A stretch of 64,000 nucleotides of DNA. Origin: Cliona cf. orientalis. Its lineage: Eukaryota > Porifera > Demospongiae > Clionaida > Clionaidae. Location: assembly GCA_963930775.1 (NCBI GenBank), contig OZ005692.1, forward strand, positions 10,087,029 through 10,151,028, in the 5' to 3' direction. The notes under the pieces are model-generated. The model searched no databases and was not told the DNA's origin. It saw only the letters and a list, made by a program, of their open reading frames with translations. The number at the start of each line of letters is the position of its first letter. The stretch's first letter is position 1. Positions 1 to 64,000 of the stretch are shown here, piece after piece. The position numbers and the translations under genes were made by a program.

Positions 1-450
1 ACCAACAGTTTATTGAGTCAGGTGCAGTGAGGTGCCCCCTTACAGCAGTTCAGTACCAAATCCCTAGAATAGAAAGATTTAGTGTAAACAGGAGGTTATG
101 GTACACCTCGCTGTCCAAATCATACTTGCTATGATAAGTAATGGCCATCTCACTATCTATCACTGCTTGCTTGCTTATTCTGTGGTTAACAGGTAATATC
201 AGCCCAGCAACCTGCCCCTACCTTATGGAGCTAGCTCTGACTGATGAGCTGACAGTATTGCATGCAGCACCAAAAATAAATCCACACAGCTGTACTGAGA
301 TCATTACTAAGCTTAGCTATCTCCTCATCTTCGGGCCACAATCAGACATAACTGATCACCCAAAAAATTTGTGCACAAACAAGCTTGCTAGTTCGAAGGT
401 CAGTGTATTAAAACAAGCTAGTCCTGGAAATTGAAAGATGTTTTTTTTAC

Positions 451-1032
451 CTGTATCCAAATGTTGCTGGTTGCGTTGGGTGGACAGGTGATGTTGAGAT
501 TATCGCCAAGGTAAACTCTCAAGGGAGAACTGCATATGTGTGGTATGGGACAGAAATGCAGGCAGATTCAATGATAAAGATGAAATCATTCATGATATTA
601 TTATTTGTGATAGACAAGTTGACTAGCACTAATGCACTACAGAGATGTGTTGAAAACAGAAAAGTTATGAAGAGTTTTGATATCACACTACTATTAAAGA
701 CACTTTCCCGGGCTCTACTGGGATTCTCTATTACCTTTTTGCGTTCTGAGTGAAGCATGGGCTTTCATGCTATATTAGATTTTATGTATGCACATGAAAC
801 CCGCTGCATAGCTAAGTGACTATGGCAGAGATGGAGCTAGCATGCATTTATCACGTTGGCATGCATACCACACCGTATCACACTAGTACCGTTACCTTGG
901 AGGGTACGTGGACGAGACGTTTGCAGACCAGGTGAAGTTGACCGTTCTTGTCGCTTTCGACACGGAGATCATGTGCGAGCCCTCTAGCAGCGCGAATAGC
1001 ACCGTCACAACGAAAGATATCACCAAAGTCAT
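451..1032 (-). CDS. Ephrin-like ligand A, 5' part only (runs off left edge)
   Basis: Two exons are visible: 896-1032 (ATG at 1032) and 451-529. Exon 1 encodes a hydrophobic signal peptide (MTLVISFVVTVLFALL) and then the motif FTWSANVSSTYPP. Exon 2, exactly 79 nt, continues SSPLRVYLGDNLNITCPP and ends in SNIWIQ. The order W-(S)SN, then LGD-x-L-x-I-x-CP, is the start of the ephrin receptor-binding domain. Copies B, C and D at 9-19 kb have the same exon sizes and phases (exon 1 ends in phase 2; exon 2 is 79 nt). The expected exon 3, with the EQYEEC-type motif, is not found in bases 1-450, so it should lie beyond the left edge. Ephrins bind Eph receptors at the cell surface; receptor binding here is inferred from family resemblance. 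A plain Ig-like protein is the main alternative. Confidence 0.6.
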
Positions 1033-3670
1033 CGCCACAGAGTTCACAGCAGGTATATGGTACAAATTTTATAAAATCTTATCAAATTTTTACTTCTCCT
1101 GTATAAAGACGTTCTTCTCTAGCTGCAGCTGCTAATAAAGGCTCGCACTTCCTCCAAAAAAAATGCGCTATTGCGCATGCGTATAAGGTAACAAAAGTGC
1201 CACAATGATCAATCCCGCTTGAGACAGATGGATCATAGTGTCAATAGCTATTGCAACCTTGATTCATGTAGCTATAGATAGCTGTGGTCAAAATTAATGG
1301 CAGTGCTGTGATGACAAGGGTGTGCTATATACATCCCATGGTAACACGACATGTACACTAGGTGTGCAGCAAGTTGTAGGGAAACATCCATATTTTTATT
1401 ACTGCAAAGATAATTTAAAACCCTTTACACTGCCTATTAGAGGACATAAAACCTGATAGCATTGTTCGTCACAAACGCAACAATTCATAATAATGATTAT
1501 TATTATGCTATCAATTATTGCCATACCAACAATACGAGTAAATACACCGATTGTATAGACTAGAAAGGATTCTAAGTAATTATATTATTATACATTTATG
1601 ATATGCAAGCTAATAGCAGCCACTATATTAAACACTAATAGCATTAATGTTGTATTACACCCACTTCTGATATCGGCGATTGTACATGATCGTTTCAGTC
1701 ATTTGTTCTGTGATGTGGGGAGTGTCTACAAGTTGCTGTGAGATTTCCGGCTCCACAAGACATGCAACTTGTGCAATAATTATTAATGTGGCAGTGCAGT
1801 CAGATTTCTGATGAAAGTTTTATGATCAGCGGGCGTAGTGGTACGAGGGTCACAGCATCAAAGAGATCAAACTAATAACTACATTGATTTTTAGGAGTAG
1901 ATAGTTCTGGATTTACATGAAATTGTTCTCCCACCTCAAATTGTACGATCAAAGTTAATAAAAAATAATATTATAATATTGTTTAGGTATAATATTATTA
2001 TTATTGTACTCACAATAAAAAAAGTAATAATATTATTCATAATAATAAATATTATTATTATTATGTAAGAGTTATACAATATTACAATTATACAATCATG
2101 CGTAATTCTTCAGGCTTGCAATTGAATTTTACGCCATGCATCTTTATTGGACATGACATTGTAGTCGGTTGTCATGCCTACTATATACCCTATAGCCTAG
2201 CTGCATGCATGATGAATCATAATAAGTACCCATAAAGCAAACAACCTGACGGGTGATTAACTTTGTTGCCATAATATAATTTATCAAGAACATGATCACA
2301 GAGTTAGTGAAGTATGCCAGCTGCATGGCTCAACAAGTATGGCACATGCTTCTATTCTAGGTTCAGTCATTGTATGCATGCATGCATGATCAATGTTACA
2401 TGTAGCTCTCAGACCAATTTGCACTCTTGGTGTTAAACTAATTAATAATATAGCAGGGTGTTGATTGAGTGGGAAAGGCTAGTTAATTAGTCAAAGCTGT
2501 TCCACAGCCCATGCATGTCTCCCCCAAGTTTGGTTGTCGAGATCAGGCAGGTCCTAAAAATGTGAGTTAACCTAGCTATGACCAATGCCATACATGGTTT
2601 GCATCATATTTCTTTGAAACAGTCTAACACTTGAGTGTGTGTGAATTCTTTCGCATGAGTGAAATTTCTTTGATGAGCTGTGTGTGAAATTCATGTAGGT
2701 CTCTATGGTGATCAATACCACGCTGTGTTAGTTTTGTATTGCATCAGTGCATGCAAGCCCTCATAAGGACTATAGCAAAATAAACGCTGTTTAATGCAGC
2801 ATGTTACTAGATATCCCATAGACTCCTCATGTATGGGACTGTGCATGTGCTGCAACAAATTATGGCAGTTATGTTACATGTACTATGGGTAATTCTGTTC
2901 TAGTCATTGGAATTCCACGTATCCATGGTGATGAACTCGTGAGACAATCAGATTAAATTTTCAGTTGTGCTTTGTCTGTGATTACATTAACAAGTTTAAC
3001 ATAATAATTATTATTCACATTCATGACCAGTATGTAAGTTATGCCTCTGGTATAAATTTGATATTGTGTAGAAAATTCCCATGCGATGTGCTACCAATCT
3101 AGCCTCGTTCCCAGGCCATTCCCATGTTTTCAATGTTATATGCACCCTTGACACAATTTCTGTATAATATTATTACCTTACCCCGCGCGCATGCGCTAGG
3201 TTACCCCGCGCGCATGCGCTAGGGGTAAAGCAATCGGTTTGTACGTCTGTTGTCGTTGTCGTCGTCGGCACGAAAATCGCCAGATCTCGAGTTCTAGGCG
3301 TCTGTGCGTGCTATAAGCATAACCAATCGGTAGATATCGGTGAAAAAATGGTTTGCACGCGCTTCGAATTTCTCAAAAAGGCTTACTAGTTCTACAAATC
3401 GTGCATTTTCTGTTCAGCATGCCTGTGGTTTATCGACCACACCCACTCTTTTAGCATAATAGTATGCGGATGCGACTGCGCATGCTCAAGTACTGTGTTG
3501 GAAAGGGTCGTCACGTCATGAAACCGCTACATGTGTGCCTCATAGTGTTGCTAGAGTGGCTACATGGCGCGCGGGGTATGTGCTCTACAGAGCTCTAGTT
3601 ATTGGCAATGTTGGAATCATCAACATAAATTAACACACCATAAAATTAATAATCAGATTATCGCACAAAA
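1033..3670. other. Intergenic, AT-rich, no gene seen
   Basis: No convincing coding exon is visible on either strand. The segment has many ATT/TAA-rich stretches, for example around 1970-2070. It also contains a GC-rich repeat element near 3179-3578, listed separately. Confidence 0.6.
3179..3578. mobile_element. MITE-like element with CCCCGCGCGC ends
   Basis: The left end carries TACCCCGCGCGCATGCGCTA twice in tandem (about 3179-3228). The right end carries the inverse, GCGCGCGGGGTA, finishing at 3578. The interior is non-coding. Terminal inverted repeats with no gene inside suggest a non-autonomous DNA element. The left end appears to have duplicated its own terminus. Confidence 0.5.
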
Positions 3671-4684
3671 TTAATGTTTAGTGCTACTAATAGACTCCAG
3701 GTATTTGATAACATCGTGGTGATGTTTTCTACGTGCTTGTTCTAGTGGGGTCATGTTGCGCTGCCCTCTAACCTCCACTGGGCACTGGCAGGTCTCAACC
3801 AAGAATTTTACAATTTCAAGGTGCCCATATCTGGCAGCAATATGAAGAGGAGTATCGTTATACCTGTCAGCACATGTAGGATCACAGAACCGCTCTAGGG
3901 TGAGGTACCGAATTACGTTCAGATGTTTATTAGTAGCAGCAAAATGCAATGGGCTTGATCTATTCACATTCAAGCACAAAGGGTCACAGTGGTGCTGTTC
4001 AATGAAATATTTAACAACATGTACATGACCATGTTGAGCAGATGCATGAACACAAGTTCTGTTCTTGTTGTCAATGGCGTTGGGATCACAATTGAATTCA
4101 TCAATTAGGAATTTGATTGCTTCTAGGTTACCAAACATAGCTGCCCCAAACATTGGAATGTGTCCTTCATAATCTCTATCATGGACCACATCCTTGAGTG
4201 GGAGGTATCTGCTCATTTCCCCAGCCAGATAGCGGATGACATCAATGCTACCACTAGCACAAGCATTATGAAGCGCAGTACGGCCATATTTATTACGACT
4301 AAATGGTTCCACTTGCTGCTTTTCGATCAAATAATGGACTAGGAGAAGATGCTTGCATTCTGCCGCAAAATGAAGTGGTGTCCACCCGTCACGGTTCTGA
4401 CAAGCTGCACTGCACCCTCTATCCTCGATGAAGTATCTCAGTATGTTCAAATGACCTTCAATGGCTGCATAATGGACAGCAGTATCTCCATTCTTGTTTT
4501 TCTGCAATGGACTCAAATGTTCCTCTTCAACAAGTTGCATAACTTCCTGTAGATCACCATTTAGTGTGGCAATGTGTAATTTAAATTCATCAGGGTCATC
4601 ACTATCTTTTAATGCCACATCATGTCTCATTCCCGTGGTAAAATCTTCCATATCTCTATCACATATATCCTGGAAAAGGACCAT
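3671..4684 (-). CDS. Ankyrin-repeat protein, single exon, 337 aa
   Basis: A single open frame from a true ATG at 4684 to a stop at 3671. After a charged N-terminus of about 30 residues it is built almost wholly of ankyrin repeats, about nine. Typical repeat cores are GDTAVHYAAIEGHLNILRYF, GWTPLHFAAECKHLLLVHYL, RTALHNACASGSIDVIRYLA and DTPLHIAARYGHLEIVKFLV. The recurring TPLHxAAxxGHxxIVxxL signature is diagnostic. Ankyrin repeats are protein-binding scaffolds; the partner cannot be read from sequence. No signal peptide, membrane segment or extra catalytic domain is visible. Most repeats end in Cys (DRGC, EFNC, QHHC, RFC, CQC), an unusual regularity. A MITE-like element lies directly upstream (4741-4939), so the promoter must lie within or beyond it. 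An upstream 5' exon cannot be excluded. Confidence 0.9.
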   Translation of the reverse strand: MVLFQDICDRDMEDFTTGMRHDVALKDSDDPDEFKLHIATLNGDLQEVMQLVEEEHLSPLQKNKNGDTAVHYAAIEGHLNILRYFIEDRGCSAACQNRDGWTPLHFAAECKHLLLVHYLIEKQQVEPFSRNKYGRTALHNACASGSIDVIRYLAGEMSRYLPLKDVVHDRDYEGHIPMFGAAMFGNLEAIKFLIDEFNCDPNAIDNKNRTCVHASAQHGHVHVVKYFIEQHHCDPLCLNVNRSSPLHFAATNKHLNVIRYLTLERFCDPTCADRYNDTPLHIAARYGHLEIVKFLVETCQCPVEVRGQRNMTPLEQARRKHHHDVIKYLESISSTKH

Positions 4685-4740
4685 AATAATATTATCATGA
4701 TATCATTGGGGCAAGCCTGAGCCTGAGCGAGCCCCACATA

Positions 4741-4939
4741 CCATAAATCGCGAATATTTTGTTGTTAAAATAGTTTCGGACAGCCAAGCTTGTGCGAAAA
4801 TTGAACGCGCGAAAATACATGCGCAATATTAACGATAATGTTGTACAGGGTTGTTCATCCGAAAATTATTTAATGTGAAATAATATTATTATCGCATGAA
4901 ATATTTTAGACATGAAATACCGGTATTCGCGATTTACGG
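4741..4939. mobile_element. MITE-like element, CCATAAATCGCGAATA termini
   Basis: The left end reads CATAAATCGCGAATA and the right end its inverse, TATTCGCGATTTACGG. The roughly 200 bp between them are AT-rich with repeated GCGAAAAT-type words and no gene. The element at 44926-45116 has similar internal words (GCGAAAATAT, GCAAAATATTTT) and a related ATC-ACGG terminus, so the two may be one family. Confidence 0.6.
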
Positions 4940-5281
4940 TAAATGGTACTGCACACGTGCAAATAAGATACTGTATAGTGGGAAATATTCTAGGGAGAAA
5001 ACTTTCGCTGAATGCTACGTATACTATAATTATTATGCAGATTATAGCATGCCTGAATTCTGTGGACACTATAGAGTACAGTATATACAAGGAGTGAGCT
5101 CGCTTCACTCCTTTATCCCTGTGCTATTGTGTATGTGTGGTCGACGACCTTTACCTACATATTTGTGCGCATGCGCAGAGAACAAGCTAGCACACGTGCA
5201 CATCCTGCCTAATCATGTGACTTTGTCTAGCTGCAAGGGGTCCCAAAAGAAGACGCTTAGAATAGAATCGCCTCCTTCTCT

Positions 5282-5336
5282 ATGGGCAACATCGACTTCA
5301 GAATGTCACCCTTTCGCATTCTCCAGGCCGCCATGT
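5282..5336 (+). CDS. Candidate first coding exon (orphan)
   Basis: On the plus strand ATG at 5282 opens MGNIDFRMSPFRILQAAM, followed at once by a strong splice donor, GTAAGTG. A GCGCATGCGC palindrome lies about 115 bp upstream at 5168-5177, as at other gene starts in this window. No plus-strand partner exon could be found before the minus-strand genes begin, so this may be a start exon with distant partners, a non-coding 5' exon, or chance. The minus strand also has an ATG here (MAAWRMRKGD) but no donor. Confidence 0.2.
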
Positions 5337-5829
5337 GTAAGTGTACTGTTCAGTCTATTAATTCTGCCCTGCCGTTTTTTTGAAGCAGCTCACTTTAGCA
5401 CTGATTCTGTGTTAACGTGTTAGGATACTAATATGCACGTCACGTGAGCCTCGATTCTCAGCCTGTACGCATAATTTTCTGTAACGTAGCTGTCTATTGT
5501 GTTTCGGATGAGCAGGATTTTATTTGGAGTCACTGAACTTTGGCTCAACAAGTTTGAAAATGATACAAACAAGGTCTCTTAATTCGTAAATAGTATAGCT
5601 TTTTGTCAACCAATGTGCTCAGAATGCACCAGAATCACTCTATAAATCTAAAATTCCTGGAGGGCATAAAAGATACGCTCTTCTACAAGTTCAGAAGGTC
5701 CACGATTGGTCAGATTTGCGGCCATGTGCACAAACAAGGGTGGGCATAGAGATGCATTCTCTGTGACAATAAATTGTGAATTTAGTTTGCCTCGTTTAAG
5801 CTAGCTTGTGCCATAATAATATAGCACAC

Positions 5830-6153
5830 CAGTGGCGGATCCAGGAGGGAGCACAGCACACAGTGCTCCCCCCCCCCTTTCAGCAGTGAACTTCCCATCC
5901 AGCATTGATCTGTTGATCCTGAAATTTCAAAGTTTTGTAGTATCTTCAACTTATTCTTTTATAAAAACATACTAAAACTTTGCTCAGAAGGTCGAAAAGG
6001 ACCATTAAATTATTTTTGCTACCTGAAAGCAGCTCAAAGCAAGGCGATTGCGGCAATTAGAAGGCGTGGTCTATCAATTTGGGGGCATAGCCAAAAATTT
6101 TGCACACGCTTATCTTTGTGTTCCCCCCTTCCTCAACTCCTGGATCCGCCCCT
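5830..6153. mobile_element. MITE-like element, GTGGCGGATCCAGG termini
   Basis: The left end is AGTGGCGGATCCAGGAGG and the right end is CTCCTGGATCCGCCCCT, a clear terminal inverted repeat about 320 bp apart. A poly-C run follows the left end. No coding sequence lies inside. Ends of the GGCGGATCCA type are common in non-autonomous DNA elements of marine animals (family knowledge, not searched here). Confidence 0.65.
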
Positions 6154-6229
6154 AAACACATATTCAGCATTGCTTGTAGCGGCATACCTTGACCGATCTG
6201 AAATTTGGAAGCCATAGCTAGCTACTGTG

Positions 6230-6335
6230 CTGTCAAGTTCGTCTCTGTGACTAAAGCATCAAAATTTGTCACTATCAAGGTAGAGTCCATATGTGCACGC
6301 ACTATATTGATGACCTTTTACCACATGTACCATTA
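6230..6335. repeat. Dispersed repeat, copy 1 of 2
   Basis: This stretch (…AAGCATCAAAATTTGTCACTATC … GATGACCTTTTACCACATG) is a diverged copy of 16620-16770 (AAGCATCGAAACTTGTCGCTGTC … GACGACCTTTTACCACATG). It is non-coding as far as can be seen, and its family is not recognised. Confidence 0.5.
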
Positions 6336-6628
6336 TAACTAGGGACACATACATCAGTGCAGGAATTTCCTCGCTGAGCCCACAAGCCAAGGAGAGGTGC
6401 TAATTAAATTATGAGTTTGCAAGTTCAGTATTGAATAGGAATCTGCTTTAGACATCTCTTGTGTTTACGAAGGAACTGATAAAAGGGACTATAGGAGATG
6501 TGAGAATATAATTAAATTTTATTAAACCTCAAGCGCAACATTAGAGTAGGCCAATTATCAGCCATTATTTGAGTGGTAGTGAAATGGGAGCCACAATGTG
6601 ATATTTGTTAGGTAGCACACACGCTTCT

Positions 6629-9056
6629 TCAGTTAGATCCACTTAGGCAAGACGGAGCATTGCAGGGCCTTATATAGTACCTGGAAATCTGATGAACAAT
6701 TTAAGAACTGAAGTGGCTCACCTGTGGTGCTCTGGTGGCTGAAAAAAATGAGCAGCCATGCAAGTGCAACAGGACCCAGGTGGGAACCTCGCTTTGCTCG
6801 GAATTATATATGCAGCTATAGCTACTAGCAAGAGTAAATAATAAACTAGGGATAATAATATTTTAACTGACCTCACTGAACTGTGTAGTGCTGGTAATAA
6901 CACTACTCTTCCCTATCGCTGAGTCCGTAATAGCATCCTCAGATTTCAGCACTGACAGTCTATCAGCCATAGATGCCAATTCAGTATCACCTAGACGCAT
7001 GAATTTCAATAATATGGGAGAGAAGTGTGGCAAAACAGAGTGCTTACAGTTATCCAAACTGGTCCCACTTCTCTCACTGTCTGTGTGATCATCATCTGAG
7101 TCACCACCACTGCTTAACCCATCATCCTATGTGATTTCATAACAATCCGGTCATTCTAACTAGTATTATTTGCATAGATACCTAATATTATACGTACCTC
7201 ATCTGCTTGTTGGTTGAACAGGTAGTCACCGCAGGAAAGTAGCACGACACCAATATCGCCCAGAGCAGCTTCCTGGTCACTGGAGAGAGGAAAGGTGGTT
7301 TGTTGGAGTGAGTGAGGCAGTTGAAAGATCAGCTTGAGACTTCCAACTCCAATACGGCACAGTCGCAGTGACATGGCTGGTATTTTTAGCACTCTCTGTA
7401 AGTTGCTGACAAAGGCATATAAATGGCTGACAGTGTAGCTGTCGTATGTTGTATCCAGAGTCACGATCATATTTGCATGGCCATCTTCATCAATTTCACC
7501 AACCTCTGCTGGACACTCAAATACATGGCGCTGAGCATACACAATGAATTCTTCCGTGTATTTCTCGAGATTTGTCTTGTCTTGTTCTGTTCCAAGATTT
7601 TTTATAATGAACTCTACGATACGGAAGTTGAAGAACGAGCAGTAGCCACTGATCACTGACATGGCATCATCAACGCTAGCTGTTTTTCTCAGCTCTGGCA
7701 ACTGACACCCAAGCACTGGCAGTGTTGTACCTTTATACAAAGGCTTGATCGACCCTAAGCAGTCTAAGTGTTTCAATAACTCCCCAACAGCAATCTTTCT
7801 TTCCACTAATGACATTCGTGTTGCTTTGAATAGCTCTTGAAACCTATCCTCCATGGCTTCTGACTCAGCAAAGAGCCTTTGGTGAAGCCGCTCTTTCTCA
7901 TCTTCATCCATCTCCTTCAAGTTGAGGAAAGCAAAGGAATAGCTGGGTTTAATAACAACAATTGGATTTGGAGGGACGATCGGTCCAGGTTTAACTACTG
8001 AAATAATATGAATTTTTAATTCCACAATAGAATTATTTCCGTACTAGACTACCTTGGTGATCTGCTGCTAACTTCTTAAAAAGCAGTTTGTCGACCAAAG
8101 CAATGGCTTTGAGTAGCGTCCGCCAAGATGGCTTTCCAAATTTCTCCGTCTCATAATTCTGCTTAATCCACTGCTTGAGGGCTTCGTTCCAGCAGCCAGA
8201 GTTGTTGCTGGGGTGGTTTCCAAGTTTGATGCCGTCAATCACATTAAAGGGCAGACCAATGTAGCCACTCAGCTGTTCCCAATTAGCAGCCAGGGACCGA
8301 CACGCCACGATTACAATGTTCCAGTCTTTCTCCTCTGTAATATTAAGTAATCACAAATTTTATTAAAATAGGCTATTCCAGCTATAAATAAAGATACACC
8401 CCTTGTTGAGGAACAATAATTACATCTTGAGGGGGTAGCTGGGTTTGATGTCTTGGGGGTTTTGAGGCTATTAGGCCAGTGTTAGTTGTAAACGTGTTTC
8501 TGGTCACCCGCCCGCATGCTATTTTGGAGGCCACCTGTTTTGGCCATTATTTGGCACTGCGCATGCTCAGTTCAATTACCAAAATTAATGTCACCATCCT
8601 GTCTGTGGTTTGTCCAGGAAATGTTCAAATTGTACAGGATATGCTGAGATAAAATAATGGAATAATGAATAATGATAACCGCCCGCCCGCATGGCTAAGT
8701 GAGCTCTGATGTGACCAGAAACACGTTTACAACAAACAGTGGCCTTATGTTCTGGGGGTAAAATGGTATATCTTGGGAGGTCACTGATTCTGTTTTAATT
8801 ACGTTTTCAGGGGAACTGGAAAAGTGTTCCTCAATAGGGGTAAATCTTCATATACTGTACTACTAGCCCAACAGTGCCGGGTCAACAACACGCTATTCGC
8901 TTCTTACCAAACGTTGTATTATCAACTTTGCAAAGAATTTGTTCGATTTCAGCTCGACCTGTGAAACGTAGCCATAGGCATTTAAGTACCTCGCTATTGT
9001 TACTTCATCGACTTACCATCCAAAGGTCCAGGATTGAGGTCCATATCTCGAGACAT
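6629..9056 (-). CDS. Death-domain protein, seven exons, 498 aa
   Basis: Exons in order: 9056-9017, 8958-8908, 8334-8053, 7997-7198, 7126-6872, 6738-6722, 6680-6629. Every junction is GT-AG and in phase, summing to 499 codons with stop. It starts MSRDMDLNPGPLDG. The third exon (about residues 31-124) is a Death domain: WEQLSGYIGLP, DGIKLGNHP, ALKQWIKQNY, PSWRTLLKAI and VDKLLFKKLA fit its helices. The fourth exon (about 125-391) is a large globular region including SVISGYCSFFNFRIVEFII, GTEQDKTNLEKY and LQQTTFPLSSDQEAAL. I recall this region from sponge Death-domain proteins but cannot give it a family name. The fifth exon is acidic and Ser-rich (GGDSDDDHTDSE). Death domains join signalling complexes for cell death or immunity through like-with-like contacts. 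No protease, kinase or NACHT domain follows, so it is probably an adaptor. Confidence 0.8.
8474..8744. mobile_element. MITE-like element, GGCCAxTGTT termini
   Basis: The left end, GGCCAGTGTTAGTTGTAAAC plus GTGTTTCTGGTCACCCGC, is mirrored on the right by GTGACCAGAAACACGTTTAC plus AACAAACAGTGGCC. The arms are about 40 bp and nearly perfect. Inside are GCCCGCCCGC and AATAATGAATAATGA words, shared with the element at 54289-54535, so the two look like one family. It lies between exons 2 and 3 of the Death-domain gene. Confidence 0.75.
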
Positions 9057-9415
9057 GACGAAAATAGAGCCAGTATGATGACACGCCCCGCAAACCTGGA
9101 GGGGCAAATAGGGTGGGGCTCGTGTGTAACCGCGCGCGCCGCTAGCTACATGCAGCTCAGGAGCATATTATGAGCCGCTCCATGATACTTCGATAATATT
9201 GTCAACTGTTTTCATAATAATATTAGTTTATCGCTTTAATTAAAGCATTTGACGATTATATAATATATAGCATTGCATATTATTCAACTGAAGTATTCTT
9301 GCTACTTGCATACATAGATTCTCTTGATGCCGCATGTGGCACAATAATCTTATATTATTATACACACAAAGAACAAACACATAATTAAAAAATTACTTGA
9401 TAGTTTACACACACA

Positions 9416-11273
9416 TTACATAAAGGTGAGCAATGATACTGCAATAAGTGATACTAGTAGTGCAGTTAGATTCACTACCGCCAGTGTTCCACTTGACTCA
9501 AGGCCACCAATGTCAAAAATATTATCGCTGATTACCAGTAGCGTGACTGGTGGCCCATCAGTGTATAGCGGTCCCTCTATTCTTGACTCATCGGGAGAAA
9601 CTGGCTTGAGATCTTGATCTGGTGTTTCATCGCCAATTCCAGGTATAAATTCTACAAAAACAATCATGAATGTAGTTAATTTTGATATTGTGCCGCAATA
9701 TTGGCCGATATTGTTATTAGATAGACCGATGAGTTCTCACCTGAACGTACAACTCGCAGTGCCATCCTGAATCCCTTCAAGCATTCCCCACCTGAATTAT
9801 GACGGTCATAGCCTGCTAGAGGTCTGTCACCCAAGGAATAACCTACATGCGGAACATAATTATGCAGAGATGAAACCTCGACATAAAAATAATTATATTT
9901 GCGTGTGTATAATATATTATAGGAAAAATAATAATAATACATAACAAGTGTTTGCTGGAGGTAATGACCCTTGTAAGCTTGACTGTTAATTTTCCATATT
10001 TGGTTATCTAACTACACCCACTGAAATCACTACTACAATGTATGTCATGTCACATCACCGGGATTATAGTAAGGAAGCATAGTGTAGTACGCTGAACTTT
10101 GGGACATCCCCGCCCACACTGATCATGATCGAAACTATAGTAATAATCTTCCTACTATGCCAAAATTAAATACCCTTGAAGTTCAAAATTCAAAGTGGTT
10201 AGTGGTTAGTACAACTTTTGGTCAATAAGATACAATGATGGTTTCCTTGTCCAACTTACTGATAAGATAATAGGTAGTATCCGGTTCAATGCTTAGGGCA
10301 CTCATAAGGCCCTGGGAGTTTTGTCGGAGATTAAGTATGACTTCATCTTGACAAACTTGTCTCGTAGTTGTGTCAGCGATACATCTGGGATTTTCCACGC
10401 CGGTAGCATTACAAGTGCATTCTTCGTACTGCTCGAGATGATTCTACAAGTAAAAGTGAAACGAATGATCATAGATTAATTTTGGTCAGGATGAGAAAAC
10501 CACAAATTTCCAAACTGGAAATAGGAAGTGCATGATTATTTTTTTTTTCGACCACGAATCAGCACAAAAATGATTTCATTATGGAAATTTTCCCCTTCAC
10601 TGAGCACACGATTGTATCGATGAGTTAGTTAGCTACAATGCCGGGCCACAAACATGATGCATGCATGCTAGCTTCGTTAGGTTTGGATTCCAGCATGTAA
10701 ACTCACTTGAATCCAGATGTTGCTTGTGCCATTCGCTGGACATGTGATTTTCAGCATATTGCCCAGGGTCACTCTCAGTGGAGAGCTGCGTAAAGAAGAT
10801 ACATGCGATTTCTGTTGAGCTTGCAATTTAATTTATTGAGCAATACACTATCATACGAATCATTACACTGTAACGATAGACTATTTCCCACATCTTAAGA
10901 TTAATTGATTTTGCCTCCATAGAATTTTCTCAAGTGTAGCTACTCAAAGAACTGTACTATTAAAAACTAATCCCCTCCCCCTTGAATGCAGTCTATTAAA
11001 TTTTAATCTGGTCCCTCATGCATAATCAAATGCAGCTGTTGCTTTTGTTTTACATGCAATGCAGCATTTATATATACTAGAAAATTAATTCTTAGAAAAA
11101 AAATACCTTGGTGGATAAAGAGTTGATACATTGGCTGACCACAGCAGATTAATCACTCCATTTTTATCCGAGTTTCCTGTCCCCGCCGAGATCGGGGACG
11201 TGTGAGAAATTCTCCAAATTCCACTCATTATCAGCACATAAAGAGCCACCAGAGCAAGGAAACTAGTATGCAT
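9416..11273 (-). CDS. Ephrin-like ligand B, GPI-type tail, 255 aa
   Basis: Exons: 11273-11107, 10785-10707 (79 nt), 10443-10260, 9842-9741, 9651-9416; all in phase, 255 aa. After a signal peptide comes LLWSANVSTLYPP, then SPLRVTLGNMLKITCP and SNIWIQ, HLEQYEECTC, RQVCQDEVILNLRQNSQG, DTTYYLISYSLGDRPLAGY and SGGECLKGFRMALRVV. This follows the ephrin pattern: W-SSN, LGD-L-I-CP, E-x-Y near C, C-then-F/L-I-FQ, YY-IS, GG-C-L-x-M-x-V. A linker follows, and the chain ends in a hydrophobic segment (LTALLVSLIAVSLLTFM) with no basic tail, which suggests a GPI signal as in A-type ephrins. Ephrins bind Eph receptors on adjacent cells. Recognition is from motif order and cysteines, not a search; structure comparison would settle it. 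Confidence 0.7.
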
Positions 11274-13039
11274 TTTTGCAGCTAGTTATTATTAAGCCTC
11301 TTGGTCTGCTTGCCAAAAGATGAAACAGCTAGTGAGTTGGATGACGATTAATTTTGCTGCTGAGTCTGAGTTGCTGAGCTGAAGTGATCCATATTTTATA
11401 CTTGAAGCATTGTAAGGGATTATTTTACTATAATAATATGATTATGGCCAAACCACGTACAGGCAGGAAGTGGAAACAAAGCAGTGGAAATCACCTCCTG
11501 TGACATGACATCGATCAGATTGGATGCATGCACTGTTGCATGCTTCTTACAATAGTTATGAATAACAGTGACTATACAACCCTGCATGGTATATAAATCA
11601 CAGAATTTTGCAGATACCCAATTAGATCTATTTAATCACATGCCGGGACATGACATGACGATTCATGCTAGAGTACCCCCATCCTAAGCTGATGAAATAC
11701 ACCATGTGCCAATGTGCGACCATGAACCTAGACACAGGATAATTTCATAATTAGTTCAATGGATCATCTACTCTCTCTCAGCTCAGAAGGCATGCATGTG
11801 ATTAGAGACTAGATAATCTCTGCATGGGTCATGAAATTCAAATGGTCACGTATACCAATTATTATGAGCAAAGAGTGTTAAATGGACCATTAATCCTTAG
11901 TCTCGAGCTCATAATTATGCAAAGGCTATCTTATACCTTCCCACAATCACTGCTCAGGCATTAACGCTAATCATGATGCAAGAAATCGGTACGTTTGATG
12001 ATCAATAGCCAATAGGGGAATATTGATAGTCAGCTGCAGCTGACAGATCCAGCTAATTGGTTGGGAAAGTCTCAACCTATATAGCGCTATTACGAATTCA
12101 AACTTGATGGCCATATCCGTGATCACTGCAATACACCAATAAATTTAATAATTAGTATAAAGAGCTCAACCATCTATAGCAAATATGGCAGACAGCATTG
12201 CATGCAGCTATTAAATAAGCATGCATAATAATAACCATAGTTGAGCGGCCATATTTGGATTGAAGGCTTTGTGTGGGAAGGGAATCCCAAGAGGAAGTGC
12301 CCACTTGTTTTCTCACAAACTACCGTATGTACCACTTACTTCATTGTCTCAACAAACCGTAACAAATGTCATCTCTATAATATTATCTATCTTGAATACT
12401 CTAGATAATCTTTTATATATGTCACTGATAGCATGCAATCACTGTTTTTTCTCATAAATGGTTATTATTATTACAAGTGACCAAGGATACTGTAATTTTA
12501 GTTCTTTTCCGATTTCACATGTTTGATGCCACTCTTTGCTTTTGCCTTAAAAAAATCCTGTCGTAGTATTTCCTCTTCATTTATACGTAGTATACACAAT
12601 GCCTTACTACATGGGAATTATCTTCACTGATAAAGATCATGCATTATTGCATCATTTCAAGCTGTGTGGATATGGTCTTACTCAATCGCTGGAAGATTGA
12701 ATTCATACAGGATCGAATGATCGAAAGGCCGGGTCGGTCAATCTGTGGTGCTCTAGTACAGTTTAGCACAGACATCAACAAGCATAAATGTGAATGTTTC
12801 TGTCCATATTAGCCTGAACTGTCATGTATTTGCTCATGTGGCCATGGACTGGGACGTGCATGGCAAGGGCGTGTTTGACCTTGCATTGTTGGTCTCAGTG
12901 TGCCATCCTAATTGAGTTATCTTAGTTTCTGAATCAGTAGCTATAGCTACAGGTACATGTAACTATTTCCCAGTGAGTTAATTGCGGACGATAATAATGA
13001 TAGACACACATAATATGATAAATACATTCAACGCTATTA
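11274..13039. other. Intergenic between ephrin-like B and C
   Basis: No exon is seen on either strand. A short CTGTGGTGCTCTAGTA word near 12744 is shared with the SINE-like sequence near 47760-47900. Confidence 0.5.
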
Positions 13040-15707
13040 TTATGAAACATACCACAAACATAATAATGCTATTACTGTTAAGTAGTTCAGATTTAATAAT
13101 GTCATTGCGGTTCCGCTTGTGGTAATACCATCTTCTGTGAATTGAGTATCCGGAAACTGTGTAGTCGATGTTACTCCAGCTTTAGTTGATGTCACTGTAG
13201 TAACTAACGGGTCAGTAGTTGGCTCCTGAGTTGTAGTGGATGTTGTCAAAGCTTCAGTAGTCGTTGGAGGATTGTTGGATTGAACGTACAAGACCATCTT
13301 ATACCCCTGTAAGCATTCTCCACCGGATGTGTTTTCACTGTAGCCAGCAAGAGGTCTATCACCGGGCGAATAGCCTACGTATGATTGTGAAAAAGAGTGT
13401 GTCACTAGACCAAAACTGTGATTTCCTTCTGTAGTAATTACCAAATTTCTACACATACTTGTCGGAGGATGGGGCAGAATTTTTGCTAACTTGAAAGAAA
13501 TAAGCAGAAATTTTGCTCCATCCTACACATTTCCTGCCCGCACGCGGTACGAAATTCATATTTTCGTCTAGTGTGTGTTACTAATGGAGCATAGCCTCCG
13601 GCTAAATATTCGTGTTAGCTAAATATTTAAGTAATTTGTCCCTATGCTACCAAAGGCTTATCAACCGTGAGCCATAATATTATAGCTAAGTGGCTAGCTC
13701 GACGAGCCTTTAATAGCACTGATCATGAGACAAATTGTTAAGCTACCGCATGCAGTTCAAAAAGCTCTTGCTACTAGCTATCAGATACAATATTATATTA
13801 TTGTTATTATACATAGTGGATTGATGTGTAAGGCAATAGCACCAATTTTAAGAAGGGCAGGTCAAAATACGTAAAATGACCATGTAGCTACTGTAACATG
13901 CAGCAGCACCTCCATAATAAGATCGTAACGTACTACATTCATGATAGACTCTGGTAGCTTATCATATGGGCTAGTCCATATTAGAGAGGTACCGTGAACT
14001 GCGCCCCATAATAGACCAATGCAACAGTGGCCAGAACTTAGACATCGAACAAAACACTACTTTTTTGTACATGCAGGCGTTGGTGTGTACGTACGGTAGA
14101 GCATTCCGAGATGAACACGCACACACTACACACTACGGGACCGTTACTATAAGGCAGTGGATCTTGGTGCAACAGCTGCACGCTTGTGACAGATCATAAC
14201 AATAATATGACATGTACTAAATTGCTGGCAGTATACATGAAGGTCCCTCAGCTCTGTTTACTATAGAATTTATGAGGTGGCAACTATCTAACATAACTGT
14301 TATAAAGCATGAACGGATAATTTTCACTAGACCAAAACTGTGATTTCCTTCTGTAGTGTAGCTACGTGTTTACCAAAATTTCCTACACAAACTTGTCGGA
14401 GGATAGGGCAGAATTTTCACTAACTTGAATGAAATAAGCAGAAATTTTGCTCTATCCTACACATTTCCTACCCGCACGAAATCCAGATTTTCGTCTAGCG
14501 TTTGGTCTCACACTTGCATGCACATGCAATTTTGTATGCACGTCAAAAACATCTGATGTTGACCTGTCTTATGGTGCTAACAGAAAGTTTTACATAACCA
14601 ATAAAAATGATTCTGGATTTACTACATACTATAGTTAAATTTTAACAATAGAGACTCACTTATGAAGTAATATATTTCCCCAGAATCAAAACTCAGAGCA
14701 GTGGGAAGATCATTTGAGGCTGTGGCGATTTCAAGCAGCACTTCATCCTGGCAAACCTGCCTAGTATTTGTACTGGGAGTGCACAAATTTGTGCTCTCAG
14801 AATAATCTGTACCTCCCTCGTGATAGCTTGAGGTGTTGCAATCACACTGTTCGTACTGCTGAAGATATTTCTGTATGGTGAAATGAGTGGGTGGAAGCGT
14901 GTTCTATCTAATTGGTGATCGTTGTTAATTACGTGGATGTGGTGTGTAATTGAAAAAGATTCCCACTGTCAGATGTGATGATTGGATTCTATGAATGCCA
15001 CACATCACGTAACATAATCATTTAACTAATTGAATTTGCTGAGAGGCCGCCCACCATCACTTTAAAAAAATTGATGTTGCGTGTTCTTTTTTTGTTGTGG
15101 TTATGCTAGTATGTAGTTAGTATAATGGATGTATTAGCTATGCTAAATGAATTATTACATGATCTCAGATTCTGAGCTGAGAATTAAACCAAACATAGAG
15201 GAGAGATCACTATTGTAAGGAAATCCCTTAATTGCCTATTAAAAACTTCAAGATTAAGAGTCTACTCTACTCCTTTCTTACACTGGACTTTTTATCGTTA
15301 TTCAATAGAATCAATGCCTAGATTTCATGCAAATACGTACCTGTATCCAGATATTACTTGTGGCATTCTTTGGGCAGCTAATTTTTAGCAGAGCTCCAAG
15401 TTGTACAGTAAGCGGTGAACTAAAAGATAACATACCAAAATTAATGTAGGTAGCATCAATAAATTTTTTATTTTGTCAGAATTGCTGTAATAAAACAATT
15501 ATACCTAGGTGGATAGAGCATAGACACATTGGAAGACCACTCAAACGCGACTTCTCGGCTTGACGTTGTTGTGGATTCTTCTACATCCACCACGGTCGTT
15601 GACATCGACAGCACATCGCCTGTTGGTGAAGAGGACGCCATTAAGATGTTTAAAATGAGCACCAATACGCTCAGCGCCAACGTCCTAGACATCATCAGAG
15701 GAGTCAT
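13040..15707 (-). CDS. Ephrin-like ligand C, Thr-rich stalk, 275 aa
   Basis: Exons: 15707-15505, 15419-15341 (79 nt), 14870-14660, 13374-13040. Copies B and D have five exons; here the last two are one, so the YSPGDRPLAGY module reads straight into the tail. The signal peptide region (SRTLALSVLVLILNILMAS) leads to a VEEST linker, FEWSSNVSMLYPP, the LGA-L-I-CP exon and KYLQQYEQCDC. The C-terminal half holds GGECLQGYKMVLYV and then a Thr/Ser-rich stalk (TTTEALTTSTTTQEPTT), likely O-glycosylated. It ends in a hydrophobic segment (MTLLNLNYLTVIALLCLWYV), compatible with a GPI signal or a bare membrane anchor. The function inferred is cell-surface ligand for the nearby Eph-like receptors. Intron 3 contains a 170-bp direct repeat. 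The start could be the ATG at 15707 or one slightly downstream (MMSR). Confidence 0.68.
13403..13571. repeat. Direct repeat in ephrin-like C intron 3, left copy
   Basis: About 170 bp starting CACTAGACCAAAACTGTGAT recur at 14325-14499 in the same orientation. Within each copy GGATGGGGCAGAATTTTTGC is followed by its near inverse, AAATTTTGCTCCATCC, so each can fold into a hairpin. The 750 bp between the copies are non-coding. Confidence 0.75.
14325..14499. repeat. Direct repeat in ephrin-like C intron 3, right copy
   Basis: Second copy of the 170-bp unit at 13403-13571, diverged by small changes and one short insertion (GTGTAGCTACGTG). The same internal inverted repeat is kept. Confidence 0.75.
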
Positions 15708-16092
15708 TAATTATTATTCGCAGATACAAGCGTCGAATGATGATGGTAGTTGACTGCTTCAGCTGGTCATGCTGGAGATATTTATTTTGCGCAAGACGAT
15801 TACCCCGCCCACTGTGAAGGGGCTGGCACCCAGACTACCAAAGAGTAGTCTTTGGTATCATAGTGATCCATGGTGTGCAACACCTAATACGTACGTACGG
15901 CCGCGCGCCGGCGTAGTAACATGCCTGCGTAAGGAACTGGTGTGGCACCATACACTGCTACTATTGGCCAATTGCCAAACCATAAGGACCCTAATAGGAG
16001 ATGGGCCGAACCGTGGCTCGCGTGGGCGCAGTGAGCAGGGCAGCATTTTATGCGCATGCGCGTTAGGACTTGACTACCATTCCCGATCAATA

Positions 16093-16093
<1 letters not shown>

Positions 16094-16127
<34 letters not shown>
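16094..16127. repeat. (ATT)n microsatellite
   Basis: About eleven uninterrupted TTA/ATT units, preceded by a GCGCATGCGCG motif at 16052. Confidence 0.9.
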
Positions 16128-16128
<1 letters not shown>

Positions 16129-16619
16129 GCTTTACAGAATGCACAAAGAGGAAAGAAAATAGAAATGGGGCTGGCAGTGATAAGTAGTGGTGAAGCAAGT
16201 GCAGACTGAAGGACAGCCAGATCAAACTGGCAGCCTGGACACAAACTAATTAACTAACATGAAGTAGCTATGTTACAACAATAATTATTATCTCCCCAGT
16301 AGCAATTTACTTTTCTGTGGTTATGAGGTAATTATGGTGTAATTATGATGAAACCTATGGTGTAATCTCTTAGGTAATCTATGAGGTAATTATGAGAAAA
16401 TTCAGGGACTCGCTGGAGCCTTTCTGGGACTTGAAAATCAGTAAATATGTAGAGTATCTTACGCGTGTATCCAGCGAATACATTACAAGCCGAGCGCTAC
16501 TTTCTCTGAGAAGTACTGTTGGTTGAACTTCACGTGTTTTCTTGGCTTACGTAATGCCGTGGATAAATAAAGCTAGCCTTGCGCTATATATAGCACGCAT
16601 TGTCACAAGGGGCTGGCCC

Positions 16620-16770
16620 GCGCGTCTGTGATTGAAGCATCGAAACTTGTCGCTGTCAAGGCTGAGAGTCGATCTTAGACGCCATCTCCATGATTTCTGG
16701 GGCGAGTATCGATCGGTGTGTACGCAGTCTATTGACGACCTTTTACCACATGCACCATTACACTATGCAG
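16620..16770. repeat. Dispersed repeat, copy 2 of 2
   Basis: Matches 6230-6335 in the same orientation (GAAGCATCGAAACTTGTCGC; GACCTTTTACCACATG). The middle part has no counterpart in copy 1. Confidence 0.5.
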
Positions 16771-17241
16771 CTAACTGGGGAGATGGTCAAGGGTTCATTA
16801 AGATAATATTTCACTGAGTAAAAATGAAAACAGAACAAGAATGACTATGTTCAGGATTACAATGACAGTCTCTCTCTCAACTGACTTGAAAGGATGCTTT
16901 GATTAGTTGTAGGGACTTTCATGGTAGCTATGCCAAAACGGAACCATGAATCCGTTAAAAATGGTCTATCTACACATTAATATTGTGAAACACTAACAGC
17001 GACTGTCACAAGTTTGAAAAACTCAAGCTTGTTTTTCAACAACTGTAGCCCTATGATATTTTAGTACATGCAGTGTGCATGTATCCGATAGGCAATACCA
17101 ACACTGAATACCCATAATAATTATTACTATCATCCTAGTCGTTGTTTGTACTATATCATACTGTCTGTGTTATATTTAGCATGATTACGATAAACAATAG
17201 TTCTATAAATAAATTATTAGTTGGCAATTATGGTACTGCTA

Positions 17242-19240
17242 TTATGTAACAATCATTGAGCTTATGAAACACAAAAGTGAAAGTGAAAGTGTCATTTCTA
17301 CACTCAAATTTACCCATGGCAATGCTCCATTGATAGTATTTTCTGTGTCTAAACCTCCTATATCAGTTCTGTTATTCTTCGTGGATGTTGTATTCTGATC
17401 ACGATCATTAATAATGTTATTGACATTTGGTCCTGGACCTGGATATATGTGGTATAATACCATGCAGTCAAATGAGGTAAATAAGATTTAATTAATCATG
17501 TGACTAACCTGAGTTGGATAAGACTGTCACTGCCATTTTGAATCCTTGAGTGCATTGTCCACCTGATGCCCACTTTTTGTACCCAGCCAAACTCTTGTTC
17601 CCCCTGGAATAACCTACACGTACATCCCAAAAGTTTGTATAGGGTAAGTACACAGCAGGTGATCCAATAATATCAACAATGTAATACTATATGGACCGGA
17701 GTAACTATATATAATGATATAATTTGTATATCCCACCTATGATGTAGATCAAAGCTACCACCAGGCCGATATTATTGCCCGGTGGTCAGACTCAGACATG
17801 CACCACACTTAATTGTAGTGCTATTACAACAGTGGGGATATAAAATTATACAAACCAGTTAGATCTAACGCACCCCTATAGCTAGCTACTCTATACATAC
17901 AGTGCTGTATGGAATAATGCACTCGTGCATGCGTAGTCCTTGGGCTTCAATCACTCTCGCGCTGTACGTATGTGATTACTGCACTCATGCATTAATTCCA
18001 TACAGAACTAGTAACATGCAACTATTACTGTTCCTGCACACCTGCACGAATGAGTGTTCTGTATCCTTTCTATTAATTATGTAGCTACATCCCTTGCACT
18101 GTAGTTCTCGGAAACTGGCAGGTTTCTGGTGGACTACGTACTGTACTACCGGTTTGTGATGGCTCTTCATGCTGGAAACTCCCATGTATGGCAGTGAAAC
18201 ATAGTAGCTACTCTTGTACTCTCATCTTGAATTCATACTGAAAATCACACAATGGGTTCAATAGTAACTATTATCTCTAACTGAAACAACTTTCAAGATT
18301 CAGCTTTGACCTGGTACACACACATGCACGTGCACGCACACAATATAGGAATCCAAAAATATTGACCGATAATATAATAATTATTGTGCTGAGCAAGCTA
18401 GGGCTTTGAGACTCTAAAATTAGCTGCCTAATATAGTATCTAGTACGCACCCACTTATACCAATAATTATTATGTGTACGTAGTGTTATTGTATTGACTT
18501 ACTTATCAGATAAAATGTTGTATTCTGTTGAAAACCGAGAGCACTGTTGAGATCTTCCGAATTTTGAGTGATTTCGAGAATCACCTCATCCTGACAGACG
18601 TGCCGCACTGTAGTCGTTGGGTCACATTCTTTGGAGTTCTCTGCTATCGTCGAGGCCGCAGCACTGCAATTACACTCCTCATACTGTTCAAGATGATACT
18701 GTATAGTGTAAAGAATAAGACTGAAGCATCAAAGGCTATTCACATGTGAATGCATGCATGTGCTATAGGCATGTCTTTCAGTGTATTTAATTAATACGTT
18801 AGTTGTACCTGTATCCACACATTGCTGATGCCATTAGCTGGGCAGGCTATGTTCAGAACATCACCAAGCTTTACTCTCAATGGATTGCTGAAATTAATAA
18901 TATAAACACAATAATTATAATATGGCTAGTTGCTGTAGCTAGTAAATCAGTTTACGTTTATAGCTAGCGTATACCTGTTGAAACAACTAGACTATAGCTA
19001 GCTATAGCTACTTAATCTAAGTCTTCATCATAATAATATTGAAGCATCTTTAAAGTGCTACTAGCACTGTCATGCGGGTCAATCTTACCTTGGTGGATAT
19101 GTGGCTGACACATTAGACGACCACTGTATGCGGTGGATCTTTCTTCTACTGCTGGATAGCGATGATTGAGAGCTGGCACATTGCAAGTTCCATAGTATGG
19201 AGAATATTATGGTGCTCACAAGCATAAATAAATTAACCAT
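17242..19240 (-). CDS. Ephrin-like ligand D, GPI-type tail, 242 aa
   Basis: Exons: 19240-19089, 18887-18809 (79 nt), 18698-18503, 17613-17509, 17438-17242; in phase, 242 aa. The signal peptide is followed by IHRIQWSSNVSATYPP, then NPLRVKLGDVLNIACP, SNVWIQ, HLEQYEECNC, RHVCQDEVILEITQNSED, NTTFYLISYSRGNKSLAGY and SGGQCTQGFKMAVTV. WSSN, LGDVLNIACP, FYLIS and GG-C-x-M-x-V are the clearest ephrin-type signature of the four copies. A Gly/Pro/Asn linker (GPGPNVNNIIND) and N-glycosylation motifs precede a hydrophobic C-terminus (MTLSLSLLCFISSMIVT), as in GPI-anchored proteins. The last exon could begin at either of two AGs near 17438; both keep frame. It is the copy nearest the Eph-like receptor gene. 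Confidence 0.72.
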
Positions 19241-19764
19241 TGTCTTTATAATAAATATTCTTGTAGCGGCTAGCTAATGATTGTGTCTTCAAATCTGAAA
19301 TCGAGACCTTTTAATAGCTAAAATAGCGGCAGTCACTATAGGTAATTTCCTGATATTGTTATCCGTAAAGGGACGGATATTGACAAACAATAACGGAAAG
19401 TTAACTATACCGCGTTATCTATAATTGAAGCGGACGTCATTACTTAATTCAATTGATCAAGCCCATGCGCACGTGAACGATCACGCGCACGCGCATGACG
19501 TGCACACGCATGTAAGTTAGTATACTCGCAATATATAGTATTAGACATGCCCACACATGGTGCACACTGATTGGTTAATTAACAGGCACTACGAAAATCA
19601 ATTGTTCCATAATATTATTATACTTATGATACTGAATTACTAGTAATAGTAGCTATAACTGTTTCATTATGAACTACAGCTAGTTAAGTGATGAAGATGC
19701 ATACATGACTGTATTTAATATAGCATGCAGTAGTTTTGTTAGCTGTTTTTTTTTGTTTGTTTTT
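19241..19764. other. Intergenic between ephrin-like D and the mucin-like gene
   Basis: No gene is seen. Around 19465-19515 there is a run rich in CACGTG/GCGCACGCGCATGACGTGCAC words that may be regulatory (E-box and CRE-like cores). Confidence 0.4.
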
Positions 19765-20583
19765 TTACCATGAGTATCCATTGTCACCGATGATTGATTC
19801 TTTTCTGTCGATAGTGGAGGCATTAGTCATGTCCATCCCTTGTGTCGACATGTCTTTATACGTAGGATTCTCAATGGTCATACGTATTGTATCCCCCAGC
19901 GGTCTCTGAAGAGTTGCTGAACGAAACATCGTGTCTTGAATCTCCCTCTTAGCTTTCTGGCGTCTCTTCCTACACCCTCGACAGGTCAGTATCATGGTGT
20001 ACCCAAGGAAGAAGACTACTATGCAGAGGCAGCTCGCTCCACCCAAACCTATACCTATCAGGGCGAGGATTTCTGTACTGATCGGCAATAATGTTGTAGC
20101 TGTAGTTCCTCCGATTGTAGTTTCAGAATCAGCAACTGTTGTGGTTTCTGTGAAATACGTAGTTTCAGGATGATCAGTGCTAGGAACTATAGTACTGGTG
20201 ACTTCGTCACTTGTCATCGGTGTGGGAGCAACTGTAACTGTTAAGGAACTGAGGCTGATTGATGTTCTGGGCATCAAGGAGGTTACACTTGACATTTTGG
20301 ATTCACTTGGGACAATAGTTGTGAACCGCTGCTTTTCGGCTGCTGAGCTAGCCAGCAAATCCTGACTACTAGCCAATGTACTCGAGAGTTGACTAGCCAA
20401 TGTAGTCGATGGTTGAATGGTCATCTCAGGGAATATTATGTCTACAGCAGTGCTAGCTGTAAGTATAGGGGTTGACACCACAACATTAATGACATCAACT
20501 GCAGTAGAAGTACAATCTGAGATAGAAAGTGTTTCAGCAAAGCATAGGTACACCAGCAATAACTTGACTGTCTCTCCACCCAT
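19765..20583 (-). CDS. Mucin-like single-pass membrane protein with YxxM tail, 272 aa
   Basis: One exon from ATG at 20583, with an in-frame stop upstream. Residues 1-22 form a signal peptide (KLLLVYLCFAETLS). About 25-165 is a Ser/Thr/Val-rich ectodomain without Cys pairs, repeating short words such as SQLSSTLASSQ and TTTVADSETT, typical of an O-glycosylated stalk. About 170-200 is one membrane span (LALIGIGLGGASCLCIVVFF), followed by a basic stop-transfer (CRKRRQKAKR). The 60-residue tail holds NPTYKDM, which fits YxxM (docking site for the p85 subunit of PI3-kinase when phosphorylated), and ends in NGYSW. No known ectodomain fold is seen. It lies between the ephrin-like genes and an Eph-like gene, all on the same strand. 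Role inferred only: cell-surface adhesion or signalling. Confidence 0.8.
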   Translation of the reverse strand: MGGETVKLLLVYLCFAETLSISDCTSTAVDVINVVVSTPILTASTAVDIIFPEMTIQPSTTLASQLSSTLASSQDLLASSAAEKQRFTTIVPSESKMSSVTSLMPRTSISLSSLTVTVAPTPMTSDEVTSTIVPSTDHPETTYFTETTTVADSETTIGGTTATTLLPISTEILALIGIGLGGASCLCIVVFFLGYTMILTCRGCRKRRQKAKREIQDTMFRSATLQRPLGDTIRMTIENPTYKDMSTQGMDMTNASTIDRKESIIGDNGYSW

Positions 20584-20817
20584 ATTCCATTTAATAGTCT
20601 GAGTTTCAACTTAACTTAAATTTGAAAACACCGTATGTTACTTTTGAGAGGCACTACGCAGCTATCACTCTGTACGTAAGACTAGCTAGCTACTGCATGA
20701 ATTTTAGCTTAGATACTACTAGATATGGCTAATTAGCGGTGTTGACATTCTTCACCTTTATGGAAAGTTAGTATCGTGAAAGTAGATACACTTACATAAG
20801 ACGGGATTCAATTATAG

Positions 20818-20904
20818 TCAAAACCCATGAGGAAAGCTTAAATTAGCCGTTACATTCCACCAAAGTCTGCCCTTAACCGAGTCACGTAGAAGGATACGGT
20901 ATTC
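20818..20904 (-). CDS. Possible terminal exon (unplaced)
   Basis: After a CAG acceptor at 20905 the minus strand reads EYRILLRDSVKGRLWWNVTA and ends HGF-stop at 20818, with an FN3-like look. No upstream donor in a matching phase was found in the neighbouring Ig-like exon, so it may be an alternative last exon of the Eph-like gene or a chance frame. Confidence 0.25.
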   Translation of the reverse strand, partial: EYRILLRDSVKGRLWWNVTANLSFPHGF

Positions 20905-21632
20905 CTGCATACACATGCAGTTTATTATTGAAATTTAATGATTCAGTACTAATTAAATACACAGCACGTGGGCATAACATGTGAATGCATATCTGTGCCT
21001 ATACTTGAATTTCACGCCCTATGAACTCTGAGGAATATCTGTACTTGCAAATTCCTTCATAGTTTTAGCGATTAGTTCCAATCATCTATAGATCTCTTAA
21101 ATAGCTAGCATCGAGTATTATTAAATTTTTGTCTAATGTGTCATAATGGAAATTACATACAGTTTTATACGAAATAGTATCGATTATGTCCACCTCAGTG
21201 GTGCTATAAATATTATAGCAACGTGCCCTCTATATGGTTCATATTATAATAAATACGCACGATAAGTCACTGGAATGATTTCCTTAACAATTCGAATAAA
21301 AGACACATTGGCAAGAGTCAATGATGATTTTAGTCCAGGTTTTATAACAGGTGAGGCAGTGGGACATATATAGCAGTCTAATAATGTATACATGGTAATG
21401 CTACCAGCTTGAATTGCTTCTTACATGTACCAGTACCACCATTTCACGGTGCTTTGAAGATCATTAGTTATCATAATTATTATTACATACACACAAATTA
21501 TACATGATATGGCCTCATGATCAAAAGTAAATTCTGTTCCACTAGGTAAAATATCTTTATGTCATACTGTTCAATTATGCACAATTCAGTTTTCGAAAAG
21601 TTTTCTATTTAGAACTCATTCAACATCAAATT

Positions 21633-24600
21633 TTATTGAGTAATATTGATGAATATCTTCTGATTTATACCATTAGCATCCGGTATCTCGCAACGATACC
21701 TCCCAGTCGGAGAAATGGTACCCTCTCTCCTGTTCAGTCGAATCAGTTGTTCCCCTCTGTCACGATAGAAATCCTGTCTGGCGCTATTGATTGGAACACG
21801 AACACCGTGGGGATAATAAAATTCTCCAAAACGGTTTGGCTGAGTGCCGCAGCAGTCCTGTTTGTCGGTCTTACAGAGAAGGGCATCGTCTCCTTCACCG
21901 ATGTTAAGAATACTGACCATACTGTTGTTCTCGTATCTCTCTTTGTTCAGTTCAAAGTACACAGCTGTGTTATTGGAAAGAATATGAACACATCAGTACT
22001 TGAGCTATAGAATTTCTCAACTAATTATCATACAAATATTTGTAACTTCCTATAGTTTGGGGGGGGGGGGGGGGACGTATACGTATAGGGGATCTATGAC
22101 TGAATGTATGTCAGGTCCTCCAGCTAGTAGCTAGACTGGAGAACTCAGACTATAGCTACATTCTTTATAATTGCTTACTTGATGGTTGAGATTTATAGCA
22201 ACCTGCATGTACAAAAATTTAATAATTAATTGCAGTTGTTTAGATAATTTATTGTATCACATACCAACTTCCTTTGGTGAGCTGTAAGGGCCAATGTTGG
22301 TGGAAGATACAACACGTACCTGTTTCAATACCAATTATGGTCTGAATAATACTCTATTACCATAGCTATACATGTAGTCTTCCATTTTAAAACTCACACC
22401 TGAACTGCAGTTGATTTTTTCTCAAGAAGATCTTTATCTGACTCTAGAAAGTTGTGAAAGGTTCCCCTTGTATCGACACGTCTTTCCACCGTCTCGTTAG
22501 TGTCTGGGTTAAACAGACGCACATCGTAGCCACTGATATCCCCACAGGAGACATTAGGAGAATTTCGCCAGTTGACGTGAGTGCAGTGGGGCTCAATTTC
22601 AGGTGGAGTCAAAACCGGCCCACTAGTAGGGGGAACAGCTGCAGAATAATTTTGAAGGTTAGTGCAAGTTATTACTCAGTACTATAGCCTTGTGCATTCC
22701 CATGTCCTGTAATCATATTCCCAGCTTCTGAATCCCACACATTTCTCATAAAAGACTATATAGAGAGTCTATAATAATATAGCATGAGGACTGCATGGGC
22801 CAGGGTATATATTGTTTAATTCAGTTACCTATTGTGGTAATCGAAGGAGGGACAGTTGGAGTGTACGATTCTGCATAACAATGAAATTTAATATTATTGA
22901 TAAAGTTATGCATACCAATAATATGTCACTGAAAGGAGTCTCATCTATAATCTCAATGACAAACATTAATTTTATTCACAGGCCGAAATTTATACCTGTT
23001 GTTGTCGGCGGTGCTGTAGTTGACTCTATGGGGCACTTTGAAGAATCAAACCAAATTTCTGTGTAATCAACGATGGATGTGGTGCCCCCACTTATTAACT
23101 GAGCCTGCAAAGCACAGGGATAATATTGTTATTCAGTATTATTATGCCTGTAGATACAGTAGATTGTATAGCTGCAGTTTAGTCCTGAAGTAATGTGTGC
23201 ACCAGACTAGCAAGATAGAGAGCCTACACTTATATTTATTGTCTCCTGACCAGTTTAGCTATACACATGTATTGGTAAATTGGGATATGCTAAGATGAAT
23301 GAATTATTCTGCTTACAGCAATAGTGACTGTAGAATAGTCCTCTGAAAAGTTTGCTATGAATCTGTAAGCTCCAAACGTTATGTCACCACCACCACTCTG
23401 AACTGAAAATTCAACACTTCCGCTCTCCGTCACATTTCTGCTAAATACCATATTCCTTCTGTTGTTATTCGTAGGATCCTCTCTTCCCAGTAGTTGTAGC
23501 CAGAGTGTGGGGGTAGGCTTCGCGCATGGCAAAAACGTAAGATCGAACAATTCGACGAAATTTTTCAGAAATGAGTTCTGGCTGAAGCACTGCACGCCAG
23601 AGCAATCAGATTTCCTCACACACTCCAGCTCTCTGGTGTTGATGCTGTTGGAAATTAAGTTATCAAGGCTCTCGCAGGCAAGCTGATCTGTATAATAAAC
23701 ATAATAATTGACCTACTAAAGGGAGCTATGAGGATTAAACTCCTTTAGCATGGGATAATGTCATGAAATGGTCTACAATGTACACATTACCAGAATTCTT
23801 AGTAGCTGCAGCCGCTACTGTGCTTTTTAGTGTAAGCCATGCAATATTTACAAAGAGAGTGATAGCTATATTATATGACATCTACCAGATAAAGTAATAA
23901 TGTGACCTTTGATTGTAAGGAACATTATTACCCCAAACTTTGATCGGATCATCATTGATGGAGTGCCATAAATGGAGATAGTTATTGTGAGTCTCAAGAG
24001 TACAACTTGTGCCATTCAATGTTGCAGGCCTACACAGAATGGCTATATACCATAATATTATATGGGCCCTCAAAGGCACAATGAATGGAAGCCATGGGAA
24101 GATATTTTATCAAGGGCCGTGTATCATTATACTTTGATCCTCACACTACACTGTCAATAGAGCGATTTTTTCCCACAATAGAGTAACAGGTGCTGATCCA
24201 AAAAATTTAGTACATGGAAGGTGGCTGACAGGGTGGCTACCCATAGTAAATCATACTGGTGTAAAGGGGGGTGGCTGGTTAATAATGGTGAACATCTCCT
24301 ATACTACGTTGCATAAAAGAACTGGTGAAGGGGGGGGGTGGCTAGCCACCCTATCCACCCCCCTGGATCAGCCCCTGAGTAACTAAAAGAACTGTTGACA
24401 ATAATATTAACTGTAGCTGAACGTTAATGTATATGTATATAATTTCAGCTGGCTTACGTACTTAAGACGGTACACTTTTCATTCTCTCTGTCGTATCCAT
24501 ACCCTGGTAAGCAGTGACATTGACCTCCGACAGGTGGAAACCATGAACCTCCCGAGAGGCAGAGAAGGGAAAAATGGGTATTATTATTTCTCGTTTGTGC

Positions 24601-25444
24601 GTTCTCCACACAATATCCCCTGACAACAGAAGATATACCAGCCACTATCGTCCCTGGAATACGGGTGGGATCGTTGCGTGAACTAGCTGGACAGACATGA
24701 TAGAAAACTAGCAGTCTAGTCACAACAATGCAAGAGTTTTCGTCTTGAATGGCAAAATAGAAAGATGAATGTTCAGAGTTGAAATTAGTGACAATAGTTT
24801 CATTCATTCTAGTCTCGGCAGTGTCCGACGATGAAACTCTTTCCACTTGCCGATAATTACTGATATTTCTTGCTGCGTTACCATTCTCTGTAGATGTCTC
24901 ATAGATGTGTGTGTTGAAGGTTTGCTGGCAGTTCAAGGTGGTGTCACAGTTGCGGAATTCAAACTCTATCGTCACGCTGACTTGAGACAGCCTTGTTCCA
25001 TTGACTGTCCTGTTGATGAGCTGTGTGATCAGCCAGTTGTCCTGTGGACCAGCACTGAACCCACACACTTGGACAGACTGTTCACATGGACGGTTCGAAT
25101 TCTGAATCCACTGTTAAGTAGGCATGCATGGTACATAAGATATACAAAATTTAATATAGAAAATTTATACTGTATGAACTTACATTGGTTGTTAATGATG
25201 GACTATTTCTCGTATCATTGTCCACCTGGTCCCACACAGCTCCAGTGTGGGGAGGGAGAAGGTTTTGATAGTTCCAGGAGTCCATCAGCACCCTCATGTT
25301 GGTGGAGTAGGCTGGTGTTGGAGCAACTCCTAGTGGTCTTAGCTCTTCACACAGTGTCTCCTCATCTCCTGGAGCCACGCCAGATCCAGGATTAGCAAGC
25401 ATCAAAAGCTGAACTAGCAGTGCCACCCAAAGAAAAGACGCCAT
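21633..25444 (-). CDS. Eph-receptor-like ectodomain with FN3 and Ig-like parts, 727 aa
   Basis: Exons: 25444-25184, 25110-24458, 24029-23932, 23687-23317, 23104-22996, 22870-22829, 22638-22400, 22319-22265, 22202-22179, 21964-21633; phases agree and sum to 728 codons. A signal peptide (FLWVALLVQLLMLA) is followed by an Eph ligand-binding domain: VLMDSWNYQ, VQVCGFSAGPQDNWLI, VSVTIEFEFRNC, SFYFAIQDENSCIVVTRLLV and FYHVCP match Eph landmarks. Then comes the first cysteine-rich module (GYCVEN, GSWFPPVGGQCHCLPGYGY). The second Eph cysteine module is missing. Instead there is an unrecognised Cys-rich region (KSDCSGVQCF), a Pro/Thr linker, one FN3 domain (EIEPHCTHVNW, SGYDVRLFNP) and a terminal Ig-like domain (GTISPTGRYRCEIPD). 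No membrane span or kinase is seen, so it is probably secreted. The join of exon 2 to exon 3 and the exon 3 donor are the weakest steps; two adjacent genes are possible. Confidence 0.68.
22058..22073. repeat. Poly-G run
   Basis: Sixteen G in a row within an intron of the Eph-like gene; length is likely unreliable in assembly. Confidence 0.8.
24187..24377. mobile_element. MITE-like element, CAGGTGCTGATCCA termini
   Basis: CAGGTGCTGATCCA at the left is mirrored by TGGATCAGCCCCTG at the right. Inside are GGTGGCTG/CAGCCACC-type repeats and poly-G. It sits in intron 2 of the Eph-like gene. A partial relative (CTTGGATCAGCCTCTG) lies near 33534-33550. Confidence 0.65.
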
Positions 25445-25518
25445 TCTTTCTCTATAGTGACTTTGGAATGCTGTGGTTTAGGATGCTTTATTGCAGGGTG
25501 GGGCAGGTAGCTCGCTCG

Positions 25519-25533
25519 TTCACGCATGCGCAA
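25519..25533. promoter_or_regulatory. NRF1-like GCATGCGCAA motif upstream of Eph-like gene
   Basis: CACGCATGCGCAAT lies about 80 bp upstream of the start codon at 25444. The NRF1 consensus is GCGCATGCGC. The paralogous Eph-like gene at 36259 has the same motif at a similar distance. The regulator is inferred from the motif only. Confidence 0.45.
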
Positions 25534-25762
25534 TAGCACCACGTTGTCGCTAGCTATAGCTGCGTGTACCTAGTACCTTTGCATAATATTATATAGTTTG
25601 CGTGTGGAGTGGCTAGGTAATAAATCTAATTACTCATAAATACTATCACATGACGCATTTATACAGATACGAACATTACTATTTATATTAGTGAAGCTAG
25701 AGATAATACTTGAAATCATTAAATTTTATAGCTAGCTGACCTTCAGCTGCATTAAATTAATA

Positions 25763-26116
25763 ATGATTGCTATCAAACTTAGTTTTGTGCTGCTCGCTGT
25801 TCACCTAAGCTTCAGCTTGGCTCAACCCCCTCCGCCCCCTCCAAGGGTCTCCAACTCATTCTCAACAAAGGTAAATTATCATAAACTTTCATTATAAGAA
25901 GAACACAGTATGTTATTAAATCTATTCTACTTGAATTTTAGATCAGACAGCTGAATGCTGGAGTAGTGACTCAAGGTGTATATAATATTATAATAGCTAT
26001 AAGCCATTGTAACATACATACTAAATTGGACCAGACGTTCAACATACACCATCATCTGTATAATACTATTATGCTAGCCTTGTTTCCAGACTCTCTCAGT
26101 GATATGTGAAAATCAT

Positions 26117-26148
<32 letters not shown>

Positions 26149-27031
26149 GGTGGAGACAAGACCATCTTATTTTTATTCCCATGGCAGCTTTTCGATGCTG
26201 TATGCTTAAACAATAGCCGAGAAACCTGGCGATATTTAAAGTTTTATCATGCATTTACGCTGTGTTTCATGCATGCATGCAGGTGAACTTTTCATTAACC
26301 ATGAGCTGAATAAAGAGCTGCAGATCATCGAGCTTGGAAGCACCACCAATAAAGACGCTGGCAAAGTGCACATCCTCGACATTGGAAGCACAAAGAAAGA
26401 ATATCAACTCCTTGAGTAAACCCCCCCCCCCCCCCCCCATTCATAATAATTACATATGCAGCATTAAACTTAAATTTTCCCTATACGTAGGCCTTTTGAT
26501 TTCTGCATTATTCCCCCTGTTGAGGTAACACTCCACCCAGTGTGGTCCTGGCTGGTCAATGCTACTCTCAAGGGAACAGAGAAGTTTCAAGGAAAAGATG
26601 TCAATGTCTGGATCTTAAAGGTTAGCCTACAGTGAGTGTTCTCATAATAATATACCCACAATGTGATATGGCAATGATGATTTTTATGTCAGAGTAGCTA
26701 ATTAAACTTTCAATCGTTGAAGGAGAAAAATAAATTTAGCTACAGTGAAGGAGAAGAGGTTTTTATTTATTATTGTTGTCTCAACTTTTAGAATAAACGT
26801 GGTGAGATCATAAAGGAGGCAGGATTTCTTGCTCTGGATGAAGATACTCCCGTCTACATAGTGGGCAGTGATACTGGCGGTCCAATGATTTTCGACGACT
26901 ATAAAAACCGTGCCCCACCCGCATCAAATTTTACCATTCCAGGGACGTGTACCGAAAGCTCACGTACCCCTCAAGATCACATAACCAATACTGTCTTTGG
27001 CAAGGCCCTAAGGAAGTTCAGAATCACTTGA
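25763..27031 (+). CDS. Secreted ependymin-related-like protein 1, 214 aa
   Basis: Five exons: 25763-25870, 25942-25975 (34 nt), 26283-26415, 26491-26620, 26792-27031, in phase. A signal peptide (LSFVLLAVHLSFSLA) gives way to QPPPPPPRVSNSFSTK. Then ELFINHELNKELQIIEL, EYQLLEPFDFC, VWSWLVNA, DVNVWILK, EAGFLALDEDTPVYIV and GGPMIFDDYKNRAPPASNF-TIPGTC. The order (a beta-strand Y/F-D-x-x-L-N, a first Cys, V-W strands, then FxxY-x-N-xxPP-x-F-P-x-C) is like the ependymin-related (EPDR/LolA-fold) family, which binds hydrophobic ligands outside cells. It has fewer Cys than vertebrate EPDR, so the family call is moderate. First and most diverged member of the left part of the array. Confidence 0.65.
26118..26147. 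repeat. Poly-G run
   Basis: About 30 G in a row in intron 2 of array gene 1; a mirror poly-C run of about 18 nt sits at 26420-26438 in the next intron. Confidence 0.85.
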
Positions 27032-27216
27032 GAATTTGAATTGAAAAAAAATTTCTTTTAAATTTTGTTCTGTCTATAATCTTCAGTGGTACCTAGCTAC
27101 ATAATTTATAATAATATGCAGTAGCAGATGGTTCTTCTGAACTTATTAGCTATTCATTACATGTATATATAGTTCTAATTATGACAATGTCATGTGAGAT
27201 GAATTTGTCATCGAGC

Positions 27217-27224
27217 TATAAATA
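27217..27224 (+). promoter_or_regulatory. TATA box of array gene 2
   Basis: TATAAATA about 100 bp before the ATG, inside a block conserved upstream of array genes 2, 3 and 4 (GAGCTATAAATATTG … AAGCACACTTACTCTGTCCATG). Confidence 0.55.
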
Positions 27225-27324
27225 TTGGTAGCTATCAGTAGCTATAATATGAAGCACACTTACTCTGTCCATGCATGCAGTCAGTGCCTAGCCGATACCT
27301 TGAGATCTGCACTGGGATATCAGT

Positions 27325-28532
27325 ATGGCTTTTCTTAGAACAATTTTAATATGTGCCAGTCTCGCATTCCTACAGCTAGCTGTTGCTCAGCCACCCCCTC
27401 CAGGTGCTCCAAGGCTCTCTAACTCCTTCTCTTCAAAAGTGAGTGACCTAGACTAATAGTATGTAGCTGTGTGTGTGCATGTGTGTGTGTGTGTGTGTGT
27501 ATGTGACGTGTGTGTATATAAATATGTGTATGTATCCACAAGTCTACATAATGTATATTAAGTCAGCTAGAGTGTGAGTGAACCACATTATTATGCTGAT
27601 ATGCACTCATTCCTAGCTGTCTATAATATATAGCTCTATACAGATCTATTCTATGCATACAACATAATTATAGATCACAATACTGAAGAGTAGCTCAGAG
27701 GTGACATGTAAGTATGCATACATTTATAATAATATTACTTTGTCAGTGTATGTAAAATTAAATTTTCTCTCTCAGCTGAAATATTTGTTGACTATAAACT
27801 AAACAAGTCCTTGCACATTACCAACCTCGGGACTGAGGGCGCAGCCAAGGTATATTTGCTCACCATTGGAGAGGAAAAGAAAACTTATCGATATCTTGAG
27901 TGAGTAGGACTGTTTATTGCCCAAAGTACGTTCATTGTCCATCATAGAATTGGAACAATCCCAGATCCATAATACTTAATTCAGAGAATTAATTGATTTG
28001 TACTGATAAATCTGTATGGTTAGGTTACTATTCACCAATTCTGAATCTTGATACAGACCATTTGATTACTGTACCATTGATCCTGAGCCGGGTGTTGTCG
28101 CTCCAATGTGGTCTTGGCTGAATGCGGACAATTCCTACTGGAGGGAACAAATACTTTTTTATAAGAAAAAACTTGTCGGAGTGTGGCAGACACGTGAGGT
28201 ACATAATCAATGTCATAATTATAATAATAGCCTTGTCCCAGCCCAATTATATTCAGATTTTCATTATTATTCAGAATTATTATAATACTACTGGAGTTAT
28301 GAAAGAGGCAGCATTTACACCTGAAGATAATTTTAATACGCCAGTTTACTTTGTGAGCAGCATTGGTGATGGGCCGATGATTTTTGAAGACTACAAGAAC
28401 AGCACTCCACCGGAGTCGATGTTTACAATCCCAGAGATCTGTAAGATGATACCACTGCCAACTACCCCACTTCCATTTAGTAGCTCTCTTGATTCATCAG
28501 AAAAATTTAAAATGCTCAAGACACATAATTAA
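27325..28532 (+). CDS. Secreted ependymin-related-like protein 2, 223 aa
   Basis: Exons: 27325-27438, 27674-27707 (34 nt), 27776-27899, 28057-28198, 28275-28532. Signal peptide MAFLRTILICASLAFLQLAV, then QPPPPGAPRLSNSFSSK, EIFVDYKLNKSLHITNL, TYRYLEPFDYC, APMWSWLNADNSY, VGVWQTRE, TGVMKEAAFTPED and GPMIFEDYKNSTPPESMF-TIPEIC. The exon sizes and phases equal those of the other array genes. Members 2, 3 and 4 are nearly identical through exons, introns and flanks, so they are recent tandem copies. A short GT repeat lies in intron 1. It is expected to be secreted, having a signal peptide and no membrane span. A tail of about 35 residues (IPLPTTPLPFSSSLDSSE) after the last Cys is specific to members 2-4. 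Confidence 0.68.
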
Positions 28533-28761
28533 TATCGGCTATACTATGACAAAATTTTCTTTTCTATACTTTTCTCTATTAGAACAATAAAATTTGTTCC
28601 TACTATAATAACAATATTATTATACAGTGGCACCTAGCTGCATATTAATAATAATTATGCAGTAGCAGATGGTTCCTCTGGACTGACTTATTAGCTATTC
28701 ATTACATGTACAGTCCTAATTATGCCAGACAATGTCATGTGAGATGAATTTGTCATTGAGC

Positions 28762-28769
28762 TATAAATA
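28762..28769 (+). promoter_or_regulatory. TATA box of array gene 3
   Basis: TATAAATA about 95 bp before the ATG, in the same conserved upstream block as array gene 2. Confidence 0.55.
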
Positions 28770-28863
28770 TTGGTAGCTATCAGCAGCTACGTATATGAAG
28801 CACACTTACTCTGTCCATGCTGTTGCCTGATACCTTGAGCTCTGCACTGCATGGGATATCAGT

Positions 28864-30249
28864 ATGGCTTTTCTCAGAACGATTTTATGTACCAGTCTCG
28901 CATTCCTACAGCTAGTTGCTGCTCAGCCACCCCCTCCATACCCCTCAAGGCTCTCCAACTCCTTCTCTTCAAAAGTGAGTGACCTAGACTAATAGTAGCT
29001 ATGTGTGTGTGTATTTGTTGTAATTAAGTTACTAAGCAACCAAGTACAGTAGAGTAGTGTTCAAGAGTTTTATAAAACTGGTTGTTGAGCAGTCACCCAG
29101 AGTACATGCCATACACTCTAGCCACAATCCAATTAGGTGTGCAGGATTACATAATCCTACATTACCAACAGTGCTAGATACAACAAAATAGTTATCTGTC
29201 ATATTGCTCACTCACTGACAGATAACTATTATGTGTGTGTGTGTGTGTAAGTGTATGACATTGTATCCACAAGTGTACATATTTGCAGGGCTCATATTGC
29301 TCACTCACTGACAGATAACTATTTTATTGTATCTAGAATCCTAGCTGCATGTATATAGTATAGCTCTATTATAATACAGATCTATTCTATGCATGCCACA
29401 TACAGATCACAATACTGAACAGTGGCTCAGAGGTGACATGTAAGTATGCATACATTAATTTTTATAATCTTATTATTATATCAGTGTATGTAGAATTAAA
29501 TTTTCTCTCTCATGCAGCTGAAATGTTTGTCGACTACGAACTAAAGAAGTCCTTGCAGATTACCAACCTCGGAACTGAGGGGGCAGCCAAGGTATATTTG
29601 CTCACCATTGGAGAGGAAAAGAAAACCTATCAATATCTTGAGTGAGTAGCTATGAATTGCTCAAAGTACGTTCATTGTCCATCATAGAATTGGAACAATC
29701 CCAGATCCATACTTAATTCAGAGAGTTGATTGATTTGTACTGATAAATCTGTATAGTTTAGTTACTATTCACCAATTCTGAATCTTGATATAGACCATTT
29801 GATTACTGTACCATTGATCCTGAGCCGGGCGTTGTTGCTCCAATGTGGTCTTGGCTGGATCCGGACAATGCCTACTACAGGGAACAAGTACTTTATTATA
29901 AAGGAAAACTTGTCGGAGTGTGGCAGACATATGAGGTACATAATCAATTATCATAATTATAATAGCCTTGTCCCAGCCCATAATTCAGATTTTCGTTATT
30001 ATTCAGAATAATAATAATACTGGAGTTATGAAAGAGGCAGCGTTTGCAGCTCCAGATCTCAAGACACCAGTTTACTTTGTGAGCAACATTAGTGATGGAC
30101 CGATGATTTTTGCAGACTATGATAACAGCACTCCACCGGAGTCGATGTTTACAATCCCAGAGATCTGTAAGAAGATACCACTGCCAACTACCCCACTCCC
30201 ATTCATTGATTCATCAGCAACTTTCAAAATGCTCAAGATACTTAATTAA
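28864..30249 (+). CDS. Secreted ependymin-related-like protein 3, 217 aa
   Basis: Exons: 28864-28974, 29406-29439 (34 nt), 29518-29641, 29794-29935, 30007-30249, all in phase. Its sequence closely follows member 2: TILCTSLAFLQLVAAQ, EMFVDYELKKSLQITNL, PFDYCTIDPEPGVVAPMWSW, VGVWQTYE and MIFADYDNSTPPESMF-TIPEIC. Intron 1 carries an extra segment of about 280 bp that is absent from the sister copies. It contains the word TGCTCACTCACTGACAGATA twice and its partial inverse, which suggests a small element inserted after duplication. An Asn-rich start to exon 5 (NNNNTGVMKE) differs from member 2 (NYYNTTG). Secreted, function unknown. Confidence 0.68.
29014..29330. repeat. Insertion in intron 1 of array gene 3
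   Basis: Sequence absent from the same intron of genes 2 and 4. It has CATATTGCTCACTCACTGAC twice (about 29200 and 29289) and AGTTATCTGTCA/TGACAGATAACT as inverted words, as a small mobile element might leave. Confidence 0.45.
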
Positions 30250-30459
30250 TATCAGATACTATGACAGAATTTTCTTTTTCTGCTTATCTCTATTAGAGCA
30301 ATAAATTAAATTTATTTCTACTATATACAGTGGCACCTATAACTACATAATAATAATTATGCAGTAGCAGATGGTTCTTCTGGACTGACTTATTAATTAT
30401 TCATTACATGTACAGTTCAAATTATGACAATGTCATATGAGATGAATTTGTCATTGAGC

Positions 30460-30467
30460 TATAAATA
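30460..30467 (+). promoter_or_regulatory. TATA box of array gene 4
   Basis: TATAAATA about 95 bp before the ATG; third copy of the conserved upstream block. Confidence 0.55.
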
Positions 30468-30561
30468 TTGCATGGTAGCTATCAGCAGCTACGTATATGA
30501 AGCACACTTACTCTGTCCATGCAGTTGCCTGATACCTTGAGATCTGCACTGGGATATCAGT

Positions 30562-30701
30562 ATGGCTTTTCTCAGAACGATTTTATGTACCAGTCTCGCA
30601 TTCCTACAGCTAGTTGCTGCTCAGCCAACCCCTCTATATCCCCCAAAGCTCTCCAACTCCTTCTCTTCAAAAGTGAGTGACCTAGACTTATAGTATGTAG
30701 C

Positions 30702-30794
<93 letters not shown>

Positions 30795-31832
30795 GTGTAT
30801 GTGAGTATGTGGCATGAGTGAGTGTGTATGTGTATGTATCCCCCGGCCACATGTCAAGTCTACATAATAATATAAGTCAGCTAGAGTGTAGTGAATCGTA
30901 TTATTATGCTGATATGCACGCATTCCTAGCTGTCTATAGTATAGCTCTATACGGATCTATTCCATGCATGCAATATACAGATCACAATACTGAACAGTGG
31001 CTCAGAGGTGACATGTAAGTATGCATACATTTATAATAATATTATTTTGTCAGTGTATGTAGAATTAAATTTTCTCTCTCAGCTGAAATGTTTGTCGACT
31101 ATGGACTAAACAAGTCCTTGCAGATTACCAACCTCGGGACTGAGGGCGCAGCCAAGGTATATTTGCTCACCATTGGAGAGGAAAAGAAAACTTATCGATA
31201 TCTTGAGTGAGTATGACGGCTTATTGCTCAAAGTAGCTACGTTCATTGTCCATCATAGAATTGGAACAATCCCAGATCCGTACTTATTAATTCAGAGAGT
31301 TAATTGATTTGTACTGATAAATCTGTATGGTTAAGTTACTATTCGCCAATTCTGAATCTTGATATAGACCATTTGATTACTGTACCATTGATCCTGAGCC
31401 GGGCGTTGTTGCTCCAATGTGGTCTTGGCTGGATCAGAATCATGCCTACTGCAGGGAACAAGTATTTTTTTATAAGGGAGAACTTGTCGCAGTGTTTCAG
31501 ACATATGAGGTACATAATCAATGTCATAATTATAATAGCCTTGTCCCAGCCCAATCATTCAGATTTTCATTATTATTCAGAATTATTATAATACTACTGG
31601 AGTTATGAAAGAGGCAGCATTTTCAGGCCCGGGTTCAGATCTCAAGACACCAGTTTACTTCGTGAGCAGCACTGGGGATGGGCCGATGATTTTTGAAGAC
31701 TACAAGAACAGCACTCCACCAGAGTCGATGTTTACAATCCCAGAGAGTTGTAAGAAGAAACCTCTACCAACCATCCCACTTCCGCTCACTAACTCTCTTG
31801 ATTTTTTGAAGATGCTCAGGACACTTAATTAA
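30562..31832 (+). CDS. Secreted ependymin-related-like protein 4, 220 aa
   Basis: Exons: 30562-30672, 30981-31014 (34 nt), 31083-31206, 31368-31509, 31581-31832, in phase. Signal peptide as in member 3; then QPTPLYPPKLSNSFSSK, EMFVDYGLNKSLQITNL, PFDYCTIDPEPGVVAPMWSW, DQNHAYCREQVFFY, VAVFQTYE, EAAFSGPGSDLKTPVYFV and MIFEDYKNSTPPESMF-TIPESC. The added Cys in NHAYC breaks the two-Cys rule of its sisters and could leave a free thiol. Intron 1 holds a (GT)n run of about 100 nt where gene 2 has a short one, so the same ancestral microsatellite has expanded here. Confidence 0.68.
30704..30800. repeat. (GT)n microsatellite
   Basis: About 48 GT units in intron 1 of array gene 4; homologous to the short GT runs in introns 1 of genes 2 (about 27475-27500) and 3 (about 29232-29248). 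Confidence 0.9.
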
Positions 31833-32008
31833 TTATTAATATCTTAGCCTGCTAGCTAACTGTTGATTAGTTTTTCATTCATTGTGCCCAATTCCAGTAT
31901 AAATGTAAAGCGTGATGGAGATGGGTGATAACTATGCATTGGGTACCAAAGGACAAACAATTATAATGGTCACATGACTGACCATAATTAAGATATTAGC
32001 TGACAGAA

Positions 32009-32892
32009 ATGACAATGGCATATTTCGGAGTGACTGCTCTCCTAGCCAATTTAGCATTGGTTTTTGTTGTCAGTACTAGTGGACAAGCTCCTCCAGTGAG
32101 ACCAAGACTATCTGAATCTTTTTCAGCTGAGGTTAGTGAATTATTATACTAACTATAGTAGCAACAAAAATAACAAAAGTTTCCACTTGTTTTAGTACAC
32201 CAGATCTGGATTGGGGACAGAGCTGAGAGGTATGTTTCTTTACTGAGCAGCACCAATTATTGCCAGGCATGGACATCAATATTTTTTATAGGTAGTATCT
32301 ATCGCATCTATGAGGAGGGAAAGCAGTTTCAAGTAGAGCAGATGGGAGGCCATGACGGCTTGGTGAACACTCTTACAAGGGCCGACTTAAAAACTCAGTA
32401 CAAATACTTTCTGTGAGTATTACAACAACTATTTACTAGTTAGGGGAGCTATTATAAGTATCTTTGAATTTTTGACCATTTAGCTATAGCTTTTCATATG
32501 AATTTCAGGCCATTTGATTACTGCTCTAGCACCAGTGATCCAAGCATTAGTGTGGTTCGAGCTTGGACATGGATTGACAAGGCAAAGTACGTCGGCCTGA
32601 AGGAATTCAAACAGAGGAGAGTGAACGTCTGGGCTTACAATGTACGCATCTCTATTTAAAGTTAAAACATATTTGATAGTTGCATAATAAAATTGAAATT
32701 TTTTTTCAGGACACACAGAAGAATGTATACAGTGAGATGGGAGTGTCAGCAGAGAATGCAAACGAGCCTGTCTTTATTTTTGATGATTCAGCAACGTCCG
32801 ATTCATTTGGATTGACAGTGTTTCAGACGTTCATAAACACCGCCTCTCCGCCATCGAAATTTGATGTCCCAAAAATTTGTGAACAGAACTGA
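32009..32892 (+). CDS. Secreted ependymin-related-like protein 5, 197 aa
   Basis: Exons: 32009-32131, 32196-32229 (34 nt), 32292-32412, 32509-32641, 32710-32892, in phase. Signal peptide (ALLANLALVFVVSTSG), then QAPPVRPRLSESFSAE, SIYRIYEEGKQFQVEQM, YKYFLPFDYC, VVRAWTWIDKAKYVGL, RVNVWAYND, VYSEMGVSAENANEPVFIF and LTVFQTFINTASPPSKF-DVPKIC. The chain ends five residues after the last Cys, so it lacks the extended tail of members 2-4. FQTFIN-PP-F-P-C is the best match in the array to the ependymin-type C-terminus. It is well diverged from 1-4 and closer to 6 and 7. The 34-nt exon 2 and all phases are kept, which supports common descent. Confidence 0.68.
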
Positions 32893-33234
32893 TTTCCTAC
32901 GCAGATACATTGAATAATAATAATAATAATTATGTGCTGTGTTTAATGACAATGCTGCACCTCTATGTGGGAGTAATAGCTAATGGATATGTATAGTCTT
33001 AGTGGACTCTGCATGTGACTGCTTCATATCCAAATTAGGAAGTCAGTGAAATACATTCATAACTGTTACACTGAAGTGTTAATTACTCACATGATGGCTA
33101 TACAATGTGTCTCTATGGATACAATAATCTAGATGCACGCTATTGAACTGTAGGTAACACTCCACAGACTTTAGGTGTTTGGGACCATTAAAATTTTAAG
33201 CATCATTCTAGCGGTTTCTTGTTCAAATTAAGGA

Positions 33235-34478
33235 ATGGCTCTCAGTTTTGTTTTGGCTGCTCTCTGTTTCTCACTTCTGCAACTCAGCAGCGGACAACCA
33301 ACTCCTACAAGACCAGTGTTGTCTGAATCTTTCTCCACTAGAGTGAGTATATATTTTGCACTTAGCTATTTCCTTAACGTCACAATTATTAACTTTTCAT
33401 GTAGATGACTCGTGTTGGTGCAGGACAAGAGGCTTCCAGTAAGTTAATTAACAAAGTCTGGTGTAGAAATTAATTTTTACAAGAAGGGCCTATAATACTA
33501 TCTTGGGGTCACCCTACATTCTCCCCACCCCACCCTTGGATCAGCCTCTGTATTCATGATAGAAATTGTTGCTTAATGTAGCCGAAATTTATCGGGACTA
33601 TGTGAAAGGCAAGCAACGCCAGGTGGAGAGGTTGGGAGCTGGGAAGACGGTGGATGGATCCATCAACGTTATTTTGGACGTCACGACGAAGAAAGAGTAC
33701 CAGTACTTTGAGTAAGTCTTTCATAATTATAAATAATTTTGCAGAAATTTTGTCCAATTTCAACTATCAGTAACATTCTGAATCAGTATAAAGTGCACAA
33801 CATGGAAATAATATTAGTTTAGCTGTAGGAAGCCTTGATCAAAAAGTGCCTCGAGATCACCTTCTGCATGTGCATTTCTATACTACAGGCCCTATGGATA
33901 CTGTGCAAGTGTTTCAGTTCCATCCATCAAGCTTCTTCCACAGTGGGCATTCGTCGCTGTAGCAAAATACAAGGGACCTGCAACTTTTAATCAGATGAAA
34001 GTGGACGTCTGGAGCTACAATGTAAGTTCATAAATTTTTTGCTAAAATACTTGGATTTCACATTGAGATCTTTTTTCCTAGCAATCATTGTCCACATTTT
34101 TAGCCATTAATCTTCTTCTCTCTGGCTGCTTAGTTATTAGCTATGATAACAAATTAAAGAGAGTACATCGATCTAACATATAATTATAGTAATTGTTTCT
34201 TTACTTCTTTGCAGGATACAAAGACCAATATCTACTATGAGCTTGGTGTTTCCACTGACACTCCTAAAACACCGGTATTTCTGTTTGAAGACGAGGCTGG
34301 ATTCGCCTTTGGGATATCGACCTTTGAGGAGTACACCAATGGTGCACCTGAGGCCACAAAGTTTACAGTTCCATCCATTTGCAAGGAAAAGCCGGCTTGG
34401 TTTCACAACAACTCACCAGCGCGCAACTACACCGGGATTTCAGCTTTTGAGAGGCTCACTCCACTATTCCACGTTTAA
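33235..34478 (+). CDS. Secreted ependymin-related-like protein 6, 222 aa
   Basis: Exons: 33235-33342, 33405-33438 (34 nt), 33582-33711, 33889-34021, 34215-34478, in phase. Signal peptide (LSFVLAALCFSLLQLSSG), then QPTPTRPVLSESFSTR, EIYRDYVKGKQRQVERL, EYQYFEPYGYC, LPQWAFVAVAKYKGP, KVDVWSYND, IYYELGVSTDTPKTPVFLF and ISTFEEYTNGAPEATKF-TVPSIC. A basic and Ser-rich tail of about 30 residues follows. It resembles member 5 most in its middle exons. It is expected to be secreted, and function is unknown beyond the family guess. A partial repeat (CCTTGGATCAGCCTCTG) sits in intron 2. Confidence 0.68.
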
Positions 34479-34852
34479 AACTTGACCAACCTATGTACCT
34501 TTCGAGTTAAAAATATTGCTCTAGATCTGTTTCATATTTATTTTGAGTTTTTTTTTTTTAATATTCTTCCAATTGTTATTATTGTTGTGTATAGTGATGT
34601 TGCTAAGAGTGAATCGGTCAAGACATTTTTGGGATGAAGTGTGATGACTATATTCATTAACACTATCGATCACATGCAATTTTGAACGATAGTCATAGAA
34701 TGTCAACCTCCAGATGGCAATAACATACAGCGTGACCTTATGAATTTTAACTTCCAGTAGATTTTGTTCTTATTTGAATCAGTGACAAATACTTCAATAC
34801 TCATAATAAATTACAGTCTAGCTTGCTCAGTGATCTTAACTCTTGACTTGCT

Positions 34853-36080
34853 ATGCTACTATCAGGAGTATTTGTGGCTGCCTTTCTTTTCCATTTCACG
34901 AGGGGAGCTCTCAACATAGCCCCTCCTAAACCCCAGCTATCATCCTTTACAGCAGAGGTAAGTTAATTAGTAGCTACAGGCTTCATATCTCAAATTTGGT
35001 ATAAATTTGACTCAATCCTGATAGTTATTATTGATTTTATGCAGTTTTCAGTTCTTGGTCCTGGAACAGAACTAGAACATGGTATGATTTTCATCTCAAC
35101 CCCAATATCATGTGGGAAATTCTACTCAATAATAATATTATTATTGTGATTGTACAGTGCGTTACTATTCCAACACTGAAACCAAGAAGCAGCTGCAAGT
35201 GCTTAACCTTGGAGGGCAGGAGGACGACATCCAGCTCTATACATGGCTCATGGTCGAACACAACAAGACTATTGAGCACGACAACATAAAGTAAGATTTA
35301 TTTTAAAAACTGCTCAGTCACTTGATTAAAATTTTCTGGGATATATAGGAATGAGTATAGCATGCATCATAGCTAGTGTATAATATTATCATAATAACTC
35401 GATCACCACTCTGTTTAATAATATCATGCTTTATGATCTGTATGACTGTGGGAGGTATTTAGTAAATCTTAGACTATCTATAATAATATAACTACACAAA
35501 GCATGCTACTTGATACTTAGTGCACGGTTCAATCTACAGACCTTTCGATTTCTGTACTGGAGTGACCGCACCATCGTCACCTGGAGATGAGAATATTTGG
35601 TTCTGGCTGAAGCATGCTACGTACAGTGGGACTAAGACATTCCTTGAGAATACTGTTGATATCTGGGTTTATGACGTAAGTCTTGGACTACCAGTATATC
35701 GCTGCCACACAAGGCACGGTTAAGTTATCATAACCTTGCTTTGCTACCAGATTAATATTACGACTACCTTGCATGTTGTGATCACCTTATGGTTCTGCTG
35801 GTATATATCACTCATGCAGGATAAAGTGAATGAAAACTACTATCAAGTTGGTGTGCTTTCGAACGATGCAAACCGACCACTCTACTTTTTGAGCTCGACT
35901 GCAATAGGGTTGACAGTGTTTGATTCCTACGAGAATTCCACTCCACCAGAATCCGTCTTTGATCTTCCCTCAAGCTGCATCAGTAACCAGAAATCTTCTG
36001 TAGAAGCCAAGCCTACTGAATACAAAAGTAGCATGAATGTATTCAATTTTAATGGTGTAACACGAGATACACGATTGTAA
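34853..36080 (+). CDS. Ependymin-related-like gene 7, frameshift in signal exon
   Basis: Exons: 34853-34958, 35045-35081, 35158-35290, 35540-35675, 35820-36080. Exons 2-5 join in phase and match the array: VRYYSNTETKKQLQVLNL, PFDFCTGVTAPS, NIWFWLKHATYSG, TVDIWVYD, YYQVGVLSNDANRPLYFL and LTVFDSYENSTPPESVF-DLPSSC. Exon 1 starts well (MLLSGVFVAAFLFHFTRG), but a run of five C at 34920-34924 shifts the frame. The family motif PPKPQLSSFTAE then lies in a frame that has a stop just before it, and the ATG frame stops soon after the run. One C too many would explain both, so this is either a sequencing or assembly slip in a homopolymer or a young null allele. The good state of the other exons favours the former. 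Confidence 0.6.
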
Positions 36081-36178
36081 TGTTGTACATAACTGTCAAA
36101 AATAATGATAATAATGGTTATGTTACAGTGGCTACTGCAACTGCGCATGCTTCATGATTCGTCACATGATCGTGCGTA

Positions 36179-36190
36179 TGCGCATGCGCA
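36179..36190. promoter_or_regulatory. NRF1-like palindrome upstream of kinase-less Eph-like gene
   Basis: TGCGCATGCGCA, a perfect 12-bp palindrome, lies 69 bp before the ATG at 36259; it matches the NRF1 consensus. A CTGCGCATGC half-site lies 40 bp further up. Confidence 0.5.
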
Positions 36191-36258
36191 ATTTCTTTAG
36201 CTCCTCCCACGCTGTTTTTCCAGCTATCCTTGACAGCCATCTCTAGAGAGATCAAGAT

Positions 36259-38611
36259 ATGGAATTTTTAATTCTTCACTTGTTAATTGCTGGTGTGGCA
36301 TCTCTAAACATGTCGTATCGAGGTCAGTTCGTAGAGGAAACGTGTGAAGAGTTGAGAGCACAAGGAGCTGCTCCAACACCAGCCTACTCCACCAACATGA
36401 GGGTGCTGATGGACTCCTGGAACTATCAAAACCTTCTCCCTCCTCGCACTGGAGCTGTGTGGGACCAGGTGGACAATGATATGAATAATGAAGTTGAATT
36501 AACAACTAATGTAAGTCTGAATGGCATTCTATTGGAAGTTTCGTTCGGCAATGATTATTGATTAATATTAGTCAAAGTATTGTTTGTTGTATTCTTGATC
36601 ATAGTGGATTCAGCAGTCCAATACTCCATGCCAACAAACTGTTCAAGCATGTGGATTCAGTGCTGGTGCGCAGGACAACTGGCTGATCACACAGCTCATC
36701 AACAGGACAGTGAATGGAGCAAGGCTGTCTCAAGTCAGCGTGACGATAGAGTTTGAACTGCAAAACTGTGACATCACCTTGAACTGCCAGCGAACCTTCA
36801 ACACACACATCTATGAGATATCTTTTGAGAGTGCCACTGGAGCTAGGGACACCGCAAATTATCGACAAGTGGACAGGATTTCACCAGATATCACCACTGG
36901 GGCTAGAGTGAATGAAACCATCGACTTAAACTTTTCTACCGATCACTCATCCTTCTACTTTGCCATTCAGGACGAGACTGCTTGCATGGTAGTCACAAGA
37001 TTGATGATATTCTACTATGTCTGTCCCGAAGATATTACAGATTTGGTCATCCGTCCTGAGACCATAGCCCCTCCCATAAGCCGGGAAAGCTCACCACATC
37101 GAGTAACCGCTAAATGTGTTGCTAACGCATCCCCTGTAGTGGACGAAATTACAAGACCTGTAGTAGATTGTGCTGAAAGAGGAGCATGGTATTCCCAGGA
37201 TGAACTAGGCTGCAGCTGCGATCATGGCTACTTACCGGATAAGGATAGACAGAAATGCAAAGGTAAAGAGTTATTTAATACATGATGATCATGATATTCT
37301 CCATGGTTGAGCAAGTTAGCATGAAATTAAAGTAATACGTAAAGGACACCTTTTTGGCATTGTTTATGCAGTAGGATCCAATATTCAACAATCATGGTCA
37401 TATGATATTGTACAGTTATGATTTTAAGCACTCGTTATTCCTTATCTCAAGTTATGGTAGATCTCTATCAATTTCCCAAACTCTGTGACAACAATTTTCA
37501 CAACACATACTCATACTCTGTACAGGTTGCTCTGAGGGTCAGTACTTTTCTACATTTGCTGGTACGTGTGTGGACTGTCCAGAAAACAGCTTCTCCGTCA
37601 CTAATAGCAGCTCTTCTCTGAAGTGTATCTGCATGCTTGATGGCTACCATTTCGTACCAAGAGGCAGTGATCAGAATGAATCTTGTGGTAAATTGTATAA
37701 TATAAATTTTAATAGTATTAGGAAGTATGGCACTGTATTGCAAACGTAGTAGCAAAATTAATATTATGTATACTCATTGAAAGGTGTTTACACTACACTA
37801 TAGGAATTTCCTTCTTGAGATAAGCATATGCGTTTACAATGTTTATTATTATGCTCTGGTAAAATAAATAATATTTGGGACAACATTTATATCAGATCGG
37901 ATCATACAATCATTTTAAATTTATATTTACACCCATACACAATCTATTATAGTGGCTACCGTTATGAAAGAGAAATCAACTTCATCCCCAAGTTTGTTGA
38001 TAACACTTTCCATATTATTACTCCTTATCACTTTGATCGGAGCTGTGACAACCATATTATTGTTTCTATACAAGAGATATCAAGTCAATCAGGATGCTGC
38101 CCACGGACACAATGAAATCGAACAGCCAACTGGAGTTAATGTGCTGCAAGAAGAAACAGTCGCTGGACCAAATGGAGTCCAGCTGCGACCTTTACCACTG
38201 CTTCCTGCGAGGCAGATATCAACCGTATCAACGCGATCATACGTGTCAGCGAGGTCATCTGCAACTTCCTTCAGATGGAACTTAGCGTATTTTCTCTTCA
38301 AGGTCCTCGGTTCACCTCCTGGTGACACAGAATCACCAGCGGCTGGTACGGGACCCAATGATCAGACGTTTGAGGGTAGAGATCGGGTAGAGAGAGATGA
38401 TATTCATGATTCCACAGCATCAACTGCTGCACATACAGTGAATGTGCGGCCACAGATGACTGAGACTGGACTAGATTCTCCACAGTATGTTAATATTAAC
38501 AACTACGAACTTTTTGGATCTGGAGAGCAAAGAGATGATCATGAGGATAGAAATGACAGATCTACGACTGATGAATTCAACAAAGGGGAATATTTGCATG
38601 TTCTTTCGTAG
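36259..38611 (+). CDS. Eph-like receptor without kinase domain, 576 aa
   Basis: Exons: 36259-36510, 36605-37262, 37526-37687, 37953-38611, in phase. Signal peptide, then an Eph ligand-binding domain (about 25-205): VLMDSWNYQ, VQACGFSAGAQDNWLI, VSVTIEFELQNC, SFYFAIQDETACMVVTRLMI and FYYVCP. The cysteine-rich region follows the Eph plan: AKCVANASP, RGAWYSQDELGCSCDHGYLP, GCSEGQYFSTFAGTCVDCPE, NSFSVTNSSSSLKCICMLDGY. No FN3 repeats are seen. About 372-397 is a membrane span (LLITLSILLLLITLIGAV), then a KRYQ stop-transfer and a tail of about 180 residues. The tail has no kinase, SAM or PDZ-ligand motif recognisable to me but has three tyrosines near the end: QYVNI (Grb2-type YxN, Tyr536), NYELF (542) and EYLHV (571). 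A stop in the last exon closes the gene. It may signal by docked adaptors or act as a decoy. Confidence 0.85.
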
Positions 38612-39142
38612 CGTATTTAATATGACTGTAGCAAATACTTGCAGTTTTGTATTTTGCTAGTAGACCGGAGTATCATTGTGTATGCATAATTATTGTATCA
38701 TAGCTATATTATGTGGTTGTTTAGCAGAATGTTTAACCCCAGCTGTGTTGTGGAATTGGAACTGAGAATGGAAGACTTGGATTCACGGGAATGCGCGTCC
38801 GTCAAATGCAGTTCATTTCATGTCCCATGGTTAATCTGTATCAGATCTGATGCTGTATGTTTACGTTTATGTGGCTATGCACTGCAAGGTAAGGGGTCGA
38901 TCAGCACCACAGTGTAAAGGTTCACTAGTATCACACATGCAACAATAGCAGGCGCTATTCAGTCAAAAGTACCGAGTCAGAGACTGTACTAAAGGTGGTG
39001 AGGCATATTTAATGTATTATAAATGAACTTATACAGCTAATTATATATTTCAGACCTGCTATTGCTAGATTATAGTATCACTGAGACTAAAGTTATTCTC
39101 AGATTGACATTCACTGGTCAGTGCATGAGCTAGCTAACAGTG
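38612..39142. other. Intergenic between Eph-like and SLC17 genes
   Basis: Likely 3' UTR of the Eph-like gene and promoter of the transporter; no exon seen. Confidence 0.5.
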
Positions 39143-40004
39143 ATGAGCTGTCAATCGCCTGAATCAGGTAAATATCATTAAAACTTGTTGCAAATTAGAT
39201 AATGTGTGTATGTTGTTTTTTTTAATAGACTCGAATAATTGTTGGAGACTACTGAGACAAGGCTGCTCTCGAGTATGGCGTAGGGATGTGTGTCCATGTG
39301 TTCCGACACGCTACGTGCTGGCACTGGTGTCTTGCCTTGGGTTCATCAACGTCTACATTCTCAGGGTGAACCTGAGCGTTGCCATCGTGCAGATGGATGC
39401 CACTACAGCCTCTGTAACCAATACTTCAGCTAGAGTAAGTCATGTGACATGACTCCACCACAGTTCAGTCGTAGTAGCCTCTATGATATGACTAGTATTT
39501 GGTGTTATAGTAGTGATGATAATCATAGTATCATAGGCGTAGGAAGATGATTTGGTAAACGGGTGCTCTGATGCCTATGTGCATGTACACTAAATCGATA
39601 ACAAGAAAATAATTCAGAACAAAGTGTGACTTTGTGTGTGTTCCACTCAAAAATTTCATGGGTGCACCAGCACCCGGTGCACCCATGCTTCCTACGCCAG
39701 TGAGTATACAATGGAGTCTTCAGGGCCTGGTCCATATTACTGTGAAGGAAGAAGCAGTAATCAGGACATAGCTGGGTTACATGTATAGAAAATTGTACGA
39801 ATTAATGTATCTTACTTCGATTTCATGCTATTCCATGCAATAGGGTATCCATGCAGTGATAACTTCTATAGTAATGATGGAAATAATCTACTATGTAACT
39901 AAATTAATAATGTATTCCTTCTTTAACATTAATACAGACGTTTGAATGGACATCTCAGGAAGAAGGTCAGTTAGGTCTACTTCTTTGCTCCTTTAACTCT
40001 CTTT

Positions 40005-40054
<50 letters not shown>

Positions 40055-42324
40055 TGCATCTCCAGGTTGGATCCTCTCTGCATTCTTCTTTGGCTACCTG
40101 ATCACTCAGATTCCAGGAGGGTGGATGGCAGAGAAATACGGTGGACGCTGGATATTTGGAATCGGAATCGTAATGACAGCCGTTTTCACGCTCTTCACTC
40201 CACTCGCTGCTTATTGGCACATAGGGGCCCTCATAGCTGTAAGAGTGGCTGAAGGAATCTTTGAAGTAAATATTTGCAATCAATTTTCACCACATTCGAA
40301 TTTCGTTGTTGATTTTTATGAGTATAGGGAGTGACATTTCCTGCAATGCACGCTATTTGGGCAAAGTGGGCACCACCTACAGAACGAAGTATACTCACCA
40401 CTATTTCATATTCTGGTAAATAGCTGGCTTTTATTAGTTAACATGTACAGCCATTGAATAAATAATTTAACTGTTAAGTGATGGTTTCTTCTCTCTCTCT
40501 CTCTCTCTCTCCCCTCTCTCCCTCTCTCTCTTAGGTCCTCACATTGGTAGCATTATCTCCTTCCCTCTCTCTGCCTTGCTCTGTCGATACGGTTTTGATG
40601 GCGGGTGGCCCTCTGTCTTTTACATCTTTGGGGCCATCGGAATACTTTGGTTTTTTCTCTGGTTGTTTGTGGGCTACAGCTCCCCAGCCTCTCATCCACG
40701 CATCTCAGCAAGAGAGAGAGCCCACATTGAAGGAAGTTTAGCGGAGCAAGGCACAAAAGAACAGGTAACAGACTGTCCGGAGCATGGGGGGGGGGGGGGG
40801 GGGGGGGGAGCTCTGTTTTAAAAATTAATTTTCGTCTCTATGGTCAAGTATAGAATGTATCAACAGACAGACAGAAATTACTATGCAGGCAATGGTTCAG
40901 TTCAGAGTAGACTAGATTCTTACAATGTTGCCCTCAAGTCTAGTAGACTTGAGGGCAACATTGTAAGAATCTACTAGAACATTGTAAAAATAGCACAGTA
41001 ATTCCCTTAAAATCTGAGACGAATCCTGCACCACAGGTGTCAGTAACCCCTACTAACTAACATCCCTACTTATTTTGCCTTTCATGCTTATCCATGGATG
41101 TTATAATGTACTTGATTCCAGATTCCCATACCGTGGCATCACATTCTGATTTCCCCTGCTGTATGGGCCATCATCGTTGCTCACTTCTGCAACAACTGGG
41201 GTTTCTATACCCTCCTGACTTGCATGCCCACCTACTTCAAGCAGGCCATGCCCTCGCTGCAGATTGGAGGCCACACCGACGTAAGAATAATAATATTAGG
41301 CATTAGATTAGTCTCATGAGCGAAATCTGACCTAGCTCCTATGAAAATTTAAAACTGCTGAGTATCAAGTGAAATTTGCTACTTACGGAAATTACGGCAG
41401 TATTAATATACAATAATAGTCTGAGCTAGTATTTCTCTGGATAATAATTGGATATTTCTATTCCAATTCATCCCCATGCATGACATTGTACAATTTACAA
41501 TATCCAGTCCGTAGTTCTGTCAGGAGTCTACTCCACATTCCCTTACATTCTGATGGCATCTCTTGTCTTGAGTGGAGGATTTCTAGCTGACTGGATGAGG
41601 AAAAAGATTCATACCACTACCGTCAGAAAAATTCTGACGCTTGTCCGTAAGTTTTCATGCTCCACCCATGCATATGGTATCCAAATAGCCATAGATATAA
41701 TGGACTACGTAGTCTATAATATCTATGGAATAGCTAAATAATATTATACACAAACATAAAATTAATCGTAAGCACATGCAAGTCTATTATAATTATACAT
41801 CAGCACACAGTATAGTAGCATTGAAATACCATGATATCACAGAACATTACATCATAATATGCCTTAATTTGCATGGATAACTAGAGTGCCATCGTGATTC
41901 AGCCATTAGTAATTTGTTCGAACCTTCTCCATGCAGCTTTCATTCTCTCTGGTAGCTTTCTCCTCCTCTGTGGCTACCTTGGTACCACAACGGCCACAGC
42001 TGTGACCTTTCTCACCATCGCCGTGGGCTCTTGTGGTTTGTGTCTCTCTGGCTTCGCTTGCAACCACCTGGACATTGCCCCTCGCTACGCTGGAGTGCTC
42101 ATGGGCCTCACTAATGCCGTAGCCACTATACCGGGAATCATTGGACCGTATATTGCCAAAGCTATTGCACACAAGGTCAGTAATTATAAGGGGGCTTGAA
42201 CAAAGTCTTTGTGGAAAAATTAACATCATTATGACATTGGGGGGAGGGGGTCTTGGTCCATGATGATGTTAATTTTTCCATAAGGACTTTGGACAAGGCC
42301 CCTAAATTAGATACTGATTATGTA

Positions 42325-42356
<32 letters not shown>

Positions 42357-42716
42357 CCCCCCCCCCCCTCCTCACACATATTCATACACACATGTATATA
42401 CATGTACACGCTCCTCTCTCCATAGCCTTTGGCGGCTGAAGGTACCTCTGCCTACTTGGAGACCTACAGGAACGAGTGGCGAGAAGTGTTCATAATCAGC
42501 GTTGAACTGTACGCCTTTGGCTCCATAGTCTACCTCTTTCTAGCATCGGGGGAAAGGCAGTATTGGGCAGATGGTTGGCCCCCTAGGAGCCACAGGGGGG
42601 ATGCTGCTGAGACCCCCGTAGTTAGTAAAGACCCTGCTGGCTTGCAGCCTCCTTCCGAAAAGACTAAACTACTGATACAGAATCAAAGTGATGAATATGT
42701 TTTGGTAAATTACTAA
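39143..42716 (+). CDS. SLC17-family (sialin-like) anion transporter, 534 aa
   Basis: Ten exons: 39143-39167, 39229-39434, 39938-39965, 40066-40265, 40328-40415, 40535-40764, 41122-41280, 41508-41646, 41937-42175, 42426-42716; in phase, 535 codons with stop. It is a major-facilitator protein of about 12 spans. SLC17 marks include [19 protein letters not shown] with VNLSVAIV, a glycosylated first loop, [86 protein letters not shown] and [23 protein letters not shown]17 members move organic anions (sialic acid, glutamate, phosphate) across lysosomal, vesicle or plasma membranes; the substrate cannot be fixed here. The tail ends [11 protein letters not shown]. Introns hold CT repeats, poly-G and three small inverted-repeat elements. 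Confidence 0.92.
39533..39700. mobile_element. MITE-like element, GGCGTAGGAAG termini
   Basis: ATAGGCGTAGGAAG at the left is mirrored by CTTCCTACGCC at the right, about 165 bp apart, in intron 2 of the SLC17 gene. An internal GGTGCACC palindromic cluster lies near the right end. Confidence 0.65.
40012..40048. repeat. (CT)n microsatellite
   Basis: CT run just upstream of exon 4 of the SLC17 gene; it also acts as a long polypyrimidine tract before the acceptor at 40065. Confidence 0.85.
40787..40810. repeat. Poly-G run
   Basis: About 23 G just after the donor of SLC17 exon 6. Confidence 0.85.
40916..40970. repeat. Perfect 27-bp inverted repeat (hairpin)
   Basis: ATTCTTACAATGTTGCCCTC continues to AAGTCTA, then one G, then the exact inverse. 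The loop is a single base, in SLC17 intron 6. It could form a near-perfect hairpin or cruciform. Confidence 0.9.
42191..42302. mobile_element. MITE-like inverted repeat, GGGGCTTG termini
   Basis: GGGGCTTGAACAAAGTCTTT with ATTAACATCAT is mirrored by ATGATGTTAAT with AGGACTTTGGACAAGGCCCC; about 40-bp arms with a G-rich centre. It begins 15 bp after the donor of SLC17 exon 9. Confidence 0.75.
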
Positions 42717-42812
42717 ATATGTATCACAATACTCTATTAGTCTAAGCAATAATAAATATTATTAGTAGGAAATTGATACAGCAAACGCTGAGTTGGTATC
42801 TAATAATCCTGA

Positions 42813-42826
42813 TTGCGCATGCGCAA
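42813..42826. promoter_or_regulatory. NRF1-like palindrome upstream of CLASRP
   Basis: TTGCGCATGCGCAA, a perfect 14-bp palindrome, 54 bp before the CLASRP ATG. Confidence 0.5.
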
Positions 42827-42879
42827 CCGTTGACACCAACTTCATGTTCCATTGAACTTTATAAGCCACCTCCATCATC

Positions 42880-45800
42880 ATGTGGCACGAGGCTCGTAAG
42901 CAAGAGAAGAAGCTCCGCGAGGCGATGATCGACTACCAGAGGAGAGCGGAGCGGAGGAGAGAACACTATGCCAAGCTTGTAAGCTAAAGGGGGAAGACGA
43001 GCATGAGTATTCTAAATAATGCACATCATGTATATAATATCTGTCTCCTTCCTTCCATATGCATAGCGTGGTGACAGTCATCAGCTTCTGCGCATCTACG
43101 GTAGCAAGTGCAAGTTGCACCTTGACCCCAAAACGGCGGCTAGCCTGGATTCGATGATGTCAGTGAGTTTAGTTTAGCCGCCAAGAACAGATTAATAGAA
43201 AGCGTCTGGAGAATTGAAAAATTTTGTGGCCGTAGAGTGTATGCATTGTAGGACTTTAGCAGCTACTAGCTGGGTGGATGTACCATATTATAGCGGGAAA
43301 TTAATTTTTCACAGATACTACCAGAACCTAGCCTCGTACCCAGGCCCTTTGATTGAGGGGGAGGAGAAAGGGCCTGGTACCTATTGCACGCGCATGCGCC
43401 AACTACCCCAAGAAAACCTGGGGTGCCGCAAACAACTGTATGAAAATTTCGATACATATTATGTTCTGCATGTGGGGAGTGGTCTGGTTCTTGAGACCGC
43501 CTGCTATGGGCTTGATGATAGGAGTTTCCCCCTATTTCTGAGTAATAAATGGTATAATATAGCTCATCAAGATGGGTGGGGGGGGGGGGAGGACGTGGGT
43601 ACTTACATGTACTATCAACGCATGTAAGTGTTTTTCTGCAACTACTTGATGTACATGTATATTAATTATGCAATGTGGCAGTATATGTATGAGATCTTTG
43701 AATGACGTTCTTGTCCACCCTCCCTTCCTCCCTCTCTCCCATCCCTCCCTCCTCACTGTAAATAGGATACCGTGGCAAGGAGACAGTGATAACATGATAT
43801 CTCGCTACGACGTGCGTATCCATCTCGACTACATACCGGACTATTCAAAGCTTCCGAAACACGAGTAAGCCTACTACTGTATACATGTTCCCTTGTAAAC
43901 ATTTATAGTACGTACATGTACACCTGTACGTCATCTTAGCCACAAAAAAGTAAAGATTTGAAATACACATGTACAATGTCATGTATTTCAAGCATTCTGC
44001 TATCTATGGTATTTTTACATTTTGTAATTTTTTGAAACATTATCATGAAATATTCACCATGTATTTTATATGAATTGTTAGCCACAAAAATCTAGTAATA
44101 AAATGAAATTTGAAGTACACATGTACATGTATCTCAAGCATTCTCCTTGCTGTCTATGGTATTATAATTTTGAAATAATATTATTAGCACGAAATATTCG
44201 CCATCTACGGTACATGTACATGTACATGTATTTTACATGTATTGTGCAGGCCCAGCTCCGGAGAGACTCGGGAAGAATTGCGTAGCAACTATGAGCGCTA
44301 CAGAGCTGTGATCCTCAACAACTTTCACGGAGTGAGCGAACATGATGCCCTCGCCAAGATCAACGTGGAAGAGATGTACCCTGAAAAGAAGAAGGGGGTG
44401 GGTAAAGAGAAACACAAGTAAGGTGGAATGATGGAATGGAGAGGGAAAGGGAGAGGGAGAAAAGAGAGAGAAAGAGAGAGAGGTAGAGAGAGAGGGGGGG
44501 GGGGGGGGGGGGGAGAGAAGAGAGAGAGAGAAAGAGAGGGGGGAGGGAAGGAGAAACTATCATGCATTTTAGCGAATTTTGTGAAAGGGGTCTTAATACA
44601 TTATGTGTACTTGTTATTTCGATGACCTTTTCCTGCTTCATGAATATTCATACGTAACTCTCCTTGCATTTATAGTACATTGTCCTATTCATATACATGT
44701 AGATCTCAGGCGAAGGCAGCTGTTGCCTATAACTACAAGAAGAGGGGTGGGGCTGAGGACAGTGATGACTCTGACACCGAGTTCGGTACTTACCATGGGG
44801 AGGAGGGAGAGGATAAAGCCTTCAGCAGCGAGAGTGAATACGGTGAGGCTCTAGATCGCAGAGCAGGCTTATTTTTGAAAGTATCAAGGCAATCATTATT
44901 TCAAACTCTTCAATTTTTTTTACATTACCGTAGATCACGAAATTTTCGCCGTTAAAATTTTTTCATCGATTACCTTTTCGACGAAAATTAAACATGCAAA
45001 ATATTTTGTGTAACGTACGTATATTTTGGTCGCTAAAGTGTGGCGACGAAATTTAGACTACATGAAAAATTTACAAGCAAAATATTTTACTGGCGAAAAT
45101 ATCCTGATCTACGGTATTTTATCACAACTCTTATGAAGTGTGTGTTTGATTCCCCTGCAGAGATTGACCTTGATGTCGATGACCTTTTGCCCTTTCAAGT
45201 GGACAAGCTCAATGTCATCGCACTGGACTATGGAGTGCAGCCTGGAGCTTACTCCAAGTTAATGGACGAAATTTGTCCACCTATATCTAGTGCTATAGGT
45301 TTAAATAGTGTTCTCCCTAGCATACATAAGGCATATCGGCCCAACAAGCCTTCAGTACAGAATCCCCTTTGATGTGGGAATAGGGATAACCCAAAAGCTT
45401 TTGTGTGGCTACAAGCTCCACCTACACCATACCCTCCTATCATGCCTTAGGTTTTGCTTCGGGAGAACACCGAGTTAGAATGCTTATCTCTCTCCCCCCT
45501 CCCTCCCTCCCTCCCTCCCTCCCTGTTTATGTGTTGGTGCAGATCTCTGAGAGCTGAAAAGACTCAACTAGCAGAGCAGAAGAGAGTCAGGATTGAAGAA
45601 CTAGAAAAAGCAAGCCAGCCAACACATGTAAGGAGCTATGTATGTCCAAGATTGCTCAACTCTGTACAGTGTATATATACATGTACATCTTTTTTGATTG
45701 TGGATTTATACAATTCCAGGGTCGAAGGTCACGTCGGAGGGGACGGCAGGATAGCCGTGCGTTGTCATCATCCCAGACCACCCTCTCCAGCGGTGGCCGG

Positions 45801-48541
45801 CTGGTGGTCAGGGGGACCGACTTGGTCCCTTATATGGGAGAAGAGGAAGAGGAGAGCGGGTAAGCATTTTGCACATGTATAGCTGTCGACCCTTTACCAT
45901 ATGATTGGCTTAACTCCCAAATGCTGAAACACCTCTTTAAACAGCCACCTCTGTTGATTTTTGGCCCATAAGTAACCGTTATAGCTGTACATACATGTAC
46001 ATGTATGTATGAGCATAATATTATGCTTGTGTATACACTGTAGGTATTTATTTTTAAGCTTTTTCTGCATTTGTTGGTTTTGCAGGAGTGGTTCTAGTTC
46101 TCGCTCCACTAGCCCCGAGGTCGAGAGCAAAGTGGAGTACATCACAGAGTTTGGAGGAGAAAACGACAGCCAAGATGACAAAGAGAAAGAAAAACCGTCA
46201 TCTCTCACCATCCCTGCTTCTGCTGCCAAAGCTAAGAAGCTTAAGACATCCAGCTCCAGCTCTAAGCCTACTACTGGCGGCAGCGCTGTGGAGAGGAGGG
46301 AGAGAGAGGGAGAGAGGAAGAGGAGAAAAGAGAGAGACAGAAGCAGTGATGGAGGAGGAAGCAAGAGAAGGAGATCAAGGACGAGGTCCCGCTCGAGAGA
46401 GAGAGGGAGAGAGAGGGACCGATCGAGGGAGAGGGAGAGGGAGAGAGACAGAGACAGAAGGAGAGACAGAGAGAGGGAGAGAGATGGAGGCTCATATCGT
46501 GGTAATCGTCGCAACTCTAGAGACTCACGGTAATTCTTAACACACCTCCTCCCATTTGAATATATTATGTCATAAAAATTTAGGTATCCTTCAAGATATC
46601 GCTCAAGATCCAGATCAAGGTACGTTTCTACCATAAAAATAGATTATTAAATTTTGTCCCTACCATGAGATGATAATACTTGCCTGCTTTTAGGGATCGT
46701 AGGTACGGATCAAGAAGATACTCTCGCTATTCCCGTTCCCGGTCAAGATCCAGGTCCCGTTCCCGTTCTCGTAGCCCCGAGCGACGCAGAGGCGGGAGGG
46801 GAGATACTTACCGAAAACGAAGACACTCGTATAGTAGTAGCTCATCGAGCCGATCGAGAAGTAGGAGCCACAGTAGGGACCGTCACTCCCGGGGAAGTAG
46901 GCGGGGCTACCAGTCGTCGTCCTCACGATCACGGCGAAGATCGTCACATTCCAGGAGTCCAAGTCCACATAAGTCAAAATCACGTTCCCATTCTAGGGAT
47001 AGGTCTCATTCTCATTCCAGAAGCCAGTCTCGGTCCCATTCCAGAAGTCCTCAGTCACCTATTGGAAAGCAGAGGTTGGCTTCTCCTGCAAGGAGCCCTA
47101 GTCCGACAAAATCAAATCCCCGTTCCAGAACTGGAAGCCCTGAGGTGAAGAGGTCCCATTCCCGTTCCAGGAGCAGAAGTCACTCACCTTTAAGTGAGCA
47201 GGACAAAATTCAACCAGAAGAAAAGTAATATCACTGTATAATATGAATCGGTGTGCTTTTTCAAGGTGCATAATGTATGTTATACTCTTTACCTCTTTTC
47301 CCCCAGACCTTCAACATCTGTGCTTAAAGCAACAAAAACTAAGGTAGCCATTAATTTTTACCCACCAGTGCATGTACAATATTATTATCTGAGCAAGCAC
47401 TTGTACCGTTTCAACAACACTCGTGTTGCTCTTTCAGATCATGTACTGTACCAGTGTTTGTTGATTTTTGCTTTGTCCCATCTTTGTGGAGGAAATCATA
47501 TGAATTTTCTCTTTCACTGTTTTTAGCCAAAGATGACCCCCAAGGAGAGACTGATGAAGAAAATGCAAACTCAGTTGAACAAACAATGTAAGAAAAAAAT
47601 GTCAAAAATACTACTGCTGTGCTATAGCAGACCGAAAACAATAATTATACAATGTATATCTTTTCAAATCCCTAAAGAATTTTATCGCTAATAGAGGCTT
47701 TATACATGATAGTTCTTAGCTTAACAAGGATGGGCACACACACTCTCACTTGTCTGTGTTGATAGCAGCCGAACTATACTAGAGCACCACAGGCATGCAT
47801 CACCCCATCTACATCCTAAAGCTAGCTGGAAGAGAAAAAATCCGGGCAGCCGCCAGGAATCGAACCCAGGGCCACTGACTTAACATGACATTGTACATGT
47901 AGGGTGCTGTTTAAAGGGACAAAAAAATTATGGTGGCTAGCTGGGATTTACTTAATGTCAACCACAACATTTTTGTGTATATTAAAAATAGAAAATTTAA
48001 TTAAAGATTAATTAAAATTTTAAGGATGTTTAGTTATGTTTGAACTTCTGTCATTAGTCAAGATGGACAAGAAGATGAGAAAGGAGCGTCAGAGAATCAA
48101 GGAAGCAGAGAGAATGGTCAGTGCTCAAGATCAATAATCTCAGTAGTGGTCAGTGAGATCAATAATCTCAGTAGTGGTCAGCGATCCAAGTAATGGATCT
48201 CAAAGTGTGGCATATAATATCATACAATGCATACATAACGGTATAGTAATGGCAGTAACCTTCATGACATTGTGATATTTACAGGAGAGAGATGAAGAAC
48301 TTCGTGAGCAAATAAAGAAACTAAGCAAGTTAGTAAAATCTGGTAATGAGGTCGTATGTATGTACTTAATATTATGCATATAATACACAGGGATCTTCCT
48401 ATGGACTACACCTTTTGTAGCGGTGCCGAGAACTACGCTTCTCAACGAAGCCCCTCCCCTCCCCCTCAGTTTGACATGCTCAGTGAGAACAAGAAAGCAA
48501 AGGACAGTGGTAAGAGAGTGACGCTGCTGTCTGTCATGTGA
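42880..48541 (+). CDS. CLASRP: CLASRP splicing regulator (SWAP-family SR protein), 760 aa
   Basis: Sixteen exons: 42880-42978, 43067-43158, 43766-43864, 44250-44417, 44703-44842, 45161-45257, 45543-45627, 45720-45859, 46086-46529, 46584-46619, 46694-47224, 47307-47343, 47527-47587, 48058-48116, 48285-48328, 48391-48541; in phase throughout. The start MWHEARKQEKKLREAM with DYQRRAERRREHYAKL, then LLRIYGSKCKLHLD, MIPWQGDSDNMISRYDVRIH, LDYIPDY and NYERYRAVILNNFHGVS, matches animal CLASRP and its DRY-EERY region. An acidic stretch and a coiled part (RAEKTQLAEQKRVRIEELEK) lead to GRRSRRRGRQ, VEYITEFGG and long RS/RE-rich repeats. The end has PKMTPKERLMKKMQTQLNKQ with FKMDKKMRKERQRIKEAERM, the conserved CLASRP C-terminal helix. 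CLASRP binds CLK kinases and affects alternative splicing in the nucleus. The exon 6 donor (GTTAAT) is the weakest junction. Confidence 0.93.
43328..43382. repeat. Short inverted repeat, GTACCCAGGCCCTTT
   Basis: GTACCCAGGCCCTTT and its inverse AAAGGGCCTGGTAC surround a 22-bp centre, in CLASRP intron 2. Similar words (CCTCGTTCCCAGGCC near 3112, CTGGGGACGAGACT near 63108 and 63217) show a dispersed family. Confidence 0.6.
44496..44514. repeat. Poly-G within GA-rich tract
   Basis: The 44430-44560 region is GA-rich with an internal poly-G of about 18. It reads open in several frames for compositional reasons only. Confidence 0.8.
44926..45116. mobile_element. MITE-like element, TACCGTAGATCACGAAA termini
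   Basis: TACCGTAGATCACGAAATTT plus TCGCC at the left is mirrored by GGCGAAAATATCCTGATCTA plus CGGTA at the right. It is about 190 bp and AT-rich, in CLASRP intron 5. Internal words (GCAAAATATTTT, GGCGAAAAT) resemble 4741-4939. Confidence 0.75.
47760..47905 (-). repeat. SINE-like sequence with tRNA-type B box
   Basis: On the minus strand CTGGGTTCGATTCCTGG carries a Pol III B box (GGTTCGATTCC), followed by GCTGCCCGGATTTTTT and then a body ending in CTGTGGTGCTCTAGTA. No proper T-arm pairing or acceptor stem can be drawn, so it is not an intact tRNA. The CTGTGGTGCTCT word recurs at 12744 and 6722, suggesting a tRNA-derived dispersed element. It lies in CLASRP intron 13. Confidence 0.4.
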
Positions 48542-48609
48542 TGTAGGGTGGTGGCTTAGCTGATGGACTAATGGACACTGTTTCTTCCTCTATCTCTTTC
48601 TCCCTCCCT

Positions 48610-48617
<8 letters not shown>

Positions 48618-48682
<65 letters not shown>
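48618..48682. repeat. (CT)n microsatellite
   Basis: Long CT run downstream of the CLASRP stop, preceded by a C-rich run. Confidence 0.9.
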
Positions 48683-49769
48683 CTCCCTCTCTCACACACA
48701 CACTGCTGCACAGAGTTTTATTACGGTCGCTTTATGTGAGAAAATGAAAGAGTATGTGACATTGTAACTGTCTATTTGACAATAATTCACCCCATAATAT
48801 ACAATTTTTTTTCTTCACTCCAACACAATTCATGCACTCATACAATGTCATGCGTATTTTTTGACCTATCGTGCTCAAGTTCATAGTGGATTTGGAATCA
48901 GTACCATCTAGCTTCTCTTACTCTATCACAAAATCACCATAACATAACAGGATTATAGCTTCCGTTTTAATGGCCTAGGTGTCAAAGTTTACGTGAAACT
49001 ACTACAGGGGTATATATAAATCATACATACATGGCTCTGCTTGGTTCCAGAATACTGAGAATGATTTTGAAATCACATCCTTTTTAGCCGATGCTGTTTG
49101 TGTGTGCATGACACCAGCTCCTTCCCCTCACTACTCCCTCACATGACTCACAGCACCTGAGGCTATATAGGCTATATAATATTATAGCTATGGCTAAAAT
49201 TAATATGCACTTCTGTTTACAAGCAGTGCAACAATGTAATAGCAAATTAAAGGCAAAGTCTCATGAGGGTCGTTTATTACTGTGTGCCTGAAGTATTCTA
49301 AGGATGGTCTATAATTAGCAGTAATAATTTTTGTTGCTATTGTAGCTATACCGGTATAATAATGTATTTATTGAGGGATTTTAGTATTAAACGAGACATA
49401 GTATGTTTGATATACCCAACCATGGGATAATGTTACAAAATTAATATACATGAGTTATTCACAGTAATGCCCTCCAGGTATCCTTAAGGACACTGATTGT
49501 CTGAAACAATATTTATCGTTGATTATGAGCTACATTTTGGTCTTTGTTCCAGTTCCATAACTATTACTGTTATATTATACAAGGATATGCTTTGCTATAC
49601 TATGACATGTAAGCATCTTTGAAGAAACTTGGTATGTATATGGCATAGTCTAACATGTTTAGGACCATGGTAGCTGCTTTCGTCTGCTCAAGAGCTACAT
49701 TTTGGTTTTTGTTCCAGCTCCATGATATTCATAGCTCTTAATTACGTCATACATTCCAATGTGAAACCC

Positions 49770-50040
49770 ATACGCGTTTTGCTACCCCCTGTCCCAGCTC
49801 AATAAGTAGCATTTTCCGGGAGGGACTATCGGGGCTAGACGGGTCAGGGGTACCCCCTTGGCACCTGCAGCTGAAAACTGCACATGGTCCTGGGCATATA
49901 TGGCTTAGGGGTCGCCCAGGTTCCTCCCTTGAATACCCCCCATCCCTGGAAGCTGCCTGCAGTAATGTCCGCAGTGTCACTCCAAAACGGATCACCGAAG
50001 CTGCGGCGACTCGGCCCGGAGGGAGGGATGATTGGGACTA
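49770..50040. other. GC-rich block, unrecognised
   Basis: A sharply bounded GC-rich stretch in AT-rich surroundings. Several stems can be drawn: CCTGGGC with GCCCAGG (about 49890-49922), TGCAG with CTGCA (about 49866-49882), CCGA with TCGG near 50000. Neither strand gives a coherent protein. I compared it by memory with SRP RNA, RNase P, RNase MRP and snRNA cores and found no match. Confidence 0.4.
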
Positions 50041-50384
50041 TTTTTTTCACAAATATAATAAATATTATTTTATTATGTTTGCCCTCCTTCTCTCTTTATT
50101 ATTTATTACTCTTTAATACTCTTGACTCTCGGCACTGCAAATCTGACCAATCATGGGCCTTCTGAACTTGTAGAAGAGCGCATCTTTCATGCCCTCTAGG
50201 TTAGGACACAGACTATATTATAAGAAAAATGACCGTCTGAAAAATATTTTCATTGTATAATGATCCTAACATTATTGATACTTCATTGTGCTTGACTGTA
50301 TAATTACTAAAAAATTATGCTGGCAGATTAACAAAAAGATAGATTTTTGTGAAGCATACGCAATAATAATTGAAATTTGAGTTT

Positions 50385-54842
<4,458 letters not shown>

Positions 54843-55209
54843 TCACAGCTTGAAACAGCCAAACTTCGTACAAATTTCCACAACTATTAAAATCTCATAG
54901 CCACACGTAAAATACTTCCTGCAAGCTCATTTCAAGTGGGTGGAGCTTTATGGGAAGCCACACCCACCCGGGTACCCAAGCCTCGAAACGTGCACCGCAC
55001 ATGTATGGCCATATGGTTCATGGTTTGATGATTATCTTCATAAATAAATTTTAATAGTGCTATGAATGAATACAATAAGAGATCGCTATGGAGAAAATAA
55101 GGTGTACAGAGAGAGAGAGAGAGAAAAAGAGAGAGAAAGAGAGAAAAAGAGAGAGAAAGAGAGAGAGATTCATCCATAATAATTATTATGAGGGAGACAT
55201 GAATCTTCA

Positions 55210-56443
55210 CTACTCTTTTGACAAATGCGAGACTCTCGTGGTTGGATTTTTTATATGAGCAACATGTGCTATTCTATAGTCTGCTCTTCTTACAGTAAAA
55301 CCCTCCAGCATCTCAACAACGGCATGTACTCGAATCTCGATCGTGGCTGAAATTTTATGAATAGACTTGATATTATCTTCAGGTATTCCTGGTGAAATAT
55401 CGACAAACTGTTCGATATTGGAGTGATTGAATCCACCAGGGAATGGGTCATAGTATCTTCTCCATTCCAATTCCACACTCCCCACGTCCTTCGCGAACAG
55501 GTGCTGCAGTACCTCTCGTACGGGAGCAGGTCGTAGTCTCGAGAAGAAAAAATCGTCTGAATCGAACATCATGACAAAATCGTACACCCCTTGGAATCTG
55601 TACAGACAGTTGTTGTAGTACATCGCTTGGTTATGGTAGAACACTTTATCCCCCAAGTAATCTTTCCACACTTTTATCGTCACGAACCCATTCGCTATCG
55701 ATTCTTGCAAGAAAGAATTGTTAAAAGCACTAGAGTTCACAAACGACTCCTGGGCGTTCAGGTACACCATATCCACGCCTATCGACTTCTGAAAATGTAA
55801 CCACTGTGAGAAGTAGGGCGGGGCCTCAAATACGGTGGCACAAGCGAGCACCGACAGAGATGATCTGTTGTTGCCATTGCTATGAAATTTCCGCCGTCTC
55901 TTTCGCCGGGGTATATGAAGGCGATGTTCAGTCTCTATACTGACGTAGTTATCTTCATCGGGGTCTCTGAATACTAGCTCGACTTTGCTGTGATTTCGTA
56001 TTCGTGGTACATCGAAACAAAATATCATCGTATTATTGTACGTGCACTCGGGGTGAATTTTATGTATCCACTTATTCGCAATCAATGGCTGGACCTTAAT
56101 TCTCTTGATCTCCTGTCCATCGACGATGCAAGCTTTTATTAAATGTCGCCCTATGAGAGACCTGTGTATGCTAGCTAGGACGACAGTGGCGTTTTTGTGC
56201 CGGCCCCTTTGCCTGTTGTCGTAAAACGCCGCCCGTGGTAGCACGTATCTAGTCGAGGAGATGGAGAGATATTCATCAAATGTGTAATGGATACATGTAT
56301 TGAGATTGAGGTAAGAGGGAGGGTCAGAGACGGTGTCACCGTGCATTGCCATGAAGATGTAGTGAGTGTAGAGGATGTGCGTTATGCCCATGATGATGAC
56401 AAATGTGAATAGCTTCACGACATTAATGAACTTCTTTGAATGT
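55210..56443 (-). CDS. GT92-family glycosyltransferase (DUF23), about 400 aa
   Basis: The main exon is open from an acceptor at 56443 to the stop at 55210. It begins HSKKFINVVKLFTFVIIMGI and continues through a signal-anchor (THILYTHYIFMAM), as in type II Golgi enzymes. The middle holds Lys/Arg-rich PRRKRRRKFH; the catalytic half has LACATVFEAPPYFSQWLHFQ, IGVDMVYLNAQES, YHNQAMYYNNCLYR and VMMFDSDDFFFSRLRP. The DSDD metal-binding motif with flanking F residues and the upstream QA-YNNCL motif are typical of GT92 beta-galactosyltransferases, which add galactose to N-glycan fucose or core sugars. Several N-glycosylation sites occur. The first in-frame ATG of this exon (56391) would cut into the anchor, so a short upstream coding exon is likely. 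The end (THVSHLSKE-like, stop) appears complete. A very long GA repeat lies just upstream. Confidence 0.82.
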
Positions 56444-56465
56444 CTGTATGTGTATGTTTTTGTGT

Positions 56466-56613
<148 letters not shown>

Positions 56614-57682
56614 AGCATGTAATTGGGTATTATGTGTACTATGTATGTGGACAGGCTCATTTTAGGCTCATGAGATATTGGGAAAAAAATCGACCACCCC
56701 CCCCCCCCCCCCCCCCCCCCAAGGCTAGCAGAACAGCCCAGGTGTACATACATACATGTACCTGACAGCATAGGTCCACTATGACATTTTACTACTACCA
56801 CTGTAGCAAAATTGTCCCATAAAGGGGTGGTTCAAAGGGTAATTATCACCTATGTACATGACTGGTAGGTATGATATGCTGCTGCATACACATGTACCAC
56901 CTGCTCCACAAAAACATCACTGCCTAGTAGCATGTGCCTGACCTATGACCTACTCATATTATAATCCCAAACTACCCATCATATGTTAGGGAAACTACAT
57001 CAGTGCCTAAATCAGCTACATCTGCATGCACATGCACATGCAATGAGTGCACATGCCTTCAGCTATAATTATACTTATATTGATAGTGGAAGAGTGCTAT
57101 GAATAGAATACGAACATGCACGTACATGTGTATGCACATGGGATATGTTTGGTTTTAAATAAGACTATCAAATATTTACAAAAATCACCGCTTCAAAGGA
57201 GAGTGTTCCACTTTAAGGCACTAGCATGCATCCACATGGTGTTATGGTACCACAACAAAATTGAGAAGGATTAGGTTTCAAAATTCATTAATCACACAGA
57301 CCACAGGGAAACCATTTCAGTGCCCGCTCAGCAGCGCAGCAGACACACCTCCTACATGTACATGTCGCAGTACATGCAACCATGTCAACAAAAACGTTCT
57401 GTATACATGTAGACCTATGATTACAGGGGTTCCCCTAGTTATAAATCATGTAGCCATAATATTACATAAAGACCAGTGCTGTTTTCAATCAAAGGACTGG
57501 TCAATCCAGGGATTACTGTACATGTGATGCCAAAGGGAAGGACGCGGTATAATTAATAGCAAATGGCTAATTTGGCTAGCGTGTGGGGAGCCCCTGTTAA
57601 TTATGCACAAAACAGTTGTACATTACATGTACGTACATGGCTGTCAACACAATTCACATAGCAAAATATCAAGTAAACATAC

Positions 57683-57755
57683 CTGAACGCCGCTGGACTT
57701 CCTGGAGTAGCTCTCGCGGGTACTGTTAATGTCACTGTGTTCCAGGATACCGGGA
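57683..57755 (-). CDS. Possible 5' exon of the GT92 gene
   Basis: A 73-nt block between a TTTAG acceptor and a CAG|GTATGT donor on the minus strand. In one frame it ends in phase 2, as the GT92 exon needs (PVSWNTVTLTVPARATPGSP); in another it reads GILEHSDINSTRESYSRKSS and ends in phase 0. No ATG lies inside. It could also be non-coding 5' leader. Confidence 0.25.
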
Positions 57756-59101
57756 CTAAACGAGAGTGGGTGGGGGAAAAGAAACAAGAAACAAGGGCGG
57801 GGTTCAATCATAGTTATTGAATAAACTTGTACTCTAGCTTATAAATACATGTAATATACAATCATGATCATTATGAGAAGTCAACCTAAAGTATTATAAT
57901 CGATCGTCAATAAGTGCTATTATTATTATTTATGATAACGAATATCATAGTACACGAACTTAAGGTGCTGCTAGAGTGTTGAGCCTACTGGCCACACCCA
58001 CCACATAAAGAGGGTATGGAAGCTGTTTATTTTGTTTCTTCTCGTCGAGCGATTACAATAGAATCAATGAGGGAAGTATTCGAGAGCAGAAAAAATTCGA
58101 GGAAATGCGGTAGAACAATACAAGCAACAAAAAGGGGTACAGTGTAACTTTGTATATATTACCATTGTGATCGTGTTATAGAAACATAACTTATTGTCAA
58201 AAGGATAACAATATTATTGCACATACATACACAGCCGCAACTGAGAGCGAGTGGGAGAGAGAGAGGAGGGGTTATGTACACGACATTGTATGTATGTACA
58301 TGTATGAATGGACAGAGAACAATTATGTACTACATGTGGAGTACGCACGCCAAAAAGATAGTTCTGTAGCTATTATCACAATAGTAATATTAAGTATACA
58401 GTTATACATAAAAATTTCTGTATATAGGTTTACATGATGTACATGTATTGTTTACAACTAGAGGGAAACCACCTGAGCACTACCGGCAGGTAACGTAGGT
58501 AGGTACTGGAATGACTCCCCGCTAGATCTGGGATTAGTCGTGGAAGAAAAGTACCTTTTTGAAATTCCGCAGAATATACTGTACATGTACTATATAGTGC
58601 AGCGAAATCTACCTCACTCACTAAGTAGTAACTACAGTGGAGTGCCTCTATAAGGATACCCCTGAAATGAGGACACCACCCCCTTAATTACGACACTTTA
58701 TAAGCTTTCTGTCCCGGAATAGAGAAAGTCCACTGTACTATATACATGTACGACACTTTGTAACAACTACACATGTATTGCAAATGTACAGTAGCAGCAC
58801 CTCGAGCATGACCAGGTAAGTGTTGGTGAGCTCATTTGACTAGCTGTACAGTGCTGTTCCATGCTATATGTAGCTACCTCGTAAGTGGAACTCTAATGCA
58901 GTCACTTTGGTAACTGCTGTAAGTAATATATTGAGTTTCGACAGCCAATACACCAGCGACACCAGCTGCAGTTTAATTACAATACACAATGACAACTACT
59001 TGTCCTTCTTAGTGAATAGAATGTTCATTGTGTCTACTGCTTTTCAGATTCCTACACACACACACACAGATGCAGTTTATGAAATTTTAGTATCTTCTAC
59101 T

Positions 59102-59190
59102 GGGGTAACCATCACTGTGATATTGCCTGCTCAGGCAAACCTAATCCCAGCAAAAAGGCGGAGCCACTTATTATGGGTGCCTAGCCTAAT
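59102..59190. repeat. Dispersed repeat GGGGTAACCATC, copy 2
   Basis: GGGGTAACCATCACTGTGAT, GCCTGCTCAGGCAAACCTA and GAGCCACTTATTATGGGTGCC match 54589-54668. Confidence 0.6.
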
Positions 59191-59921
59191 AGTATAATAC
59201 TCGATAATACTTCACTTTTGTATATGATCTTAGAAGCCACCAGAGGCAGTTTCAGGGCTCATAAATTTCAAATTTTTGCAGGGGGAGGTACATTTATTAT
59301 GGATAAAAGCAATACAAAAAGTGGGCGGCTAGCAACACATAACAATATCATTATGTAATAATATTATATATATACTATAGTACTGATAAGGACTTGGGAT
59401 ACAGAACTTGGCGAGCAATACCGTTGCAGAATTCATGACTAATAATCGTGCCCAAAAGCTCCAATTCATATCAGATTTCTAACACGTATTCACTGCCAAC
59501 TCAACAATATTTATTGTCCTGGGAGTTCCATATTAGGAGGTACGCTCAGCCATTCTATACTCTTCTTGTTTCTAGGTTACAAAAACGTTCATTAAAAAAA
59601 TGGACCACGCTAGTAATTACATAAGTGCCTCGCCAAAGTTGGTCAGTAAGACATTCGGTTGTAGTTTAGCTCATAACAACTAGCTGCTAACACACACACT
59701 TACACACATACATACCACAAACAGACAAAGGTACAGTGGAAACCAGTCTAGAGTCTAAATTATGTAAAGAATGGTTACCCATGGGCCAAATATCAATGAC
59801 TGTGATATACGTATATTATAGTAAGAGTGATGGCTACTTTATAGGGAGTGTTCAAATCTATGGAACTTTGCTCCTGTTTTTTACTTGGAGTTGGCAATTT
59901 TCAGAAATATAGCATCTCTAT

Positions 59922-60075
59922 ACCGTAGTGTCCCAGGGGCACTTAAACCTAACTTGCAATTTTGGGCCACATGGGTGCACGCTTACCCGGGAGCAAAATT
60001 CCATATGTTTGTAGAGAAGCTGCTACAGTGGCCCCTTGAAATGCGGTACATGGGCACTTGCCCGGGACACTACGG
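59922..60075. mobile_element. MITE-like element, ACCGTAGTGTCCC termini, copy 1
   Basis: ACCGTAGTGTCCCAGGGGCA at the left is mirrored by GCCCGGGACACTACGG at the right. The interior (TGCAATTTTGGGCC, CAAAATTCCATATGTTTGTA, CTACAGTGGCCCCTTGAAAT) is related to the interior of 61461-61648 in opposite orientation. Confidence 0.75.
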
Positions 60076-61283
60076 CACTTACATAATAATATTATAATCC
60101 CATACGTGCTAATTTATTCTTCGTTGCTTAAAATATTATTATAGTGTATCTGCTAACAGTCACTTTGCTCCTAAAAACATGCCGTATGTGCTAACGTTTT
60201 TTTGGCTAAAATACACAACTTTGCTGCCTACAATACTTCCTCAGAACTTTCACCAAGCAGAGGTGGTATATCAACAAGGGACAGAGCATCATGCAGTGCA
60301 GCAAAATTGCAATGCCACACCTAAACTCTACCAAACCTATTCAATGCATTCCTCTAGGCGACAAAAATGCCATACATGCTTAATTCAGTAAAGTAGTTGT
60401 ACTCCATAAAATCCAAAACTGAAGCCACTGAAATATTTCATCAACCAAATATTTCGGGATACTAAGTACAAGTACATACTATGTCTTTGAAGATAGTATG
60501 AAGGTTGTTTCAATTAAGGCCTTATGCAAATGGCTCTAGGAGCTCCCTTCAAAGAAGGCCTATATAGTGCAATTGTTATCACGCTGAAATTCATATCAAA
60601 GACAAAATCTATTATGACAAACTATTAACACGCCTACTACCGCTTGCAATGGGTTTGTAACTGTCACCTAGTCAAGCGTGTACAAAAATTCGTTTAGTGG
60701 TCTTGTCTTGTAGTGATAACAAGACAGTATTTCTCAGTAGGCGACAGCACGCCTACAATGCACATATTACAATATTATATACACTCATGTACATAGGTAA
60801 GTACATTGATTGTAATGTAGTTTTATTCTACTATATTATATATACAGTCGAACCCTGTGTGTATAGAGGTCAATCCATATTATGGCCTTAATGAGTATAG
60901 CCACGCTCCAAGTAGCAAAGCTCCACGCATTATGCACATACATGTACAACTCTATAAACAAGCAGACTCGCTATTATGGTCGATGATTTTCGGCCCATCA
61001 TAATAATATGGGTGATCACTATCTAGAGATATGTACATAAAAATAAATGGGGGTTAACCCCTGGTATATACATGTATATCTGCAAGGCAGGTCCTAAGGA
61101 AAGAGTCTATTGTTAGACTATATAATTCCAAATTGTGCATATTCTACAATATTACAGCATGGAGCAGACTATATATTATAATATAGCACAATGTTCAATA
61201 ACAGATTCAGACTTGGCTTGACTGTGAAATGCAAGACAAACAAATCGGTTCTTGGCTTCCTGAAGTCTAAATCTCGACTTGTA

Positions 61284-61418
61284 TCATTCTTTAGACATTC
61301 TATTGTTAGCACTATTAAAGACTCGTACAGCAGGAATTTCAGAGGGAGGAAGAGTTTGAATTAGGTGATAGATAGAGTTCACTCCCGTGGTTTCATCTGC
61401 TGTGTGCCCTTTGAACCC
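61284..61418 (-). CDS. Possible terminal exon, family unknown
   Basis: After a GTAG acceptor the minus strand reads FKGHTADETTGVNSIYHLIQ and continues to NSANNRMSKE-stop. Composition is protein-like, but no family is recognised, and phase does not fit directly to the exon at 62673-62749. Confidence 0.25.
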   Translation of the reverse strand, partial: GFKGHTADETTGVNSIYHLIQTLPPSEIPAVRVFNSANNRMSKE

Positions 61419-61419
61419 T

Positions 61420-61450
<31 letters not shown>

Positions 61451-61460
61451 TACGTACACA

Positions 61461-61648
61461 TACCGTAGTGTCCTGGGCAAGCACCCGCTCCCGGGCAAGC
61501 GCCCATGAACCGCATTTCGAGGGGCCACTGTAGCAGTTTCTATACAAGCATATGGAATTTTGATCCCGGCGGGGGTAAGCACCCATATTATGTGGGCGAA
61601 AATTGCGAGTTATGTTTAAGCGCCCATAGCTATAGGGACACTACAGTA
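61461..61648. mobile_element. MITE-like element, TACCGTAGTGTCC termini, copy 2
   Basis: TACCGTAGTGTCCTGGGCAA is mirrored by AGGGACACTACAGTA. Same family as 59922-60075; here 188 bp with repeated GGGCAAGC/AAGCGCCC words. A (CA)n repeat lies just before it. Confidence 0.75.
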
Positions 61649-62374
61649 ATTCACCAAATTAACAGGTACAGTGTACATAATTATGATCCGCTTTCATCAC
61701 CAGGCTATATACCCTATGATCATCCACACTCATCCCACAGCTGCCTATAAAAATTTTTTGGTTGCTAAGCAATTATTACAAACAACTACACACTCATACA
61801 CATGTACACAGATGCTATACCCGAAAATCTTTGCTTCTAAATATTATTGTTCCAACCTACGTAGCCTACCATTCTAGCTAGCTAAGTAGCTTTTTAACGC
61901 TGCAAGGAGACAAGAGGGACTGCTTTCTAAATACTATCCGTACAAGTTCCAACCATTCTAGCTAGCTTTTTTAACGCTGCAAACAGACAAGAGGGACTCA
62001 ACAGCATAAAAAATAATTATCATGAAAAATTATTCAAGCCAGGGGGGGAGACATTAATACTAGCAATACTCCCAAAATTGATAATATAATATTATTATTA
62101 TTGTGATATGATACAAGTCTAATTAAAATACAGACAGACACACACACAGAGCTCTATCATAATATTATCATACGAAAGTTATATCCTGTCACACACTCAA
62201 AAAACACTCGAGACACATGCACATGAGGTGAAACCTCAGTTTTACATACTGCCTAAAATAAGAGCACTTGTAGGGATAACAAATTACTGTAACAATTATA
62301 GCTGGAGCTAGCACATGTGTGTCTGATTAGCACCCATACATAGTACGTGTGAATATTAAAAGGACTACTCGAGT

Positions 62375-62600
62375 TTGAAAAGATACGACTCAGTTGTCAA
62401 GGAGAAAAATTTTCCGACTTCCGCGAATATTCCCAAACCTTTAGAGCGTAGAAATGTTAATATTTTACTCGACACCTTACGCTACAAGGTGGACGACAAA
62501 AAGGACCATACCGCTTTGTTGTCAAACCTTCGCGTAAGGCATCGGTCTACACTGCCAAGTGAAAAGACAAAGAACAACACATACACAAAAAAAGGTATTA
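62375..62600 (+). CDS. Open frame of uncertain status
   Basis: The plus strand reads RYDSVVKEKNFPTSANIPKP, then NVNILLDTLRYKVDDKKDHT without stops for about 75 codons. Composition looks protein-like, but there is no recognisable family, no clear ATG and no splice partners. The minus strand of the same block has another possible exon (VDRCLTRRFDNKA). I cannot decide between them. Confidence 0.15.
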
Positions 62601-62672
62601 AACACACTAGTTTTTGACAGAGACACGAACACACACGGCCAGCTACAGAGCTGAGCACGCTACTGGACTCAC

Positions 62673-62749
62673 CGTTTAGAGCAGGACAGTCTTTCAAGGA
62701 GCTCATGGCCATCAGATGCACGCGAATCGAGGTCAAGGTTTGCCGTCAT
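62673..62749 (-). CDS. Candidate first exon of a minus-strand gene
   Basis: ATG at 62749 opens MTANLDLDSRASDGHELLER with LSCSK, ending at a consensus donor (ACG|GTGAGT) in phase 2. It lies just downstream of a very GC-rich block (62830-62935) that may be its promoter. No certain second exon was found; candidates are weak. Confidence 0.35.
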
Positions 62750-62829
62750 TGCATTTCACCACCAACCGGTTACCAGAGCTGTGTAGCTCACAGCGAACCA
62801 TGTGCCACACCCAGCTGCTCTGTGCGCTT

Positions 62830-62945
62830 CCTTTTTTGGCGCACGCGCCACGTCCCCCGCCGGGCCCGGCGCCCCCGGCCGGTCGGCCGCGCCCTGTACC
62901 GCGTACCGGATCCGGGCCCGGGACCCCACTGCACGTAGTACGCAT
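62830..62945. promoter_or_regulatory. Very GC-rich, CpG-rich block
   Basis: About 110 bp of nearly pure G/C (CGGGCCCGGCGCCCCCGGCC, GGTCGGCCGCGCCC) ending near a GCATGCGCC motif, directly upstream of the candidate first exon. Most likely a promoter; its composition is far from the surroundings. Confidence 0.35.
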
Positions 62946-62949
62946 GCGC

Positions 62950-64000
62950 CAAAATACCTGCGTTCCCATCAGATAAAAATTTAATTATTATTATACTACG
63001 CTTACAGATGATGCCCAATTAGACGAAACTAAGGTGGAAGATATTTCAGTGTCGAGCTCATCTCGCTTTTTCAGTGTGCAACATAATAATTATTATTGAA
63101 ATGCATCTGGGGACGAGACTAGGGACTGCCAAAATACGGGGAGGGGAGGGGCTAATGAAATATGGTGTGCGTTATTTAGATAGTGATGCGGTGCACCTCC
63201 AAGGAGGGTGGGGTCTGGGGACGAGACTGGATGCGGTTGACTATTACGCATGCGCAAGAGGGTGGAATGCATCATCGAAAACCACTATAGCACTGTGAAG
63301 AGCGAGTAGTTCGTGTTCGTTACATTAATGATCTAGCTAGATTAGCATTATTAGGCTTAAAATACTAATCAAACAGCCATCTGGCACTGTGCCATTGGTA
63401 GAGATTCCGGGCCAATATTTTTCTTATTTCTGACAATTTTGATAGGGATTTACGAATATTCTGCGTTGAATTCTGAGTTGAATGGTCTTTGTTCGGTTCA
63501 AAACGGTCAACTAGAAGCCGAGATATCTCTGTGCAAAGCGCGCAGGGATCGTTCAATTTTTCTGCCAAATTCGCGTACAAAATGTGGTACGTTTGCGCAT
63601 GCGCAAATTCGAATTCCGGTCAAAAACACATGATCCTTTCACCTAGAATATCTCAGGAACGGCTGAACGTATGGACTTGGTTCTTGTGCCAAATTGATCA
63701 GAATGAAGAGAAGAATAAGATGGACGAGAATTCATGAAGATTTAAGTGCAAGCTTTACGTGCTCAACCCCTGAAAGATTGATGAAAATACCAAAGGTGTG
63801 CTTGTAATAGAATTTGCATATTTTTTATGTACATTTTTGCAATGCTTGGAAGAAAAGGGTTAGAAACAAAGATAGAAGGGGACATAAAAAGTCAGAAAAT
63901 GTACATATGAATTCTGTCACAAAAATAAAGGCATCCTATGAAATACAAAGGTCTCCATTTTTGAAATCCTCTAAGAGTTTAAAGGAGTACACTACATCTG
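62950..64000. other. Right-edge region, no gene seen
   Basis: Contains two CTGGGGACGAGACT words (63108, 63217; dispersed repeat family) and NRF1-like motifs at 63247 and 63594. Short open frames lack splice context. Confidence 0.4.

Follow-up and report, generated by a model that had tools for sequence, protein, structure and literature searches.

A tandem array of four ephrin genes with flanking Eph-type receptor genes, some of them kinase-less, in the sponge Cliona cf. orientalis

Ephrins and Eph receptors of sponges have already been described, as the available parts of three papers show (PMC6485061, PMC10176882, PMC8242945). According to the accessible text of Krishnan, Degnan & Degnan 2019 (PMC6485061), 15 of 100 sponge receptors with an Eph ligand-binding domain (LBD) were full-length, with both LBD and kinase, and sponge Eph models without some of the domains were called fragmentary or partial. 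The same text describes an LBD-FN3 protein without a kinase from the choanoflagellate Salpingoeca urceolata, which its authors termed a fragment (PMC6485061). Pinacocytes of Spongilla express an ephrin, in the portion available of PMC10176882. Among vertebrate receptors, EphB6 and EphA10 are kinase-dead Ephs that are proposed to act through other Ephs, and kinase-dead Ephs have been traced back to jawed vertebrates (PMC6993872, accessible sections).

We analysed a 64,000-nucleotide stretch of the genome of Cliona cf. orientalis (the window), together with its surroundings, and propose, with a probability of roughly 0.55, that four GPI-anchored ephrins stand here in a tandem array flanked by Eph-type receptors, some of them kinase-less, and that this locus would work as set out below. 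As in the sponges covered by the available text of PMC6485061, the ephrins are of the PF00812 type, some with GPI-type ends, and their W, Y-Y and four cysteines fit the printed pairs; the Eph LBDs likewise have the two printed cysteine pairs, and LBD clades are expanded in demosponges. Unlike the models in that text, the receptors described here are complete kinase-less genes at the genome level and stand beside an ephrin array. Their kinase-less status covers R2 and R4, the two receptors modelled to their ends. Judged against the accessible sections of PMC6993872, R2 and R4 resemble EphA10 and EphB6 in having an Eph ectodomain without catalytic output, whereas EphA10 and EphB6 retain an inactive kinase domain and R2 and R4 are without kinase, SAM and FN3. 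They also resemble the alternatively spliced kinase-less Eph forms of the same source in being LBD receptors without a kinase, but here the whole gene as modelled is kinase-less. In the papers searched, most of them only in part, neither a mixed Eph/ephrin array nor a complete kinase-less Eph gene of a sponge came to light. Partial Ephs of sponges have thus far stood as fragmentary models in the text available (PMC6485061); complete kinase-less Ephs beside ephrins would show a non-kinase Eph/ephrin branch in an early-branching animal, in which the wiring of this ancient contact system may differ. The locus also offers a defined set of ligands and receptors for asking what role Eph signalling plays in an animal that lacks a nervous system.

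The ephrin array

The earlier note had read four minus-strand genes (A-D) as built on the ephrin plan; all four are present in the window, and the reading held. Exon 1 of ephrin A (896..1032) encodes a signal peptide and WSAN and ends at the donor CCAAG/GTAACG, exon 2 (451..529) encodes LGDNLNITCP and NIWIQ, and exons 3-5, which complete the gene, lie upstream of the window (-600..-786, -4714..-4830 and -5461..-5678), all on the minus strand. Ephrin B occupies 9416..11273 on the same strand (exons 11273-11107, 10785-10707, 10443-10260, 9842-9741 and 9651-9416), followed by ephrin C at 13040..15695 (minus strand; exons 15695-15505, 15419-15341, 14870-14660 and 13374-13040) and ephrin D at 17242..19240 (minus strand; exons 19240-19089, 18887-18809, 18698-18503, 17613-17509 and 17438-17242), the last acceptor of which is uncertain in position by 6 bases. 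All introns of A-D are GT-AG and the phases common to the genes are 2, 0, 1 and 1; exons 4 and 5 are fused in ephrin C, unlike A, B and D. A short repeat, (T)EGNHSFGL or KGNHSFGL, occurs in the introns of ephrin C (14322-14354 and 13400-13432) and also at a locus on contig C1 (L061). We rejected the (T)EGNHSFGL stretch as an exon because A, B and D splice without it.

In profile searches with the Ephrin family (PF00812, cut-off 25 bits), the spliced proteins of A, C and D scored 30.9 bits (E 2.9e-7), 30.1 bits (E 5.4e-7) and 40.3 bits (E 3.8e-10), while ephrin B scored 24.0 bits, one bit under the cut-off. Ephrin D, the one ligand used as a query against PDB sequences, returned 12 listed matches up to E 10, and 11 of these were ephrin-B2 (best E 0.002); the twelfth was an antibody chain at E 1.1, which leaves ephrin-B2 as its sole PDB relatives at E < 1. 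Among 152 candidates from a large protein collection, no homologue of ephrin D was found at E 0.01. There was no sign of an ordinary Ig fold in A-D at the sequence level.

Alignment of the four proteins showed the motifs W-S-[SA]-N, L-G-x-x-L-x-I-x-C-P, Y-[DE]-[EQ]-C, C-[QH]-D-E-V, [YF]-Y-[LF]-I-S and S-G-G-[EQ]-C in every member. The four disulphide cysteines of ephrins and their interface aromatics (W; F; YY) are defined in the available text of PMC6485061. As assigned by eye on our alignment, all four cysteines and the interface W are present in each of A-D, the interface YY or FY likewise, and the interface F in three of the four, with I in its place in B. Hydrophobic C-termini suited to GPI anchors had been claimed for B-D; they were seen there and in the completed A as well, and the last 17 positions are free of charged residues in all four proteins; the tails are putative GPI-type anchors. 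Profile and PDB searches, the matching exon structures and searches across the whole genome support the reading of A-D as ephrins that share one array with Eph-type receptors. Their pairwise identity is 43-53%, and with ephrin D taken without its last exon, dN is 0.43-0.56 and dS is 2.7-4.4 (saturated) in five of the six pairs and not computable in one. These values indicate that A-D are old copies which have been kept under constraint.

Receptor genes beyond both ends of the array

Read 5' to 3' on the minus strand, the order of the genes is R1, D, C, B, two unrelated genes, A and R0. The four ephrins thus make up a 25-kb array with Eph LBD genes beyond both ends, which bears out the earlier proposal that ligands and Eph-type receptors are co-located. 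The interval separating ephrin A from ephrin B holds an ORF with ankyrin repeats (3674-4702, minus strand; Ank_2 E 5.8e-66) and a gene at 7159-8350 (minus strand) that gives weak death-domain and TRADD-like matches below the cut-off.

Both Eph LBD genes reported from the window, R1 and R2, were confirmed by the Ephrin_lbd profile at E about 1e-16; their placement a few kilobases from the ligands did not stand for R2, a plus-strand gene separated by 17 kb from the closest ephrin. R1 (24462..25444, minus strand) has a signal peptide, the Eph LBD (Ephrin_lbd E 9.7e-17) and CRD (Ephrin_CRD E 5.5e-7); its modelled part, short of the 3' exons, consists of exons 25444-25184 and 25110-24462, with an uncertain last donor. 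At 19768..20610 (minus strand), 0.5 kb from ephrin D, there is a Ser/Thr-rich one-exon ORF with a signal-peptide-like start, a transmembrane helix and an NPTY tail, for which no Pfam family was found. This ORF could be the final exon of R1 or stand as an independent one-exon gene; we did not accept a model joining it to R1, since the phases are indecisive and the ORF has a signal-peptide-like start of its own.

R2 (36259..38611, plus strand) is a complete gene of four exons (36259-36510, 36605-37262, 37526-37687 and 37953-38611) that reads in frame through to a stop codon in the tail exon and encodes 576 amino acids: a signal peptide, the LBD, cysteine-rich parts, a transmembrane helix and a tail of 180 residues. 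Ephrin_lbd (E 2.5e-16, 61 bits) is the only Pfam family matched by the whole protein at E 0.1. When the ectodomain was compared with PDB sequences, all 35 matches listed at E <= 0.001 were Eph receptors, and the best of them, EphA4 (E 1.7e-20), spans the LBD, CRD and first cysteine module. All four disulphide cysteines of the LBD align by eye; the CRD aligns with that of EphA4, yet has no Pfam match at E 0.1. The best 50 of 73 PDB matches at E 0.001 to the predicted structure of exon 2 were all Eph, for a fold of low confidence (pLDDT 60 with seven sequences and 45 with two). R2 is reached past a tandem array of about seven related multi-exon genes on the plus strand (26240-36080), most of which end in a PPxSxFxxPxxC-like sequence. 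They are reminiscent of ependymin-related proteins, and two of the seven C-terminal ORFs were searched, with no Pfam match.

Four more receptors lie outside the window. R0, the third receptor, is about 9 kb outside it and 3 kb past the last exon of ephrin A, and R3, R4 and R5 are found about 100 kb beyond R2. R4 is complete, with five exons, correct splice sites and a stop codon in the tail exon after the transmembrane helix; Pfam gives the LBD, CRD and weak matches to cysteine modules.

A possible but doubtful alternative is that the locus is a by-product, an old chance neighbourhood shaped by tandem duplication in which the kinase-less receptors are truncated, near loss and without joint function. 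Damage among the receptors speaks for it. R3, whose exon 1 is frame-shifted and whose exon 2 ends without a donor, is probably a pseudogene by its sequence, and the LBD of R4 retains three of the four conserved cysteines (LNSTQ versus LNC in R2 and R3) and scores 36 bits versus 61 bits for R2. An orphan match to LBD exon 1 with no exon 2 match, at window coordinates 150221-150394 (outside the window, on C4, the contig of the array), is likely a pseudogene remnant. The tails of R3 and R4 (dN 0.133, dS 0.185) are under weak constraint, which favours this alternative for that pair and, together with the damage to R3, suggests that part of the receptor set may be decaying. Moreover, a protein exon query (6 matches of 9 candidates) found six ephrin genes genome-wide, four of them in this array, and for the other two (C8:4137305 and C10:6928709) no LBD match is listed closer than 700 kb; linkage of ephrins and receptors is therefore not general. 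A whole-genome PF00812 search, in which 1 candidate was scored, found nothing, probably because ephrin exons are short. Against a by-product, R2 and R4 are open over four and five exons, their splice sites are correct and their tails long, the ephrins are old copies under constraint, and receptors past both array ends are improbable under random placement: when a 25-kb interval is placed at random, the probability of an LBD exon no more than 10 kb away is 0.0018 for one side or both and 0.0001 for both, in a post hoc test that was made after the linkage had been seen and whose 23 targets include the C4 receptors.

Allorecognition loci typically keep matched pairs linked. A self/non-self locus, with ligand and receptor co-inherited as matched alleles, would agree with the linked ligand and receptor genes, the receptor expansion and the damaged copies, but the age and constraint of the ephrins argue against it and we consider it very unlikely.

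Eph kinases elsewhere in the genome

The receptors had been described as Eph-like, a picture that has to be amended for R2 and R4: both end without a kinase and so are not receptor tyrosine kinases, and Pfam searches of the whole proteins found no FN3, kinase or SAM. A search of 204 kb around the array with the Eph kinase of this genome gave no match below E 0.061. We also searched the same 204 kb of C4 with a full Eph, P0003, a relative from the protein collection that has LBD, FN3, kinase and SAM. All six LBD genes were found, with cysteine modules for three of them, and there was no TM-juxtamembrane, kinase, SAM or FN3 match at E 0.01; the FN3 and intracellular parts of P0003 gave nothing at E 1. 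As a positive control, P0003 detects FN3, juxtamembrane and kinase exons in locus L060 on contig C8, and since SAM falls outside L060, the absence of SAM from the 204 kb is a result without a positive control.

An Eph-type kinase does occur on C8, where there is a PF14575 match at C8:5537266 and L060 reads as a transmembrane helix, an Eph juxtamembrane segment and kinase motifs. We infer that this kinase belongs to the LBD 16 kb upstream at C8:5.521 Mb, because the LBD of P0003 groups with that LBD and because P0003 and L060 share 77-97% identity over the juxtamembrane and kinase exons. At least 23 LBD exons, some of them partial, were found genome-wide, and 18 of the 23 were used in the LBD tree; C8:5660232, C6:1690449, C6:2255245, C6:10762320 and C16:5399703, which are partial pieces or close copies, were left out. 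In this tree, the clade with the C8 5.521-Mb LBD and P0003 (support 1.00) holds none of the six C4 receptors. With 150 of 1521 candidates scored, an Eph kinase exon at >=66% identity was found in at least four places, all on C8, and an Eph-type juxtamembrane exon at >=60% identity in two places among the matches listed, both on C8. A PF07714 kinase search scored 119 of 2511 candidates and carries no weight on kinase absence. After the LBD loci at C8:5.52 Mb and C1:0.70 Mb, no transmembrane or kinase exon was found in the next 2 kb and 2.5 kb, respectively. Eph-type kinase exons with 66-76% identity to the C8 Eph also lie at G000:C8:1175736-1184289, with no LBD exon among the matches listed nearby.

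It is extremely improbable that these genes encode ordinary Eph kinases and that distance, mis-assembly or alternative splicing hides their kinase exons, for although long introns are possible and 16 kb separate the LBD at C8 5.521 Mb from the next Eph kinase exons found, the tail exons of R2 and R4 stop after the transmembrane helix, the 204 kb hold no Eph-kinase-like match and the two listed juxtamembrane exons are both on C8.

A possible contact system

On our preferred reading, that of a linked array of GPI-anchored ephrins and partly kinase-less receptors, the ephrins on one cell would engage receptors on its neighbour, both the kinase-less ones and the kinase Eph. The kinase-less receptors could damp signalling by holding ephrin without firing and by competing with the kinase Eph. 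Alternatively, their tail tyrosines might be phosphorylated by other kinases, either of the Src type or, as has been suggested for vertebrate EphB6 and EphA10, by the kinase Eph when both kinds of receptor cluster. Either route would tune adhesion versus repulsion between cells, and the linkage would allow joint inheritance and regulation of the ligand and receptor sets.

The tail of R4 contains four [ILVAST]xYxx[ILV] motifs versus 0.55 expected (shuffle p 0.001), for a motif class that was picked after this tail had been seen; the same class gives p 0.055 in the R3 tail. The tyrosine sequences of the R2 tail are YVNI, YELF and YLHV, with two Yxx[ILV] versus 1.1 expected (p 0.31) and no [ILVAST]xYxx[ILV]. 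The excess in R4 thus supports recruitment of kinases by the tail, whereas the tyrosines of R2 are candidates only. The candidate YxxV/I motifs repeated in the R4 tail resemble those of ITIM/ITAM receptors, from which R4 differs in its Eph ectodomain, and since the R2 tail is not enriched, we did not accept membership of this immune type. More tentatively, and in our view unlikely, the locus could be a self-contained, linked ephrin/Eph module whose kinase-less tyrosine-motif receptors signal by recruited kinases, as lymphocyte receptors do; if true, such a contact sensor would have arisen in an animal that has neither nerves nor adaptive immunity.

LBD exons elsewhere in the genome are found in other surroundings. 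At C8:4848863-4855363 (L035, L059), an LBD gene is followed by FN3 and Calx-beta exons, and the LBD is possibly joined to Calx-beta, a domain known from sponge aggregation factors. Divergent LBD genes on C6 and C17 (L016, L017, L018) are followed, as judged by eye, by a cysteine module and FN3-like and Ig-like exons. Finally, in the public protein records P0001, P0002 and P0004, which are from relatives, the intron that separates LBD exons 1 and 2 seems to have been translated, with extra residues before WIQ, and their lengths of 334-349 amino acids are probably annotation artefacts.
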